Shown here: positions 1 through 64,000 of the stretch, piece after piece
How positions within the stretch are numbered: position 1 is the first letter of the stretch
Layout of the letters: every line of letters begins with the position of its first letter
DNA from: Mycobacterium sherrisii
GTDB lineage: Bacteria; Actinomycetota; Actinomycetes; Mycobacteriales; Mycobacteriaceae
NCBI RefSeq assembly: GCF_002102355.1
Contig: NZ_LQPT01000092.1
Location: 46,707 to 110,706, forward strand
Reading direction: 5' to 3'
Length of the DNA: 64,000 nt
Made by a program: the position numbers and the translations under genes
Notes under the pieces: generated by a model
The model's input: the letters and a program-made list of their open reading frames with translations, nothing else
Database searches by the model: none
Told to the model about the DNA's origin: nothing

Positions 1-1
1 C

Positions 2-571
2 AGCGATCTCGAGGTCAACGCCAAAGAACTCGACGTCGACGCAATCGTGTGCGACACCACCGACCCGGCCAGCCTGGAGGAAGCGCGTCCGTCGTTCCCG
101 CATCACCTGGACACCATCGTCAACGTGCCGGCCCCGGCCTGGGATGCCGGCGACCCCCGCACGTACTCCATCGCCGACACGGCCCACGCCTGGCGCAACA
201 CCCTCGACTCGACGGTGCTGTCCGCCGTGCTGACGCTGCAGGTTGTCGGCGACCACCTGCGCTCCGGCGGTTCGATCATCAGCGTCGTGCCGGAGAACCC
301 GCCGGCGGCCAGTATCGACGCTGCCATCAAGGCGACGCTGTCGAGTTGGGTTGCCGGGCAGGCCGGCATCTTCGGCACTCGCGGCATCACCGTCAACGCG
401 GTGGCCAGCGGACGCAGCGCGCAACCGGGCTACGACGGCCTGTCGCGCACGCCGCCGGCCGCGGCCGACGAAGTCGCCCGACTGGCGTTGTTCCTCACCA
501 CCGCGGCGGCCCGCCACATCACCGGGCAAACTCTGCACGTGAGCCACGGCGCGCTCGCGCGTTTCGCTTAA
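2..571 (+). CDS. SDR-family protein, C-terminal part (5' end outside window)
   Basis: The reading frame is open from base 2, so the gene begins before the window; 189 codons are visible. The end resembles the C-terminal half of a short-chain dehydrogenase/reductase: a helix ending in AAIKATL where these enzymes carry YxxxK, then GITVNAVASGR (the family's GIRVNxVxPG) and a late ITGQTLHVSHG strand. The residue at the catalytic tyrosine position appears to be Asp (DAAIK), so the usual Tyr/Lys pair is incomplete and activity as a normal SDR is doubtful. By position it matches the SDR gene (Rv1856c, from memory) upstream of ndh in M. tuberculosis. The Rv1855c-type oxidoreductase I recall between that gene and ndh is not present here. 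Confidence 0.75.
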   Translation, partial: SDLEVNAKELDVDAIVCDTTDPASLEEARPSFPHHLDTIVNVPAPAWDAGDPRTYSIADTAHAWRNTLDSTVLSAVLTLQVVGDHLRSGGSIISVVPENPPAASIDAAIKATLSSWVAGQAGIFGTRGITVNAVASGRSAQPGYDGLSRTPPAAADEVARLALFLTTAAARHITGQTLHVSHGALARFA

Positions 572-746
572 TTCCTCGTTCGTCGGGCGGCCAGGCGATC
601 GTTAGCCTCGGGCGGCGTGGGTATACCCCAGAGGTCATCATCGCCGTGTCAGGCGCACCGGGCTGGCTACGCCTCGTGTAACCAAGGTCGCATCCAGCGG
701 CCGGCATGACGCGAATCACGTTGGCGTGACCAGGGTTAATGGCCGA

Positions 747-762
747 TGTGTTTGATTACACA
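747..762. promoter_or_regulatory. CRP-like dyad upstream of ndh
   Basis: The sequence TGTGT-TTGATT-ACACA is a perfect 5-bp dyad with a 6-bp spacer, close to the mycobacterial CRP consensus TGTGA-N6-TCACA. It lies about 95 bp before the ndh start in the 285-bp gap between the SDR gene and ndh, ahead of an AT-rich stretch near 803-814 that could hold the -10 element. The site is seen in the sequence; control of ndh by a CRP-type factor is inference. Confidence 0.35.
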
Positions 763-856
763 GGCTTACTACCTGGGTTTGGCCGCGGCGGGGTGACTAC
801 CGTAATAGCTAACTTTAGCCGCATGACACGAAGCCCCGTCAGGAGCAATTCAAGCA

Positions 857-2245
857 ATGAGCCCTCAGCCAGAAGCCACAGTTGAACCCAAGCGACGGCA
901 CCGCGTCGTGATCATCGGATCGGGGTTTGGCGGACTCAACGCGGCAAAGAAGCTCAAGCACGCCGACGTCGACATCAAGCTGATCGCCCGCACCACGCAT
1001 CACTTGTTCCAGCCGTTGCTCTACCAGGTCGCCACCGGGATCATCTCCGAGGGTGAAATCGCCCCGCCGACCCGCGTCGTGCTGCGCAAACAGCGCAACG
1101 TCCAGGTGCTGCTCGGCAACGTCACCCACATCGATCTGGCCAATCAGCGGGTGCATTCCGAGTTGCTCGGGCATGGCTACGAAACCGATTACGACAGCCT
1201 GATCGTCGCCGCCGGCGCCGGCCAGTCCTACTTCGGGAACGATCACTTCGCCGAGTTCGCGCCCGGCATGAAGTCCATCGACGACGCGCTCGAATTGCGC
1301 GGCCGCATCCTGAGCGCCTTCGAGCAAGCCGAGCGGTCCAGCGATCCCGAGCGCCGCAAGAAGCTGCTGACCTTCACCGTCGTCGGCGCCGGCCCCACCG
1401 GCGTCGAAATGGCCGGGCAGATAGCCGAATTGGCCGAGTACACGCTGAAAGGTGCGTTCCGGCATATCGATTCGACCAAGGCGCGGGTGATCCTGCTGGA
1501 CGCGGCCCCGGCGGTGCTGCCGCCGATGGGAGAAAAGCTCGGTGAGCGCGCCCGGGCCCGGCTGGAGAAGATGGGCGTAGAGATCCAGCTGGGCGCCATG
1601 GTCACCGACGTCGACCGCAACGGGATCACCGTCAAGGATTCCGACGGCACCACCCGCCGCATCGAGTCGGCCTGCAAGGTGTGGTCCGCGGGCGTACAAG
1701 CCAGCCGGCTGGGGCGCGACATCGCCGAGCAGTCGCCGGCCGAGCTGGACCGCGCCGGCCGGGTCAAGGTGCTGCCCGACCTGTCGGTCCCCGGCTACCC
1801 GAACGTCTTCGTCGTCGGTGACATGGCCGCCGTCGAGGGCGTGCCCGGGGTCGCGCAGGGTGCCATCCAGGGGGCGAAGTACGTCGCGAGGACGATCAAG
1901 GCCGAGCTTGCCGGGGCGGACCCGACCCAGCGTGAGCCGTTCCAATACTTCGACAAGGGCTCCATGGCCACCGTGTCTCGGTTCTCTGCGGTCGCCAAGA
2001 TCGGTCCGCTGGAGTTCAGTGGCTTCATCGCCTGGCTGATGTGGCTGGTGCTGCACCTGGTCTATCTGATCGGGTTCAAGACCAAGATCACCACGCTGTT
2101 GTCCTGGACGGTGACATTCTTGAGCACGCGGCGTGGCCAGCTCACCATCACCGACCAGCAAGCATTCGCCCGAACCCGGCTCGAACAGCTGGCCGAACTG
2201 GCCGCCGAGGCCCGCGAGTCCTCGCCGACTCGCGCGGCCAGCTAA
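857..2245 (+). CDS. ndh: Type II NADH dehydrogenase (NDH-2)
   Basis: A 462-residue single-subunit, non-proton-pumping NADH:menaquinone oxidoreductase, peripheral on the inner face of the plasma membrane. The N-terminal dinucleotide fold has GSGFGGLNAAKKL for FAD (about residues 15-27) and a second fold has VVGAGPTGVEMAGQIAEL for NADH (about 175-192). A VVGDMAAVEG motif closes the FAD site, and a hydrophobic helix near residues 390-415 plus a basic tail fit the membrane-anchoring C-terminus of the family. AGGAG at 841-845 supports the ATG at 857. Length and position match M. tuberculosis Rv1854c. It converges with ureD, and the two stop codons share bases. Confidence 0.96.
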   Translation: MSPQPEATVEPKRRHRVVIIGSGFGGLNAAKKLKHADVDIKLIARTTHHLFQPLLYQVATGIISEGEIAPPTRVVLRKQRNVQVLLGNVTHIDLANQRVHSELLGHGYETDYDSLIVAAGAGQSYFGNDHFAEFAPGMKSIDDALELRGRILSAFEQAERSSDPERRKKLLTFTVVGAGPTGVEMAGQIAELAEYTLKGAFRHIDSTKARVILLDAAPAVLPPMGEKLGERARARLEKMGVEIQLGAMVTDVDRNGITVKDSDGTTRRIESACKVWSAGVQASRLGRDIAEQSPAELDRAGRVKVLPDLSVPGYPNVFVVGDMAAVEGVPGVAQGAIQGAKYVARTIKAELAGADPTQREPFQYFDKGSMATVSRFSAVAKIGPLEFSGFIAWLMWLVLHLVYLIGFKTKITTLLSWTVTFLSTRRGQLTITDQQAFARTRLEQLAELAAEARESSPTRAAS

Positions 2246-2883
2246 CCGTTCAGGCGGTCGGCCTGCCAGGTGCTCAACGTTCCGCCCCCCGCCAATGTCA
2301 GCACGGTCGAATCGGCCGGCATGTCCGTGAAAAGCGCTGCAGGGTAGCAGAATTCGCTGATGGTTGCGCGTGGCGCCCCGATGCTGTCGTCGGCCAGCGA
2401 GCCCGCGCCCAACTCCATGCGGTGCCGCAGCAACGGCCGATCGTTGCGGTCTGCCCACAGCGACCCGGACCAAAAGCCGTCGCGCTCGTTGCTTCTGCCG
2501 ACCTGAACGCGCTCGCGGAAGCGAAGCCGACCACCGTCACGCAGGACCACGCCGACCGCGGACAGATGGCGCGCGTCGGCCGCCACGACCGTCGGCTCGA
2601 GGTCGACGTCGAGTGTCCCGCTCACCTCGATGTCCCAGTGCCCGTGCGACGTGGGCGTGTTGGGCCCGGGCAGGGCCAGCGCGCCGGCGGCGCTGCGCAG
2701 CTTGAGCACCGCGCCCGCTTCGACGACGACCGTGATGTTGATGGTGTCACCGCCCAACGGGGTGGCCGCCGCCGACACCAAGTGCACCGTGTCTTCAGCG
2801 GTGCATCGTGCCTGAATACCTCCGCTGCACTCGATGCGCGGCCAGCGCTGCCGCGACGCGACGACGCGCACCTCGGAGTGCAT
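2242..2883 (-). CDS. ureD: Urease accessory protein UreD
   Basis: A 213-residue UreD (UreH) protein that holds the apo-urease and, with UreF and UreG, delivers nickel to the active site. It shows the all-beta UreD pattern of alternating strands (for example DTINITVVVEAGAVLKLRSAAG near residues 45-66) and the FRERVQVGRSNERDGFWSGS segment. It is close in length to the M. tuberculosis protein (about 208). Its ATG overlaps the ureG TGA by one base, so the two are translationally coupled. Its stop overlaps the convergent ndh stop by two bases. In this genome ureG-ureD is separated from ureABCF by about 20 kb. Confidence 0.93.
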   Translation of the reverse strand: MHSEVRVVASRQRWPRIECSGGIQARCTAEDTVHLVSAAATPLGGDTINITVVVEAGAVLKLRSAAGALALPGPNTPTSHGHWDIEVSGTLDVDLEPTVVAADARHLSAVGVVLRDGGRLRFRERVQVGRSNERDGFWSGSLWADRNDRPLLRHRMELGAGSLADDSIGAPRATISEFCYPAALFTDMPADSTVLTLAGGGTLSTWQADRLNG

Positions 2884-3548
2884 CAGTTCGCCAGTTGGGC
2901 GCGAACCCAGGCCACCACCTCGGACGCGGCCGGATCTTTCGTCAATGACTGCAACACCGTCGGCCGCCCAGCGCGCACGGAGTCGGCGTCACGGGCCATC
3001 ACGTCCAGATCCGCCCCGACCAGCGGGGCCAAGTCGGTTTTGTTGACCACCAACAGATCTGAGTAAGTCACCCCCGGGCCGCCCTTGCGTGGCACCTTGT
3101 CGCCCCCGGCCACGTCGATGACGAAAATCTGCACGTCCACCAGGCCCGAGGAAAAGGTCGCCGTCAGGTTGTCCCCGCCGGACTCGACGAGGATGAGGTC
3201 CAGCGGGTCGTGGGCTGCGATCAGATCGTCGATCGCGTCCAGGTTGGCGGTGATGTCGTCGCGGATCGCGGTATGCGGGCAGCCACCGGTCTGCACGGCC
3301 GCGATCCGATCCAGCGGCAGCACGGCGTGTTTGCGCAGGAAGTCGGCGTCCTCGGTGGTGTAGATGTCGTTGGTGAGCACCGCCAGCGACAGTTCGTCGC
3401 GCAGCTGCCGGCACAGCGCGGCCACCAACGCGGTCTTGCCCGAGCCGACCGGGCCGCCGACGCCGATGCGCAGCGCCTCCCCCGGGCGCCGCTGTCGCTT
3501 CGGGCGCTCGATGCTGGGATGGGGGTGGCTGTGTGAATGTGCTGGCAT
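2883..3548 (-). CDS. ureG: Urease accessory GTPase UreG
   Basis: A 221-residue SIMIBI-class GTPase powering nickel insertion into urease. A His-rich N-terminus (HSHSHPHP, residues 4-11) could bind Ni. The P-loop is [13 protein letters not shown] (about residues 29-41), followed by the CPH nickel/zinc motif in [24 protein letters not shown], and the guanine-specificity NKTD. The longer frame upstream is not needed: the ATG at 3548 is where UreG homology begins and has an AGGAAAG-like ribosome site. In other mycobacteria ureG directly follows ureF. Here the accessory island ends just upstream, so ureG-ureD must have its own promoter or read-through from the island side. Confidence 0.96.
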
Positions 3549-3868
3549 CTCGTCTTTCCTGCTCGGCGGGTCTGAAGGCAGCGTATCGGAGCGCGTCAGC
3601 AAACCATCGTCGATGCCGCGACGGCCGCGGCCCGCTCGTCGCGCCGGTGCGTGTCGGCAACCTCCGCGATGGCAAGGATGCGTCCCGGCCCGATGGCGGC
3701 CGCGAGGCGAACCGCGTTGTCCCGCCAACACGGGCACCGTCCAGCAAACGGCTCGACGGCACCGGTCCGCCGCACGGGAAGCCAGACCGGCAACCCGCCC
3801 AGGCAACTACATCCTGGCTCGAAGATGCTGTGCCCCAGCGTGTTTGACGCTAAAGGAGTGCGCGACCC
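3549..3868. other. Gene-poor junction between ureG and the island
   Basis: About 320 bp lie between the ureG start and the regulatory element. Open frames exist on both strands, the longest being minus strand 3901-3596 (101 codons), but none has a recognisable domain, a good ribosome site, or likeness to the ureF end expected here. I read it as the left junction of the insertion, perhaps carrying decayed sequence and the promoter that ureG now needs. No insertion-sequence ends, integrase or tRNA are visible. Confidence 0.5.
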
Positions 3869-3950
3869 GAAACAGGCTTGAAACATGGAGCTCATCAGCA
3901 TGATTCAAATCACCCCTAATTTTCTATCAGTCGATAGAAAATTAGGGGTG
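3869..3950 (+). promoter_or_regulatory. Island regulatory element, copy A, with 40-bp palindrome
   Basis: The parts in order are GAAAC at 3869-3873 and again at 3880-3884 (11-bp spacing), the 14-mer CTCATCAGCATGAT at 3891-3904, and a perfect inverted repeat with 18-bp arms (3911-3928 and 3933-3950) around AGTC. TTGAAA at 3878-3883 with ATGATT at 3900-3905 would make a plausible sigma-70 promoter starting transcripts near 3911, inside the palindrome. The right arm ends in AGGGGTG, which also serves as the ribosome site for the ATG at 3956. The palindrome could thus be an operator over the start point, an mRNA hairpin hiding the ribosome site, or both. A second copy with the same spacings lies at 14652-14727. 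Confidence 0.7.
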
Positions 3951-3955
3951 AATGG

Positions 3956-4693
3956 ATGTCTGCATCGGCTCCGACGGTCGAAGATCTGTGTGGGGTCTGG
4001 TCGCGCCGCTCGATCCGGTGGCCTAATGGGCGGTCGGACACCACCACGCGGGTGACCTGGATACAGGGTCGGCAATGGTTCGTCGACCTGCGCCGGCCCG
4101 CCGTGGATCCGGCGGTAAGCCCATCCCCCGGTGGCGAATGCGCGCCGCGGATGGACGCCTTTGCCGGCCGCCTTAGCCAAAATGACTCGGACAGAGCGCA
4201 ATTCATGTGGGACCACACCATCGACTGGTCGCCGGACCCACGCCCCGATGTTGGGCGACTGAGGTGGGAAGGCGACGCTCTGGTCGAGGAGGGCGTTCTC
4301 GAGCCATACCGCGAGGTGTGGATTCGGACCGAACGCCACGAGCCGGAAGACTCGGCGACCGCATTGCTCCACGACGACACCGGACGGGTTGCCCTGCTGC
4401 TGCGGTCGGCCGGCGTCTTCGGATACGCGGTGAGTCGCGGTCCTGACGGGCAAGCCGGCCGAGGTCCCACGGACTGTGAGGTTGCGATCGGGACGATCGA
4501 TGACAAGGGCTGGTGGGTAAGCAGTTCCACCAGAAGCGATGCGGCTGAGTTCCCGATCGTGGTCAACGTGGGCACATCGCAGGCGCAGATGAGCGCGGAC
4601 ACTCCCATGGTCCCCCCCTGCCTTCTGACCGGGCGTTGGCAGATCGGCCAGCTGACCGGCGACCCGGCCCTGCTTCAGACGAGTGAGGTGTAA
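3956..4693 (+). CDS. Uncharacterised protein, possibly lipocalin-like
   Basis: A 245-residue soluble protein with no signal peptide or membrane segment. I do not recognise the family. The N-terminal DLCGVWSRRSIRW carries a G-x-W near residue 13, followed by many short Trp- and Arg-rich strands (TRVTWIQGRQWFVDLRRP, EPYREVWIRTER, GRVALLLRSAG). This pattern recalls lipocalin/calycin-type beta barrels, which bind small hydrophobic or aromatic ligands; that is only a shape argument. It is the first gene of the island's plus-strand operon, starts 5 bp after the AGGGGTG arm of the palindrome, and stops 4 bp before the oxygenase gene. It probably works with that enzyme, perhaps in substrate binding or sensing. 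Confidence 0.7.
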   Translation: MSASAPTVEDLCGVWSRRSIRWPNGRSDTTTRVTWIQGRQWFVDLRRPAVDPAVSPSPGGECAPRMDAFAGRLSQNDSDRAQFMWDHTIDWSPDPRPDVGRLRWEGDALVEEGVLEPYREVWIRTERHEPEDSATALLHDDTGRVALLLRSAGVFGYAVSRGPDGQAGRGPTDCEVAIGTIDDKGWWVSSSTRSDAAEFPIVVNVGTSQAQMSADTPMVPPCLLTGRWQIGQLTGDPALLQTSEV

Positions 4694-4697
4694 CCCG

Positions 4698-5717
4698 ATG
4701 TCAGCTCCAACGTCGTTCGATGCGGTGCCCGAGATCGACATCTCCGGGTTGGCATCCGCGGATCCGTCGGTGAAAGCCGCAGTCGCGCAACAACTCGGCG
4801 AGGCCGCCCACCGGGTGGGATTCATGTACGTCAGCGGCAGCGGCGTACCGGATGAGGTCTTTGACCGCATGCACGGCGCGTCGCAACGTTTCTTCGACCA
4901 CTCCATGGACGCGAAAATGTCGGTCTACATCGGCAACTCGACCAACCACCGCGGCTACGTGCCGCAGGGCGGCGAGGTGTTCGCCGGCGGAACCGCCGAC
5001 AAGAAGGAAGCCTACGATTGCGCGCGTCACCGCCCCGACCGCGCCGGCAGCACCGCCCTGAGCGGCCCCAATCAGTGGCCCGCTCTTCCGGGTTTTGCCG
5101 AGGCCGTCACCGAATACTACGAGGCGGTGTTCGGGGCGGGCCGCGCGATCATGCGCGGGTTTGCGCTGTATTTGTCGGAACCCGAGGACTATTTCGATCG
5201 GTATTTGACCGATCCACCGAGCCAGCTGCGGTTGATCCATTATCCGGTCGACGAGACGGCCACCGACAGCCCGGGTATCGGCGCCCACACCGACTACGAG
5301 TGCATCACCCTGTTGAAGGCGACCCAGCCGGGACTCGAGGTGCTCAACGGCGCCGGGCAGTGGATCGACGTGCCCCCCCGGCCGGGATGTTTCGTGGTCA
5401 ACATCGGCGACATGCTAGAACTCTGGACTAACGGCCTGTTCGTCGCCACCACGCACCGGGTGCGCAAGGTGGTCAGCGAAAGATACTCCTACCCACTGTT
5501 TTTCAACGTCGACTACGACACGCTCGTCGAGCCGATGCCCAAACTCTGCGCCCCCGGCCAGCCGACCCGCGGCCGGCTCAAAGCCGGCGACCACCTGTTC
5601 GCGCAGACCGCGCAGAGTTTCGTCTACCTACGAGACCGCATCGAAGCGGGCGAGCTTGCCCTGCCGGCCGGCTCGCTGGCCTTGTCGTCATTCGGCCATC
5701 CCACTCCACAATCTTGA
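4698..5717 (+). CDS. 2-oxoglutarate/Fe(II) oxygenase, isopenicillin N synthase family
   Basis: A 339-residue non-haem iron oxygenase. The iron triad is visible: H197 and D199 in GAHTDYE, and H253 in ATTHRVRK. R262 and S264 of ERYSYPLFF form the RxS motif that binds 2-oxoglutarate. The N-terminal part has the family's EIDISGL and AHRVGFMYVSGSGVP segments. The start at 4698 is chosen because GAGGTG at 4684-4689 precedes it and the upstream gene stops at 4693. The substrate is unknown. Relatives include ethylene-forming enzyme and the homoarginine 6-hydroxylase class, which release guanidine from guanidino amino acids. That is of interest because a ureohydrolase and urease are encoded nearby, but the link is inference. 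Confidence 0.9.
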   Translation: MSAPTSFDAVPEIDISGLASADPSVKAAVAQQLGEAAHRVGFMYVSGSGVPDEVFDRMHGASQRFFDHSMDAKMSVYIGNSTNHRGYVPQGGEVFAGGTADKKEAYDCARHRPDRAGSTALSGPNQWPALPGFAEAVTEYYEAVFGAGRAIMRGFALYLSEPEDYFDRYLTDPPSQLRLIHYPVDETATDSPGIGAHTDYECITLLKATQPGLEVLNGAGQWIDVPPRPGCFVVNIGDMLELWTNGLFVATTHRVRKVVSERYSYPLFFNVDYDTLVEPMPKLCAPGQPTRGRLKAGDHLFAQTAQSFVYLRDRIEAGELALPAGSLALSSFGHPTPQS

Positions 5718-5739
5718 CGGCCAGTCGTGAAGGGAAAAG

Positions 5740-7299
5740 ATGATGGAACACAACGTCATTGAACAAGAACAAGAGGACGTCAGCGAGAGTCGCGCGCTGG
5801 CCTCCTTCGGCTACCAACAGCAGCTCCACCGGAAGATGGGAAGATTCGCGTCCTTTGCGGCGGGCTTCTCTTTCATCTCTGTGCTGACCGCCGTGTTCCA
5901 GCTGGCCGGGCTGGGCTTCAGTTTCGGCGGGCCCGCCTACGTGTGGACATGGCCGGTGGTGCTCGGCGGACAGCTGCTGGTCGCGCTGTGCTTCGCCGAA
6001 CTCGCGGCCCGATACCCGCTTTCGGGCGCGATCTATCAGTGGGCTAGCCGGCTGGCCAACCCCGTCTTCGGCTGGTTTGCCGGGTGGATCATGATCATCG
6101 GCCAAATCGTCGTCATGACCAGCGCCGCCGTCGCTCTGCAAGTGGTGTTGCCCGAGATCTGGTCCGGCTTCCAGCTGGTGGGCGGCGACCCGTCACCCAC
6201 ATCCAGCTCCGGTGCCCATAACGCAATCCTGTTGGCGGGCATATTGATGACGCTGACCACCATCGTCAACGTCATCGGCATCAAGCTGATGTACATCATC
6301 AACAACTGCGGCGTCGTATCGGAGATAACCGGTGCCGTTGCCATCATCATCCTGCTGCTCGTGCACAGCCGCCGCTCGGGCGAGGTGTTGGCGAGCACCG
6401 GCACCATCGGCCATGCCGGATACTTCGGCGCCTTGCTGTGCGCCTCGTTCACCGCGGCGTACGTGCTGGTGGGCTTCGACAGCGCGAGCGAGATGTCCGA
6501 AGAGACCCATAACGCGCGAAGAATTGCGCCGCGCACCACATTACGCGCGTTGTCGGCGGCCGGCGCCCTGGGCTTCGGAATCATCGTCGTGACCGTGCTG
6601 GCCGCGCCCAGTCTCAGCGACGGTCGGCTCGCCGACGAAGGACCCGCATACGTGGTGGCGACCGTATTGTCCGGAGCGACCGGCAAGATCCTGCTGATCA
6701 TGGTGGCGATTGCGATTTGTGTTGCGACATTGGCGATTCAGACGGCCGGCTCCCGCATGCTGTTCTCGATGGCCCGCGACCGCCGCACCCTGTTTCACGC
6801 CGCGCTGTCCCGCGTACCCCGTCGGACCGGGACCCCCGCGGCCGCGGCCATCGCGATCGGGCTCGGCGCCATCGCGGTGCTGCTGCTCAACCTCGGGCCG
6901 CAAGCGGCCTTCGTGGCAATGGAATCCACGTGCATCATCATCATTTACCTGGCCTACCTCATGGTCACCGGCGCGATGCTGGTCAACCGGCTGCGTGGCG
7001 AGGCCGTGTTCGGTGCCGGCGCCGTCGATGATCACGGGCAACGTGCCTTCAGCATGGGGCGTGCCGGGTTGTGGGTCAACGTCTTGGCGGTGGGATACGG
7101 GGCGGCGATGTTCATCAACCTGATCTGGCCGCGCCAAGCCATCTATGACCCCCAGGGCGGTCACTGGTACCTGCAATATTTCCCGTTGGTGTTCACCGCC
7201 GGCACCCTCGTCGTCGGAGCTGTGCTTTACAGCGCGGTCCACCGCGGGCCGCAGCAGGTGCATGGCACGCAGTGGGCGATGGTCCCCGCCGCCGAGTGA
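5740..7299 (+). CDS. APC-superfamily amino acid/amine permease
   Basis: A 519-residue integral membrane transporter with about 12 hydrophobic helices. The first helices carry FSFISVLTAVFQLAGLGFSFGGP and LCFAELAARYPLSGAIYQW, typical of the amino-acid/choline/GABA permease branch of the APC superfamily. A cytosolic loop has SEMSEETHNARRIAPRTT, the conserved acid-rich E-E-x-x-N motif before the next helix. It lies 22 bp after the oxygenase with AAGGGA before the ATG, so it is probably co-transcribed and may import the oxygenase substrate or a product. Residue-level substrate specificity cannot be read; an amine, polyamine or guanidino amino acid would fit the island. Confidence 0.9.
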   Translation: MMEHNVIEQEQEDVSESRALASFGYQQQLHRKMGRFASFAAGFSFISVLTAVFQLAGLGFSFGGPAYVWTWPVVLGGQLLVALCFAELAARYPLSGAIYQWASRLANPVFGWFAGWIMIIGQIVVMTSAAVALQVVLPEIWSGFQLVGGDPSPTSSSGAHNAILLAGILMTLTTIVNVIGIKLMYIINNCGVVSEITGAVAIIILLLVHSRRSGEVLASTGTIGHAGYFGALLCASFTAAYVLVGFDSASEMSEETHNARRIAPRTTLRALSAAGALGFGIIVVTVLAAPSLSDGRLADEGPAYVVATVLSGATGKILLIMVAIAICVATLAIQTAGSRMLFSMARDRRTLFHAALSRVPRRTGTPAAAAIAIGLGAIAVLLLNLGPQAAFVAMESTCIIIIYLAYLMVTGAMLVNRLRGEAVFGAGAVDDHGQRAFSMGRAGLWVNVLAVGYGAAMFINLIWPRQAIYDPQGGHWYLQYFPLVFTAGTLVVGAVLYSAVHRGPQQVHGTQWAMVPAAE

Positions 7300-7300
7300 C

Positions 7301-7333
7301 CCCGGGCCGCCCTGACGGCTCGGGCGGCCCGGG
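7301..7333 (+). terminator. GC-rich hairpin after permease gene
   Basis: CCCGGGCCGCCC (7301-7312) pairs perfectly with GGGCGGCCCGGG (7322-7333) around a 9-nt loop, starting 2 bp after the permease stop. There is no U tract, as is common for mycobacterial terminators. It probably ends the 3956-7299 operon. Confidence 0.6.
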
Positions 7334-7439
7334 TCGGCGCGGCCCCGACACCCGAAGCCTGGTGTAACCTCACGGCTGAATCGTTTCGGCAGTCCCTCCT
7401 GAGGCGGGGTGTGGTGGGTCTTCTCATCGCGGGCAGTGC

Positions 7440-8441
7440 ATGGCCCGGATAGCCGATCGCAGCAGGGTGACCATCAAGGACGTGGCGCGGGCCGCCAACG
7501 TCTCGGTCACAACGGTTTCCGATGCGCTCTCCGGAAATGGCCGGTTGACGGCCAAGACCCGCAGCCGGGTGCGCGCAGTGGCCGACAAGCTGGGTTACCG
7601 GCCCAGTGCCGCCGCGCGCAGCCTGGTCGGTGCACGCACCGGGCTGCTGGTCTTGTCGGTCGGCGCACCGGCAGCCGAGGCCGCCTCGTTGTGGAGTATC
7701 GACTTCTTCGTCAACCTGATGACCGCCGCGGCCATTCGGTCGTCGACGCACGGGTTTGCGCTGGCGCTGTCACCAGAATCGTTGTCGCCCAACCTTTCTT
7801 ACGATGGCGCGATCATCGTCGATCCCACCGCCGACGACGAGAGTCTGCTGGTGCGGGCGACCCGCGCCGGCGTCCCGGTGGTCACCGTGGGCCGGACGAT
7901 GGCAGACCATCCCTGGGTCGACAACGACTACCCCACCGTCATCCCCGCGGTCCTGGACCACCTTCGCTCGTCCGGAGCGCGCAGACCCGCACTGCTGGCC
8001 GGCGATCCGACAGCATCCTACGTACGTGACGCCGTTGAGCACTACACCCGGTGGTGCCGGGTGCATCGCTGTGCCAGCCGGATCTCCTACGTCGACGGCG
8101 GCAGCACCGAGGAGTCCGGACGTGCTGCGGCGAAGCGGCTGCTGTCGGGTCGCGGCCGATCCGACGCCGTGCTGGCCACGCTGGATCGGCTCGCGCTGGG
8201 CGTCACCGCGGCGGCCGGCGAACTCGGCTTGTCGATACCTGACGACGTTCTGGTGGCCGCGCTGGGCGACAGCACCATGATCCAGCACTTGCCGGTGCCG
8301 ATCACCGCTGTTGACCTGATGCCCGCCGAAATGGGTGCGGTGGCAATAGATTCGCTGGTGGCACGGATCAACGGCGGCGACGTGGCACTGCAAACCATTG
8401 TGCCGGGGCGTGTGCTGCCGCGGGCAAGCTCGCAGCGCTAG
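7440..8441 (+). CDS. LacI-family transcriptional regulator
   Basis: A 333-residue regulator. The N-terminal helix-turn-helix plus hinge helix reads VTIKDVARAANVSVTTVSDALSG (about residues 10-32) and LGYRPSAAARSLVGART, as in LacI/PurR proteins. The rest is a periplasmic-binding-protein-like effector domain (YDGAIIVDPTADDES, ILGG-type turns replaced by LLAGDPT, LPVPITAVDLMPAEMG). It lies 140 bp after the permease, behind the hairpin, and overlaps the 3' end of the convergent nitrilase gene by 4 bp. It probably senses an island substrate and controls one of the neighbouring operons. The dyads at 10810-10825 or in the palindromic element are candidate operators, but which regulator binds which site cannot be told. 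Confidence 0.92.
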   Translation: MARIADRSRVTIKDVARAANVSVTTVSDALSGNGRLTAKTRSRVRAVADKLGYRPSAAARSLVGARTGLLVLSVGAPAAEAASLWSIDFFVNLMTAAAIRSSTHGFALALSPESLSPNLSYDGAIIVDPTADDESLLVRATRAGVPVVTVGRTMADHPWVDNDYPTVIPAVLDHLRSSGARRPALLAGDPTASYVRDAVEHYTRWCRVHRCASRISYVDGGSTEESGRAAAKRLLSGRGRSDAVLATLDRLALGVTAAAGELGLSIPDDVLVAALGDSTMIQHLPVPITAVDLMPAEMGAVAIDSLVARINGGDVALQTIVPGRVLPRASSQR

Positions 8442-9250
8442 GACGGTCGGTTATGGGACCGGTACAGCGCCGGTCGGAGCTGGCGCAGGTAGTCGACCTC
8501 GGCGGGCGGGTCGCGGCGCAGGGTCACGTCGACGACGCGAACCCGCCGCCCACAGCCCAGATCGGCCACGACACGACCGTTCGGGTCGACGACTCGTGAC
8601 CCACCGGCGAAGTCGAAACCCGACTCGCTGCCAATGCGGTTCACATAGACCAGCGGAGTGCGATTGTCGAGGGCACGTGCGCGCGACGCCACCAAATGAT
8701 CCTCGTGGAACGCCGCCATGTTCGCCGCAATCACGATGAACACGTCGGGGCGTTGAAAGGCAAGGGTACGAGCCACTTCGGCGAACTCCATGTCGAAGCA
8801 GATCATCGGGGCCAGCCGTGCCGACGCCACGTCTACGCACGCCAGCTCCGCACCCGCATCGAAGGCGCCCGACTCGACACCGAAAAGGTGGGTCTTTCGA
8901 TAGTTTCCCGCGATCTCTCCCCCGGCGCCGACGACCAACATCGAGTTGTAGACCCGTCCGCCGGCGTCCCGCTCGAGATAACCTCCGACGAACACGGTTT
9001 CGGATTCCGCGCATGCTTGGCGGATTGCCGATACCGACGTCGAGTCGGTGCCCAGCGCCAACTCCGCGAGACGATCGGTTTGATACCCCGTGACGAACAA
9101 TTCGGGGAATACGGCAATGTCGCTGTCCGGATTCTTGCTGAGCAGGGCCCGAATCCGCCGAACATTTGCGTCGATGTCACGCGCGGCCGGGCTTTCCTGT
9201 ACCAGCAGGAAGCGCAGCCGGCCTGAGCCGTCGCGGCCGGTCCGCGTCAC
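8438..9250 (-). CDS. Nitrilase-superfamily carbon-nitrogen hydrolase
   Basis: A 270-residue cytosolic amidase of the nitrilase superfamily. The Glu-Lys-Cys triad is complete: Glu in AVFPELFVTGY (about residue 49), Lys in YRKTHLFG (about 119), Cys in APMICFDMEF (about 153). Relatives hydrolyse N-carbamoylputrescine, N-carbamoyl amino acids, omega-amides or aliphatic amides. Here it is the downstream gene of a two-gene minus-strand operon, its ATG overlapping the stop of the M24 hydrolase gene by 4 bp. In a guanidino/amine island an amide or carbamoyl intermediate is a reasonable substrate, with ammonia as product. That is inference from context. Confidence 0.9.
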   Translation of the reverse strand: MTRTGRDGSGRLRFLLVQESPAARDIDANVRRIRALLSKNPDSDIAVFPELFVTGYQTDRLAELALGTDSTSVSAIRQACAESETVFVGGYLERDAGGRVYNSMLVVGAGGEIAGNYRKTHLFGVESGAFDAGAELACVDVASARLAPMICFDMEFAEVARTLAFQRPDVFIVIAANMAAFHEDHLVASRARALDNRTPLVYVNRIGSESGFDFAGGSRVVDPNGRVVADLGCGRRVRVVDVTLRRDPPAEVDYLRQLRPALYRSHNRPS

Positions 9251-10413
9251 AGGCCGTCAAGACCGTAGCCTGCCGGCGAAAGCCTGCGCAGGCCGTCGCG
9301 CTCGACGACGTAGTTATCTTCGAGCTTGAGCAGGATGTAGCGTCCGTCGACTTCCAGGCCCGTCTCCGGCTCCAGGGCGATAACGCTGTTCTCGACCAGC
9401 ACTTGATCGCGATCGGTCAGCGATCCGCGGTACACCGTAGGCAATTCACAGGCGCGCAGCCCCACCCCGTGCCCGATCGCATACGGAGTGGTGGGCAAGC
9501 CCTCGGAGCGCAGGTACTTGTTCACCGCCTCGTCGATTTGCGACACGCGCACACCGGGTTTGGCGGACTCGGCGACGACTTCGTGCGCCTTGAGTAGCTT
9601 GGCGTAAGCCGTTTTGATCTCGGCGCGCGTGTCGCCGCCCACGAAGCCGGTCCGCGCGATGTCCGAGGCGTAGCCGCACCGGCCGTACAGGCCGATGTCG
9701 AAGAAGTACGGATCGCCTTCGGCGAGCACGGTGCCCTCGGCGAACCACCCGCCGTCGCCACGGCCATGGTTACACAACGAATGACTCAAAAACTCCGGCC
9801 CGCTGGCTTGCAGGGTCGCCATGATCGCCGCCAGCACGTCGTGGTCGGTCATCCCGGCCTCGGCAGCCTTGAATCCGGCTTCTGCGCCCAGCGAATTGAC
9901 GATGCTGGCATCCTCGAGCAGCCGGATCTCCTCCGGGGTTTTGCGGATGCGGATGTCGTAGAGCTCGCGACCGATCGGGACGAAGTCCGCCGCGGGAAGA
10001 GCGCCTTTGAGGCGCTGCAGCACGGCCGGATCGATCAATTCGATCCCCACCTTTGTGGCTCCCGTCAACGCGCCGGTCAAACCCGCAGTCCACGTCTCGG
10101 GATGCCCGACCATCGGCGACCACGAGGGCATCGGATGGATCTTGCTGATCCAGGGCAGGTCTGCGACGGGCGCGGCGTGCGTCTCGTCGATCCACGGTGC
10201 AAAGATCTCGGTCCGGCCGTCGCGATCGACGACGGCGGCGAACCAGTCGAACGCCTCGGCGATGATCTGCGTGCGGTAATCCGTCGCGTAGCGGATGTGA
10301 TCGAACCCCGTCAGCAGCAGGTGTGATAGCCCGTGTCGGCGCATCAGATCGGCGACCGCTTCGCGGCGATCGCTGCGCAACCGATCGATGTCGACGGTAG
10401 ACCAGTCGTACAT
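9247..10413 (-). CDS. M24-family metallohydrolase (aminopeptidase P/creatinase fold)
   Basis: A 388-residue pita-bread-fold protein. The N-terminal creatinase-like domain (YATDYRTQIIAEAFDWFAA) is followed by the catalytic domain. All five metal ligands of the peptidase branch appear: two Asp in FFDIGLYGRCGYASDIARTG, His in YAIGHGVGL, and Glu in IALEPETG and LLKLEDNYVV. True creatinase works without metals and lacks this set, so a metal-dependent Xaa-Pro-type peptidase or related hydrolase is more likely. The start at 10413 is supported by GAGAGGA upstream; the 18-codon-longer frame has no such site. It is first in an operon with the nitrilase and diverges from the creatininase-type gene across a 469-bp gap. 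Confidence 0.88.
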   Translation of the reverse strand: MYDWSTVDIDRLRSDRREAVADLMRRHGLSHLLLTGFDHIRYATDYRTQIIAEAFDWFAAVVDRDGRTEIFAPWIDETHAAPVADLPWISKIHPMPSWSPMVGHPETWTAGLTGALTGATKVGIELIDPAVLQRLKGALPAADFVPIGRELYDIRIRKTPEEIRLLEDASIVNSLGAEAGFKAAEAGMTDHDVLAAIMATLQASGPEFLSHSLCNHGRGDGGWFAEGTVLAEGDPYFFDIGLYGRCGYASDIARTGFVGGDTRAEIKTAYAKLLKAHEVVAESAKPGVRVSQIDEAVNKYLRSEGLPTTPYAIGHGVGLRACELPTVYRGSLTDRDQVLVENSVIALEPETGLEVDGRYILLKLEDNYVVERDGLRRLSPAGYGLDGL

Positions 10414-10882
10414 GGTGATGTCCTCTCGGTGCGACCGCGGATCGCGGGAACAATTGCGATTGAACAAGACTCGGCACAGATAGCGAGCTCGACGCCATAC
10501 TTGCAGAAACGTTCCGGCATGTCTACCGCGGCACCGCTGGTGGCGGTGCCCGTGCGGGCAAATCTGCGAAATGTATTGGTATTCCCCCGGTCACGCCGCA
10601 CTCGGCATCCGCTGGGGGTCTTCGGTTACATCGCGGACACTTCTCGGAAATGGCGTCGACACGAAAGCCGCCTAGCGTCCACCTCAGATCCCCGACGGGG
10701 GTCCGCGCCTAGGGTTCCGCTCGCGAGAGGCCTGGACCGAGGGGGGCACCCGCACACGCTCGTGCGGTACACCAGGGGACAAAAGCCCGGAAGGATCACG
10801 GAGCCTGCGCTCCGAATTATCGGAGGGCACCAGTGCCTCTGGTAACACCCGGTAGCTGGTACCCCGGCCGGTCTGCGGTCTG
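10414..10882. promoter_or_regulatory. Divergent promoter region with candidate operators
   Basis: A 469-bp gap lies between two divergent operons. It contains a 16-bp inverted repeat CTCCGA-ATTA-TCGGAG at 10810-10825, about 58 bp before the creatininase-type start, and a GC-rich hairpin with 8-bp arms at 10530-10550. No coding region is supported; the open frames here lack ribosome sites and recognisable domains. The dyad is a reasonable operator for the island's LacI or TetR regulators, but nothing in the sequence says which. Confidence 0.45.
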
Positions 10883-11677
10883 ATGAGATGGGGCGAATGT
10901 ACGTCGACGCGGATCGGACGGCTCGAGCTGGACGGCCGCGTCGGTCTCGTGCCGGTGGGCGCGACCGAACAGCACGGGCCGCACCTGCCGACCGACACCG
11001 ACACCCGGATCGCGCAGGCGATATGCGATGCTGCCGCCGCCAGCTGTGCTGCCACCATCGTGTTGCCGCCGGTAAGCATCGGCTGCAGCCTGGGTCACGG
11101 CACGGCGTTCCCCGGCACGCTGTCGCTGTTTCCGGAGGAGCTGGCCAGGTTACTGATCCGGATCGCCGAGTGGTCGGCGCTGAGCGGTCTGCGGAAGCTG
11201 ATCTTCGTCAACGCGCACATGGGAAACGTTGCGGCGCTTGGGATGGCAACCGACCGGCTGCGCTTTGTGCGGCCCGACCTGAGATCGACGTGGGTCGACT
11301 GGTGGGATGCCACCCCGGCGATCACCGCCGAGGTGATGGCCGATGGTGCGGACATCCACGCCAATCGTGCGGAGACCTCGCTGGCGTTGCACTTGTTCCC
11401 GGAGCTGGTCGACCGGCCGGCCATGCTCGATGCGGATGATCCAGACCGCACCGGCGCGTTGATCTTTCGTTACACCGCCGAGGTGCTGTCGGGCAACGGT
11501 GTTACCGGTGAGCCATCGCGAGCCACGGCGTCGCTGGGCAACAGCCTGTTCGACGCTGTCGTCGAGGTGGTCGTCCACAAGGTTCTGGCCGGAGTCTCCG
11601 AAGAGCCGCCGTTGCCACGGACACTGCATCCGCCGCGCGCACTTCGATTCGAGGAGGCAACCGATGGACACCGTTAA
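10883..11677 (+). CDS. Creatininase-family metal-dependent amidohydrolase
   Basis: A 264-residue protein of the creatininase family, which opens or trims amide bonds using two metal ions. Visible motifs are PVGATEQHGPHLPTDTDTRI (E-x-H and Asp ligands, about residues 24-43), GCSLGHGTAFPGT, FVNAHMGN (His ligand) and NRAETS (Glu). True creatininase, as I recall it, has NGHYEN here, and the larger formamide-hydrolase/MftE group has NGHGGN; this protein has NAHMGN. It is therefore a distinct member and creatinine is not a safe substrate call. It overlaps the glutamine synthetase-like gene by 14 bp, so the two are coupled and may act in sequence on an amide or lactam. Confidence 0.88.
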   Translation: MRWGECTSTRIGRLELDGRVGLVPVGATEQHGPHLPTDTDTRIAQAICDAAAASCAATIVLPPVSIGCSLGHGTAFPGTLSLFPEELARLLIRIAEWSALSGLRKLIFVNAHMGNVAALGMATDRLRFVRPDLRSTWVDWWDATPAITAEVMADGADIHANRAETSLALHLFPELVDRPAMLDADDPDRTGALIFRYTAEVLSGNGVTGEPSRATASLGNSLFDAVVEVVVHKVLAGVSEEPPLPRTLHPPRALRFEEATDGHR

Positions 11678-13046
11678 CGCCGTGGAGCCCGCACACCGGG
11701 AGATCGCGGAGGCGTTGGGACGCCAAGGGGTGAAGTACGCCATGAGCTCGTGGATCGATGTCCATGGCCGGCCCAAAACGAAGGTGGTGCCCATCGAGCG
11801 GCTCCCCGAGATGCTGGCCGGGTCCGAGCGATTCACTCCCCGAGGCATCACCGGCTTCGGCGCAATGGACCCGCACGAAGAAGAGTCCGTGGCGCTGCCG
11901 GACCTTGCGACGCTCCGGCAGCTTTCCTGGGACAAGCGATTCGTGTGGATGGCCGCCGATTTGCTGCTGGGCGGCACCACGGCGCATGACCAGTGTCCGC
12001 GCAGTATCTTGAAGGCCCAACTGGGTAGAGCGCGAGAACTGGGTTTTGACTTCAAGCTGGGCGTCGAGACGGAAGTCTTCGTGTTCGACCCGGCGCAGCC
12101 CGGCGGCGGTACCGGCTACCTGAATCCGCTCGCCCGGACCGGCGGACTGAAGCCCAGCCCCGCCTACGACGCCGAAGCCACGCTGGACGCCGCGGGCTTC
12201 CTCGACGACTTCGTGAGTGCCCTGCAAGACAGCGACTTCGGGGTGTTCAGCTTCGACCACGAAGGTGGTGACGGCCAATACGAGTTCGACTTCGCCTACG
12301 ACGACGCGCTCGAGATGGCCGACCGGATCACCTACTTTCGCGTGATGATTCGGCAGATCGCCAAGCGGCACGGGCTGGCCGCCACCTTCATGCCCAAGCC
12401 ATACACCGAGGCATGGGGATCGGGCCACCACTACAACATGAGTCTCGTGTCGTCCAGCACGGGGAACAATGTGATGTGCGACGCCGCCGATCCGCGTGGA
12501 TTGGGTTGGAGCCCAACGGCATATCAGTTCATTGCGGGTCTGATGCGGCACGCGGATGCCCTCGCGGCGGTCGTGACACCCACGGTGAATTCCTACAAGA
12601 GGCTGAACCCCCGCCTGGCCGACGGTACGGCGTCGTGGGCACCGGCCTGGTCGGCTTACGGCGTACAGAACCGGTCGTGCATGCTGCGACTACCGAAAAA
12701 CCGTCCAGCGATCGAAAACCGCGCCGTCGACTCGGCAGCCAACACCTACCTGGCGGCGGCCTTCCTGCTGGCGGCCGGCCTCGACGGCCTGGAACATGCG
12801 AGGGATCCCGGAGATCCGGTGGACGTGGCATTGACAGACACCCGGCCGAATCCCTCGCTCAACGCGGTCCGGTTGCCGCGCAACCTACTTGAGGCCACGG
12901 AGGCGTTTGCCCAGAGCGAACTCGCCGGTCGCGTCTTCCCCAAGCGCTTCGTCTCCGAATACGTCGACATGAAATACGCGGAGTGGGATTCCTACCACAG
13001 CACGGTCACCGATTGGGAACGTGACCGCTATCTGTATTCGCTCTGA
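11664..13046 (+). CDS. GlnT-like glutamine synthetase homologue (glutamate-amine ligase)
   Basis: A 460-residue member of the glutamine synthetase superfamily, nearer the type III/GlnT and gamma-glutamyl-amide synthetase branch than housekeeping GlnA. The ATG at 11664 has GAGGAGG before it. The family landmarks are a beta-grasp start (YAMSSWIDVHGRPKTKVVP), ATP/metal site GVETEVFVF, GSGHHYNMSL, NSYKRLNP and NRSCMLRLP. GlnA's NLF-type adenylylation loop at the C-terminus is not seen; the protein ends WERDRYLYSL. Such enzymes join glutamate to ammonia, methylamine, ethanolamine or polyamines using ATP. In this island it most likely captures an amine or released ammonia as a gamma-glutamyl product. 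The exact acceptor is unknown. Confidence 0.88.
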   Translation: MDTVNAVEPAHREIAEALGRQGVKYAMSSWIDVHGRPKTKVVPIERLPEMLAGSERFTPRGITGFGAMDPHEEESVALPDLATLRQLSWDKRFVWMAADLLLGGTTAHDQCPRSILKAQLGRARELGFDFKLGVETEVFVFDPAQPGGGTGYLNPLARTGGLKPSPAYDAEATLDAAGFLDDFVSALQDSDFGVFSFDHEGGDGQYEFDFAYDDALEMADRITYFRVMIRQIAKRHGLAATFMPKPYTEAWGSGHHYNMSLVSSSTGNNVMCDAADPRGLGWSPTAYQFIAGLMRHADALAAVVTPTVNSYKRLNPRLADGTASWAPAWSAYGVQNRSCMLRLPKNRPAIENRAVDSAANTYLAAAFLLAAGLDGLEHARDPGDPVDVALTDTRPNPSLNAVRLPRNLLEATEAFAQSELAGRVFPKRFVSEYVDMKYAEWDSYHSTVTDWERDRYLYSL

Positions 13047-13059
13047 GACGGGGTGGACC

Positions 13060-13680
13060 GTGGCACACTCTTCCGGATTGTCGACGCGCTCCCAACATCG
13101 CCGCCGGGCGGTGTTGCGGTCCACCGTGGCCGTGCTGCGGCGACGTGGATTCGACGCGGTCACCAGCCGGGCCGTCGCCCAGGAAGGGGGCCTGCCGGAA
13201 CAGACCGTGCGGGCCTTCTACGCATCGCGTGACGACCTGCTGGCCGCCGGCTTGAAATTCATGCTGAACGGGTGGATCGAACAAGCCAACGATTTCGTCA
13301 AGCGGCTGCCCTGCCAGCTCGGCCTCAACGAAACGGCCCGTCTGATCACCGAGGTCGCGACGGTGCACCCCGCCGAGGACGGATCGTTGACCCGCGCAAC
13401 GATCTCGGGCGTGTACGAGCGCTACCTACAGGCGGGGAAGCACTCCGAGCTGACCTCGTTGATCGGTGCTTACAACGAGATCCTGGCCGGCCTGGTTGCA
13501 CAGGTGCTGGCCCGTAACGGCCGCTCCGTCGGTCCGCAGGTGGCCCGTGCCGTCCTCGCCGTTGCCGACGGCACCGTTCTCTACGAACTCGCGGCCGGCG
13601 AGAATCCCGTGCCCCGGGCCATTGAGATGCTCGAGTTCGCCATACCGCGGCTGTGTGCGCCGGCGTCCTCGGCACCGTGA
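13060..13680 (+). CDS. TetR-like transcriptional regulator
   Basis: A 206-residue protein from the GTG at 13060, 13 bp after the glutamine synthetase-like stop; an upstream in-frame ATG at 13021 would overlap that gene by 26 bp. The N-terminal helix-turn-helix reads DAVTSRAVAQEGGLPEQTVRAFYASRDDLLAAG. This is TetR-like, with a typical all-helical ligand domain after it. It is probably co-transcribed with the creatininase-type and GlnT-like genes. It is the first of two consecutive TetR genes and could regulate its own operon. Confidence 0.8.
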   Translation: MAHSSGLSTRSQHRRRAVLRSTVAVLRRRGFDAVTSRAVAQEGGLPEQTVRAFYASRDDLLAAGLKFMLNGWIEQANDFVKRLPCQLGLNETARLITEVATVHPAEDGSLTRATISGVYERYLQAGKHSELTSLIGAYNEILAGLVAQVLARNGRSVGPQVARAVLAVADGTVLYELAAGENPVPRAIEMLEFAIPRLCAPASSAP

Positions 13681-13753
13681 CGTGCCACGCCAGCTAGGCG
13701 TAGTGCCCAACCCACCGAGCAATTCGCGGCCAGTTGATGGCATCCTCTTGTGA

Positions 13754-14461
13754 ATGACAGCAGTCCGCCGCGGACGTCCCAGGATCATCGATCAGCGCAG
13801 ACCTGGTGAGACCCCACGAGAGGAAATCCTCGACGCCGCCGCCGAGCTGTTTACCGCGTGCGGATACACCGCAACATCGACACGGGCGATTGCCGATGCC
13901 GTGGGCATCCGGCAAAGCAGCATCTATCACCACTTCCAGACAAAGGACGACATCCTCGACAACCTGCTGGTCCGCACCGTCGACGCCTCGGCCAGGCTGG
14001 CACAGCGACTGTCCGACTACCCCAGCTCCCCGGCGAGTCGCCTCTATGTCATGGTCTGGTACGACTCGCATCAGTTGCTGGCGGGCCGTTGGAATCTCGG
14101 TGCGCTGTTTCAGCTTCCGGAGATCCGCGGTACCAAATTCCCCCATTTCGAATCTCGGCGCGAATACCTGCGGGAGTGTTACCGCACGCTTGCCCGGCAG
14201 ACGTGCTCCGACTCGAATCTGTGGAAGAACAAGCACCAGGTCGAGATGACCGTCGCGACGGAGTTGCCGTTCCACTTCGTCGAGACCTCGATCCAGATCC
14301 GCGCGGATAACCCCGAGTGGGTGGCCGAGGCCGGACCCGGCGCCATCGCCGCAGGCATCGCCGACTCCTGCCTTCGTGCGCTCACCGCGGGATGTACGGC
14401 CGCTTTGAAGGTGAAGGCCCACCGCATCCGCGACGAGCTGGCGCTCGACATGGCCGGGTAG
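13754..14461 (+). CDS. TetR-family transcriptional regulator
   Basis: A 235-residue regulator. The DNA-binding domain has REEILDAAAELFTACGYTATSTRAIA and the recognition helix GIRQSSIYHHFQTKDDILDNL (about residues 24-70), a canonical TetR signature. The ligand domain is Trp-rich (MVWYDSHQLLAGRWNLG), suggesting an aromatic or cationic ligand pocket. It starts 73 bp after the previous regulator and ends about 190 bp before copy B of the repeated regulatory element. It is the best candidate for the protein binding the CTATC-N4-GATAG dyad, since TetR proteins use such short-spacer inverted repeats. That pairing is inference. Confidence 0.92.
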   Translation: MTAVRRGRPRIIDQRRPGETPREEILDAAAELFTACGYTATSTRAIADAVGIRQSSIYHHFQTKDDILDNLLVRTVDASARLAQRLSDYPSSPASRLYVMVWYDSHQLLAGRWNLGALFQLPEIRGTKFPHFESRREYLRECYRTLARQTCSDSNLWKNKHQVEMTVATELPFHFVETSIQIRADNPEWVAEAGPGAIAAGIADSCLRALTAGCTAALKVKAHRIRDELALDMAG

Positions 14462-14651
14462 CGCGCAGACAATGTTTGCGGCAGGCCGGTTTTGAACCAC
14501 CGGTCGCGCCGTCACGCTGGATGTATGACGGGCATTGCGGCGCCTGACCGATTTGCCGCTGAGGTCCGAAGTTTCGATTGCGGCACCCGGGCTCGTCGTC
14601 CACTGCCGGTGCGGCTCCGCACCTTTGGCGTCGTACGCGCGCGGTGTTTTT

Positions 14652-14727
14652 GAAACGCGATCGAAACACGATACTCATCAGCATGATCCAAATGACTCCT
14701 ACTATTCCTATCAACCGATAGAAATAG
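14652..14727 (+). promoter_or_regulatory. Island regulatory element, copy B, upstream of PPE pair 1
   Basis: This is the second copy of the element at 3869-3950. GAAAC occurs at 14652-14656 and 14663-14667 (again 11 bp apart), CTCATCAGCATGAT at 14674-14687, CAAAT after one base, and the dyad CTATTCCTATC-AACC-GATAGAAATAG (14702-14727, one mismatch). Distances between the parts equal those of copy A to within one base, although arms and spacers differ, so selection on the arrangement is likely. It lies in a 528-bp gap (14462-14989) with no other supported feature and points at the first PPE gene, about 260 bp downstream. Confidence 0.7.
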
Positions 14728-14989
14728 TGACACGAAGTCGAAACACGCAGTCCGGCAGCGTGAGTCGGCGTAAGTCGGGGGGCTGGTACGGCAGCTCGGC
14801 GCTGTCGGTCGGTGCAGTGCGCAACCGTCGCGCAAACGCCGGCACGGGGGCGAGGCGGCTGTTTTCGCCGATCGCGCGTGGCGGCGCACGGTAGCCCAAA
14901 AGCCAACGCGCACAACCAGCCTGCCGCGCCATCGACTTGGCTCGGGGCCGTTTCGTTCGGCGCCGCGGTGACTGTTACGGAGGTGTTCA

Positions 14990-16342
14990 GTGGATTTTGC
15001 GGCTCTGCCGCCCGAGGTGATTTCGGGTCGGATGTATGTGGGTGCGGGGTCGGGTCCGTTGGTGGGGGCGGCTGCTGCGTGGGGTGCGTTGGCGCAGACG
15101 TTGAGTTTTGCGGCGTCGTCGTATCGGGCGGTGGTGTCGGAGTTGGCGGGTGGGCCGTGGTTGGGTCCGTCGTCGTTGTCGATGGTGGCTGCGGTTTCTC
15201 CGTATGTGTCGTGGATGAGTGGTACTGCGGAGTTGGTGGGGCGCACGGCTAGTCAGGTGGGGATGGCGGCGGCGGCGTATGAGGCGGCGTTTGCGGCGAC
15301 GGTGCCGCCGGCGGAGATTGAGTTGAATCGGGCGTTGTTGGCGTCGTTGGTGGCTACCAACGTGTTTGGGCAGAACACTCCGGCGATTGCGGCGACTGAG
15401 GCGCAGTATGGGCAGATGTGGGCTCAGGATGTGTCGATGATGCAGGGGTACGCGGAGGCGTCGGCGGCGGCGACGAGGTTGACGCCGTTTAGTGCGCCGT
15501 CGCAGACCACGAGTTCGGATGGGACGAGCAATCAGGGGACGGCCGTGGGCAAGGCCGCCGCCTCGGCCGCGGGCCCGGGTGCGCAATCGGCACTGTCGCA
15601 CGTGCCTGAGACGCTGCAGAGCCTCGCCGCCGGGTCGTCCAACCCGTTGTCGCCGATCAGCCCGGGAGGCATCTTCAGCAGTGACGGCGGCTCCGGACTC
15701 AACACCTTCACCGAGAACCTCGGAAACTGGGCGTTGGTCCTCAGCGGACCGTTGTTCACCGCATCCGGTATCACACCCATCCTGGGCGGTCTGTACGGGC
15801 TCGCAGTCCCGACGGCCGCGGCGGTGGCCGGCGACGTTACTCCCGCGGACGCGGGTCTTGGCACACTGGTGAATTCGCGCAGCGCCGGAGCGGGTGCGGT
15901 GTCGGCGGGTGTCGGTACGGCGGCCACCGTTGGTGAGTTGTCGGTGCCACAGTCCTGGGGCACCTCCCCCGCGATTCGGTTGGCCGGCAGCGCAACTGCG
16001 TTGCCGGTCGCCGGCCCGCCGGCGGTGCCGCAGGTCGAGGGGGCGGCACCATTCTTCGGCGGCATTCCGCCGGTGGGCAGCCTGGTCAATGCCCCCCGAG
16101 GGGAGCAGACACGCATTCGATCGGGCCCGGCACAGAAAGTGGTGCCGTCGTTGCCCGGAGAACCGGACGTGGCCGAGCGCCCACCCGTCCCCACCGGCCA
16201 ACCTCGCCCGGCCCGCCGGCATGTATCGAGCGCGTTGAGCGAAAGCGAGCGCGAGGAACTCGCCAAGCTGCGCAAGGAACTCGCCGAGGTGTCGACCGAA
16301 CGAGATGCCGCGGCACGCCTGATCAAGGAAGCGATGTTATGA
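14990..16342 (+). CDS. PPE-family protein, SVP subfamily, type A of pair 1
   Basis: A 450-residue protein exported by a type VII (ESX-5-like) system and expected in the outer envelope. It starts at GTG 14990 with GGAGGTG just upstream. The PPE domain fills about residues 1-180 ([16 protein letters not shown], the WxG turn [17 protein letters not shown]). After a Ser/Thr linker comes a hydrophobic stretch ([21 protein letters not shown]) and the SVP motif GELSVPQSW near residue 315. The tail is charged and heptad-like (LSESEREELAKLRKELAEV). No PE gene accompanies it. Its first 203 codons match the next gene base for base. By analogy with nutrient-uptake PPE proteins it may form a channel for island substrates. 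Confidence 0.93.
   Translation: MDFAALPPEVISGRMYVGAGSGPLVGAAAAWGALAQTLSFAASSYRAVVSELAGGPWLGPSSLSMVAAVSPYVSWMSGTAELVGRTASQVGMAAAAYEAAFAATVPPAEIELNRALLASLVATNVFGQNTPAIAATEAQYGQMWAQDVSMMQGYAEASAAATRLTPFSAPSQTTSSDGTSNQGTAVGKAAASAAGPGAQSALSHVPETLQSLAAGSSNPLSPISPGGIFSSDGGSGLNTFTENLGNWALVLSGPLFTASGITPILGGLYGLAVPTAAAVAGDVTPADAGLGTLVNSRSAGAGAVSAGVGTAATVGELSVPQSWGTSPAIRLAGSATALPVAGPPAVPQVEGAAPFFGGIPPVGSLVNAPRGEQTRIRSGPAQKVVPSLPGEPDVAERPPVPTGQPRPARRHVSSALSESEREELAKLRKELAEVSTERDAAARLIKEAML
14991..15598 (+). repeat. 608-bp exact direct repeat, copy 1 (PPE domain)
   Basis: These bases are identical to 16352-16959 in the next gene, at an offset of 1361 bp, and diverge immediately after. The repeat covers the whole PPE domain plus linker. 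Its third-codon-position use (many G- and T-ending codons: GCG, GTG, TTG, GGT) differs from the C-ending codons of the downstream halves. Confidence 0.95.
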
Positions 16343-17724
16343 GTGGCCTGATGGATTTTGCGGCTCTGCCGCCCGAGGTGATTTCGGGTCGGATGTATGT
16401 GGGTGCGGGGTCGGGTCCGTTGGTGGGGGCGGCTGCTGCGTGGGGTGCGTTGGCGCAGACGTTGAGTTTTGCGGCGTCGTCGTATCGGGCGGTGGTGTCG
16501 GAGTTGGCGGGTGGGCCGTGGTTGGGTCCGTCGTCGTTGTCGATGGTGGCTGCGGTTTCTCCGTATGTGTCGTGGATGAGTGGTACTGCGGAGTTGGTGG
16601 GGCGCACGGCTAGTCAGGTGGGGATGGCGGCGGCGGCGTATGAGGCGGCGTTTGCGGCGACGGTGCCGCCGGCGGAGATTGAGTTGAATCGGGCGTTGTT
16701 GGCGTCGTTGGTGGCTACCAACGTGTTTGGGCAGAACACTCCGGCGATTGCGGCGACTGAGGCGCAGTATGGGCAGATGTGGGCTCAGGATGTGTCGATG
16801 ATGCAGGGGTACGCGGAGGCGTCGGCGGCGGCGACGAGGTTGACGCCGTTTAGTGCGCCGTCGCAGACCACGAGTTCGGATGGGACGAGCAATCAGGGGA
16901 CGGCCGTGGGCAAGGCCGCCGCCTCGGCCGCGGGCCCGGGTGCGCAATCGGCACTGTCGAACCTGCCCAGCATGCTGCAGCGCGCGTCGGCGGGGACCTC
17001 CTCCGAGTCGTCGCAAACATCGTCGGCGCCCGCCTCGATCCTGGACTTGTTCAACAATTTCAGTGCGAATACCGTTGGCTACCAGATTCTTTCGGAAGGC
17101 TTGAACTTCGATGCGTCGGGGGCCCTGCTGACCCTCGACCCCCCGGTCGCCGCGGCCTGGAATCCGTTGGTCAGTGCACTCTCGGCGCCGGCCACCGCCG
17201 CGTCGGCGGCATCTGACGTGTCGGGCTCGGCGCTGGCGTCGAGCAGCGGGGTGGGCGGCCCCGCCGCGGCGGGCCTGGGCAACGCGGTATCTGCCGGTCT
17301 GGGCCAGTCGGCGTCGGCCGGCGGGCTGTCGGTGCCGCAAACGTGGGACACGTCCACCCCGATTCGGTTGGCTGCGTCCGAATCGTCCGGCGCGGGACTG
17401 GATGCGCTGCCGCGGACGGGGGCTTTCTATGGCGGTATGCCGACGATGGGCCCGGTCGCCAGCGTCGTCAATGCGCCGCGCGGCGACCAGGGTCGGCTGC
17501 GGGCAGGTGCACGCCACAAGATGATTCCGGCAGTCGCCGGAGCGTCGGGGATGCACGACGATCCCGCCGGCCGGTGGATCGAACCGACGGAGCCCGACGA
17601 CGACCTGATCAGCGAGCGCGACGAACTCAACCAGCTGCGCAAGGCGATCGTCGATGTGACCAGACAGCGCGACGTCCTCAAGCGCACGGCCGCGACCTTG
17701 ATTCAGGAGGCAACCCACAAGTAG
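16339..17724 (+). CDS. PPE-family protein, SVP subfamily, type B of pair 1
   Basis: A 461-residue PPE-SVP protein whose ATG overlaps the stop of the type A gene by 4 bp (ATGA), with a second in-frame ATG at 16351 where homology begins. The PPE domain is identical to that of its partner. The C-terminal half differs: [21 protein letters not shown], a hydrophobic [13 protein letters not shown] region, GGLSVPQTW (SVP motif) and a basic, heptad-like tail (SERDELNQLRKAIVDVTRQRD). Its closest relative in the window by C-terminus is the type B gene at 21117. Co-translation with the type A protein suggests a hetero-oligomer. Confidence 0.93.
   Translation: MSGLMDFAALPPEVISGRMYVGAGSGPLVGAAAAWGALAQTLSFAASSYRAVVSELAGGPWLGPSSLSMVAAVSPYVSWMSGTAELVGRTASQVGMAAAAYEAAFAATVPPAEIELNRALLASLVATNVFGQNTPAIAATEAQYGQMWAQDVSMMQGYAEASAAATRLTPFSAPSQTTSSDGTSNQGTAVGKAAASAAGPGAQSALSNLPSMLQRASAGTSSESSQTSSAPASILDLFNNFSANTVGYQILSEGLNFDASGALLTLDPPVAAAWNPLVSALSAPATAASAASDVSGSALASSSGVGGPAAAGLGNAVSAGLGQSASAGGLSVPQTWDTSTPIRLAASESSGAGLDALPRTGAFYGGMPTMGPVASVVNAPRGDQGRLRAGARHKMIPAVAGASGMHDDPAGRWIEPTEPDDDLISERDELNQLRKAIVDVTRQRDVLKRTAATLIQEATHK
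16352..16959 (+). repeat. 608-bp exact direct repeat, copy 2 (PPE domain)
   Basis: This is the partner of 14991-15598. Perfect identity over 608 bp between adjacent genes implies very recent duplication or ongoing gene conversion, and makes the region prone to recombination or misassembly. Confidence 0.95.
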
Positions 17725-18056
17725 CCCCACAAGTAGCCCTATGCGGCACCGGTCATGACGCTGCTCAACGACATGACGCTCACCCGAATCATCGCGTCGC
17801 ACTAGACATTGCCAGGAAAGTCACAGCTGTCTGACAACGGCGCAATCTTGCCATTCATGCTCGGGTGGGTAGCTTGTATAGCGGCGTAGCCATATGGGCC
17901 GCCCGGACGAGCTCGCCGTACCCGGACAGCGACAAGACGGCGAATACGGGGTGTGTGGCGCGCCGGTGCCCAGAGCGGGTGTTTGAGTTCACTGCTGATT
18001 TGCCGGTCGCCGAGTCATCCTCTGCCGTATTTGGTACTCGACGAGAGGAAGCAGTG
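17725..18056. other. Intergenic region before ureohydrolase gene
   Basis: These 332 bp hold no supported gene. A short duplication of CACAAGTAGCCC follows the PPE stop. The open frame continuing upstream of the ureohydrolase ATG (from 17865) lacks a ribosome site and resembles no family. I looked for a guanidine riboswitch fold and saw none I could support. No copy of the GAAAC/CTATC element is present here. Confidence 0.5.
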
Positions 18057-19220
18057 ATGTTCAATCCGTTCGCCGGTCAGGCCGACATCCCCAACCGGGA
18101 GGGTGCGTGGGCCCAGCAGGCCGAGGCGGAACTGTCCACCCGCCGTCACCGCGAGGAGATCGAGCGCTGCCTGGCCCACGGGCTTGAAGCCGCGCCGACC
18201 ATCAACGACCGCACGCTGTCGACGTTTGCGCGCGGTGAATTGCCGCACTTCGCCGGGGAGCGTGGGACGTTTCTGAAGTGCCCGTTTCTCGAGGATGTGC
18301 ATGATGTGGGCGACGCCGAGGTGGCGGTCTTCGGGGCACCACTAGACGCGGGGACCACCTATCGGCCGGGCACGCGGTTCGGCCCGATGGGAATTCGCCG
18401 CTCTACCAACCTCTTTGGCACGTATTGTTACGAGCTCGGTGTGGATCTGCGCGAGCAGCTCAACATCGTCGACATCGGCGACGTCGTCACCATTCCGGCC
18501 AACATCGAGAAGTCGTTCGACCAGATCAGCACCGCGATGTCGCACGTGGTGTCGCAGGGCGTGTTTCCGGTGATTCTGGGTGGTGATCACTCGATCGGGT
18601 TCCCGACGGTGCGCGGGCTGGCCCCCCACATGGACGGCAACGTCGGCATCATCCACTTCGATCGACATGTCGACACCCAGGAGACCGATCTCGACGAGCG
18701 GATGCACACCACACCGTGGTTCCACGCCACCAACATCAAGAACGCGCCCGCCACGAACCTGGTGCAGATCGGCATCGGCGGGTGGCAGGCCCCGCGGGCC
18801 GGTGTCCAGGTGGGCCGGCAGCGCGGCAGCACCGTGATCACGGTCGGTGACGTGGAGCGAGTGGGCATCGAGAAGGTCGCCGAGATCGCCCTGGAGACCG
18901 CTTGGAAGGACGCCAAGGCCGTGTATCTGTCGTTCGACATCGACGTGATCGATGCGGGTTTCGTGCCCGGTACCGGCTGGCCCGAGCCGGGCGGCCTGCT
19001 GCCCCGGGAGGCGCTCAACCTGATCCGGCTGATCTCGGAGCCCGGGTTGAATGGCATCGAGGTGGTGGAGTGCTCACCGCCGTATGACTGGGCCGAACAG
19101 ACCGCGTTGATGAGCAGCCGGGTCATCCTGGACAGCCTGGCGGTAATGGTGCGCGCGGGCAAACTGGGCAAAAAACCGGCCGCCCTCAACCGGCACGCCT
19201 GGGGACCCTACACCGATTAG
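18057..19220 (+). CDS. Ureohydrolase (agmatinase/guanidine hydrolase class)
   Basis: A 387-residue arginase-superfamily enzyme that hydrolyses a guanidino group to urea. The ATG at 18057 follows GAGAGGAAG. The binuclear metal ligands are complete: H178 in GGDHS, D202/H204/D206 in FDRHVD, D294/D296 in SFDIDVID. The N-terminal extension of roughly 85 residues before the core makes it much longer than E. coli agmatinase (about 306). It is nearly the length of the cyanobacterial Ni-dependent guanidine hydrolase Sll1077 (about 390, from memory). W308 in GTGWPEPGG sits where most agmatinases have a small residue and would narrow the pocket. It lies between two PPE pairs and within a split urease locus, so released urea could be used at once. 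Agmatine, guanidinobutyrate and guanidine are all possible substrates. Confidence 0.93.
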   Translation: MFNPFAGQADIPNREGAWAQQAEAELSTRRHREEIERCLAHGLEAAPTINDRTLSTFARGELPHFAGERGTFLKCPFLEDVHDVGDAEVAVFGAPLDAGTTYRPGTRFGPMGIRRSTNLFGTYCYELGVDLREQLNIVDIGDVVTIPANIEKSFDQISTAMSHVVSQGVFPVILGGDHSIGFPTVRGLAPHMDGNVGIIHFDRHVDTQETDLDERMHTTPWFHATNIKNAPATNLVQIGIGGWQAPRAGVQVGRQRGSTVITVGDVERVGIEKVAEIALETAWKDAKAVYLSFDIDVIDAGFVPGTGWPEPGGLLPREALNLIRLISEPGLNGIEVVECSPPYDWAEQTALMSSRVILDSLAVMVRAGKLGKKPAALNRHAWGPYTD

Positions 19221-19758
19221 CGGCGCCGGCGGTCGCGTGATCAGCCCTCGGCTAACCGCCCCATCCGTGCCCACATGCGATGAACATGCCTGCGGTGCAA
19301 TGGATCTGAGGGAGGCGCCCCTCATCGCGTAACCCCGTGACCGCGGACATCCAGGCCGCTAGACATGGCCGCCCTGAGGTTGCTTGGCGGTCATGTAGCG
19401 AATGATTATTCCGAGGTGGTGCGGCCCTTCTCTGGGCGCCTGCCGGAAGTACGCGCCACCCGTTCCGATGGCTGACACGCCACCGCTGGAACATCCGAAC
19501 CCCCATGATAGGCCTTGTCCTACAGCATGATTCAACCGACAGCGTTGCGCGATGCGGGCGCCGCCGGGGCCGGGCCCTGACGGGTCTCGACGGCGTCGAC
19601 AGACGCCGGGGGCACGGCCTCTCAGCAAATTGCCAGTGATTAACCATAGTTATTACAGGCGCACTGGTGGATATTGCTACTCATGCGGCGGTCACAGTCC
19701 AATTCGATCCGGCCGCAGGCGATTTGGCGGCTGGGGGGCGTGTGACGGGGGTTCGGTG
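19221..19758. promoter_or_regulatory. Promoter region of PPE pair 2 with partial regulatory element
   Basis: These 538 bp hold no supported gene. At 19523-19535 the 13-mer CAGCATGATTCAA exactly repeats the core of regulatory copy A (3896-3908), but the GAAAC boxes and CTATC dyad are absent. An AT-rich stretch at 19638-19660 lies about 100 bp before the PPE start. It probably carries the pair 2 promoter; shared regulation with the element copies is uncertain. Confidence 0.4.
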
Positions 19759-21120
19759 ATGGATTTTGCGGCGCTGCCGCCGGAGGTCAACTCCGGCCGC
19801 ATGTACGCCGGCGCGGGAGTGGGGACGCTGCTGGCCGCAACGTCGGCGTGGGACGCACTGGCGGCGGAGTTGAGTGTGGCGGCGGGGTCGTATCGGTCGG
19901 TGGTGGCGGAGTTGACGGGTGGGCCGTGGGTGGGTCCGTCGTCGACGGTGATGGCGGCTGCGGTGGCTCCGTTTGTGTCGTGGCTGAGTGGTGTTGCGGT
20001 GCAGGCGCAGCAGACGGCGGGTCAGCTTGCGGCGGCGGTGGCGGCCTATGAGGCGGCGTTTGCGGCGACGGTGCCGCCGGCGCAGATTGAGGTGAATCGG
20101 GCGTTGTTGGCGTCGTTGGTGGCCACGAATGTGTTGGGGCAGAACACGCCGGCGATTGCGGCGACCGAGGCGCAGTACGGCGAGATGTGGGCGCAAGACG
20201 CCGCGGCGATGTATGGCTATGCGGGGGCGTCGGCGGCGGCGACCAGGGTGACTGCCTTCAGCGCGCCACCACAGACCACCGACCCATCGGGCACCACCAA
20301 CCAAACCAGCGCGGTCGGGCAAGCCGCCGGATCCGCGGTTGGGCCCGGCGCACGCTCGGCGCTCGCGAACGTCCCCAACCTGCTGCAGAATCTTTCGGCG
20401 GGCTCGATCGCCACCCCGGCGGACCTCGACCCCGGCCTGGGCGGCCTGCTCGACGCCCCGAGTGGCGGCCCCACCGGACTCAACCTGTTCACCCAGAATG
20501 TCGGGAACTGGGCCCTGGTCCTCAGTGGGCCGTTGTTCACCGCATCCGGGATTACGCCGCTGCTGGGCGGACTGTACGGGCTGGCGTTGCCCACAGCCGC
20601 GGCCGTGGCCTCCGACGTTTCGCCGGCGGACGCCGGACTAGGCAACCTGGTGAGTTCCGCCGGCCCGGCCGCCGGTTCGGTATCGGCGAGCGTGGGCAAG
20701 GCGGCCACGGTTGGCGAGTTGTCGGTCCCCCAAACATGGGGCTCCGCGCCCTCGGTTCGGTTGGCCGCCAGCGCATCTGCGCTTCCGGTGGCCGGGCCCG
20801 CCGGCGTGCCGGCGGGTGCGGCGGTGCCGGGCGGATTTTTCGGCGTTCCCCCGATCGGCAGCCTGGTCAACGCGCCCCGGGGCGAGCAGACCCGGGCGCG
20901 CAGCGGCTCGGACCAAAAAGTCATTCCGGCAATGCCCGGCGAGCCCGGGCCCGCCGAGCAGATTGCCGCGCCCACGCGGCCGCAACCGGCCCGCCGCCAC
21001 GTGGCCAGCGAGCTCAGCGAAGCCGAGCGCGACGAGCTGGAGAAGTTGCGCAAGGGCATCGCCGAAGTCGCATCGGAGCGCGATGCGGCAGCCCGCCTGA
21101 TCAAGGAGGCGATGCTGTGA
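19759..21120 (+). CDS. PPE-family protein, SVP subfamily, type A of pair 2
   Basis: A 453-residue paralogue of the type A gene at 14990. It has the PPE domain ([35 protein letters not shown]), a hydrophobic [21 protein letters not shown] segment nearly the same as in pair 1, GELSVPQTW, and the acidic-basic tail [19 protein letters not shown]. The ATG at 19759 is used because PPE homology starts there; an in-frame GTG lies one codon upstream and only a weak G-rich ribosome site is present. C-terminally it groups with the pair 1 type A gene, but N-terminally with its own neighbour, showing conversion within each pair. Confidence 0.93.
19858..20312 (+). repeat. 455-bp near-exact direct repeat, copy 1 (PPE domain, pair 2)
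   Basis: This matches 21228-21682 at an offset of 1370 bp with one mismatch (GAG versus GCG in the TACGGC-GAG/GCG-ATG stretch). The first 61 bp of the two genes are also identical, separated by a divergent patch of about 38 bp. This is a mosaic pattern typical of gene conversion. Confidence 0.92.
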
Positions 21121-22496
21121 CCGCGCCGATGGATTTTGCGGCGCTGCCGCCGGAGGTCAACTCCGGCCGCATGTACGCCGGCGCGGGAGCGGGCTCGTGG
21201 GCGTCGGCCGGCGCCGCCTGGACGAAGCTGGCGGCGGAGTTGAGTGTGGCGGCGGGGTCGTATCGGTCGGTGGTGGCGGAGTTGACGGGTGGGCCGTGGG
21301 TGGGTCCGTCGTCGACGGTGATGGCGGCTGCGGTGGCTCCGTTTGTGTCGTGGCTGAGTGGTGTTGCGGTGCAGGCGCAGCAGACGGCGGGTCAGCTTGC
21401 GGCGGCGGTGGCGGCCTATGAGGCGGCGTTTGCGGCGACGGTGCCGCCGGCGCAGATTGAGGTGAATCGGGCGTTGTTGGCGTCGTTGGTGGCCACGAAT
21501 GTGTTGGGGCAGAACACGCCGGCGATTGCGGCGACCGAGGCGCAGTACGGCGCGATGTGGGCGCAAGACGCCGCGGCGATGTATGGCTATGCGGGGGCGT
21601 CGGCGGCGGCGACCAGGGTGACTGCCTTCAGCGCGCCACCACAGACCACCGACCCATCGGGCACCACCAACCAAACCAGCGCCGTTGTCAGGCAAGCAGT
21701 CTCGGGGTCCAACCAAAGCGTCCAGTCGGCGCTCTCCCAGGTGCCCAATCTGCTCCGACAAGCCGGGGCGGGACCGCAGTCCGGGACACCCGCGACGCCC
21801 TCCGGGGGCTCGCTGCTGGACCTGTTCAACAACTTCAGCGCCAACACCATCGGATACCAGATCCTGTCCGAGGGGTTGAACTTCGACGCCTCCGGTACCT
21901 TGCTGACCCTGGCGCCGCCGGTCGCCGCGGCCTGGAACCCGTTGGTCAGTTCGCTGTCGGCCCCGGCGACCGCCGCCTCCTCGGTGACGGGATCCGGTTC
22001 GGCCCTGGTCAATTCCTCCGCTGCCGCGGGCTCCGGCGGGGTGTCCGCCGACGTGGGGCGAGCCGCCACGGTCGGCCAGTTGTCGGTGCCGCAATCGTGG
22101 GCCAACTCCCCCGCCGTCCGGCTGGCCGCTACCCAGTCGTCTGGTGCCAATCTGAACGCGCTCCCGCCGGCCGGGCCGATCGGGCCGGGTTTCTACGGTG
22201 GCGTGCCGCCGATGGGGCCGGTGGCCAGTGTGGTCAATGCGCCGCGAAGCGACCAGGGCCGGCTCCGAACGAGCGCACGCCACAAGGTAATTCCCGCAGC
22301 AGGTGTGGAAGCTGATCGGGAACGGGATCCCGCGCGGCACTGGGTCGAGCCCGCGCCGTCGGCCGAGGGCGACGGCGCGGTCAGCGAGCGCGACGAGCTG
22401 ATCGCACTGCGCAAGGCGATGGCCGACGTCACCCGACAGCGCGACGTCCTCAAACGTACGGCCGCGACGCTGATCAAGGAGGCAACGCAGAAGTAG
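21117..22496 (+). CDS. PPE-family protein, SVP subfamily, type B of pair 2
   Basis: A 459-residue PPE-SVP protein. The start is GTG at 21117, overlapping the type A stop by 4 bp with AAGGAGG a few bases upstream, exactly mirroring pair 1. The long frame continuing upstream on this strand is an artefact of the preceding gene. Features are the PPE domain, [43 protein letters not shown] and the tail [22 protein letters not shown]. It is the type B paralogue of 16339. The next gene, a permease, starts 57 bp later, so PPE pair and permease are probably one transcript: outer and inner membrane uptake steps together. Confidence 0.92.
21228..21682 (+). repeat. 455-bp near-exact direct repeat, copy 2 (PPE domain, pair 2)
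   Basis: This is the partner of 19858-20312, with one mismatch. It shows the same shift in codon style between the repeated N-terminal half and the unique C-terminal half as pair 1. Confidence 0.92.
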
Positions 22497-22553
22497 CGAC
22501 AAACGCACTGTGCGCGTCTCGTTTTGGCCATCGACGATTGGAACTCAGAGCAG

Positions 22554-24050
22554 ATGTTCTCCACCAAACCGGAAACCCGTTGCGCGGCAGACATTGTGAC
22601 CCCCGACGACGAGGACCAGGCGCAACTCGCGGCCCTGGGATTCCAGTCCGACTTCAAACGGGACATGAGTCCCTGGGCGAACTTCTCGTTGGGGTTCACC
22701 TATCTGTCGCCGGTGGTCGGGATCTACACGGTGTTCGCCTTCGCGCTGGCGACCGCGGGCCCGCCGATGATCTGGAGCCTGCTGATCGCCGGGGCCGGAC
22801 AGCTGCTGGTCGCGCTGGTGTTCAGTGAAGTGGTGGCGCAATTCCCGGTGGCCGGCGGAGTCTACCCGTGGGCCCGCCGCCTGTGGGGACGCAAGTGGGC
22901 GTGGATGACCGGCTGGGTGTACATGTTCACGCTGCTGGCGCTGTTGGCCGACGCGGCCTACGGCGCCGGTCCGTACGTGGCAGATGTGTTCGGCTTCAAG
23001 CCATCTGCGCACGCCACCGTGCTGTGTGCACTCGTCATGCTGGCGTTGGCCACGACGATCAACATGACCGGAACCAAGATACTGGGGTACTTCGCCATTT
23101 TCGGGTTCAGCGCGGAGTTGATCGGCGCCGTCGTCGTCGGGGTCTGGCTGCTGTGTACCCAGCGCCACCACAACCTCGGCGTACTTTTCCACAGCTTCGG
23201 CGCGCAAGGCCACCACAGCTACACCTACGCCTTCCTGGCCGCCAGTTTGATCGCGCTCTACCAATTCTTCGGTTTCGAAGCCTGCGGCGACGTCGCCGAG
23301 GAAGTCCGCAACCCCGGCGTTCAAATCCCAAAGGCCATGCGCCGCACCATCTACGTCGGCGGCTCGGCGGCCACCTTCGTCTGCTTGAGCCTGATCCTGT
23401 CGGTCACCGATTTCGGCGCGGTGATCAGCGGCAAGGACGCCGACCCGATCGACACCATCCTGAAGACGGCGTTCGGCGGCCTGGGCGCCAAGGTCGTCCT
23501 CTGCATCGTGCTGATCTCGTTCGTGTCGTGCGCACTGAGCCTGCAGGCCGCCGCCAGTCGGCTGATCTACTCCTACGGCCGCGACGACATGATCATCGGT
23601 TCGCGACTGTTGGCGCGGTTCGATCACAAGCGGCACGTGCCGCCGTACTCGCTGCTGATCGCTGTGATCATTCCGGCGGTGTTGATCGTCGGTTCGCTGA
23701 TCTCCAGCGATGCGCTGACCAAGCTCGTCAGCTTCGGCTCGGTGGGCGTCTACATCGCCTTCCAGATGGTCGTGCTGGCCGCCCTGCGCGCCCGGGTCAA
23801 CGGCTGGGTACCCAGCGGCAAGTACCGTCTGGGCCGGTGGGGAATGCCGGTCAACATCGGTGCGCTGGTCTACGGCGTCGCGGCGATAGTCAACCTGGCC
23901 TGGCCGCGCGAGCCCTACCAGCCCTGGTATGACGACTACATCATTCTGCTGATGTCGGTCACCATCATCGGGCTCGGCATCGGGTACCTCGCCCTGACCC
24001 GGGCGCACACCAAAAGCGATGCGCCGCACGCCGATGCTATCCCGAAATAG
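22554..24050 (+). CDS. APC-superfamily amine/amino acid permease
   Basis: A 498-residue transporter with about 12 helices. It has the APC features FSLGFTYLSPVVGIYTVFAFALATAGP, LVFSEVVAQFPVAGGVYPWARRLWG and, in a loop, FEACGDVAEEVRNPGVQIPKAMRR, like eukaryotic-type GABA/choline and bacterial amine permeases. I take the ATG at 22554; a TTG-initiated frame begins 10 codons earlier without a ribosome site. It follows PPE pair 2 by 57 bp and converges on ureF 18 bp away, marking the right edge of the island. A different subgroup from the permease at 5740, it suggests the island imports more than one compound. Confidence 0.9.
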   Translation: MFSTKPETRCAADIVTPDDEDQAQLAALGFQSDFKRDMSPWANFSLGFTYLSPVVGIYTVFAFALATAGPPMIWSLLIAGAGQLLVALVFSEVVAQFPVAGGVYPWARRLWGRKWAWMTGWVYMFTLLALLADAAYGAGPYVADVFGFKPSAHATVLCALVMLALATTINMTGTKILGYFAIFGFSAELIGAVVVGVWLLCTQRHHNLGVLFHSFGAQGHHSYTYAFLAASLIALYQFFGFEACGDVAEEVRNPGVQIPKAMRRTIYVGGSAATFVCLSLILSVTDFGAVISGKDADPIDTILKTAFGGLGAKVVLCIVLISFVSCALSLQAAASRLIYSYGRDDMIIGSRLLARFDHKRHVPPYSLLIAVIIPAVLIVGSLISSDALTKLVSFGSVGVYIAFQMVVLAALRARVNGWVPSGKYRLGRWGMPVNIGALVYGVAAIVNLAWPREPYQPWYDDYIILLMSVTIIGLGIGYLALTRAHTKSDAPHADAIPK

Positions 24051-24068
24051 TCAGTGCCCGAACAAGGT

Positions 24069-24704
24069 TCACGATACGAACAGCGGCTGCTCGCGCCGCG
24101 CATGGCGTTCGGCCAAGGTGTCGAGCAAGGGGTCGGACAGATCGGCCAGTCCGGCGGCCGCCTGCGCCGCGGTGCTCTCGCACAGCTGGGCCAGCCGAAA
24201 CGTCAACGCCGACACGTCGGCCGGATCGAGGGCCAGCAGCCGCTGCGCCGCGGTCGCCGAAGTCGTCATCGTGGTGTAGACGATCGCGAGGGCGTTCTGT
24301 TGCGGATCCAGGCCGCTGACTGCGCCGACCCGTCCGGATGCGACGGCAAGATGCGGCCGGGCACCCAGGTCGGTCCAGCAGGCGGTCGGCCACACGCGCC
24401 GCGCCAGTCGGATCAGCCCGCGGCCCTGGCTGCGCGATGCCTGCCGGGCCGCCAGTGCCGGTGTGCGGGCATCGGTTTCGTGCTCGGCCCGCTCGATGCC
24501 CAGCTCGCCGCGCTGGACCGCCACCGCAATCGAGGCGGTCACCAAACCATGGCTGCGGATCCTGCGGCGTAAGAAGGCCTCGAGGGTCTCGACGTTGACC
24601 ACCAGGGCGCCGGCTATGGCCTCCTCGACGCCGCCGGAGTGCGCGTGCGAGCCGGCCGGTAATCGAGAATCGGCCAGGGTCAGCAGCGTCGCCAGCACGG
24701 ACAT
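24069..24704 (-). CDS. ureF: Urease accessory protein UreF
   Basis: A 211-residue all-helical UreF that bridges UreD and UreG and gates nickel delivery. It has the N-terminal LADSRLPAGSHAHSGGVEEA stretch, with the conserved D-S-R/x-x-P-x-G-x-x-x-H-S-G-G pattern. The ATG at 24704 lies 7 bp after the ureC stop. The length equals that of M. tuberculosis UreF. It is the last gene of the ureABCF transcript; where ureG would normally follow, the convergent permease gene of the island begins. Confidence 0.94.
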   Translation of the reverse strand: MSVLATLLTLADSRLPAGSHAHSGGVEEAIAGALVVNVETLEAFLRRRIRSHGLVTASIAVAVQRGELGIERAEHETDARTPALAARQASRSQGRGLIRLARRVWPTACWTDLGARPHLAVASGRVGAVSGLDPQQNALAIVYTTMTTSATAAQRLLALDPADVSALTFRLAQLCESTAAQAAAGLADLSDPLLDTLAERHARREQPLFVS

Positions 24705-24711
24705 GAAGATC

Positions 24712-26445
24712 TCAGAACAGGAAATAGCGTTGTGCCATCGGCAATTCGGCCGGCGGCTGTTCCTGCCAGACTTCACCGTCGATGCGCACGGTGAAGGTGT
24801 CCGGGTCGACCTCGATGACGGGCAACGCATCGTTGAGCGGCAAGGCCGCCTTGCCGGTCGCACTGGTGTCGCCTACCGGGACCAGTCGCCGATCGACCGC
24901 CAGTTTCTCGGCCAGGCCGGCCTCGATCGCTTGCGGGGCAACGAAATGGACCGAAGTCGCGGCCGCGGCCGCCGGCGCCGCCCCGAACATCGGCCGTGGC
25001 AGCACCGGCTGCGGGGTCGGAATGGACGCATTCGCGTCACCCATCGCCGCCCAGGCGATCATGCCGCCCTTGATCACTGCATGCGGGCGAACTCCGAAGA
25101 AGCGCGGCTCCCAAAGCACCAGGTCCGCGAGCTTGCCCACCTCCACCGATCCGATTTCGGCGTCGAGGCCGTGTGAAATAGCCGGGCAGATGGTGTATTT
25201 CGCAACGTAGCGCCGCACCCGCAGGTTATCTGCGGCTCGAGGACCAGAGCGGTCGCCGGGTAGCGCGCCGCGCCGGCGTTTCATCACGTGCGCGGTCTGC
25301 CAGGTCCGCAGCACCACCTCCCCGATGCGGCCCATCGCCTGGGAGTCGCTGCCGATCATCGAGATCGCGCCGAGGTCGTGCAGCAGATCCTCGGCCGCCA
25401 TGGTGGACGGCCGAATGCGGCTTTCCGCGAACGCCAAATCCTCGGGCACCTGCGGGTTGAGGTGATGGCAGACCATCAACATGTCCAGATGCTCATCGAG
25501 GGTATTGACCGAATGCGGGCGGGTCGGGTTAGTGGAGCTGGGCAGCACGTTCGGTTGCCCGGCCACCCGAATGATGTCGGGGGCGTGGCCGCCGCCGGCG
25601 CCTTCGGTGTGATACGTGTGGATGGACCGGCCGGCGATCGCGGCCAGGGTGTCCTCGACGAAGCCCGTCTCGTTGAGGGTGTCGGTATGCAACGCCACCT
25701 GGACCCCCGCGGCGGCCGCCACGGTCAGGCAGGCGTCGATGGCCGCGGGCGTCGACCCCCAATCTTCGTGCAGCTTGAAACCCGAAGCGCCGCCGCGTAA
25801 TTGCTCCCACAGTCCCTCGGCGCTGATGGTGTTGCCCTTACCCAGTAGTGCGACGTTGACCGGCCAGCCGTCGAGCGCCTCGAGCATCCGGGCCAAATGC
25901 CACGAACCCGGGGTCACCGTGGTGGCCTTGCTGCCCTCGGCGGGACCGGTGCCGCCGCCCACGATCGTGGTGATTCCGGATCCGAGCGCCTCGGACATCA
26001 GCTGTGGGCAGATCAGGTGGACGTGACAGTCCACGGCGCCCGCGGTCACGATTCGCCCGTTGCCGGCGATGATCTCGGTGGACGGCCCCACCACCAGCCC
26101 CGGATGCACGCCGGTCATGATGTCGGGATTGCCGGCCTTCCCGATGGCGACGATGCGGCCATCGCGAATACCGATGTCGCCCTTAATGATTCCCCAATGG
26201 TCGATTATCACCGCCCCGGTGATCACGGTGTCGGGCGCGCCGTCGGCCCGAGTGGCGCGGCCTTGGCCCATCGACTCGCGCAGTACCTTGCCGCCGCCGA
26301 ACACCGCCTCGTCGCCGGCCAGTCCCGGTCCCCCGCTGCGGTCTTCGGTGATCTCTACCAACAGGTCGGTGTCGGCCAGCCTGATCCGGTCACCGGTGGT
26401 GGGACCGTACAGCTGGGCGTATTGCTCCCGCGATAGGTGTGCCAT
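24712..26445 (-). CDS. ureC: Urease alpha subunit UreC
   Basis: A 577-residue catalytic subunit with a dinuclear nickel centre; it hydrolyses urea to ammonia and carbamate. Visible active-site elements are the HVH ligands in [10 protein letters not shown], the Lys that is carbamylated in [19 protein letters not shown] of the mobile flap, and Asp in [11 protein letters not shown]. The ATG at 26445 is used (577 residues, as in M. tuberculosis) and overlaps the ureB TGA by one base. An upstream TTG would add one residue. All catalytic residues that can be checked are intact, so the split locus should still make urease. Confidence 0.97.
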
Positions 26446-26756
26446 CAAATATCCAGTCGTCCAGGGGGATTCAGGGTCAGACCGGGCACCTCGCGGTCCC
26501 CACGCAGCGGAACCAGATCGACGGTCTTGACGACGCCGGGCTCGAAACGCACCGCGGTCGCCGCCGGGATGTCGAGCCGGTACCCCCGGGCCGCGCCACG
26601 ATCGAAGGACAACGCCGAATTGGCCTGCGGCAGGTGGACATGGCTACCCACCTGGACCGGACGGTCCCCGGTGTTGACGATCCGCATCTCGATCCGGGGG
26701 ACGTCCGCGTTGATCTCGATATCGCCGCTGCCGTAAAGGATTTCGCCGGGAATCAT
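26445..26756 (-). CDS. ureB: Urease beta subunit UreB
   Basis: A 103-residue small structural subunit of urease. It has the typical [19 protein letters not shown] start and the conserved [21 protein letters not shown] core with [18 protein letters not shown]. Its ATG overlaps the ureA stop by 4 bp and its stop overlaps ureC, so ureA, ureB and ureC are translationally coupled. Confidence 0.96.
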
Positions 26757-27055
26757 GAGATCGGGCGGTGCACGGTGACCAGCTTGGTGCCGTCCGGAAA
26801 GGTCGCTTCCACCTGGACATCGTCGAGCATCTCCGGCACGCCCTCCATCACGTCGTCGCGACCGAGAACCTCACAACCGCTGGACATCAGCTCGGCGACC
26901 GTGCGGCCATCGCGCGCTCCCTCGAGGATGTGGTCGGTGATGATCGCGATGGCTTCGGGATGGTTGAGGCGCAGACCGCGGGCGCGGCGTTTGCGGGCCA
27001 ATTCGGCGGCGTAGGAAACCAGCAGCAAGTCCTGCTCGTGCGGCGTCAGGCGCAT
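26753..27055 (-). CDS. ureA: Urease gamma subunit UreA
   Basis: A 100-residue gamma subunit. It begins [35 protein letters not shown] and ends with the family's [21 protein letters not shown] use the ATG at 27055, which gives the standard 100 residues; six extra codons would be added from an upstream in-frame ATG. It is first in the ureABCF operon. The promoter should lie in the 49 bp before it or upstream, with the thioesterase gene reading in the same direction 50 bp earlier. Confidence 0.96.
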
Positions 27056-27104
27056 GGTTTGGGATCCTGCCACGCCGGCCTAAAGAATTCCTGTGCAGCA
27101 AAAC

Positions 27105-27527
27105 TCAGCTCTGCCGAGGCTCAAGATTCTGCAGCCGCACCTGCCCGCGAGCGACGACGCGATCCCGGTCGTCGGTGATCGTGACCAGCCACAACTGCTG
27201 GCGCCTGCCCCGGTGAATCGGCTCCGTAACGCCGTAGACCGTGCCCGACCCGATCGACCGTAGGAAGTCTGTGTTGTTGTTCACGCCGACGACCTCGCCG
27301 CCGCCCTGGGTGGCGAGCCAGGTGTAGGCGGACACGCTGGCCATGCTCTCCACCATCGAGCAGTACACACCGCCGTGCACCAGGCCCATCGGCTGCAGCA
27401 GTTTCGGGGTGACCTCGAGCTGAGCGCGGGCGCCGTCCGGGGTGAGCTCGGTGAATCGAAGGCCGAGCTGGTCGTCGAAGGGGGCGGTGAATCCGGCCGG
27501 GATCACCGCATCGGGAATCGATGGCAC
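27105..27527 (-). CDS. PaaI-type hotdog thioesterase
   Basis: A 140-residue single hotdog-fold acyl-CoA thioesterase. The GLVHGGVYCSMVESMAS stretch has the HGG turn and the acidic residue used by PaaI-type enzymes, followed by VGVNNNTDFLRS and a C-terminal VRLQNL strand. It matches M. tuberculosis Rv1847 in length and position, just upstream of ureA on the same strand, so it may be co-transcribed with urease. The acyl-CoA substrate cannot be told. Confidence 0.92.
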   Translation of the reverse strand: MPSIPDAVIPAGFTAPFDDQLGLRFTELTPDGARAQLEVTPKLLQPMGLVHGGVYCSMVESMASVSAYTWLATQGGGEVVGVNNNTDFLRSIGSGTVYGVTEPIHRGRRQQLWLVTITDDRDRVVARGQVRLQNLEPRQS

Positions 27528-27631
27528 GCTCTGTGTTTACACCATGGCGGGTGTGCGTCATGCCGGATCTGCACACCGGCGGCGGCTGCTCTGTGAAAAC
27601 CGCACGGAAAAACCCCGGTGAAACCCACGCG

Positions 27632-27735
27632 AAAAACAGGCGAGCCCCGTGCGCTGTGGCACGGGGCTCGCCGATCGAGAAGACCGGGGGTCACTGCAGC
27701 CCTCAGGACGCTCCGACGGTCTGTTGCGCTCGACC
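27632..27735 (-). ncRNA. mrsI: Predicted MrsI-like iron-regulated small RNA
   Basis: The gap between the thioesterase and blaI carries a complete minus-strand transcription unit of about 100 nt: an IdeR box at 27745-27763, a -10-like TACACT at 27747-27742, and a 12-bp hairpin (27670-27641) followed by a TTTTT run at 27636-27632. The M. tuberculosis sRNA MrsI (ncRv11846), as I recall it, lies in the same intergenic gap, reads in the Rv1847 direction, is about 100 nt and is IdeR-controlled, acting in iron sparing. Position, orientation, size and regulation all agree. I have not compared the sequence itself with MrsI. The start and end are estimates. Confidence 0.8.
27641..27670 (-). terminator. 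Intrinsic terminator of the predicted small RNA
   Basis: On the minus strand CGAGCCCCGTGC pairs with GCACGGGGCTCG around a 6-nt loop, followed after four bases by a run of five T. This is a classical Rho-independent terminator, unusual in mycobacteria. It points away from blaI, so it does not serve a protein gene here. Confidence 0.85.
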
Positions 27736-27744
27736 TCCATGAGT

Positions 27745-27763
27745 GTAGGCAAGGCTGCCCTAA
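27745..27763. promoter_or_regulatory. IdeR (iron box) site
   Basis: GTAGGCAAGGCTGCCCTAA keeps all core positions of the IdeR palindrome TTAGGTTAGSCTAACCTAA (TAGG..AG.CT..CCTAA). It overlaps the predicted -10 of the small RNA, as in IdeR-repressed promoters, so transcription should rise when iron is low. Confidence 0.82.
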
Positions 27764-27838
27764 CTTCGCAAGGGGTAGCCTGGAATCGGCTTTGCGGTCA
27801 CGGAATCCGCCGCGGCATTCGACGCGGATTCGGCCGCC

Positions 27839-27863
27839 GCTTATACGACCGTCGGTAGTAAGC
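27839..27863. promoter_or_regulatory. Imperfect dyad before blaI
   Basis: GCTTA and TAAGC flank an interior with TAC, CGAC-C-GTCG and GTA about 41 bp upstream of the blaI start. BlaI proteins bind TAC/GTA-type dyads at their own promoters, so this is a candidate autoregulatory operator. The symmetry is imperfect. Confidence 0.35.
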
Positions 27864-27903
27864 CGGAGTACGCTGGTGACGAGCCTCAGGAGATGAAGGA
27901 ACT

Positions 27904-28320
27904 ATGGCCAAGGTGACACGGCTGGGGGACCTCGAACGCGCGGTGATGGATCACCTGTGGTCCACACCGGAACCGCAAACGGTCCGCCAAGTCCACGAGT
28001 CCCTGTCGGTGCGCCGCGACCTCGCCTACACGACGGTGATGACCGTGCTGCAGCGGTTGGCGAAGAAAAATTTGGTGTCGCAAATTCGCGACGACCGGGC
28101 CCACCGGTATGCACCCGTGCACGGACGCGACGAACTGGTCGCGGGACTCATGGTCGACGCGTTGTCCCAAGCCGAGGATTCCGGCAGCCGTCAAGCCGCG
28201 CTGGTGCACTTCGTCGAGCGTGTCGGCGCCGACGAGGCGGCGGCGCTGCGCCGCGCGCTGGCTGAATTGGAAGCGAATCAACGTGATACGCGATCGGCTG
28301 GAATTTCACCGGACGCCTGA
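27904..28320 (+). CDS. blaI: BlaI/MecI-type repressor
   Basis: A 138-residue winged-helix repressor that dimerises on dyad operators. The N-terminal domain has LGDLERAVMDHLWSTPEPQTVRQVHESL and the recognition region YTTVMTVLQRLAKKNLVSQ (about residues 41-59); the C-terminal helices dimerise. The length equals that of M. tuberculosis Rv1846c, which controls beta-lactamase and respiratory genes. GAAGGA precedes the ATG. The next gene is its membrane protease partner, 14 bp downstream, so inactivation by proteolysis is expected. Confidence 0.94.
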   Translation: MAKVTRLGDLERAVMDHLWSTPEPQTVRQVHESLSVRRDLAYTTVMTVLQRLAKKNLVSQIRDDRAHRYAPVHGRDELVAGLMVDALSQAEDSGSRQAALVHFVERVGADEAAALRRALAELEANQRDTRSAGISPDA

Positions 28321-28334
28321 GGGACACTAGCTAT

Positions 28335-29285
28335 GTGTCCGCGTTGGCCTTTACCTTCCTCGCGGTCCTGCTGATTGGTCCCGCGCCAGCCCTGTTAGCG
28401 CGGGCATCCTGGCCACTGCGGGCCCCGCGCGCGGCGATGGTGCTATGGCAAGCCATCGCCGTGGCCGCCGTTCTGTCGGCGTTCAGCGCGGGGATCGCGA
28501 TCGCGACCCGCATCCTCATGCCCGGCCCGGACGGTCGTCCCACGGCCAGCATCATCGGTGCCGCCGATCGGCTGGGCTGGCCGTTGTGGACCGCGTACGT
28601 CACCGCGTTCGCGTTGACCGTGCTGGTCGGGGTGCGGCTGGTGGTCGCGGTCGTGCGGGTGGCCATCGCCAACCGCCGCCGGCGGGCACACCACCGCATG
28701 GTGGTCGATCTCGTCGGCGTCGGGCACGACGCGGCACGCGCCGAACCGTGTTCGCGCACCCCGGACCTGCGCGTTCTCGACGTTGCGGAACCCATCGCCT
28801 ACTGCCTGCCCGGCGTGCGCAGCCGGGTCGTGGTCAGCGAGGGGGCGCTGAGTCAGCTGACCACCGACGAAGTCGCGGCGATCCTCAGCCACGAACGGGC
28901 GCATCTGCGCGCCCGCCACGATCTGGTGCTGGAGGCCTTCACCGCGGTGCACGCCGCGTTCCCGCGATTGGTCCGCAGCTCCAACGCGCTGGGCGCCGTG
29001 CACCTCCTGGTGGAGTTGCTCGCCGACGACGCCGCGGTGCGCGCGGCCGGGCGCACTCCCCTGGCCCGGGCGCTGGTCGCCTGCGCGGCGGGGCGGGCGC
29101 CGTCGGGTGCGCTGGCCGTCGGCGGTGTCAGCACGGTGGTGCGGGTCCGGCGGCTATGTGGGCGGGGCAACAGCGCGCTGCTTGCCGCGGCCGCCTATCT
29201 GACCGCGGCGGCCGTGCTGGTGATGCCCACGGTGGCGCTGGCACTGCCCTGGCTCACCGAGCTCCGCCGGCTGTTCAACCTTTAG
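28335..29285 (+). CDS. M56-family membrane metalloprotease (BlaR-like)
   Basis: A 316-residue membrane protease from GTG 28335; the nearby ATG is out of frame. N-terminal helices (ALAFTFLAVLLIGPAPALL, AVAAVLSAFSAGIAIA, AFALTVLVGVRLVVAV) surround a cytosolic zinc domain with HERAH (an HExxH motif near residue 190) in EVAAILSHERAHLRARHD, and a final helix follows. It lacks the extracellular penicillin-binding sensor of staphylococcal BlaR1, so how it is triggered is unknown. It matches Rv1845c and is coupled to blaI, which it probably inactivates. Confidence 0.92.
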   Translation: MSALAFTFLAVLLIGPAPALLARASWPLRAPRAAMVLWQAIAVAAVLSAFSAGIAIATRILMPGPDGRPTASIIGAADRLGWPLWTAYVTAFALTVLVGVRLVVAVVRVAIANRRRRAHHRMVVDLVGVGHDAARAEPCSRTPDLRVLDVAEPIAYCLPGVRSRVVVSEGALSQLTTDEVAAILSHERAHLRARHDLVLEAFTAVHAAFPRLVRSSNALGAVHLLVELLADDAAVRAAGRTPLARALVACAAGRAPSGALAVGGVSTVVRVRRLCGRGNSALLAAAAYLTAAAVLVMPTVALALPWLTELRRLFNL

Positions 29286-29384
29286 CGCGGGCATGACGAA
29301 TCCTGCGGGCGCATCAACACTGCGCCTGTGCCACAGTGTGACGGAAACGAGAAGCAGAAGTTCTCCAACATGAGAGGCGAAGAC

Positions 29385-30863
29385 ATGAGTGCCCCGGACT
29401 CCAAGGATGCTCAAGCCGGTTCCACGACTGGCACCGCGCAAATCGGCGTCACCGGCCTGGCCGTCATGGGGTCGAACATCGCCCGCAATTTCGCGCATCA
29501 CGGTTACACCGTCGCGTTGCACAACCGTTCGGTTGCCAAAACCGATGCGCTGCTGCGCGACCACGGTGACGAGGGCAAGTTTGTGCGTTCGGAAACCATC
29601 GCCGAATTCCTGGACGCGCTGGAGAAGCCGCGCCGGGTGCTGATCATGGTCAAGGCGGGCGACCCCACCGACGCCGTCATCAACGAGCTCGCCGACGCCA
29701 TGGAAGAAGGCGACATCATCATCGACGGCGGCAACGCCCTCTACACCGACACCATCCGCCGCGAAAAGGCGATGCGGGAGCGCGGCCTGCACTTCGTCGG
29801 CGCCGGCATCTCCGGGGGTGAGGAAGGCGCGCTGAACGGGCCGTCGATCATGCCGGGCGGTCCGGCCGAGTCCTACAAGTCGCTGGGCCCGCTGCTCGAA
29901 GAGATCTCCGCGCACGTCGACGGCGTGCCGTGCTGCACCCACATCGGCCCCGACGGTTCCGGCCACTTCGTGAAGATGGTGCACAACGGCATCGAGTACT
30001 CCGACATGCAACTCATCGGCGAGGCCTACCAGCTGCTGCGTGACGGGCTCGGCAAGACCGCCCCCGAGATCGCCGACGTCTTCGCCGAATGGAACTCCGG
30101 CGACCTGGACAGCTACCTGATCGAAATCACCGCCGAGGTGCTTCGCCAGACCGATGCCAAGACCGGCAAGCCGTTGGTGGACGTCATCTTGGACGAGGCC
30201 GAGCAGAAGGGCACCGGGCGCTGGACGGTGAAGTCGGCGCTGGACCTGGGCGTGCCGGTCACCGGCATCGCCGAGGCCGTGTTCGCCCGCGCGCTGTCGG
30301 GTTCGGTGGTCCAACGCAAGGCCACCACCGGGCTTGCCTCCGGCGAGCTGGGTGCGCGTCCCGCGGACGCGACGCAATTCGTCGAGGACGTCCGGCAGGC
30401 GCTGTACGCGTCGAAGATCATCGCCTACGCCCAGGGCTTCAACCAGATCCAGGCCGGCAGCGCCGAGTACGACTGGCACATCACGCCCGGCGATCTGGCC
30501 ACCATCTGGCGCGGCGGCTGCATCATCCGCGCGAAGTTCCTCAACCGCATCAAGGAGGCCTACGACGAGGATGCCGAGCTGCCGACGCTGATCGTGGCGC
30601 CGTACTTCCGCAGCGCCGTCGAGGCCGCCATCGACAGCTGGCGCCGCGTGGTGGTGACCGCGACGCAGTTGGGTATCCCGGTCCCCGGGTTCTCCTCGGC
30701 GCTGGCCTACTACGACGCGCTGCGGACCGAACGCCTGCCCGCCGCGCTGACGCAGGGGCTGCGGGACTACTTCGGCGCGCACACCTACGGGCGCATCGAC
30801 GACGAGCCGGACAAGCGTTTCCACACGCTGTGGAGCGCCGACCGCACCGAGGTGCCCGCCTAG
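29385..30863 (+). CDS. gnd1: 6-phosphogluconate dehydrogenase
   Basis: A 492-residue cytosolic enzyme of the pentose phosphate pathway, oxidatively decarboxylating 6-phosphogluconate to ribulose 5-phosphate. The Rossmann start is GVTGLAVMGSNIARNFA. The signature GISGGEEGALNGPSIMPGG lies near residues 142-160 and the catalytic Lys in HFVKMVHNGIEY. The dimer-tail arm follows (RTERLPAALTQGLRDYFGAH). I place the start at ATG 29385, after GAGAGG, rather than the in-frame start 19 codons earlier. It matches Rv1844c and is followed by guaB1 48 bp later. Confidence 0.95.
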   Translation: MSAPDSKDAQAGSTTGTAQIGVTGLAVMGSNIARNFAHHGYTVALHNRSVAKTDALLRDHGDEGKFVRSETIAEFLDALEKPRRVLIMVKAGDPTDAVINELADAMEEGDIIIDGGNALYTDTIRREKAMRERGLHFVGAGISGGEEGALNGPSIMPGGPAESYKSLGPLLEEISAHVDGVPCCTHIGPDGSGHFVKMVHNGIEYSDMQLIGEAYQLLRDGLGKTAPEIADVFAEWNSGDLDSYLIEITAEVLRQTDAKTGKPLVDVILDEAEQKGTGRWTVKSALDLGVPVTGIAEAVFARALSGSVVQRKATTGLASGELGARPADATQFVEDVRQALYASKIIAYAQGFNQIQAGSAEYDWHITPGDLATIWRGGCIIRAKFLNRIKEAYDEDAELPTLIVAPYFRSAVEAAIDSWRRVVVTATQLGIPVPGFSSALAYYDALRTERLPAALTQGLRDYFGAHTYGRIDDEPDKRFHTLWSADRTEVPA

Positions 30864-32360
<1,497 letters not shown>

Positions 32361-32581
32361 CCGCGGCGACCGAGGCGGGCACGTCACACCTGGTCCGACC
32401 AGATCTCTTCGCTACCATGTGAATTTACGGATCTCCTCCGCACGCAGCAGCGTGACATCAAGCGAAAGGGATGACGTGCCGCAGGCACCCGTCGAGCCCG
32501 TCGGTTTCCGGGCGAAGCGGCTACCCACAGCTACCCCGGCTCGATCCTGGCCTGCGGGGCCGTCGCGATAGCCAGCCCGTC

Positions 32582-33949
32582 ATGAACATCACCGTCATCG
32601 TCAGCGTGCTCGCTGTTGCGGTGCTCATCTTCGGTAATGCCGTGTTCGTGGCGGCCGAGTTCTCGCTGACCGCGCTGGATCGCAGCACCGTCGACGCCAA
32701 CGCTCGCAAGGGTGGCCGGCGCGACCGGTTCATCCAGCGCGCCCAGCACCGGCTGTCGTTCCAGCTCTCCGGCGCTCAGCTGGGCATCTCGATCACCACA
32801 CTGGTGACGGGTTATCTGACCGAACCCATGGTCGCCGACCTGCCGCACCCGTGGCTGGACGCGCTCGGGGTGCCGGACCCGCTGGCCGACGGCGTCACCT
32901 CGTTCATCGTGATCGTGGTCGTGACGTCGGTGTCCATGGTGTTCGGCGAACTGGTTCCGAAGTACCTTGCCGTGGCGCGGCCGCTGTCCACCGGCCGTGC
33001 CGTCGCGGGTTTTCAGCTGTTCTTCTCACTGCTGCTCACACCCGTCATCCGGCTGACGAACGGCGGAGCGAACTGGCTGGTACGCAAGCTGGGCATGGAA
33101 CCGGCCGAGGAGCTGCGGTCGGCCCGTTCCCCTCAGGAATTGCTGTCGCTGGTGCGCAGCTCGGCGCGCAGCGGCGCCCTCGACCAGGCCACCGCGGCGC
33201 TGGTGCGGCGCTCGTTGCAGTTCGGTGGCCGGACCGCCGAGGAGCTGATGACGCCGCGGTCGAAGATCGTGGCGCTGCAGACCGACGACACCGTCGCCGA
33301 TCTGGTCGGCGCGGCGGCCGAATCCGGGTTCTCCCGCTTCCCCCTCGTCGACGGCGACCTCGACGAAACGCTGGGCATCGTGCACGTCAAGCAGATCTTC
33401 CGGGTGCCGCGCGAACAACGCGCCCGCACCCTGCTGACCACGCTGGTGCAGCCGGTTCCGGTGGTGCCGTCGACCCTGGACGGGGACGCGGTGATGGCCG
33501 AAATCCGGGCCAATCCGCTGCAGACCGCGATGGTCGTCGACGAATACGGCGGCACGGCAGGCATCGTGACCGTCGAGGACCTCATCGAGGAGATCGTCGG
33601 CGATGTCCGCGACGAACACGACGACGCCACACCGGACGTGGTGGTCGCCGGCAGCGGTTGGCGGGTGTCGGGGCTGTTGCGCATCGACGAGGTGGCGTCG
33701 GCCATCGGGTTTCGGGCTCCCGAGGGGCCCTACGAGACGATCGGCGGTTTGGTGCTGCGCGAGCTCGGCCACATCCCGACCGTCGGAGAGACAGTGGAGC
33801 TGACCGCGCTGGACGGCGATGGCTTGCCCGACAACGGAGTTCGGTGGCGCGCCACGGTGGTGGGGATGGACGGCCGGCGCATCGATGTGGTCGAGCTGAC
33901 CGAACTGAGCAGCCACCGCGAAACGCCGGCGGAACAGGGCCGGCGATGA
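32582..33949 (+). CDS. CNNM/CorC-type transporter, full length
   Basis: A 455-residue membrane protein. It has an N-terminal DUF21 domain with four hydrophobic segments ([60 protein letters not shown]), a CBS pair ([40 protein letters not shown]) and a C-terminal CorC/HlyC domain. Such proteins move Mg2+ or Co2+ or regulate their transport. GELVPK is the conserved ion-path motif. ATG 32582 opens the first membrane helix; the 37-codon-longer frame has no support. It overlaps the next, paralogous gene by 4 bp. Length and position match Rv1842c. Confidence 0.92.
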
Positions 33950-34986
33950 GCGACACCCTGGGCGTGCTGCTGGCGATCCTGCTGATCGGGATGAACGCCT
34001 TCTTCGTCGGCGCCGAGTTCTCGCTGATCTCGGCCCGCCGCGACCGGCTCGAGGCCCTGGCCGAACAGGGCAAGAAGCGGGCGGTGACGGTGATCCGCGC
34101 GGGTGAACAGCTGGCCTCGATGCTGGCCGGGTCGCAGTTGGGGGTGACGGTGGCCTCGCTGCTGCTGGGCCGTATCGGCGAGTCGGCGGTGGCCAGCCTG
34201 CTGCGCTCGGCGTTCGGGTTGACCACGATCCCGCCGGCGATCCTCGACACGCTGTCGTTCGTGCTGGCGCTGGCGCTGGTGGTGACCCTGCACGTGCTGC
34301 TGGGCGAGATGGTGCCGAAAAACATCGCCCTGGCCGGGCCGGAACGCACGGCAATGCTGCTGGTACCGCCGTACCTGGCCTACGTGCGTGTGGCGCGCCC
34401 GCTGATCGTCTTCTACAACAAATGCGCCAACGCGGTGCTGCGGCTGCTGCGGGTGGAGCCCAGAGACGAACTCGACATCAGCGTCTCGCCGGTCGAGCTC
34501 AGCGCGATGATCGCCGAGTCGGTGTCGGAAGGTCTGCTGGACCAGGAGGAGCACACCCGGCTGACCCGGGCGTTGCAGATCGGCAGCCGGGTGGTCGGCG
34601 ACGTGGCCGTACCGCTCGCCGACATCCGGGCGGTGCCGGTGGCCGCGCCGGGCTCGGGGCCGACGATCGGCGCCGTCGAGAGCGCCCTGGCCGAGACGGG
34701 CTACTCCCGCTTCCCCGTCGCCGCGGCCGACGGACGCTTCATCGGCTACCTGCACATCAAGGACATGCTGCCGCTGGGTGACGATCCGAAGACCGTCACC
34801 GATCTCACACTGGTGCGCCCGCTGCCGCGGGTTGCCATCTCATTGCCGCTGGCCGATGCCCTTTCCCGGATGCGTCGCACCAACAGCCACCTGGCGCTGG
34901 TGACCGACGGTCTGCGGGTGGTGGCAATGGTGGCGATGGAGGACCTGGTGGAGGATTTGGTCGGCAGCATGCGCGACGCGCAGTGA
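33946..34986 (+). CDS. CNNM/CorC-type transporter, shorter paralogue
   Basis: A 346-residue paralogue of the preceding protein, with the DUF21 domain ([47 protein letters not shown]) and a CBS pair, but without the C-terminal CorC/HlyC domain. The ATG at 33946 overlaps the upstream stop (ATGA), so the two are made together and probably form a heteromeric transporter. It matches Rv1841c. In the first CBS motif the glycine/aspartate pattern is weaker ([15 protein letters not shown]), so nucleotide binding may be confined to the partner. Confidence 0.92.
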
Positions 34987-35293
34987 AAGCCGTCGCCGGG
35001 CGCTGCCAAAGTGGGCCTCGTCCAGCCCGTATGATTGAACGGCGCCGGTCCAGGACAGGGCGGGGCGCCAGCGCGTGGCGGCGGATCAGCTGTGTTGCCG
35101 GACGGCGCTCCCCACGGCCCATCGGGAAGCCCGCGGCGATGCCCGCCAAGCGCGTCGTGACCTGCTGTTGCGGGGTGAACGGATGCCATCGTTCGGGCCG
35201 TCGGTCGGTAGGCTGACGTGGTAGCTGATTGAGGCTGATTGGGGCCGGTCGGGAGTCGAGTGGGAACCAATGAGGCAACTATGGAGGAGAAAG
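34987..35293. other. Intergenic region upstream of glcB
   Basis: These 307 bp hold no supported gene. A 10-bp tandem duplication GCTGATTGAG/GCTGATTGGG occurs at 35224-35243, about 50 bp before glcB, in the likely promoter or leader. I see no clear -10 or -35 pair and no hairpin with a T tract. Confidence 0.4.
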
Positions 35294-37501
35294 ATGACTG
35301 ACCGCGTGTCAGCCGGGAATTTGCGTGTTGCCCGGGTGCTCTACGACTTCGTCAACAACGAGGCGCTGCCCGGCACCGGCATCGACCCGGACAGCTTCTG
35401 GGCCGGCGTGGACAAGGTCGTCACCGATCTCACCCCGCAGAACCAGACCCTGCTGAACACCCGCGACGAGCTGCAGGCGCAGATCGACAAATGGCACCGC
35501 CAGCGCGTGATCGAACCGCTCGACCCCGAGGCCTACCGGCAGTTTTTGGCCGACATCGGCTATCTGCTGCCCGAACCGGACGACTTCACGATCACCACGT
35601 CCGGGGTCGACGACGAGATCACCACGACCGCGGGCCCGCAGCTGGTGGTGCCGGTGCTCAATGCGCGGTTCGCGCTCAACGCCGCCAACGCCCGGTGGGG
35701 TTCCCTCTACGACGCCCTGTACGGCACCGATGTGATCCCGGAAGACGACGGCGCCGAAAAGGGCACCAGCTACAACAAGGTGCGCGGCGACAAGGTCATC
35801 GCGTACGCGCGCAAATTCCTCGACCAGGCGGCCCCGCTGGCGTCGGGCTCGTGGGCGGACGTGACCGGGCTGAGCATCGCCGACGGACGGCTGCAGATCG
35901 CGCGCGGCGCGGAGTCCACCGAGCTGGCCAGCCCGGAGAAGTTCGTCGGATACAGCGGCGAGCTGGGCTCGCCCAGCTGGTCGGTCCTGCTGGTCAACAA
36001 CGGCCTGCACGTCGAGATCCTGATCGACCCGGAGTCGCCGATCGGCAAGACCGACCCGGCCGGCATCAAGGACGTGGTCCTGGAGTCCGCGGTCACCACG
36101 ATCATGGACTTCGAGGACTCGGTCGCCGCCGTCGATGCCGAGGACAAGGTGCTGGGCTACCGCAACTGGCTCGGCTTGAACAAGGGTGACCTGGCCCAAG
36201 AGGTCAGCAAGGACGGCACGACGTTCACCCGGGTGCTCAACCAGGACCGCACCTACGCCACCCCCGACGGCGGCGAGCTGACCCTGCCCGGCCGCAGCCT
36301 GTTGTTCGTGCGCAACGTCGGGCATCTGATGACCAACGACGCCATCGTCGTCGGCGAAGGCTCCGGTCCCGAACAAGGCGCGCACGAGGTGTTCGAGGGC
36401 ATCATGGACGCGCTGTTCACCGGGCTGTGTGCAATCCACGGGCTGAAGTCGAGCGACGCGAACGGCCCGCTGGTCAACAGCCGCACCGGCTCCATCTACA
36501 TCGTGAAGCCGAAGATGCACGGCCCCGACGAGGTGGCGTTCACCTGCGAGCTGTTCAGCCGCGTCGAGGACGTGCTGGGCTTGCCGCAGGGCACGCTGAA
36601 GGTCGGCATCATGGACGAGGAGCGCCGCACCTCGGTGAACCTCAAGGCGTGCATCAAGGCCGCCGCCGACCGGGTGGTCTTCATCAACACCGGCTTTTTG
36701 GACCGCACCGGCGACGAAATCCACACCTCGATGGAGGCCGGTCCGATGATCCGCAAGGGTGCGATGAAGAACACCACCTGGATCAAGGCCTACGAAGACG
36801 CCAACGTCGACATCGGTCTTGCCGCCGGCTTTACCGGCAAGGCGCAGATCGGTAAGGGCATGTGGGCGATGACCGAGTTGATGGCCGACATGGTCGAGCA
36901 GAAGATCGGCCAGCCCAAGGCCGGCGCCACCACCGCGTGGGTGCCCTCCCCGACCGCCGCCACGCTGCACGCGATGCACTACCACCAGGTCGACGTGTTC
37001 GCCGTGCAGCAGGAGCTCGCGGGCAAGAAGCGCACGACCATCGACGAACTGCTGACGATTCCGCTGGCCAAGGAACTTGCCTGGGCTCCCGAGGAGATCC
37101 GCGAGGAGGTCGACAACAACTGTCAGTCGATCCTGGGCTACGTCGTGCGCTGGATCGACGAGGGCGTGGGGTGTTCGAAGGTGCCCGACATCCACGACGT
37201 CGCCCTGATGGAAGACCGCGCCACGTTGCGGATCTCCAGCCAGCTGCTGGCCAACTGGCTGCGCCACGGCATCATCACCAGCGAGGATGTCCGCGCCAGC
37301 CTGGAGCGGATGGCTCCGCTGGTCGACCAGCAGAACGCCGGCGACCGGGCATACCGTCCGATGGCGCCCAACTTCGACGACAGCGTCGCGTTCCTGGCCG
37401 CCCAGGAGCTGATCCTGACCGGCGGGCAGCAGCCCAGCGGCTACACCGAGCCGATCCTGCATCGCCGCCGCCGCGAGCTCAAGGCCCGCGCCGGTGCCTG
37501 A
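35294..37501 (+). CDS. glcB: Malate synthase G
   Basis: A 735-residue glyoxylate-shunt enzyme condensing glyoxylate and acetyl-CoA to malate; in M. tuberculosis it is also found at the surface. It has the [22 protein letters not shown] segment with the metal-binding acids of the TIM barrel and [18 protein letters not shown] late [25 protein letters not shown] region completes the C-terminal plug. The ATG at 35294 follows GGAGGA. It is close in length to Rv1837c (about 741). The 755-codon frame on the opposite strand is a high-GC shadow. Confidence 0.97.
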
Positions 37502-37564
37502 TTCGGGCGCGACGAGTCCAGCCGAGAACGATGATGGGCCGACGGAAGGGTAGCGGGCGCCGGT

Positions 37565-39706
37565 ATGGGTAGGCACAGCATGCCCGACCGCGGCAAGTCA
37601 CCCGACGAGCCGTCCGACGAGTCCGACACCGCCCGATTCACCGCCCGCGACCTAGTCTCCCGCTACCGGGAGGAACGGGACGATCCGCGCGGATTCACGG
37701 CGAACGACGCCGACGCGCCGGTCGCCGGCCAGGACTTCGGTGACGACTTCGTCGAGGAGTTCACGGACGACTTCGACGACGACTCCACGGACGACTTCAC
37801 GGACGAAGAGGACCCCGCCGACCGCTACGGCGCCCTCGGCGACCCCGACGACCCCGACGCGCAGTTCGCCGACGACGACTATCCGGAGTTCCCGCGCCGC
37901 GCGGAGGCCGACCCGTCCAGCCCATCCGATCCGCGGCCGGGCCTGACCGCGACCGGGCGTCGTGTCCTCGGCGAGTGGCGGGGTGGCCACCGCAGCGCCA
38001 GCGGCCGCCGCGGCGTCAGCGTCGGCGTGATCGTGGCGTTGGTCGCGGTCATCGTGGTGGTGGGCACGATCATCCTCTGGCGATTCTTCGGCGACGCGTT
38101 GTCCAACCGCTCGCACACGGCCGCGGCGCGATGCGTCGGCGGCAAGGAGGATGTGGCCGTCATCGTCGACCCGTCGATGACCGACCTGGTGCAGCAGTTC
38201 GCCGAGGGCTACAACTCCACCGCCGGTCCCGTCGGCGACAAATGCATGGTCGTCAACGTCAAACCCGCCGGCTCCGACGCCGTCATCAACGGCTTCATCG
38301 GCAAGTGGCCGGCCGAACTGGGAGCCCGGCCGGCATTGTGGATCCCGGGCAGTTCGGTGTCGGCCGCCCGATTGACCGCGGCCGCCGGACAAAAGACGGT
38401 CAGCGACAGCCGTTCGCTGGTGACGTCCCCGGTAGTTCTGGCGATCCGGCCCGAGCTGCAACCGGCGCTGGCCGATCAAACCTGGGGCGCGCTGCCCGGC
38501 TTGCAGACCAACCCGAACTCGTTGGCCGGTTTGAAGCTGCCCGGCTGGGGCGGGTTGCGGTTGGCCATCCCGACGAGCGGCAATGGGGACGCCGCTTACC
38601 TGGCGGGCGAAGCGGTCGCGGCGGCGTCGGTGCCGCCCGGCGCGCCGGCCACTCAGGGCACCGCCGCGCTGCGCGCGCTGACCGCCGCCCAGCCCAAGCT
38701 CTCCGACAACTCGCTGATCGAGGCGCTAAACGCGCTGCTCAAGCCCGGTGATGCGGCGACCGCGCCGGTGCACGCCGTGATCACCACCGAGCAGCAGCTG
38801 TTCCAGCGCGGGCAGTCGCTGTCGGATGCCAACAAAACTTTGACCGGCTGGCTGCCGCCGGGACCCGCACCGGTCGCCGACTACCCGACCGTCCTGCTCA
38901 GCGGCTCCTGGCTGACCTCGGAACAGACGTCGGCGGCGAGCGAATTCGCCCACTTCATCCGCAAACCCGACCAACTCGCGAAGCTGGCCAAGGCCGGGTT
39001 CCGGGTCAACGGCGTCAAGTCGCCGAGTAGCCCGGTGACGAGTTTCGCGCCGGTGTCCGCCACGCTGTCGGTGGGCGACGACGCCATGCGCGTCACCCTG
39101 GCCGACGCCATGTCGGCGCCGTCCAGCGGCGTGGCCGCGACGATCATGTTGGATCAGTCGATGCCGGGCGACGAGGGCGGAAAGTCGCGGCTGGCCAACG
39201 TCATCGCCGCATTGCAGGACCGGATCAAGGCGCTGCCGCCGACCGCGACCGTGGGCCTGTGGACGTTCGACGGCCACGAGGGCCGCTCCGAGGTGACGAC
39301 CGGCGCACTGACCGACCCCGTCAACGGCCAGCCGCGCTCGACCGCCCTGAGCGCCGCCCTGGACAAGCAGTATTCGTCGGCCGGCGGTGCGGTGTCGTTC
39401 ACCACCCTGCGCCTGATCTACCAGGACATGCAGACCAATTACCGTGCCGGGCAGAACAATTCGATCCTGGTCATCACGGCCGGTCCGCATACGGACCAGA
39501 CCCTGGATGGGCCGGGGCTGCAGAACTTCATCCGCACCAGCGCGGATCCGGCCAAACCGATCGCGGTCAACGTCGTCGACTTCGGCGCCGATCCGGATCG
39601 GGCAACCTGGGAAGTGGTGGCCCAGCTCAGCGGCGGCAGCTACCAGAATCTGGCGACATCGGCCTCGCCCGACCTGACGACGGTAATCCGCACATTTTTG
39701 AGCTGA
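37565..39706 (+). CDS. Membrane-anchored protein with binding-protein-like and VWA domains
   Basis: A 713-residue protein resembling M. tuberculosis Rv1836c. Residues 1-140 are cytosolic and very acidic, with a stretch of repeated D/E pairs near 56-80 and pseudo-repeats ending in DDF. One membrane helix follows (GVSVGVIVALVAVIVVVGTIILW, about 152-174). The outer part has a solute-binding-protein-like domain (VAVIVDPSMTDLVQQFAEGYN) and a C-terminal von Willebrand A fold (AATIMLDQSMPGDEGGKSR, VGLWTFDGHEG, NSILVITAGPHTD). The MIDAS start is DQSMP instead of DxSxS, so metal binding may be altered. Function unknown; an envelope assembly or adhesion role fits. Confidence 0.85.
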   Translation: MGRHSMPDRGKSPDEPSDESDTARFTARDLVSRYREERDDPRGFTANDADAPVAGQDFGDDFVEEFTDDFDDDSTDDFTDEEDPADRYGALGDPDDPDAQFADDDYPEFPRRAEADPSSPSDPRPGLTATGRRVLGEWRGGHRSASGRRGVSVGVIVALVAVIVVVGTIILWRFFGDALSNRSHTAAARCVGGKEDVAVIVDPSMTDLVQQFAEGYNSTAGPVGDKCMVVNVKPAGSDAVINGFIGKWPAELGARPALWIPGSSVSAARLTAAAGQKTVSDSRSLVTSPVVLAIRPELQPALADQTWGALPGLQTNPNSLAGLKLPGWGGLRLAIPTSGNGDAAYLAGEAVAAASVPPGAPATQGTAALRALTAAQPKLSDNSLIEALNALLKPGDAATAPVHAVITTEQQLFQRGQSLSDANKTLTGWLPPGPAPVADYPTVLLSGSWLTSEQTSAASEFAHFIRKPDQLAKLAKAGFRVNGVKSPSSPVTSFAPVSATLSVGDDAMRVTLADAMSAPSSGVAATIMLDQSMPGDEGGKSRLANVIAALQDRIKALPPTATVGLWTFDGHEGRSEVTTGALTDPVNGQPRSTALSAALDKQYSSAGGAVSFTTLRLIYQDMQTNYRAGQNNSILVITAGPHTDQTLDGPGLQNFIRTSADPAKPIAVNVVDFGADPDRATWEVVAQLSGGSYQNLATSASPDLTTVIRTFLS

Positions 39707-39847
39707 GGCGGCGACTTCGGCGGCCACCGGCCCGCGCTGACAACACCGAACGTCGTTGCTGATCCGTTTTGCGCAGACCCTGTCGGTGTGCCTGCTGCGA
39801 CGTATCGTCGACCTGTGATCAAGGCCCCACCGGAATAACCAATTACG

Positions 39848-40738
39848 ATGCGCGAGTACCCATTTCAGGGCGTACGCATGCGAACCGTCAGGTCGATCGA
39901 CGTCCAGGGGCGACGGACCCGAGTGCTCATCGACGGTCAGCCCGAACAACCGCCGATCCTGTTGCTGCACGGAATCGGTCGCAGTCTCGAGGACTGGCAG
40001 CCGCAATACGTCGCCCTGCACCGGGCCGGCTACCGGGTGATCGCATGCGACCTCCCCGGGTCGGGGTTGTCCGAACGCCTCTCGGCCGCCACCACCGTGC
40101 CCGGGCTGGCGCACGCCACGTTGCAGACCCTCGATGCGATCGAGGAGACCAGGCGTCTGCATGTGGTGGGTCATTCGATCGGCGGCGCGGTCGCGCTGCA
40201 GCTGCTGGCGCTGGCACCCGACCGGGTTGCCACCTTGACCCTGGTGAGCAGTGTCGGCTTCGGTGCCGAAACTCATCCCATGCTGCGGCTGGCGGCCACA
40301 CCCGTCCTCGGTGCCCTAGCGACCCGTTACACCAGTCGCCGCAGTGCGCACCTGCTGGAACGTCAGCTTTACGTCGACCGCTCGCTGGTGACCGGGGAGC
40401 GGATCGACCGCGCGATGATGTTTGCCCGGCGACCCGAGACGGGTCTGGTGCTGCACGAGACCGCCCGCTGGTGTGGCAGCATTCGCGGCATCAGACCGCA
40501 ATGGCGAAATGCATTGCTGAACCGGGTGTCCGATCACGTCCGCCCCACGCTGATCGTGTGGGGGCAGCGCGATCGCATCTTGCCCGCGCACCATGTCGGC
40601 GCGGCACGGCGCCACTTTCCGCACGCTCGGGTGCACGTGTTTTCCGGGGTCGGTCATCTCCCCCAAGTCGAAGCGGCGCAAGCGTTTACGGAGCTGACGC
40701 TGGATTTCCTGCGCTCCCAGCCCGCGGCCTGCGCCTGA
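39848..40738 (+). CDS. Alpha/beta-hydrolase
   Basis: A 296-residue alpha/beta-hydrolase-fold esterase or lipase-like enzyme. The oxyanion region ILLLHGIGRSLEDW, nucleophile elbow VVGHSIGGAVALQL (Ser near residue 109), acid in GQRDRILP and catalytic His in FSGVGHLPQVE are all present. There is no signal peptide, so it is cytosolic or envelope-associated. An alternative ATG lies 10 codons downstream. It occupies the place of lipZ/dehalogenase genes in M. tuberculosis, but its orientation seems different, so I do not assign that symbol. It ends 9 bp before the convergent gcvP. Confidence 0.85.
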   Translation: MREYPFQGVRMRTVRSIDVQGRRTRVLIDGQPEQPPILLLHGIGRSLEDWQPQYVALHRAGYRVIACDLPGSGLSERLSAATTVPGLAHATLQTLDAIEETRRLHVVGHSIGGAVALQLLALAPDRVATLTLVSSVGFGAETHPMLRLAATPVLGALATRYTSRRSAHLLERQLYVDRSLVTGERIDRAMMFARRPETGLVLHETARWCGSIRGIRPQWRNALLNRVSDHVRPTLIVWGQRDRILPAHHVGAARRHFPHARVHVFSGVGHLPQVEAAQAFTELTLDFLRSQPAACA

Positions 40739-40747
40739 CGACTGCGT

Positions 40748-43585
40748 CTAGGCGAACGCCTCGACCGGCGGGCACGAGCACATCAGGTTGCGGTCGCCGT
40801 GGGCCCCGTCGATACGACGCACCGGCGGCCACACCTTGGGCCGGAACGCCTTGCCGAGCGGATAGGCGGCCTCCTCCCGCGTGTACGGGTGGTTCCACTG
40901 CGCGACGAGCAGGCAGTCGGCGGTGTGCGGGGCGCCGCGCAGCGGATTGTCCTCAACTGGCCACACTCCGGCCGCCACTTTGTCGATCTCGGCGCGGATG
41001 GCGATCATGGCGTCGCAGAACGCGTCGATCTCGTTGCGGTCCTCGCTCTCGGTGGGCTCCACCATCAAGGTGCCGGCCACCGGGAAGCTCATGGTCGGAG
41101 CGTGAAAGCCGTAGTCCGCCAACCGTTTTGCGACGTCGTCGACCGTCACTCCGGTCGACTTTGTGATGCCACGCAGATCCAGGATGCACTCGTGGGCGAC
41201 CATGCCGGTCGCGCCGGTGTAGAGCACCGGGAAGTACTCGTCGAGCCGACGGGCGATGTAATTGGCCGACGCGATCGCGGTCAGCGACGCCGCCCGCAGT
41301 CCGTCGCCGCCCATCATCCTGATGTAGGCCCAACTGATTGGCAGAATCGATGCCGAACCGTACGGCGCCGACGAAACCGGGTGCCCGCCGGGCAGTTCGG
41401 GCGCGTACGGGTGGCCCGGCAAAAACGGTGCCAGGTGCGCCCGCGCGGCGACGGGACCCACCCCCGGTCCGCCACCACCGTGCGGGATGCAGAACGTCTT
41501 GTGCAGGTTCAGGTGGCTGACGTCACCGCCGAACTTGCCCGGGCGCGCCAGACCGACCAGCGCGTTGAGGTTCGCGCCGTCGACGTACACCTGGCCGCCG
41601 GCGTCGTGCACGGCCGCGCAAATCTCGGCAATGTCCTGCTCGTACACCCCGTGCGTGGACGGGTAGGTCACCATCAGGGCGGCGAGCCGATCGGCGTGCT
41701 CGGCGACCTTGGCGCGCAGGTCATCCAGATCGACGTCGCCGTTGTCGTGACACCCCACCACGACCACCCGCATCCCGGCCAGGGCGGCCGACGCGGCGTT
41801 GGTGCCGTGCGCGCTGGACGGAATCAGGCAGATGTCGCGGTGCGCCTCGCCCCGGCTGGCGTGGTACTCGTGGATCGCCAACAGGCCCGCGTACTCGCCC
41901 TGCGAACCGGCATTGGGTTGCAGCGACACCGCGTCGTAACCGGTGATCGCCACCAGCCAGCTCTGCAGGTCACTGATCAGCCGGCGCAGCCCGGCCGTGT
42001 CGTCGGCCGGGGCGAACGGGTGCAGCCGCGAGAACTCCGGCCAGGTGATCGGCTCCATCTCGGCGGCGGCGTTGAGTTTCATCGTGCACGACCCGAGCGG
42101 AATCATACTGCGGTCCAAGGCGATGTCTTTGTCCGCCAGCGTCCGCAGATACCGCATCATCGCCGTCTCGGTGCGGTACTGGGTGAACGCCGGATGGGTC
42201 AGGAATGCCGTTGTGCGCGTGCCGATGCCGGTGGGTACGGGTTCGGCGGCCGACACCCCGAACGCGTCCAGGACCTCCTCCACATGGCTGTCGGTGGTGC
42301 ACTCGTCGCACGCCACCGACACGTGGTCCTTGTCGACGCGCCAAAGGTTGATGCCCTTGGCCTTGGCCTTGGCGACCACCTCGTCCGCGCAGCCCGGCAC
42401 ATGAGCCAACACGGTGTCGAAATACTCTTCGTGCACCAGCGCGTCGCCCAGCGCGGCGGCGATAGAGGTGGCGTGCCGATGCACCCGGCGCGCGATGGCG
42501 GTGAGCCCGTCGGCGCCGTGGTAGCTGGCGTACATCGCGGCCATCACCGCCAGCAGCACCTGCGCGGTACAGATGTTGCTGGTCGCCTTGTCGCGGCGGA
42601 TGTGCTGTTCGCGGGTCTGCAGGGCCAGGCGGTAGGCCGGAGAACCGTCGGTGTCGACGGAGACGCCGACCAGCCGGCCCGGCAGCTGCCGTGCGTGCTT
42701 GGCATGCACCGCCAGATATCCGGCGTGCGGACCACCGAATCCCATTGGCACACCGAATCTTTGGGAGCTGCCGAAGGCCGCGTCGGCGCCGATCTCGCCG
42801 GGCGGGGTGATCAACGTACACGCCAGCAGGTCAGCGCCGATCGCCACCAGCGCACCCCGCTCATGCGCCTCGGCCACGAGCGCCGACCAGTCGGTGACCC
42901 GGCCGCTGGCGCCGGGCAGTTGCGCGATGACGCCGAAGAAGTCGCCGTCGGGCAGACCGTTGCGCAAATCGGCGGTGACGATCTCGATGCCCAGCGGCCG
43001 AGCGCGGGTCGCCAGCACGGCCGCGGTTTGGCCGAACAGGTCGACGTCGACGGCCAACCGGTTCGTTCCCGTACCGGCGCGCCGCGTCGCCGAGCGGTGC
43101 AGCAACGTCATGGCCTCCGCGGCGGCGGTGCCCTCGTCGAGCATCGAGGCGTTGGCGATCTCCAGTCCGGTCAGGTCGGTGATCATGGTCTGGAAGTTCA
43201 GCAGGGCTTCCAGCCGGCCCTGGCTGATCTCCGGCTGATAGGGCGTGTACGCGGTGTACCAGGCCGGGTTTTCCAGGATGTTGCGCAGTAACACCGGCGG
43301 GGTCAGGGTGTCGTAGTAGCCCTGTCCGATCATCGACACGGCCACGGTGTTGTTGTCGGCGAGCGCGCGCAGTTCGGCGAGCGCCTCGGCCTCGGTGGCC
43401 GCCGGCGGCAGCGAGTCCAGGCCGGGTGCGGTGCCGTCCGCGGCAAGTTTGTCCAGAATGCGGTGCGGAACCGCTTTGCCGGCCAGCTCGTCGAGCGAGC
43501 CGACACCGATCACGTCCAGCATCGCCGAGACGGCCGCGGCGTCCGGTCCGATGTGTCGGGCGGAGAAGGGTGCTTGGGTGGGCAT
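40748..43585 (-). CDS. gcvP: Glycine dehydrogenase (decarboxylating), P protein
   Basis: A 945-residue PLP enzyme of the glycine cleavage system that decarboxylates glycine and loads the aminomethyl group on the GcvH lipoyl arm. The PLP lysine is in [17 protein letters not shown] near residue 697, and the two halves show the family's internal duplication. ATG 43585 has AGGAG 5 bp upstream; the longer upstream frame runs through the riboswitch and is not coding. GcvH is encoded about 3.7 kb further along the same strand direction. Expression should respond to glycine through the leader. Confidence 0.97.
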
Positions 43586-43620
43586 CGGGACTCCTGACAT
43601 AGGCAGAGGGACTAATGGCC

Positions 43621-43832
43621 CTCCCCCTCTGTCCTCCACCCAGTCATCGGGCGCCTGAGAGATTCGGCGCGTAGTCCCCCCTGCGCCTTTCCCCATCGGC
43701 GGGTGGACCGAGACGGTCGCACCGCTTTCCAGAGGCATCGTCACCGGACGCGGTCCTGGTGCCTGAGAGGTTGACGGAGAGGTATTGCTCCTTCGGCGTC
43801 CGTGACTGGCGGCCACGAAACTCTCCCGCGCG
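43621..43832 (-). promoter_or_regulatory. Tandem glycine riboswitch
   Basis: The gcvP leader, read on the minus strand, has the hallmark strings of both glycine aptamers. The first has CGGGAGAG, GCCGAAGGAGCAA, CTCTCAGGCACC and CTCTGGAAAG. The second has CCGATGGGGAAAGG, AATCTCTCAGGC and ACAGAGGG. The two CTCTCAGGC cores lie at 43770-43761 and 43661-43653. The element ends about 35 bp before the start codon, so glycine probably controls translation or early termination of gcvP, switching the cleavage system on when glycine is abundant. Confidence 0.93.
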
Positions 43833-43880
43833 GGCTTGATGCGGAGTCGAGTTTACCCTCCAGTAACCCGAAAAACGGGG

Positions 43881-44513
43881 TTATCCGATTTTGCGGTCGC
43901 GGTGCTTGCGCCGGGAGGCGAGCTCGTCCTCCGGGGCCGCGATCGATTCGCCGCCATCGGCGCGCTCACCTGGGAAATCGGCGATCACGCCGGTCAGCTC
44001 GCGCATGGCGCCGGACACCGCGATGCCGAACACGCCCTGCCCGCCCTGCAGCAGGTCGACGACTTCTTCGGCCGAGGTGCACTCGTAGACGGTGGTGCCA
44101 TCGGAGAACAAGGTGATGTTGGCCAGGTCCTCGACCCCGCGCTGGCGCAGGTGGTCGACCGCGACCCGGATGTTGTGCAGCGAGATGCCGGTGTCCAGCA
44201 GCCGCTTGACGATCTTGAGGACCAGGATGTCCTTGAACGAGTACAGCCGTTGGCTGCCGGACCCCGCCGCGCTGCGGATCGAGGGCACTACCAGCGAGGT
44301 CCGCGCCCAGTAGTCCAGCTGGCGGTAGGTGATCCCGGCGATTTGGCACGCACTGGGGCCCCGGTAGCCGACCAGCTCGTCGGGCACCGAGTCGTCAGGA
44401 AACAGCCCCGGCTGCACGGGTCCGCTGGCCACGGTGATGCTCGGCTCACCGGGGTTCGCGGCATCCGAGTGGCCGGCAAGATCCAGCTGTTCTTGACGTG
44501 GCTGGTCGCTCAC
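43881..44513 (-). CDS. resR: MerR-family regulator (ResR, Rv1830-like)
   Basis: A 210-residue MerR-type regulator. An N-terminal low-complexity region precedes the winged helix (YRGPSACQIAGITYRQLDYWARTSLVVPSIR, then QRLYSFKDILVLKIVKRLLDTG) and a helical dimerisation part. GTG 44513 is preceded by GAGAGG with good spacing; an in-frame ATG 11 codons upstream lacks one. It corresponds to M. tuberculosis Rv1830, named resR for its link to antibiotic resilience and growth control. No effector domain is visible. A gap of 287 bp follows to the nuclease-like gene. Confidence 0.9.
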   Translation of the reverse strand: MSDQPRQEQLDLAGHSDAANPGEPSITVASGPVQPGLFPDDSVPDELVGYRGPSACQIAGITYRQLDYWARTSLVVPSIRSAAGSGSQRLYSFKDILVLKIVKRLLDTGISLHNIRVAVDHLRQRGVEDLANITLFSDGTTVYECTSAEEVVDLLQGGQGVFGIAVSGAMRELTGVIADFPGERADGGESIAAPEDELASRRKHRDRKIG

Positions 44514-44800
44514 AGTGGTTCCTCTCGCCGATCGCGCTCTTGTCACTAGCTGCGTCCATTGGCTGCCTGCACAGCCACGTTGGCTAAGGCCCGAGTGCTA
44601 GAGAGCTTACGCTGTTCGATCGCTACCGTGCCTTAACTCGTTCTCAAAGTATGGCCGCCGCAACGGCGAGGGGCGCGCTATCCGTCAGGCGTGTCGAGAT
44701 CACCGTGTCAGATGAGACGCATCCGTGATGTCGACGTCCACCTTAACGCCCGGCCGCCGCTGTGCTGACCCGCAATTTCCCACCGACGCCTCCGATGCGC

Positions 44801-45295
44801 TCAGGTGGCCTTGAAATCGTCGGGAGACACGCTGTCGAGAAATTCCTTGAACTTCTCCACCTCGTCCTCGCGCACCGCGCTGTTGGATTCCTCGTCGCTC
44901 TCGTCCGGGATCAGCAGACCCGCCTGGGCCAGCACGGCTTCCTCGACGTAGATCGGGACACCGACGCGCAGCGCGATCGCCACCGAATCCGACGGCCGGG
45001 CGGACACCGTGATGTTGCGGTCGAACACCAGGTCAGCGTAGAAAGTGCCTTCCTGCAGATCGACGATCCGCACTTCCTTGAGCGAATGTCCAAGCGCCGC
45101 AATGAGATCACGGATCAAGTCGTGGGTCAGCGGGCGGGGCGGCTCGACGCCTTGCTGTTCGAGCGCGATGGCTGCAGCCTCAGACTGCCCGATCCAAATC
45201 GGCAGGTAACGGTCACCGTTGGCCTCGCGCAGCAACAGCACCGGCTGGTTCTGCGGCTGCTCGACGCGAATGCCGACAACACGTACTTCACCCAT
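44801..45295 (-). CDS. Bifunctional nuclease (BFN/DUF151) family protein
   Basis: A 164-residue protein with the BFN fold: MGEVRVVGIRVEQPQNQPVLLLRE, YLPIWIGQSEAAAIALEQQG, THDLIRDLIAALG and SARPSDSVAIALRVGVPIYV are classic conserved blocks. An acidic C-terminal extension (DESDEESNSAVREDEVEKFKEFL) follows. Plant relatives degrade DNA and RNA; the bacterial role is unclear. The ATG at 45295 gives exactly the 164 residues of Rv1829. It lies between the two MerR genes, an arrangement conserved in actinobacteria. Confidence 0.92.
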   Translation of the reverse strand: MGEVRVVGIRVEQPQNQPVLLLREANGDRYLPIWIGQSEAAAIALEQQGVEPPRPLTHDLIRDLIAALGHSLKEVRIVDLQEGTFYADLVFDRNITVSARPSDSVAIALRVGVPIYVEEAVLAQAGLLIPDESDEESNSAVREDEVEKFKEFLDSVSPDDFKAT

Positions 45296-45412
45296 TTGTG
45301 TCTGCCCTCCGCATATGCCGCCGTGTCCGACTCCTACTCGGCGCGACGACCCGTGGTCCACCGTTCCTCTCCGTGCCGCCGAACACCAAGCTGTTCAAAC
45401 GAAGTCTAGTCC

Positions 45413-46165
45413 TCAGCGTCGCAGAACGTCGCGAACGGCCGACTTGATCAACGACGTGTGCAAGGTAATTGCCAGCGCGGCGACCTCGCGCGCGAGATCG
45501 TCGGCGCGATCGCGGGCGCCGGCCTTGTCGGCCTTGATCAACGGTCCTGCGATCTGGGCGATCAGGTCGGACTGCCGGTCGGCGGCCGAGCGGAAGGCGC
45601 GCAAATGCCGCGGTTCGACGCCGTAGTCCGACAATGCCCGGGCGCACTGCAGGATCACCACGGTGTGCTCGTCGAAAAACCCGCCCGGGCCGCGGCTGAT
45701 CACCCCGGCTTTGAGCAGGGCGGTGAGCAGGTCTTCGTCGACCCCCGAACGTTCCAGCACCTCTTCGCGACTCAGCCGCACCCGGGTGGGCGCAACCGCG
45801 GCGGCATCGGGGGTGGTCACGTGGCCGGTGGCGGTGTCGCCGTCGGCCACCGACACCAATCGTGGTACGCCGTAAGGCGATCCGAACGGCGGCAACTCGC
45901 CGTCAGGCTGGGCGTCCAGCTGCGCCCGGATCACCTTCAGCGGCAGGTAGTGGTCGCGCTGGGCGGTGAGAATGAAACGCAACCGCGCGCAGTCGTACGC
46001 GGTGAATCTGCGATACCCCGACGCGGCGCGCTGGGGCGTCACCAGTCCTTCGGCTTCCAAGAAACGAATCTTGGAAATCGTGACATCGGGGAAATCCGGT
46101 CTCAGCAGGTCCAAGACCGCCCCAATCGACATCCCGGCCAAGGCCGGGCTATCGGGTGCGCTCAC
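45413..46165 (-). CDS. MerR-family regulator (Rv1828-like)
   Basis: A 250-residue MerR-type regulator. The DNA-binding part is [45 protein letters not shown] (about residues 10-54), followed by a linker and a second helical region with [21 protein letters not shown], a duplicated winged-helix-like element. It matches Rv1828. Its start overlaps the garA stop by one base, so the forkhead protein and this regulator are co-translated. Confidence 0.92.
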
Positions 46166-46647
46166 TAGCCTCCAGATCCTCCGTCGTCATCACCCTTGGG
46201 GCCGGTCAAGAACACCAGCCGGAACTTGCCGATCTGTACCTCGTCGCCGTTGGCCAGCACCGCCGAGTCCACCGGCTCGCGATTGACGTAGGTGCCGTTG
46301 AGGCTACCCACATCGACCACGTGGAATTCGTTGTTTTCCAACCTGAATTCGGCGTGGCGGCGGCTGACCGTGACGTCGTCGAGGAAGATGTCGCTGTCCG
46401 GATGCCGGCCGGCCGAGGTGATGGGCTGGTCGAGGAGGAAGCGGGACCCCGCATTGGGGCCTCGTTTGACGACCAGCAACGCTGAGCCGGCCGGAAGTCC
46501 CTCGACCCCAGAGACCGTGCTTTCGGCGCCCGATTGGGCGGGCGCGTCCAATTCGTTGAGGAAGTCGGCGCGGAAGACCGATGTCGTTTCCACGGTGACT
46601 TCGTCAGAAGTCTGGTCTTGCGAACTTCCTGAGTCCATGTCCGTCAC
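46165..46647 (-). CDS. garA: FHA-domain metabolic switch protein GarA
   Basis: A 160-residue regulator of glutamate and 2-oxoglutarate metabolism. The N-terminal [13 protein letters not shown] carries T21 and T22, the PknB/PknG phosphorylation sites. The FHA domain follows (about 55-150) with [16 protein letters not shown] and NGTYVN. Unphosphorylated GarA binds and inhibits 2-oxoglutarate dehydrogenase and glutamate dehydrogenase and activates glutamate synthase; phosphorylation folds it onto itself. All these residues are intact. It sits between gcvH and the MerR gene, as in M. tuberculosis Rv1827. Confidence 0.97.
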
Positions 46648-46742
46648 CCGCTGCTCCTCACTGGCCGCTGTGGCGTTGTCTGACCGGGCCGCTCGGCCGG
46701 CTTCCCCACTAGGTTGTCGACCCTGTATTGCCGATTACTGCC

Positions 46743-46763
46743 TTTTGACGCTTTTGACGCTTT
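46743..46763. repeat. Short tandem repeat upstream of garA
   Basis: TTTTGACGC occurs twice in tandem (46743-46751, 46752-46760) and is followed by TTT. It lies about 95 bp before the garA start in a 266-bp gap, so it may be part of the promoter. No other feature is visible in that gap. Confidence 0.5.
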
Positions 46764-46913
46764 GTGTTGACCGTACCGCGCGGGGGTTCCGAATGCGCCA
46801 ACCACCGGCAGGATCGAAACCGACGGTCGGCGGGCCCCCGTTGTCCCCGCCGCGTGCCGTGTCGTGGCAGATGATGCGGCCACCGGCAGGGCTGGCAGGC
46901 ACATTAGCAACCG

Positions 46914-47312
46914 TCACTCGGTCAGCGTGCCGCGGTAGGCCTCCGCATCCAGCAGAGCCGAAACCGCCGAAGCCAACTCCCCGCCGTCAGCGACCTGGAC
47001 GTCGACCAGCCAGCCGTCGCCGTAGGGATCGGAGTTGACCAGCTGCGGGCTGCCCTCCAGGTCGGCGTTGACCGCGATCACCGTGCCGGTCACGGGCGCG
47101 TACAGGTCGGATACGGATTTCGTCGACTCGACCTCGCCGAAGGATTCACCCGCGGTCACCTGGGCGCCCACCTCGGGCAGCTGGACGAACACGACGTCGC
47201 CCAGTGCCGATTGCGCGAAGTCGGTGATCCCGACCCGCACGGTATCGTCACCGCTCTGGCGAACCCACTCGTGTTCGGCGGTGTAGTGCAGATCGGCCGG
47301 GATATCGCTCAC
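46914..47312 (-). CDS. gcvH: Glycine cleavage system H protein
   Basis: A 133-residue lipoyl carrier shuttling the aminomethyl group between GcvP, GcvT and Lpd. The lipoyl lysine is in [13 protein letters not shown], and the typical start is [20 protein letters not shown] 47312 is chosen by homology with Rv1826 and a preceding AGGA. A GTG 10 codons upstream, overlapping the previous stop as GTGA, is an alternative. Unlike gcvP it has no riboswitch of its own. Confidence 0.95.
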
Positions 47313-47338
47313 GGGAATCCTGTTCTGGTCGGTGTGGC

Positions 47339-48214
47339 TCACTTGACGGGCTGAGCGTATTGGTGCGGTTTTGGTTGCCGCAAGGTGCGCACGTCCACGC
47401 GGTCACTCTGCTGCACCGACATCCGGCCACCGACGCGCTTGATGCTGTCCTCGGCGCCGCCGGGGATGTTCATCGCAGCGGCCAGCGTGGGCGGATCGCC
47501 AATCGCCAGAATCGAATACGGCGGCGAGAGGGTCTTGGTGTCCAGGGTCAGCGAGCCGGCCGAGCCGACCACCCAGGTGTCCACCCCGACCCGCACGGAC
47601 TCGCGTCCGCCGTTGATTTCGATGGCTTCGGCGCCGGCGGCCCGCAGCTCGTTGATCACGTCCAGCATCACCTCGGGTGATACGCCGGGACCGGGGTCTT
47701 CGATGGTGATGGTGACGCCGGGCCCGGTGGCGCCCACCGCGCCGACCAGAATGGACAGCGCCGCCAGCCGCGCCTGGGCGCTTTTGATCGCGGCCTGGTC
47801 GGTATTGCCCGACGCCTGCAGGGAATTCAGGGTGTTCTGCAGTTCGTTGACTTCGCTGTTGAGCGTCGCCTCGCGTTGGCGCAGCGAGTCCAGCAACACC
47901 AGCAGGTCCGCCGGGCGCGCCGAGTCCAGGGAGTCGCCGGAGCGCGTCTGCCGCACCTGGGTGACGATCGCGATACCCAGCAGGAGGCATAGCAGGATCG
48001 CCAGTGTGCCGAACATCAACCGCGAGCGCCCGCCGCGCAGCAGGGCGGACAATCCGGTACGGCCCACCGGCCCGATCTCGGGACGCGGGCGGCTGTCCGG
48101 CAATTCGTGGCGGCCATGCTGCCCGCCGGATTCCGTGGCGGCCGGCGCCTCCTCGTGCTGCGTTGGGGCGTCACGACTTTTGCCGGCCGCGCCGGTCGGC
48201 TGATCCTGGCTCAC
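47339..48214 (-). CDS. DUF881 membrane protein (Rv1825-like)
   Basis: A 291-residue bitopic membrane protein. A disordered, charged N-terminus (about 1-60) is followed by one helix ([22 protein letters not shown]), a coiled coil ([27 protein letters not shown]) and the DUF881 domain ([39 protein letters not shown]). The architecture recalls cell-division scaffold proteins. It is clustered with a second DUF881 gene and the Sbp gene between them, a conserved actinobacterial set. Function unknown. Confidence 0.9.
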
Positions 48215-48237
48215 GCTGACCCCATCTCGCTGTGCTC

Positions 48238-48570
48238 CTACGCCCCGAAGAGGCGGCGCCGCAAGGCGGCGGCATTGCCGAAGATCCGGATCCCCAACAC
48301 GACGATGATGGCGGTCGACAACTGGGTACCGACACCCAGCTGGTCGCCGACGTAGACGATCAGCGCCGCCACGAAGACGTTGAACACGAACGACACCACG
48401 AAGACCTTGGGATCGAAGATCCGCTCGAGGTAGGCGCGCAGGCCGCCGAAGACCGCGTCCAGCGCCGCGACAACCGCGATCGGCAGGTACGGCTGGACGA
48501 TCTCGGGCACGGCGGGGTGAAAAACCAAGCCGAGCACGATGCCGACCGCCAGCGCCGCGATACCGATCAT
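48238..48570 (-). CDS. Small basic protein (Sbp/DUF1290)
   Basis: A 110-residue membrane protein with three hydrophobic segments: IGIAALAVGIVLGLVF, IVQPYLPIAVVAALDAVFGGL, and FVVSFVFNVFVAALIVYVGDQLG with STAIIVVLGIRIF. The FGGLRAYLERIFDPKVF loop is characteristic of the Sbp family found beside division and cell-wall genes in Gram-positive bacteria. ATG 48570 opens the first helix. It matches Rv1824 and is flanked by the two DUF881 genes. Confidence 0.88.
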   Translation of the reverse strand: MIGIAALAVGIVLGLVFHPAVPEIVQPYLPIAVVAALDAVFGGLRAYLERIFDPKVFVVSFVFNVFVAALIVYVGDQLGVGTQLSTAIIVVLGIRIFGNAAALRRRLFGA

Positions 48571-48601
48571 GCGCGGGGTCCCGTCCGGGGCAGCTGTGTG
48601 G

Positions 48602-49531
48602 TCACGAAGGCCCAATCTCCTTGGCGTACTTGACTTCTCGGATCGATCCGGCTGGCAACGAGAGACCATCGGAGACGGTCACCGTGATGCCGACACCGTA
48701 GGAAACCTCTAGCAGCCTAAGACGCTGCAACCCGGGACTGTTGTCGAACACGTCGCGCATCGCGTGTGGCGGCCCGACGGCCAGAATCGTGTAAGGGCTG
48801 CTGGTGGGGTTGTTGTCGACCAGGATGGCTCCCCCGGCCTGACGGATGGTCACGTTCGGCCCGATGCGCACGCCGCCGACCGAGATGGCCTCGGCGCCAC
48901 TGGCCCACAACGAGTTGACGACGAGCTGCAGGTCGCGGTCCAGGATGATCTGCCGGCTGCCATTCACCCGTTGCTTGGACACGTCGGACAGGTTCGGGCT
49001 GGCGCCGGGATCGGTCACCTTGACGGTCAGGCCGGGGCCGAGGATCGCGGTGCTGGCCGCCGCCAGGCTCAGCCCGTCCAGCTGACCCAGCAGCCGTCGG
49101 CCTTCGGCGTCGTCGGCCAGGGCGAGCCGCTGAACGTCGTCGACCCGGCGCGACAGCGTGCTGCGTCGCTGGGCCAACGCGGTCGCGGCGCCTTCACTGG
49201 CCCGAACGCTGCGTGCCAGCAGTTGTTGGGCGCTGCGCACGCCGGGTTCCACCGAACGTGCCTGGGCGACTGCGGCGGCGAACACGGTGGCAACCAGCAT
49301 CGCCGCCAGAGCCTGCCATAGCCAGGTGAACACCCGCGCCCGGCCGACCGGTGGTGTGGTGCCGGCATGGGCACGCCGTTGCGCGGCGGCGGCGTAGCCG
49401 GGATCGAGATGCTCCGAAAGCAGCGCGCGCAGCAGCGACGGCACGGGGATGAGTGTCGGACTTGCCGCTGCGTGCGCGCTGCGGCCCGCGTTTGGGTCGT
49501 AGCCGCCGAGCAGGCGATCCGGCTCAGCCAT
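48602..49531 (-). CDS. DUF881 membrane protein (Rv1823-like)
   Basis: A 309-residue protein with a cytosolic N-terminus, a single helix ([24 protein letters not shown], about 68-91), a coiled coil ([16 protein letters not shown]) and the DUF881 domain ([43 protein letters not shown]). It is a paralogue of the protein at 47339. Its start overlaps the pgsA2 stop by 8 bp, linking it to phospholipid synthesis genes in one operon. Confidence 0.9.
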
Positions 49532-50135
49532 GCTCAGCCGCCCGGGTGACCTTCGGCATTCGGCGCAGCACCAGGACCATCTGCACCGCGTACAGGACGA
49601 ACGACCACAGGTAGGCGTACAGGCCCCAGATCAGAAAACCCCACCCGCAGGCGCCGATGACGCGGCTCCACAATGCGTTCCACGTACCCAGCAAGACCAG
49701 CGGGAAGCCGGACATCAAGGCGAACGTGGCCGCTTTGCCGACATAGGTGACCGGCAGCGCCGTCAACCCGCGGCTGCGCAGCAGCGGCAGCGTGGCGGCC
49801 AGCAGCCCGTCGCGCACCAGCAACGTGATCACGAACCACCACGGCACGATGCCGCTCAGCGCCAGCACGACGGGCACCGTCACCATGTAGAGGCGGTCGA
49901 CCGCAGGGTCCAGCAGGACACCCAGCCGCGACGACTGGTTCAGCGTGCGCGCAATTTTGCCGTCGGCCCAGTCGGAGGCGCCGCTGATCATCAGGATTGC
50001 CACGGCCCAAGCGTTGGCGTGGGCGAATGTCAGCAGGTAGATGAACACGGGGATGAGCAGCAGGCGGACGACGCTCAAGACGTTGGGTACGGTCAGCACC
50101 CGGTCCGGCGGCTCCTGCTCCATGAGCCGTGACAT
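49524..50135 (-). CDS. pgsA2: CDP-alcohol phosphatidyltransferase PgsA2
   Basis: A 203-residue integral membrane enzyme that attaches an alcohol to CDP-diacylglycerol, such as phosphatidylglycerophosphate or cardiolipin formation. The family signature DGx2ARx8Gx3Dx3D is exact in [20 protein letters not shown] and the following AVD. Five to six hydrophobic helices follow. ATG 50135 is the first start with homology; the longer frame upstream runs through a MIRU-like repeat and is not conserved sequence. It matches Rv1822. Confidence 0.93.
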
Positions 50136-50136
50136 T

Positions 50137-50239
50137 AGCCCGCTGACGATGCGCTGCGCGATGTGGAGCGCGGAGGAGGCGGGCAATCTGGTCGAGCCCG
50201 CTGACGATGCGCTGCGCGATGTGGAGCTCGGAGGAGGCG
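50137..50239. repeat. MIRU-like tandem repeat between secA2 and pgsA2
   Basis: A 45-bp unit at 50137-50181 recurs at 50195-50239 (period 58) with one difference (GCGGAGG versus TCGGAGG). On the minus strand it reads CGCCTCCTCC...CATCGCGCAGCGCATCGTC. This resembles the mycobacterial interspersed repetitive units, which lie between operon genes in this way. It occupies nearly all of the 116-bp gap, and copy number is likely to vary among strains. Confidence 0.75.
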
Positions 50240-50251
50240 GTGGGTCAGCGG

Positions 50252-52582
50252 TTAGCGGAATACGCCGGGCAGGCTCAGCGTCGACAGCGTGTCGTCGGAC
50301 AGCGGATTGTCGTTGACCATGTACGTCCACGTCGAGGTCGGCCGCGCCAGCTTGGACAGATCCAGCCCCGGCTCCTCATCGAGGACGTTCGCGGTTTCGA
50401 ACGTCTGCTGAGCCGCCTCGATTGCATCGGCGGCCAGCGACGCGAAGGCGTCGACGGCCAGCCGGTGGAATTCGTCGAGCGGGTTTTGCCGGCCCAGCGC
50501 CCGCAGGTGGATGCTTTCCCGGATATCGGCGAGGTAGGCCAGATGGTCGGCCCAGCCGCGGTCCAGGTGATAGAGCATGATCTGGCGGCAGATCGTCTCC
50601 AGCCGCTCCTCGGAGATTCCCTCGGTCTCCGCCAGCTCCTGGTACCGCTTCGGCGCCAGCTCGGCCAGTTCTTCACGCGCAGTTGCCGTGCGCAGCAACG
50701 TGTTTCGCCGGTCGACAATGATGGCGCGCTGCTGGGCGGTCAGCTGGTTGTAGCGCCAGGTGTTCGCGTGCACGTCGAGCATCCTGCCTTCGGCGACGCG
50801 CTGCGCGTGGTCGAGCAGCCCGGCCGCCTTGGGGCTGAGGATCTTTCCGTCCTCGTCGGTCTGCTCGGGCAGTTTGTTGCGGTCGAGGTTGGCGGCGACG
50901 ACGTCGTCCTCCCAACTCGAAAAGAACACCGACGAACCCGGGTCGCCCTGCCGGCCCGCGCGCCCGCGCAGCTGGTTGTCCAGGCGTTCGGTGTGATGGC
51001 GGCCGGTGCCGACGACGTGCAGCCCGCCCAGCTCCGCAACGCGGTCGTGGTCGGCCTCGTCGGAGCCGCCGAGGCGGATATCGGTTCCGCGCCCGGCCAT
51101 TTGGGTCGAGACCGTGACCACGCCGTACTTGCCCGCCTCGGCGATCACCTGAGCTTCTTCGGCGTCGTTCTTGGCATTGAGCACGACCGCGGGCACACCG
51201 CGGCGCACCAGCCGCTCGTGCAGCTCCTCGGACTCCGCCACGTCGCGGGTGCCGACCAGCACCGGTTGTCCGGTCTCGTGCACCGTCGCGATGTGCTCGA
51301 CGATCGCGTCGTTCTTGGCGGCGGCCGTGATGTAGACGCGATCCGGTTCGTCCTCGCGAATGTTGGGAGTATTCGGCGGAATTGGCGAAACGCCGAGCCT
51401 ATAGAACTGTCGCAACTGCTCACCGGCGGCCAGCGCGGTACCGGTCATTCCGCAGACGGTGGTGTAGCGGTTGATCAGCGCCTGCACCGTGATGGTGTCG
51501 AGCACTTCGCCCGTCTCGGTGGTCTCGATGCCCTCCTTGGCCTCGACGGCGGCCTGCAGGCCGTCCGGCCAGCGTTGCAGCTGGGCGATGCGCCCGCGGG
51601 AGGAGTTGATCAGGTGCACCGCGTCGTCGCGCACGATGTAGTGCACGTCGCGCTGCAACAGCACGTGCGCGTGCAGTGCGACGTTGATCTCGGTGAGCGT
51701 GGTGACGACGTGTTCCTCGGAGTACAGGTCGATGCCGCCGAGCGCCTTCTCGACCTTGCGCGCACCGGCCTCGGTCAGGTGCACGTTGCGGCTGTCGGCG
51801 TCGGTGTCGTAGTCCGCACCGGCCTCGAGCTCGCCGACCAATTTGACGATCTCCAGGCGCGGCGTTTCGCGGTGGGTGGTGCCGGCCAGCACCAACGGCA
51901 CCAGTGCCTCGTCGACCAGCACCGAGTCGGCCTCGTCGATCAGGGCCACATCGGGATTGGGTGACACCAAGTCCTTGACGTCGGTCACCAACTGGTCGCG
52001 CAGCACATCGAAACCGATCTCGTTGACCGAGGCGTAGGTGACGTCGCAGCCGTAGGCCGCGCGACGCTCCTCGCTGGTCGACTCCCCGGTGATCCAGCCG
52101 ACCGTCAGCCCGATGGCCTGCAGCAACGGACCCATCCACTCGGCGTCGCGGCGGGCCAAATAGTCGTTGATGGTGACCACATGAACGTGTCGCCCGGCGA
52201 GGGCGTAGCCGGCTGCCGCGATCGCGCCGGCGAGCGTTTTGCCCTCGCCGGTCGCCATCTCGATGACGTCGCCGTCGAGCATCCGCAGCGCGCCCAGCAG
52301 CTGAACATCGAAGGGCCGCAGGCCCGTCGCGCGTTCGGCGGCTTCCCGGGCCAGCGCCAGGAACTGCGCAATGTCCTCGGAGTCGGCGAGATCGTCGAGG
52401 TTGAGCAAGCCCGCTGCCTTGCGTAACTGTTCGTCGGAGAGATCGGCGGCTTTCTCGTCGTATTCCGACGAGGCGCTGACCTGGGACAGCGAGCGTGAGC
52501 GGTTCTTCTCCATACTTGCGCCGAGCAGTCGCCAGAATCTGCTGCTCAGGCGGCCGGGTTGGGTGCGGCTGGTCTTTGGCAC
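50252..52582 (-). CDS. secA2: Accessory preprotein translocase ATPase SecA2
   Basis: A 776-residue DEAD-type ATPase that exports a subset of proteins, several lacking signal peptides, and is needed for virulence in pathogenic mycobacteria. It has Walker [13 protein letters not shown], Walker [10 protein letters not shown], motif [16 protein letters not shown] and [16 protein letters not shown], plus the preprotein-binding domain. It lacks the long C-terminal linker and zinc tail of SecA1, as expected for SecA2. ATG 52582 starts [20 protein letters not shown], as in M. tuberculosis Rv1821 (808 residues); a few short internal gaps explain the difference. Confidence 0.97.
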
Positions 52583-52617
52583 AGGTCAACGGTACGCGGT
52601 GAGCAGAAGACGATTCA

Positions 52618-54261
52618 TCAGGCGAGGTTCGATCGACGGGGATAGGCATCTGTCGGGTCGGTGAGCACGTTGACCACCGACGGCAGGCCGCTGGCAAACG
52701 CGCGCTCCAGCGCGGGCCCCAGCTCGCCGGGTGCGGACACCAGTTCGCCGTGACCGCCCAGCGCGCGTGCCACCTCGTCGTAACGGGTGCCCGGGCGCAG
52801 TTCAGCCACCACCGAATACCCGTAGATCGCCTCCATCGGGTGTTTCTCCAAACCCCAGATGCCGTTGTTGCCGATCACCGACACGACCGGGATCTGGTGG
52901 CGCACCAGGGTGTCCCATTCCATGCCGCTGAACCCGAAGGCCCCGTCGCCCTGCAAGAGCACAACCTGACGCCGCGGGTGGGCCAGCTTGGCGGCCAGCG
53001 CGTAGCCCGGGCCCGAGCCGAGGCAGCCGAACGGGCCGCTGTCCAGCCAGCAGCCCGGCTGATAGCTGTCGATCACCCGGCCCGCGTACGAGCCGAAGTC
53101 GCCGGCGTCGATGACGATGATGGCGTCGCGGTCCAGCATGGGCGCCAACTCGGCGTAGATCCGCATCGGGTGCAGGGGGATTCGATCGTCGCCGAGCTCG
53201 CCCGCTTCCTGGCGGCGGGCCGCCGCCTCGGTAGTGCGCAGCGCGTCGACCCAGTCCCGATGGTCGGCTCCGCTGGGCACCTGCAGCGACGTCAGCGTGC
53301 CGGCGAGGTCGCCGTAGAGGCCGGCGGCGATCGGTCGCGGATGCTCGCGCTCCGGTTGCGCACGGTCGGCGACGATCAGCTGCGTCTCGGGCCCGAACAC
53401 CTTGCCGAAGCCGAGCCGGAAATCCATCGGTACCCCGACCACCAGGGCGACGTCGGCTTCGGCCAGCGCCGTCGACCGGGCCCGCGAGAACGCGAGCGGG
53501 TGATCGGCGGGCACCACGCCGCGCGCCATCCCGCTCATCAGCACCGGGATCTGGCGCTGCTCGACCAGTTGCAGCAGCGCCGTCTCGCCGTGCCCCCACC
53601 AGACGTTGGTGCCGGCCATGATCACCGGGCGCCGGGCCCCGGACAGCAGCGCGGCGGCGCGGTCCAGTGCCGCTCCGTCAGGCCCCTGAGCCGCGGGCAG
53701 CGTGCGCAGCGCCCCGGGACGGCCGTCGTCTTCGGACACGCCGAACACGTAATCCATCGGGAAGTCGACGAATGCGACGCCGGACGGCGCCCCGACCGCC
53801 GCCTGCAACGCCTCGTCGACGAGCCGGCCCGCATCCTCGGGAGACTGCGCGGTGGCGGCGAAGCGGCTCAGCGGCGCCACGACCGGAACGTGGTCGATCT
53901 CCTGCAGCGATCCCATCCCCCAACGCTGCGCGGGTGCCCGGCCGCCGAGCACGACCAGCGGTGACCGATTTTGCTGCGCGGCCGCCATCGCGCTGACGCC
54001 GTTGGTGACGCCGGGGCCCGCGGTCAGCGCGGCCACACCGGGCACCCGCGTCACCTTCGACCAGCCCTCGGCGGCGAAGGCCGCCGTCTGCTCGTGGCGG
54101 GTGTCGACGAGTCGGATGCCTTCTTCCCGGCAGCCGTCGTAGATGGAGAACAGGTGGCCGCCCGACAAGGTGAACAGGATGTCGATCCCGCTGCGTTTGA
54201 GCCGGCGGGCGACCAGACGACCGGCGTGAACGATTTCGCTGGACGGAGCGTCGATGCTCAT
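52618..54261 (-). CDS. ilvG: Acetolactate synthase-like TPP enzyme
   Basis: A 547-residue thiamine-diphosphate enzyme of the acetohydroxyacid synthase family. The catalytic Glu is in [15 protein letters not shown] (about residue 58) and the TPP/Mg motif is [19 protein letters not shown] with NN about 30 residues on. The length equals that of Rv1820, which is named IlvG, but it has no regulatory subunit nearby and may act as an oxalyl-CoA decarboxylase-like or unrelated TPP enzyme. It diverges from the ABC transporter gene, with 96 bp between. Confidence 0.93.
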
Positions 54262-54357
54262 AGCCGCAGCCTATCGGCCGGTCTCGGGTACCTTCGCGGG
54301 GAAGCATTCGCCCAGAGGCTCTCCTCGCGAGGCCTCGATAGCCAGGAGACGTCGAAG

Positions 54358-56277
54358 TTGGGTCCGACGGTATTCAAGCCATCTATCGATTGGTCGTCGG
54401 CGCTGACCGATTCCTTGCGGTGGGTCGCCATCGCGTGGGTGGTGGGCGCAGTCTGCCTGCTGATCGTGCTCGCCGCGTTCAGGTATTTCACGCCGTGGGG
54501 CCGGCAGTTCTGGCGAATCACCCGCGGCTACTTCGTCGGCTCGGCCAGCGTGAGGGTGTGGCTGATGCTCGGCGTGCTACTCCTTTCGGTGCTGCTTGCG
54601 GTGCGGCTGACCGTGTTGCTCAGCTACCAGGGCAACGACTTGTACACGGCGGTGCAGAAGGCGGTCCAGGGCCTGGCCGCGGGCGACGATGCCGTCAAAC
54701 AGTCAGGCGTTCATGGCTTTTGGATGTCACTGGTGGTCTTCAGTGTGCTGGCGACGCTGTACGTCGCGCGGTTCATGGCCGATATCTACCTGACGCAGCG
54801 CTTCATCATCGCCTGGCGCATGTGGCTGACCGCTCACCTCACCGACGACTGGCTGGACGGGCGGGCCTACTACCGCGATCTTTTCATCGACCACACGATC
54901 GACAACCCCGACCAGCGTATCCAGCAGGACATCGACATCTTCACCGCGAATGCCGGTGCGACCCCGAACATTCCGTCCAACGGGACGGGCAGCACCCTGC
55001 TGTTCGGGGCGGTCAACGCGGTGGCCTCGGTGATCTCGTTCGCCGCCATTCTGTGGAACCTGTCCGGGGATCTGACGCTGTTCGGAGTGACGTTGCCGCG
55101 CGCCATGTTCTGGACGGTCCTGGTCTATGTGCTGATCGCGACGATCGTCGCATTTTGGCTTGGGCGCCCGCTGATTTGGCTCAGCTTCAACAACGAAAAG
55201 CTCAACGCCGCGTTCCGTTATGCGCTGGTGCGGCTGCGCGATGCCGCGGAGGCCGTTGGCTTCTACCGCGGTGAGCAGGTCGAGCGCAGGCAGTTGTGGC
55301 GGCGCTTCACCCCGATCATCGACAACTACCGCAGGTTCGTTCGCCGGACCATCATCTTCAACGGCTGGAACTGGTCGGTGTCGCAGGCAATTGTCCCGCT
55401 GCCGTGGGTGATTCAGGCCCCGCGGTTGTTCGCCGGCAAGATCGACTTCGGCGACGTGGGCCAGACGGCGACCGCGTTCGGCAACATTCACGATTCGCTG
55501 TCGTTCTTCCGGAACAACTACGACGCGTTCGCCTCGTTCCGCGCGGCCATCCTGCGTCTGCACGGCCTGGTGGACGCCAACGCCCAAGGCCGTGCGCTGC
55601 CGGCATTGTTGGTCAAGCCCAGTGAGGACACGGCCGTAGAACTCGCCCATGTCGAGGTCCGGACGCCGGACGGCGACCAATTGATCGATTCACTCGACGT
55701 GCAGCTGGACACCGGTGATTCACTGGTGATCACCGGTCGATCCGGCGCGGGCAAGACCACCCTGCTGCGCAGTCTGGCCGAATTGTGGCCGTACGCCTCG
55801 GGAACGCTATGCCGACCGGACGGCGAGAATGCGACGATGTTCCTGTCCCAATTGCCGTACGTGCCGCTGGGTAGCTTGCGAACCGTTGTGTGCTATCCGA
55901 ATTCGCCGGACGATGTCCCCGAGGACCTGGTCGCCGAAACGCTGACCAAGGTGGCGTTGGCCCCGCTCATCGAGCGGCTCGACGAAGAGCGCGACTGGGC
56001 CAAGGTGCTCTCCCCCGGCGAGCAGCAGCGTGTCGCGTTCGCCCGCATCCTGCTGACCAAGCCGCGTGCGGTTTTCCTCGACGAGGCCACGTCCGCCCTC
56101 GACGAGGGGCTGGAGTTCGCCCTGTATCAGTTGTTGCGCAGCGAATTACCCGACTGCGTGGTGGTCAGCGTCAGTCATCGCCACACCGTCGAGCAGCACC
56201 ACGAACAAGAGTTGCAGTTGCTCGGCGGGGGTCAATGGCGCCTCGGGCCGGTCGGCTCCCAGCCCGCGAACGTCTAG
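54358..56277 (+). CDS. bacA: BacA/SbmA-type ABC transporter (Rv1819c-like)
   Basis: A 639-residue fused half-transporter. The N-terminal membrane domain is of the SbmA/BacA type ([46 protein letters not shown]) and is followed by an ATPase with Walker [15 protein letters not shown], signature [15 protein letters not shown] and Walker [14 protein letters not shown]. tuberculosis Rv1819c imports cobalamin, bleomycin and other hydrophilic compounds through a large cavity. TTG 54358 is used as start: AGGAG lies 9 bp before it and the length then equals Rv1819c exactly. No ATG is available in frame near it. Confidence 0.93.
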
Positions 56278-56280
56278 CGC

Positions 56281-56397
56281 GCTGCCGCTGCCGCGTGCGC
56301 TCCGGCTGTGTTTTCAGCGCGCCTGCGCTGCCGCTGCCGCGTGCGCTCCGGCTGTGTTTTCAGCGCGCCTGCGCTGCCGCTGCCGCGTGCGCTCCGG
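56281..56397. repeat. 46-bp tandem repeat (about 2.5 copies)
   Basis: The unit starting GCTGCCGCTGCCGCGTGCGC recurs at 56281, 56327 and 56373 (period 46). It fills the gap between convergent genes and runs into the 3' end of the flavoprotein gene. The unit includes that gene's TGA stop, so the array looks like repeated duplication of the gene's end. In M. tuberculosis the PE_PGRS33 gene sits in this gap; it is absent here. Confidence 0.9.
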
Positions 56398-57853
56398 CGC
56401 GGCGCCCGAAGAACGAACCCTCGCCCAGCTGCGTGCCACTGGCGTAGCCCTTGCCGTCCTGGGCGATGTTGGACGCGCACGCCGCGGCCGCATAGAGGCC
56501 CGGCACCACGGTGCCGTCGGCCCGCAGCACCTCGCCATCCACCGAGGTGGCCAGCCCGCCGATGGTGAACCCCGAATACATGGCCCGCCCCAACGACAGG
56601 TCGAAGACCGCCCAGGGCCCATGGTCTTGGGGCGCAAGGAATTCCGGCTGCTTATGAAAATCCGGATCCTCGCCATTGGCCGCGAATTCGTTGTAGCGAT
56701 CCAGCGTCGCCGCGAGGTTGCCGCTGGGAATGCCCAGCGCCTCCTCCATTTCGGCGATGGTCTCGTAGCCGTCCAGGAATCGGATCAACGGCATCTCGGG
56801 CATCTCGGTGTGCGCCTCATCGACGATCAAGTATGCGGTCTGGTCCGGCTGCTCCAACACGAACGCCGAGGTGCGCGAGTGATAGGAGTCCTCGGTGACA
56901 AACCGCTTGCCCTCCTTGTTGACGATCACACCCGTGAGCAGCACGGCGGGTGGATAGGCCGCCGCGGTGATGAACAGCTCATCCATGTACTTGGCCGCGC
57001 CGCCCGCCGACATGCCCATCCGAATGCCGAGCCCGTCGTCGTTGGGGTTGCCCAGGATGTAGGGCGCCACGGTGCCGTGGTGCTTGGTCTTCCGCTCCTG
57101 AGCCAGCGCGGGCGTGTGCTCGGCCACCATCTCCGCGTTCATCGCGAAACCGCCCGCGGCAATGATCACCGACTTTGCTTTGATCGCACCGGTTTCGGCG
57201 AAATGCTTCCACACGACACCGACCACCGCGCCGTTGTCGTCGAGGACCAGATTCGTCGCCCCGGTCTCGTAGCGCACTTGCACACCCAGATCGGCGGCCC
57301 GCTTGACCAGCAGGTCGATGACCATCGCCGCGCCGCCCAGTTCGCCCGGCACCGGCACCGAGTGCCCGCGCGGTGCCGGCTTGGCCTGTTCGCAGAAAGG
57401 CCACACCTTTTCGTTGCCGGTGTAGCTCAGGCCCTCGGTCCCCGGCGGCACGACCACCTTGCCGGGGTAGTAGCTGCGCTCGAACTGGAAGCCCAACTCC
57501 TCCAGCCAGTTGAAATGCTCGACGCTCCCGTCACAATAGGCGCGAATCTTTTGGTGGTCGGGTTCGCGCGACACCGCGACCAAGTACTTGTACATCTCTT
57601 CGGGCGTGTCGTCGTGCCCGGTGGCCTGCTGTACCGCCGTGCCCCCGCCCAAGTAAAAGTGGCCGCCCGCCATCGCGGTGGTGCCACCGGCGGCGGCGGC
57701 GCGTTCGAGAACCACTACCCGCGCACCCGCGGCCGCGGCGCTCACCGCTGCGCATCCGCCCCCGATGCCGAAGCCGATGACCAGGACGTCGACGTCATCC
57801 GACCAGGACGGCACACTGTCGGCGGGAACCGTTGCTGGAATTTCGGTGCTCAT
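56360..57853 (-). CDS. FAD-dependent fumarate reductase/ketosteroid dehydrogenase-like flavoprotein
   Basis: A 497-residue FAD_binding_2 family oxidoreductase. It has the FAD fold VDVLVIGFGIGGGCAAVSAAAAG and ERAAAAGGTTAMAGGHFYLGGG at the N-terminus, and GFTIGGLATSVDGEVLRADG with GLYAAAACASNIAQDG near the end. This is the arrangement of fumarate reductases and 3-ketosteroid 1-dehydrogenases. ATG 57853 lies about 10 bp after AAGGAGGA; the ATG three codons earlier is too close to it. It matches Rv1817. The last residues (AGAHAAAAAQAR) are encoded by the repeat unit. Substrate unknown. Confidence 0.9.
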   Translation of the reverse strand: MSTEIPATVPADSVPSWSDDVDVLVIGFGIGGGCAAVSAAAAGARVVVLERAAAAGGTTAMAGGHFYLGGGTAVQQATGHDDTPEEMYKYLVAVSREPDHQKIRAYCDGSVEHFNWLEELGFQFERSYYPGKVVVPPGTEGLSYTGNEKVWPFCEQAKPAPRGHSVPVPGELGGAAMVIDLLVKRAADLGVQVRYETGATNLVLDDNGAVVGVVWKHFAETGAIKAKSVIIAAGGFAMNAEMVAEHTPALAQERKTKHHGTVAPYILGNPNDDGLGIRMGMSAGGAAKYMDELFITAAAYPPAVLLTGVIVNKEGKRFVTEDSYHSRTSAFVLEQPDQTAYLIVDEAHTEMPEMPLIRFLDGYETIAEMEEALGIPSGNLAATLDRYNEFAANGEDPDFHKQPEFLAPQDHGPWAVFDLSLGRAMYSGFTIGGLATSVDGEVLRADGTVVPGLYAAAACASNIAQDGKGYASGTQLGEGSFFGRRAGAHAAAAAQAR

Positions 57854-57902
57854 CGGCGCCATTCCTCCTTATCGCTGCGTGCTGCGTCGTCGTTGGGGCG
57901 TC

Positions 57903-58406
57903 TCACCGCTGCTGCTCCTGTTTGATGTAGGCGTAGAACGCCTTCATGTCGGGCGAGATGTAGGCGATCTCCAGGTACGGGACCCCGCCCTGTGGGGCCG
58001 AGACGTAAGCGAATTGAATCCCGCCCGGCATCACGCCCTGCTGCACCACCGCGGCGCCCCGGGTGGCGGCCTCGGCCAGCGCCGCCGCGAAGTGCTCGGG
58101 GGTGTCGGCTTCGACACAGATGTGGTGCAAACCCGGCCCGGACTCACGCAGAAAGTCACTATAGACGTTCTCACCGCGGACCGGCTCGATGAGTTCGAGC
58201 TGCATGTCGCCGAGATAGCTCAGGGAGATGTGCGCGACGAAGTCGGCGGGCTTGCCACGGTAGCTGCAGACGTCCGGAGCAAAGTGCACGTCCGGAATCC
58301 GCACCCACTTCCGGACGCCTAACAGGCCGGTGAGAGCCTTTTCGGTGGCGGCCAGGTCGGCGGTCACCCACGCGATCTGTATCGGCGACTGAACGGGAAG
58401 CGTCAT
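57903..58406 (-). CDS. VOC-family (glyoxalase-fold) protein
   Basis: A 167-residue vicinal-oxygen-chelate protein with two beta-alpha-beta-beta-beta modules: IQIAWVTADLAATEKALTGLLGVRKW and GPGLHHICVEADTPEHFAAALAEAA. Candidate metal residues are His in DVHFAPD and LHHICVE and Glu in LELIEP and YLEIAYI. The layout resembles methylmalonyl-CoA epimerase and aromatic dioxygenases; the substrate is unknown. ATG 58406 begins the first strand. It lies just upstream of the flavoprotein gene on the same strand, so the two may be one operon. Confidence 0.88.
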   Translation of the reverse strand: MTLPVQSPIQIAWVTADLAATEKALTGLLGVRKWVRIPDVHFAPDVCSYRGKPADFVAHISLSYLGDMQLELIEPVRGENVYSDFLRESGPGLHHICVEADTPEHFAAALAEAATRGAAVVQQGVMPGGIQFAYVSAPQGGVPYLEIAYISPDMKAFYAYIKQEQQR

Positions 58407-58553
58407 CGCTTGGCAGGATAGCCCAGGCTGCCGGCGGCCAGAAGGGGACGTAAATTCTTTGCCGCGCGCCAACCCTCTGGCACCGGCAGGCCAAGGGTGA
58501 ACACGTTCTAATTTGTCGCGCCAGGCGGGTTCCCGGGGGTAATCACGGTTGGG

Positions 58554-59255
58554 TCAGTGCTGGGCCAGCATCTCCACCAGCAGCCGCAGCTGGGTGTCGA
58601 AGACGGCTTCCGGATCGGTCAGCGTGCCGGCACCGTACTGGCCGAACACCTCGAGGCTGATCGCGCCCAGCACCCCCGCCCAGAACACGAAGCATTTGGC
58701 CATGACCGCGTCGTCGCCAGGAAAGCCGAACTCGTGCCGGATTCGGTCGAAATCCGACGACATCGGTTGTGGCACAACGACACTCGTCAGTCGTATATCG
58801 CCGGTGGTGATTCCCGCGGCGATCGCGTCGAAGATGGCGCCGATCACCCGGGTGCCCACCGCGACGGTGCGCTCGGGCGGTGCGTGATATCCGGGGACCG
58901 GGCTGCCGTAGAGCAGGGCCCACTGCGCGGGATGCGCGACGGCCCAGCGCCGCGCGGCGCGTGCGATGGCGACGATGTCGTCGCTCCACAGTTCACCCTG
59001 GGTGTCGCGAGCGCGGTCCACAGTGTCGGCGAGGTCGGAGTAAGCGTCGACCAGTAGCAGGGTCAGCAATTCGTCGCGGCTGGCCACGTACCGATACACG
59101 GCCGAGGAGACCATGCCCAGGTCCCGTGCGATGGCGCGCAGCGACAGCCCGGCGGCGCCGCGGTCGGCCAGGTGATGCCGTCCCAGCTCGACGATGCGCG
59201 TCTGGACCTGCTCCCGCGTCTGCTGGCGTTTGCCCACACCGCCAGTCTGGCACAA
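58554..59255 (-). CDS. TetR-family regulator (Rv1816-like)
   Basis: A 233-residue TetR regulator. The recognition region is LSLRAIARDLGMVSSAVYRYVASRDELLTLLLVDAY (about residues 37-72) and the ligand domain has PGYHAPPERTVAVGTRVIGAIFDAIAAG. It begins MCQTGGVGKR, as in the M. tuberculosis orthologue; a GTG seven codons in is an alternative. Rv1816 is associated with control of a membrane or lipid gene nearby and with resistance phenotypes, but the sequence here shows only a generic regulator. It diverges from the nitroreductase-like gene. Confidence 0.92.
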   Translation of the reverse strand: MCQTGGVGKRQQTREQVQTRIVELGRHHLADRGAAGLSLRAIARDLGMVSSAVYRYVASRDELLTLLLVDAYSDLADTVDRARDTQGELWSDDIVAIARAARRWAVAHPAQWALLYGSPVPGYHAPPERTVAVGTRVIGAIFDAIAAGITTGDIRLTSVVVPQPMSSDFDRIRHEFGFPGDDAVMAKCFVFWAGVLGAISLEVFGQYGAGTLTDPEAVFDTQLRLLVEMLAQH

Positions 59256-59357
59256 CCGAGAACAGTGCTCTTGCTTTTGCGGACGGCGTGTGGCAGCGTA
59301 TCCAGCAAAGAGAGCAGTGCTCTCTCAATGTGCTGATGCCTGCGGAAAGGGCCCCCG

Positions 59358-59801
59358 ACGTCCACGCGCTACGAAGAACCCAACCGGGCTGCCCGGGCCG
59401 GCAACGCCGTCATTCGATGGCTCGCCGAATCCGGCGTCAGCATCGTCGGGACGCGCGCCCTTCGGGTCCGCGGCCGCAAGACCGGCCAGCCGCGTGGCGT
59501 GGTGGTCAACCTGCTGACCGTCGACGGCGTGGACTACCTGGTCTCCCCGCGCGGCAACACCCAATGGGCACGCAACGTCCGGGCCGCGGGCGAGGTCGAA
59601 ATCGGACCGCGCTGGCGGCGGCAACGTCTGCGGGCCGTCGAGGTCGACGATGCGGCCAAGCCGGAACTGCTGAGGCGCTACCTCGATCGGTGGTTCTGGC
59701 AGGTCAAGGGGTACGTGGGCGGATTGACCCCCGAATCGACCGATCAGCAGTTCAATGCCGCGGCGCCGACGATCCCGGTGTTCGCGCTGGCGTCCCGATG
59801 A
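59358..59801 (+). CDS. Deazaflavin (F420)-dependent nitroreductase-like protein with ACG at expected start
   Basis: About 147 residues of the Ddn/DUF385 split beta-barrel family. GTRALRVRGRKTGQPRGVVVNLL and VDGVDYLVSPRGNTQWARNVRAAG are the F420-binding signature, followed by RYLDRWFWQVKGYVGG. The natural N-terminus would read (M)STRYEEPNRAARAGNAVIRW, but the codon at the Met position (59358) is ACG. GGAAAGGG lies 7 bp before it, and no ATG, GTG or TTG exists in frame until GTG 59499. So the start codon has been lost by one base, or ACG is used, or only a 100-residue form is made. It ends 4 bp before the convergent protease gene. Confidence 0.8.
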   Translation, partial: TSTRYEEPNRAARAGNAVIRWLAESGVSIVGTRALRVRGRKTGQPRGVVVNLLTVDGVDYLVSPRGNTQWARNVRAAGEVEIGPRWRRQRLRAVEVDDAAKPELLRRYLDRWFWQVKGYVGGLTPESTDQQFNAAAPTIPVFALASR

Positions 59802-59805
59802 GGCG

Positions 59806-60483
59806 CTAACCTTCGTTGACGCGGCCGGCGAGATCTTGGTGGACCTGCTCGGAGGTGGTCCGCCAGGACACCGCGGCGGGCAGATCTCCCCACACGCTGT
59901 TGAAGATTCCGACGATCTGCCCGGGTCCACCCGGCGGGGCCAGATACACCGGCCCGCCCGAGTCGCCCGGGTGGCTTTGGACACCGTGCGACATAGTGAA
60001 CCAACCGTTGTTCACGGCCTCGACGGTTCCGCACGTCTCGCCCGTCGACACCCCGAAGTGGCACACCGACTGTCCGGGCGCCACCACGACGCTCGGGCTG
60101 GACACCAGCGGACGTCCGCCCGGCAAGATGTTGTTCGCCGGGATGTTCGGGTCGAGGATGATCGCCTCGTAATCGCTGATCGCTTGGTCCACGGCCACCG
60201 TCGAGCCGCTGGGTGTGTCGTCGCGGAAGGTCGCCAGGTGGCCGATGACGTTGCGGTTCTTGTCGGTGACGACGGTGGCCGAGCCGCTGCGGCAGTGCCC
60301 GGCGGTATAGGCGAGCCGCTGGCCCGGGTCGACGTAACCCAGGGTGCACAACCGATTTTCCTGCAGAATTTCCATGCCCGGGTACACCGTGACGGGGTCG
60401 GCGTGGGCGGCCGGCAGGCCGGGGCCGAAGCCCAGCACGGCAAGAGACGCGGCGGCGACGCGAAAAGCCAGGCGAAACATCAT
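59806..60483 (-). CDS. Secreted trypsin-like serine protease (Rv1815-like)
   Basis: A 225-residue exported protein with a Sec signal peptide ([20 protein letters not shown], cleavage near AHA-DP) and a trypsin-fold domain. The triad is visible as His in TAGHCRSG, Asp in [13 protein letters not shown], and Ser in [11 protein letters not shown]. Paired cysteines (CTLGY/GHC and VCHFG/ETC) suggest disulfides. ATG 60483 has GGAG 7 bp upstream; the longer frame is unsupported. It matches Rv1815. Substrates are unknown; related mycobacterial proteases act in the envelope under stress. Confidence 0.92.
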
Positions 60484-60590
60484 GGACGGACTCCGTTTCT
60501 CCGTCGAGGCCGACGCGGGCGTCGACCACAAGTTGAGATTACGTCGTTACTGTTTCGACATCGGTCTGTTCGCCGCAGCCGGGGCCGGCG

Positions 60591-61535
60591 TTACATCGAC
60601 GTGGCCAGGCGCACGCTTGCGTCGGGCCGAGCGGTCGGGCGCGGCGTCCAGCCCGGCGGCCCGAACACGTAGCCCAGCCGGTCACGTAACCGGTCCGCCG
60701 AGCGCCAATCCCGCGCGATCGCGACGTACTCGTGGGTCTGCAGGGTCCAGATGTTGAAGGTGTCCACCTGTTTGGTGAGGCCGTAGTGCGGACGGAACAC
60801 CTCGGCCTGGAAGCTGCCGAAGATTCGGTCCCACAGGATGAAGATCCCGCCGTAGTTCTTGTCCAGGTAGAGCTGGTCCATGCCGTGGTGGACCCGGTGG
60901 TGCGACGGGGTGTTGAAGAGGAACTCGATCGGGCGCGGCAATTTGTCGATGCGCTCGGTGTGCACCCAGTACTGGTAGATCAGGTTCAGCGACCAGCTGA
61001 AGAACACCATCCACGGCGGAAGCCCCAACAGCGGCAGCGGGATCCACAGCAGGATCTCGCCGCTGTTGTTCCACTTTTGCCTCAGCGCGGTGGCGAAGTT
61101 GAAATATTGGCTGGAGTGGTGGGCCTGATGTGTCGCCCAGACCAGCCGCACCCGGTGGGCGATGCGGTGATAGAGGTAATACAGCAGGTCGACGCCCAGA
61201 ATCGCGACGACCCACGTGTACCACCGGTTTACCGGTAGGTGCCAAGGCGCCAGGTAGGTGTAGATCGCCGCGTACCCCAACAGTGCCAGCGCCTTCCACC
61301 CGCCGGTCGTGGCGATCGACACCAGCCCCATCGAGATGCTCGCGATTGAGTCGCGGGTCAGACAGGACCTCGACGCTGGGCGGGCGGTGTGGTTTGCTGC
61401 CTGCTCGAGGCGCTCCAGCTTGCGCGCCGCGGTCCACTCGAGAGTCAGCAGCAGCAGGAAGAATGGGATCGCGAACAGCACGGGATCCCGCATCTGCGGC
61501 GGCAGCCCGGACCAGAACCCGGTGACGGCATTCAC
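60591..61535 (-). CDS. erg3: Sterol desaturase/fatty acid hydroxylase family membrane protein
   Basis: A 314-residue di-iron membrane enzyme. The histidine clusters HRIAH, HQAHHSS and HHRVHHG (about residues 121-230) form the Fx-HxxxH/HxxHH pattern of the ERG3/fatty-acid-hydroxylase superfamily, set between hydrophobic helices (DPVLFAIPFFLLLLTLEW, WYTWVVAILGVDLLYYLY, PLPLLGLPPWMVFFSWSLNLIY). It corresponds to Rv1814, annotated erg3 (C-5 sterol desaturase). Mycobacteria do not make sterols, so the true lipid substrate is open. An acidic-patch-free C-terminal tail is not conserved in the family. Confidence 0.88.
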   Translation of the reverse strand: MNAVTGFWSGLPPQMRDPVLFAIPFFLLLLTLEWTAARKLERLEQAANHTARPASRSCLTRDSIASISMGLVSIATTGGWKALALLGYAAIYTYLAPWHLPVNRWYTWVVAILGVDLLYYLYHRIAHRVRLVWATHQAHHSSQYFNFATALRQKWNNSGEILLWIPLPLLGLPPWMVFFSWSLNLIYQYWVHTERIDKLPRPIEFLFNTPSHHRVHHGMDQLYLDKNYGGIFILWDRIFGSFQAEVFRPHYGLTKQVDTFNIWTLQTHEYVAIARDWRSADRLRDRLGYVFGPPGWTPRPTARPDASVRLATSM

Positions 61536-61597
61536 ACGGATAGGTTACGACGGTCGGTCGCGGATGCCGCCGCCCCGACGGATTCAGGGGTGCATAC

Positions 61598-62791
61598 GTG
61601 GCCGCTGTGCTGGTGGTCGGGGCCGGATTCGCGGGGCTTTGGGCGGCGCTTGGCGCGGCTCGCCGACTCGACGAACTCGGGGTGCCCGCGGGACGCGTCG
61701 ACATCACGGTGCTGAATCCGAAACCATTTCACGACATCCGGGTCCGCAACTACGAGGCGGATCTGAGCCCGTGCCGTATCCCGCTCGCCGACCTGCTCGA
61801 TCCGGTCGGGGTGGCGCACGTCGCCGCCGAGGTGACCGCGATCGACGTCGACGCGAAGACGGTGGGTACGTCGGCCGGTGCGACGTTCCGCTACGACCGG
61901 CTGGTGCTGGCGGCGGGCAGCCGCGTGGTCAAGCCCGCCATCCCCGGGCTGGCCGACTTCGGCTTCGACGTCGACACCTATGACGGAGCCGACGCGCTGC
62001 GACGGCATCTGCACCGGCTTGCCGGTGCGGCTGTGACGTCCGCGGCGGCGACGGTCGTCGTCGTGGGAGCCGGGCTGACCGGTATCGAGGTGGCCTGCGA
62101 ACTGCCGAACCGGTTGCGCGCGTTGTTCCCGCGGGTGGCCCCGCGGGTGATACTGGTCGACCACAACCCTGCGGTCGGATCCGGGATGGGCGCCTCGGCG
62201 CGACCGGTCATCGAACAGGCGTTGTCCGACAACGGGGTCCAGACCAGGACGGCAGTGACCGTCACCGCGGTCAGTCCGGGTGGGGTATCGCTGTCGTCGG
62301 GCGAGCGGCTCGAGGCGGCCACCGTGGTGTGGTGCGCCGGGGTACGGGCCAACCCGTTGACCGGGCAGCTGCCGGTGGCGTGCGACCAGCTCGGCCGGCT
62401 ACCGGTCGACGATTATCTGCGGGTGCTTGGTGTCGAGTCGGTGTTCGCCGCCGGTGACGTGGCGGCCGCCCGCATGGACGACGAGCACCTGTCGGTGATG
62501 TCGTGCCAGCACGGCCGGCCGATGGGCCGCTACGCGGGCTACAACGTGATCGGCGACCTGCTGGACGAGCCGATGCTGGCGCTGCGGATCCCTTGGTACG
62601 TCACGGTTCTCGACCTCGGCCCCGCGGGCGCCGTCTACACCGAAGGGTGGGATCGCCAGGTGATCGCCACGGGTGAGGACGCCAAGACGACCAAACGCAC
62701 CATCAACGCCGAGCGGATTTATCCCCCCCTGACCGGCGTGCGGGCCGACCTGCTGGCCGCCGCCGCGCCGGCACTGCAGGCCCGTCCATAG
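61598..62791 (+). CDS. NDH-2-like pyridine nucleotide-disulphide oxidoreductase (Rv1812c-like)
   Basis: A 397-residue FAD/NAD(P)H oxidoreductase from GTG 61598. It has GAGFAGLWAALGAARRL for FAD and VVVVGAGLTGIEVACELPNRL for NAD(P)H, with FAAGDVAAARMDD closing the flavin site. It resembles ndh at 857 but lacks the hydrophobic C-terminal membrane helix, so it is probably soluble or only loosely membrane bound. It matches Rv1812c (about 400). It diverges from the desaturase gene and converges on mgtC 3 bp away. Electron acceptor unknown. Confidence 0.9.
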   Translation: MAAVLVVGAGFAGLWAALGAARRLDELGVPAGRVDITVLNPKPFHDIRVRNYEADLSPCRIPLADLLDPVGVAHVAAEVTAIDVDAKTVGTSAGATFRYDRLVLAAGSRVVKPAIPGLADFGFDVDTYDGADALRRHLHRLAGAAVTSAAATVVVVGAGLTGIEVACELPNRLRALFPRVAPRVILVDHNPAVGSGMGASARPVIEQALSDNGVQTRTAVTVTAVSPGGVSLSSGERLEAATVVWCAGVRANPLTGQLPVACDQLGRLPVDDYLRVLGVESVFAAGDVAAARMDDEHLSVMSCQHGRPMGRYAGYNVIGDLLDEPMLALRIPWYVTVLDLGPAGAVYTEGWDRQVIATGEDAKTTKRTINAERIYPPLTGVRADLLAAAAPALQARP

Positions 62792-62794
62792 CCC

Positions 62795-63505
62795 TCAGTC
62801 CGGCTGCACTTCGTCGGCGGCGTACCACTGCACCGCGCGAACTCCGGGCTGCAGCGACAGCTCGGCGACCAGCCGCTCGAGCTTGGTCGGGGTGTGGCCG
62901 TCGACGAGTACGTGCGCGGTCAGGGTGATCTCGTCGTCGCCGGCATGGCCCGTGTGAATGCCCCGCAGCGTCACGTCGTTGCTGCTGGCGTGCTGGACCA
63001 ACTGGGCGCGGGCATATTTCTCCGCCTTGGGTCGACAGGTCGCCTGCACCAGAAAGGGTTGACGGCCCTCGTCGTCCTCGGTGTTGTCGTCGTGGTCGAT
63101 CACCCGGCCCAGCGGCCGGCCCACCAGGTGGATCACGATCACGGTGCCGGTGGCGATCAAGGTGAACAGGAGATGCCCGGAAGCGGCCAGCACACCTATC
63201 GCCGCCGAGCACCACAGCGTGGCCGCGGTGTTAAGGCCTCGCACGTTCACGCCCTCCCGCAGGATCACCCCACCGCCGAGGAACCCGATCCCGGAAACAA
63301 CGTAGGACGCGACCCTGGTCGGGCTGCTGTCCTCGGTGGCCACGGCGTACAGCACGAACAATGTGGCACCGGCGGCGACCAGCGCATTGGTGCGCAGACC
63401 GGCCCGTCGGGCCCGCCACTGCCGTTCGACGCCGACCAGCGCGCCACACCCCACCCCGACACCCAGGCGGAGCGCGAAATCGGCGACGCTCAGCGTCTGC
63501 GTCAT
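62795..63505 (-). CDS. mgtC: MgtC-family virulence membrane protein
   Basis: A 236-residue inner-membrane protein with MgtC hydrophobic helices: LRLGVGVGCGALVGVERQ, TNALVAAGATLFVLYAV, YVVSGIGFLGGGVILREG and AATLWCSAAIGVLAASGHLL. A cytosolic ACT-like C-terminal domain follows (KYARAQLVQHASSNDVTLRG, LTAHVLVDGHTPTKLERLVAEL). The VERQWRARRAGLRTN loop is the family signature. ATG 63505 has GAGAGGGG upstream. MgtC proteins help survival in low Mg2+ and in macrophages, probably by tuning ATP synthase. It matches Rv1811. Confidence 0.94.
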   Translation of the reverse strand: MTQTLSVADFALRLGVGVGCGALVGVERQWRARRAGLRTNALVAAGATLFVLYAVATEDSSPTRVASYVVSGIGFLGGGVILREGVNVRGLNTAATLWCSAAIGVLAASGHLLFTLIATGTVIVIHLVGRPLGRVIDHDDNTEDDEGRQPFLVQATCRPKAEKYARAQLVQHASSNDVTLRGIHTGHAGDDEITLTAHVLVDGHTPTKLERLVAELSLQPGVRAVQWYAADEVQPD

Positions 63506-63605
63506 GGTGCACCCCTCTCCGTCGGCATGGTTCACGCGGCGCGGCCAGCCAACCACGCCGAGGTGAACAGCAGATGGCCCGCCGGGCGAAGGAGGCGCCC
63601 GGCAG

Positions 63606-63923
63606 CTACCCGGTAGCCAGTTGGCGTGGGCATAGGTATTTGGCCGAGATCGCCACGAATCGGGTTGCTTGTTCGGCGGTCAGCGCCGGGTTGTTCCGCT
63701 GCAAATCATCGACCACCTCGCTGGCGGGTTTGCCGGCGCCCGATCAATCCGCATGCCACTTCTCCGGCAGCGATCGCTTGCCCCGGGTTGGTATAACCGA
63801 TGCCGGCGCCGCGCAAGGTCGCCAGGAAGGCGGTGTCGCTGGATCCCGGCGCGGTGTCGGCATGCGCGGGCGCGGCAAGGACGATCATCGTGCAAACGCC
63901 GAGCGGCGCCAGCTGGTGATCAT
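63606..63923 (-). pseudogene. DUF732 secreted-protein gene with two compensating frameshifts
   Basis: Read on the minus strand from ATG 63923, the frame gives MITSWRRSAFAR and then a stop. The next frame gives the rest of a signal peptide and the DUF732 core (LAAPAHADTAPGSSDTAFLATL, GAGIGYTNPGQAIAAGEVACGL). The original frame resumes near 63760 with GAGKPASEVVDDLQRNNPAL and ends SAKYLCPRQLATG at the stop 63608-63606. The total length is a multiple of three, so one shift cancels the other. Either the gene is dead, or the two indels are sequence errors. The ATG overlaps the stop of the preceding DUF732 gene by 3 bp. Confidence 0.75.
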
Positions 63924-64000
63924 GCTTTGGCGAGTTGTTGTGGGCAGTAGTATTTCGCGGAGATCAGGGCGAAGTTGGATGCCATTTCCATGTCCATGCC
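63920..64000 (-). CDS. DUF732 protein, C-terminal end (5' part outside window)
   Basis: The last 26 codons of a second DUF732 gene: ASNFALISAKYYCPQQLAKA then TGA. It has the family's terminal AISAKYYCPQ-type cysteine motif. It is directly upstream of, and overlaps, the frameshifted paralogue at 63606-63923, so the two form a tandem pair of small secreted proteins of unknown function. Confidence 0.8.
   Translation of the reverse strand, partial: GMDMEMASNFALISAKYYCPQQLAKA

Follow-up and report, generated by a model that had tools for sequence, protein, structure and literature searches.

A probable guanidine-nitrogen assimilation island at urease loci in a group of mycobacteria

In Mycobacterium sherrisii, the urease genes share a stretch of DNA with a cassette of a Guanidine-III riboswitch, a gene for a putative nickel-dependent guanidinase (gdmH), two PPE genes and an APC permease gene, and we read the ensemble, at a probability of roughly 0.78, as an island for assimilating guanidine nitrogen that has become part of the urease locus in a mycobacterial group. 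The window, that is the whole stretch analysed, is 64,000 nt long (NZ_LQPT01000092.1, 46,707-110,706, forward strand). According to the proposed scheme, cytoplasmic guanidine would bind the riboswitch and raise gdmH expression, as the class of the riboswitch suggests; GdmH, a predicted Ni enzyme, would then convert guanidine into urea and ammonia, as 61% identity and the diagnostic residues indicate, and the adjacent urease would turn the urea into ammonia and CO2. PPE1, PPE2 and the APC permease would make up a second unit, preceded by a conserved element of its own; here guanidinium or a related small amine probably crosses the outer membrane via the PPE proteins and the inner membrane via the permease.

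The genes named in a preliminary description of this DNA, namely an oxygenase, two APC permeases, a GlnT-like ligase, a ureohydrolase and the urease genes, are all present (Table 1). The riboswitch, which we regard as the decisive feature, the four PPE genes flanking the ureohydrolase and the splitting of the urease operon were not mentioned there. Urease alpha gives a single above-cut-off match genome-wide, and in the window its operon is split, with ureG and ureD lying 20 kb from ureF and an insert between them; in other loci (L041, L043, L047, L048, L094) the run ndh-ureD-G-F-C-B-A is unsplit. The cassette is oriented against ureFCBA in the window and separates ureF from ureG, which we counted against the island reading. 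A promoter and terminator scan returned nothing of use, and we dropped an Rfam match to 5_ureB_sRNA, on the ureC plus strand, as probable coding homology.

Table 1. Features of the window discussed in the text (positions counted from its first nucleotide).
Feature	Position	Strand	Basis
ureD	2242-2883	-	PF01774 43.3 bits, cut-off 27
ureG	2883-~3554 (start approximate; ORF to 3806)	-	CobW/HypB/UreG domain; gene order in relatives
Separate module	3956-14461		cluster recurs in four other genomes, apart from urease and riboswitch
2OG-Fe(II) oxygenase	4698-5717		PF14226 and PF03171
perm1, APC permease	5740-7299		PF13520
Type III glutamine-synthetase-like (GlnT-like) ligase	within 11499-13046		433 bits, below cut-off 469.6
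Extra PPE pair	14990-17724	+	PF00823; upstream of riboswitch
Guanidine-III riboswitch aptamer (RF01763)	17884-17946	+	54.8 bits (gathering score 36), entire model 1-67
gdmH leader	17947-18056	+	conserved element and GACGAGAGGA ribosome-binding site; alignments of 26 and 16 leaders
gdmH, predicted Ni-dependent guanidine hydrolase (guanidinase), arginase family	18057-19220	+	PF00491 E 1.4e-75
cis element, CAG at 11-bp period, ~100 bp upstream of PPE1	19623-19658	+	27/28 cassette loci
PPE1 (PPE and PPE-SVP)	19759-21120	+	PF00823 215.7 bits, PF12484; tree
PPE2 (PPE and PPE-SVP)	21129-22496	+	PF00823 208.2 bits, PF12484; tree
perm2, APC-superfamily permease	22524-24050	+	PF13520 151 bits
ureF	24069-24700 (start approximate; frame 24069-24863)	-	PF01730 63.3 bits
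ureC, urease alpha	24712-26448	-	NF009685 1151 bits
ureB, urease beta	26445-26756	-	TIGR00192 above cut-off
ureA, urease gamma	26753-27055 (ORF to 27073)	-	TIGR00193 above cut-off

PF00491 has one match in the whole genome, and of solved proteins the pair of characterised Ni guanidine hydrolases comes closest to this one (best PDB matches 9fek at 503.7 bits and 7esr/7oi1 at 489.5, the next relative reaching 159.7). The diagnostic residues are kept in 10/10 cases: the six metal ligands are H178, D202, H204, D206, D294 and D296, while T101 and W308 match the specificity residues T105/W313 of N. inopinata, and H217 and E338 its H222/E344. The roles of these residues, including the Thr and Trp of guanidine specificity, were taken from PMC11410670, to whose numbering 2 is added to give that of the PDB chain. 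The aptamer lies 110 nt upstream of gdmH and was recovered at E 1.4e-8 (window against 4227 families) with zero non-standard pairs marked. The substrate is thus most likely free guanidine, yielding urea for urease. The earlier proposal, in which a single locus combines a permease of amine type with a ureohydrolase whose urea is passed to urease, is upheld; the riboswitch and the guanidinase residues make it firmer and more specific, with free guanidine a likelier substrate than a guanidino amino acid.

The cassette was mapped in 28 distinct mycobacterial loci, with urease genes visible beside it in 26 and hidden by contig ends in the other two. The riboswitch pattern, whose search recovers 78 of the 79 places found by Rfam, is present in 27/28 of these loci, the exception being a locus cut inside gdmH. 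Four cassette-urease arrangements were distinguished, and they follow the host-gene tree (which leaves out L046 and L133, having too few columns) with 3 changes against a shuffled mean of 12.6. In arrangement b (10 loci, two of them cut short) the permease abuts ureABCFGD, at a permease-to-ureA gap of 4-63 nt in the 8/8 loci where it was measured. The window belongs to arrangement a, and in the other nine loci of this arrangement that show the ureG side the riboswitch comes directly after ureG. None of the window's PPE, permease or urease genes was found within the fetched flanks of the guanidinase loci of the 83-87% group (16/16), which was weighed against the island reading.

The genome holds 41 PPE genes and 10 APC permeases, among which perm2 alone is close to a PPE gene; because such closeness in one genome is unconvincing by itself, we turned to conservation. 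perm2 is present in all 24 cassette loci whose sequence extends far enough (in L182 its alignment falls in two pieces). In the tree a single clade unites the second members of 29 pairs, and the PPE1-PPE2 order is kept; this count omits the upstream PPE pair of L038 and the single PPE of L230, both distant. A PPE is split, shortened or single in 3/25 loci, which, like the L182 alignment, was counted against the reading. No PE partner was found beside the PPE pair, the 13 PE matches of the genome including 0 on this contig. The extra pair lying before the riboswitch is of mixed affinity, as its first member groups with the window's cassette PPE1 and its second with stand-alone units, not with the module's pair of L205-L207. 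Upstream of PPE1, the cis element is a probable promoter or operator, missing among the 28 cassette loci only in L046, which ends just after gdmH. A search of 198 genus genomes found its close form in the 12 cassette genomes and nowhere else (control 0). Its 11-bp CAG period does no more than resemble OmpR-type sites. We also do not call it a GlnR box, because its spacing by eye is AC-n10-AC and the published mycobacterial GlnR motif is AC-n9-AC (PMC3662644).

It is tempting to regard the PE-less PPE pair as an outer-membrane pore for guanidinium, or a close amine, that cooperates with the APC permease of the inner membrane. Together with guanidinase and urease, pore and permease would make up a single feed-to-ammonia system across two membranes, which in the M. 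interjectum group would have merged with the urease operon; we put forward this extension tentatively, at somewhat less than even odds. The putative role of perm2 is import of an amine or guanidinium. Most PPE proteins have no known cargo; here the PPE pair stands with a ligand named by riboswitch class, an enzyme whose chemistry is known and a carrier of the inner membrane, which makes a specific cargo testable. The trio may instead carry another amine and stand beside gdmH and urease only since that substrate too ends as ammonia or urea. TetR/PPE-PPE-perm2 loci do stand alone in four genomes (L227-L230) with no gdmH, riboswitch or urease, and perm2 homologues of other genomes lie near glutamine-synthetase-like genes in 9 of the 12 examined (L232-L243), thus the cargo may be a different one. 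The unit, 541 nt after gdmH in the window, also has its own upstream element, which leaves riboswitch control of it no more than a possibility. Nevertheless, we consider another cargo less likely than not, given the confinement of the close-form element to cassette genomes and the constancy of the permease.

How the riboswitch acts was considered from the gdmH leader, where a conserved element is able, by pair counts, to pair with the 3′ strand of the aptamer. MFE folds differ among four leaders, and the pairings are compatible with either switch direction; on their own they could mean OFF with ligand. Genus riboswitch loci that lack gdmH carry an SMR-like frame directly downstream in 34/34 cases by pattern inspection (excluding the riboswitch regions L135, L138, L140, L151, L175, L181 and L183), and Pfam confirmed SMR identity in 6/6 of the frames tested, so at other loci this class of switch serves a family of small exporters. 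This lends something to the idea that switch and GdmH together guard the cell against guanidine, with the urease linkage incidental. However, the import-type family of the permease, a urease linkage lasting through four arrangements and a permease abutting ureA fit assimilation better, and we regard detoxification as improbable.

The preliminary description had placed the 2OG oxygenase at the head of the chain, where it would release guanidine from guanidino amino acids (methylguanidine is a further conceivable source). Ureohydrolase and urease would follow, and the GlnT-like ligase could capture the ammonia or an amine. The family was right in outline (best PDB match named ethylene/succinate-forming enzyme, 207.7 bits), guanidine-releasing 2OG enzymes exist (PMC12508155), and in the window the oxygenase is linked to the guanidine genes at 12 kb. 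Moreover, other actinobacteria have perm1 homologues (45-52%) close to gdmH, and in two Verrucomicrobia loci (L098, L099) gdmH is adjoined by creatininase- and GS-like genes. However, oxygenase and ligase belong to a module (HRI1-like, 2OG oxygenase, perm1, LacI, CN-hydrolase, M24, creatininase-like, GS-III-like and two TetR genes) that stands apart from urease and riboswitch in four other genus genomes, none with an intact gdmH. The riboswitch pattern was found in 0/20 oxygenase loci and the module at 0/9 of the ureG sides visible in other arrangement-a loci. We therefore judge the module not to be part of the guanidine unit; neither the oxygenase as guanidine source nor the ligase as chain member is upheld, and the chain as first drawn is very improbable. 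Creatinine or creatine degradation by the M24 and creatininase-like genes was also rejected, with scores far under curated cut-offs (TIGR04448 110.3 against 235 for the creatininase-like gene) and no creatinase among the PDB matches of the M24 protein listed at E 1e-6, the best being proline dipeptidases at 66.5 bits. We find it scarcely credible that the ureohydrolase should be an agmatinase or some other hydrolase of guanidino acids, as the NCBIfam agmatinase models do match but both below cut-off (201.6 bits against 302; 163 against 174.3), the guanidinases are closest by more than 300 bits, and the specificity residues and upstream guanidine riboswitch speak for guanidine.

The assimilation island would offer a nutritional reason for the linkage of mycobacterial urease to a urea-producing enzyme and make guanidine a possible nitrogen source for environmental mycobacteria. 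The enzyme and the switch are already known and the arrangement is new. As to novelty, a guanidinase with riboswitch and APC permease is already known from comammox Nitrospira (PMC11410670); the mycobacterial PPE/urease arrangement was not found in the literature searched. One further paper was set aside, guanidine there being a lysis buffer (PMC9241763).

The comammox Nitrospira locus likewise brings together a guanidine riboswitch, an APC permease and a GdmH-type guanidinase, with urease in the genome (PMC11410670). Its riboswitch is of class I and ours of class III, its permease precedes the guanidinase whereas ours follows it, and its description includes no PPE genes; in the Fig. 1 genomes of that paper urease occupies places not regulated by a guanidine riboswitch, whereas here it adjoins the cassette (PMC11410670). 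The Synechocystis GdmH operon also encodes an arginase-family Ni guanidinase giving urea for urease, and it is described with a class I switch, an ABC importer and Ni-delivery proteins (PMC12186494), none of which is in the cassette; for the last, two HypA matches lie elsewhere in the M. sherrisii genome and ureG is close by. According to the same review, most urea carboxylase genes are under riboswitch control and urease genes are not (PMC12186494); arrangement b is a candidate exception. The Vreelandella methylguanidine pathway MgdH/MgdL, too, has a guanidine context in which a 2OG oxygenase lies next to a small protein of unknown kind. The oxygenase there is inside a riboswitch operon with guanidine carboxylase (PMC12508155), whereas the module here can be separated and carries no riboswitch itself. 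Finally, PE/PPE nutrient channels of the outer membrane, such as PE15/PPE20, have PPE-domain proteins likewise proposed as carriers of a specific small solute, and the full set is still to be identified (PMC9731449); unlike them, the mycobacterial cassette has two PPEs in fixed order with no PE gene on the contig, and links them to a guanidinase, an APC permease and urease.

The ureohydrolase of the window, here called gdmH, is most likely a guanidinase on the strength of its sequence. Its best relatives in the PDB are 9fek (503.7 bits) and 7esr/7oi1 (489.5 bits), the guanidinases of Nitrospira inopinata and Synechocystis respectively (organisms as assigned in the available text of PMC11410670), and the third-ranked relative is a proclavaminate amidinohydrolase with 159.7 bits. 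The protein is identical to 9fek at 221 of 362 aligned columns and, with the PDB chain numbering shifted by 2 relative to that of the paper, it keeps T101, H178, D202, H204, D206, H217, D294, D296, W308 and E338 (window numbering), ten positions to which the available text assigns metal binding or a role of importance for guanidine (PMC11410670). Agmatinase models gave no score over cut-off for it. It is the sole match to PF00491 in the genome (5.56 Mb, 128 contigs; the window is C92:46707-110706), and its nearest named relatives, among the matches listed, come from Mycobacterium ahvazicum, M. interjectum and others at 97-98%. Profile searches located all of the genes named in the preliminary description.

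Features of the window
Feature	Position	Strand	Remark
ureG and ureD	2242-3554		adjoining ndh
HRI1-like gene and oxygenase	3956-5717		adjacent
Oxygenase	4698-5717
Extra PPE pair	14990-17724		just before riboswitch
Guanidine-III riboswitch	17884-17946	plus	Rfam 54.8 bits, cut-off 36
gdmH	18057-19220
Spacer element	19623-19658		CAG at 11-bp period
PPE1	from 19759
PPE2	21129-22496
APC permease	22524-24050
5_ureB_sRNA match	25992-26283	plus	Rfam 61.5 bits, antisense to ureC
ORF with glycine aptamers at its start	40748-43816
Glycine aptamers, tandem pair	43619-43838	minus	Rfam 57.2 and 41 bits

The Guanidine-III riboswitch lies 110 nt before gdmH. Between aptamer and start codon, a conserved leader element is complementary to the 3′ strand of helix two of the aptamer; a pattern designed for this set of leaders counts six of six pairs in 23 of 26 and five in the other three. 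A portion of the element can also pair with the ribosome-binding site, in 98.8% of cells. On 16 leaders, the aptamer pairing forms pairs in 94.7% of cells vs. 31-58% for slid versions; a two-sided change is seen at one base pair only, and 256 of 500 shuffles reach as much. These pairings suggest a two-state leader. Read naively, they could mean OFF with ligand; ON, the behaviour given for the Guanidine-III class in the available text of PMC12186494, is taken by analogy as the default direction for gdmH.

Two other Rfam matches fall in the window. The true start of the ORF carrying the glycine aptamers probably lies further in, and the 5_ureB_sRNA match is probably a reflection of the conserved urease coding sequence and not a proven antisense RNA.

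Downstream of gdmH follow PPE1, PPE2 and the APC permease, then ureF, C, B and A on the opposite strand. Window genes were mapped by tblastn on 80 of the loci listed in the contig search, 80 riboswitch-match regions (79 places, as L125 is only a piece adjoining L149) and 20 further regions. With duplicates removed by contig, this cassette of riboswitch, gdmH, PPE pair and permease occurs in at least 28 distinct loci, window counted, no two of which are more than 97.5% identical. The named hosts are slow growers. The riboswitch pattern is present in 27 of the 28 (the exception, L226, is cut inside gdmH), as is the element upstream of PPE1 (the exception, L046, ends just past gdmH). In 26 loci a urease gene can be seen next to the cassette; L046 and L133 stop short of that point but include the neighbour, a homologue of M. 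tuberculosis Rv1847, that flanks the cassette in arrangement b below. All 24 loci that reach far enough hold the permease, in two pieces in L182, and two PPE genes are found in 22 of 25 (a contig end truncates one of these), the departures being a split (L036), a shortened (L037) and a single gene (L042). We conclude that the locus is real and well conserved, and probably a guanidine-to-ammonia island.

The 28 cassettes take four placements: between ureG and ureF (a, 11 loci), before ureA and in its direction (b, 10), between ureA and the Rv1847 homologue and against urease (c, 6), and between ndh and ureD (d, 1). Because arrangement-c loci carry ndh-ureD-G-F-C-B-A as one run, the whole of 3956-24050 in the window sits between ureG and ureF. 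On a ureC/ureB/ureG/ndh/blaI tree of 26 rows the arrangements need 3 changes, the minimum for four states (shuffled mean 12.6), and on a gdmH and permease tree of 28 rows they need 5; at least three relocations or inversions of the cassette are thus implied, none of which took it away from urease, and local rearrangement may account for them instead of separate insertion events. For arrangement b, the distance from permease stop to ureA start (MRLT) is 4-63 nt in the eight loci measured, the other two of ten being cut short, which suggests one shared transcript. In genome G194, a Guanidine-III riboswitch and a gdmH that by eye appears broken stand directly before ureABCFGD (L183, about 10001-10960).

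The gdmH-PPE1 spacer is 541 nt in the window and roughly 440-780 nt in other loci. Its 36-base element, at up to 2 mismatches, matches once each in 12 of 198 genomes (reversed control, 0), and these coincide exactly with the 12 cassette genomes numbered below G198. Given this conserved element, the two PPE genes and the permease are probably transcribed as a separate unit, gdmH being the only gene on which the riboswitch is for certain placed to act. A looser form (3 mismatches) precedes three of four stand-alone TetR/PPE1-PPE2-permease units (L227-L230), in which no gdmH, riboswitch pattern or urease was found. The order PPE1-PPE2 is the same in the cassette, in these units and beside the oxygenase module (L205-L207). 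In a quick tree with some long branches, made from 30 ordered pairs of 28 loci (the distant upstream pair of L038 set aside), the second members of 29/29 pairs form one clade (SH-aLRT 98). The extra pair of the window, which duplicates the ordered pair (A vs. C 69%, B vs. D 65% identical; A/B extra, C/D cassette), falls in the tree among the pairs of the cassette and the stand-alone units rather than with those of the module. PE genes gave 13 matches in the genome and none on the window's contig.

The proposal that the oxygenase feeds the ureohydrolase and urease was not supported. The oxygenase cluster runs HRI1-like, oxygenase, permease (perm1), LacI, CN-hydrolase, M24, creatininase-like, GS-III-like, TetR, TetR, and close orthologues (83-98%) in G289, G194, G051 and G007 carry the same cluster, whole or up to the end of the contig or fetched region (L204-L207). 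No gdmH, riboswitch, urease or PPE element, even in looser form, was seen in these regions, the 70 genomes with gdmH include none of these four, and in G194 a distance of 600 kb separates module and urease. The HRI1-like gene and oxygenase are adjacent in 20/20 other loci of the genus examined, the former upstream in 16/16 more distant loci, and the riboswitch pattern occurs at 0/20. The module therefore persists without guanidinase. That said, some module genes may be loosely linked to guanidine in other organisms, since other actinobacteria have perm1-like genes close to gdmH (tblastn on the loci listed) and, in two Verrucomicrobia loci (L098 and L099, about 10001-13400), creatininase-like and glutamine-synthetase-like genes, 39-42% to those of the window, come after gdmH; these two loci showed no guanidine riboswitch at the Rfam threshold.

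Across the genus, the riboswitch is over cut-off in 166 of 297 genomes and gdmH matches at E 1e-100 in 70, of which 25 are 93-100% identical (window's counted); G059 has a 98% partial gdmH at a contig end. For the 83-87% group, a look at the fetched flanks of 16 loci among the riboswitch-match regions found no PPE, permease or urease gene of the window in any of the 16. Riboswitch loci without gdmH have a downstream frame starting like a small SMR protein in all 34 looked at, confirmed by Pfam in 6/6 tested. In a Pseudonocardiales MAG (L091), Guanidine-I (9644-9765, minus) and Guanidine-III (9888-9954, plus) riboswitches are arranged back to back, with a perm1-like gene on one side and gdmH on the other.

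A literature search, with subscription journals thinly covered, found no mycobacterial guanidinase/PPE/urease locus. In its available text, a review places the class III guanidine riboswitch mainly in actinobacteria and describes urease genes as not being under riboswitch control (PMC12186494), and PPE proteins are described as nutrient channels in the available part of PMC9731449. Both the enzyme and the switch belong to known families, and the novelty is their joining with urease and with the PPE pair; in comammox Nitrospira, guanidinase and an APC permease are already known together, there under a class I switch and with urease elsewhere, according to the available text of PMC11410670.
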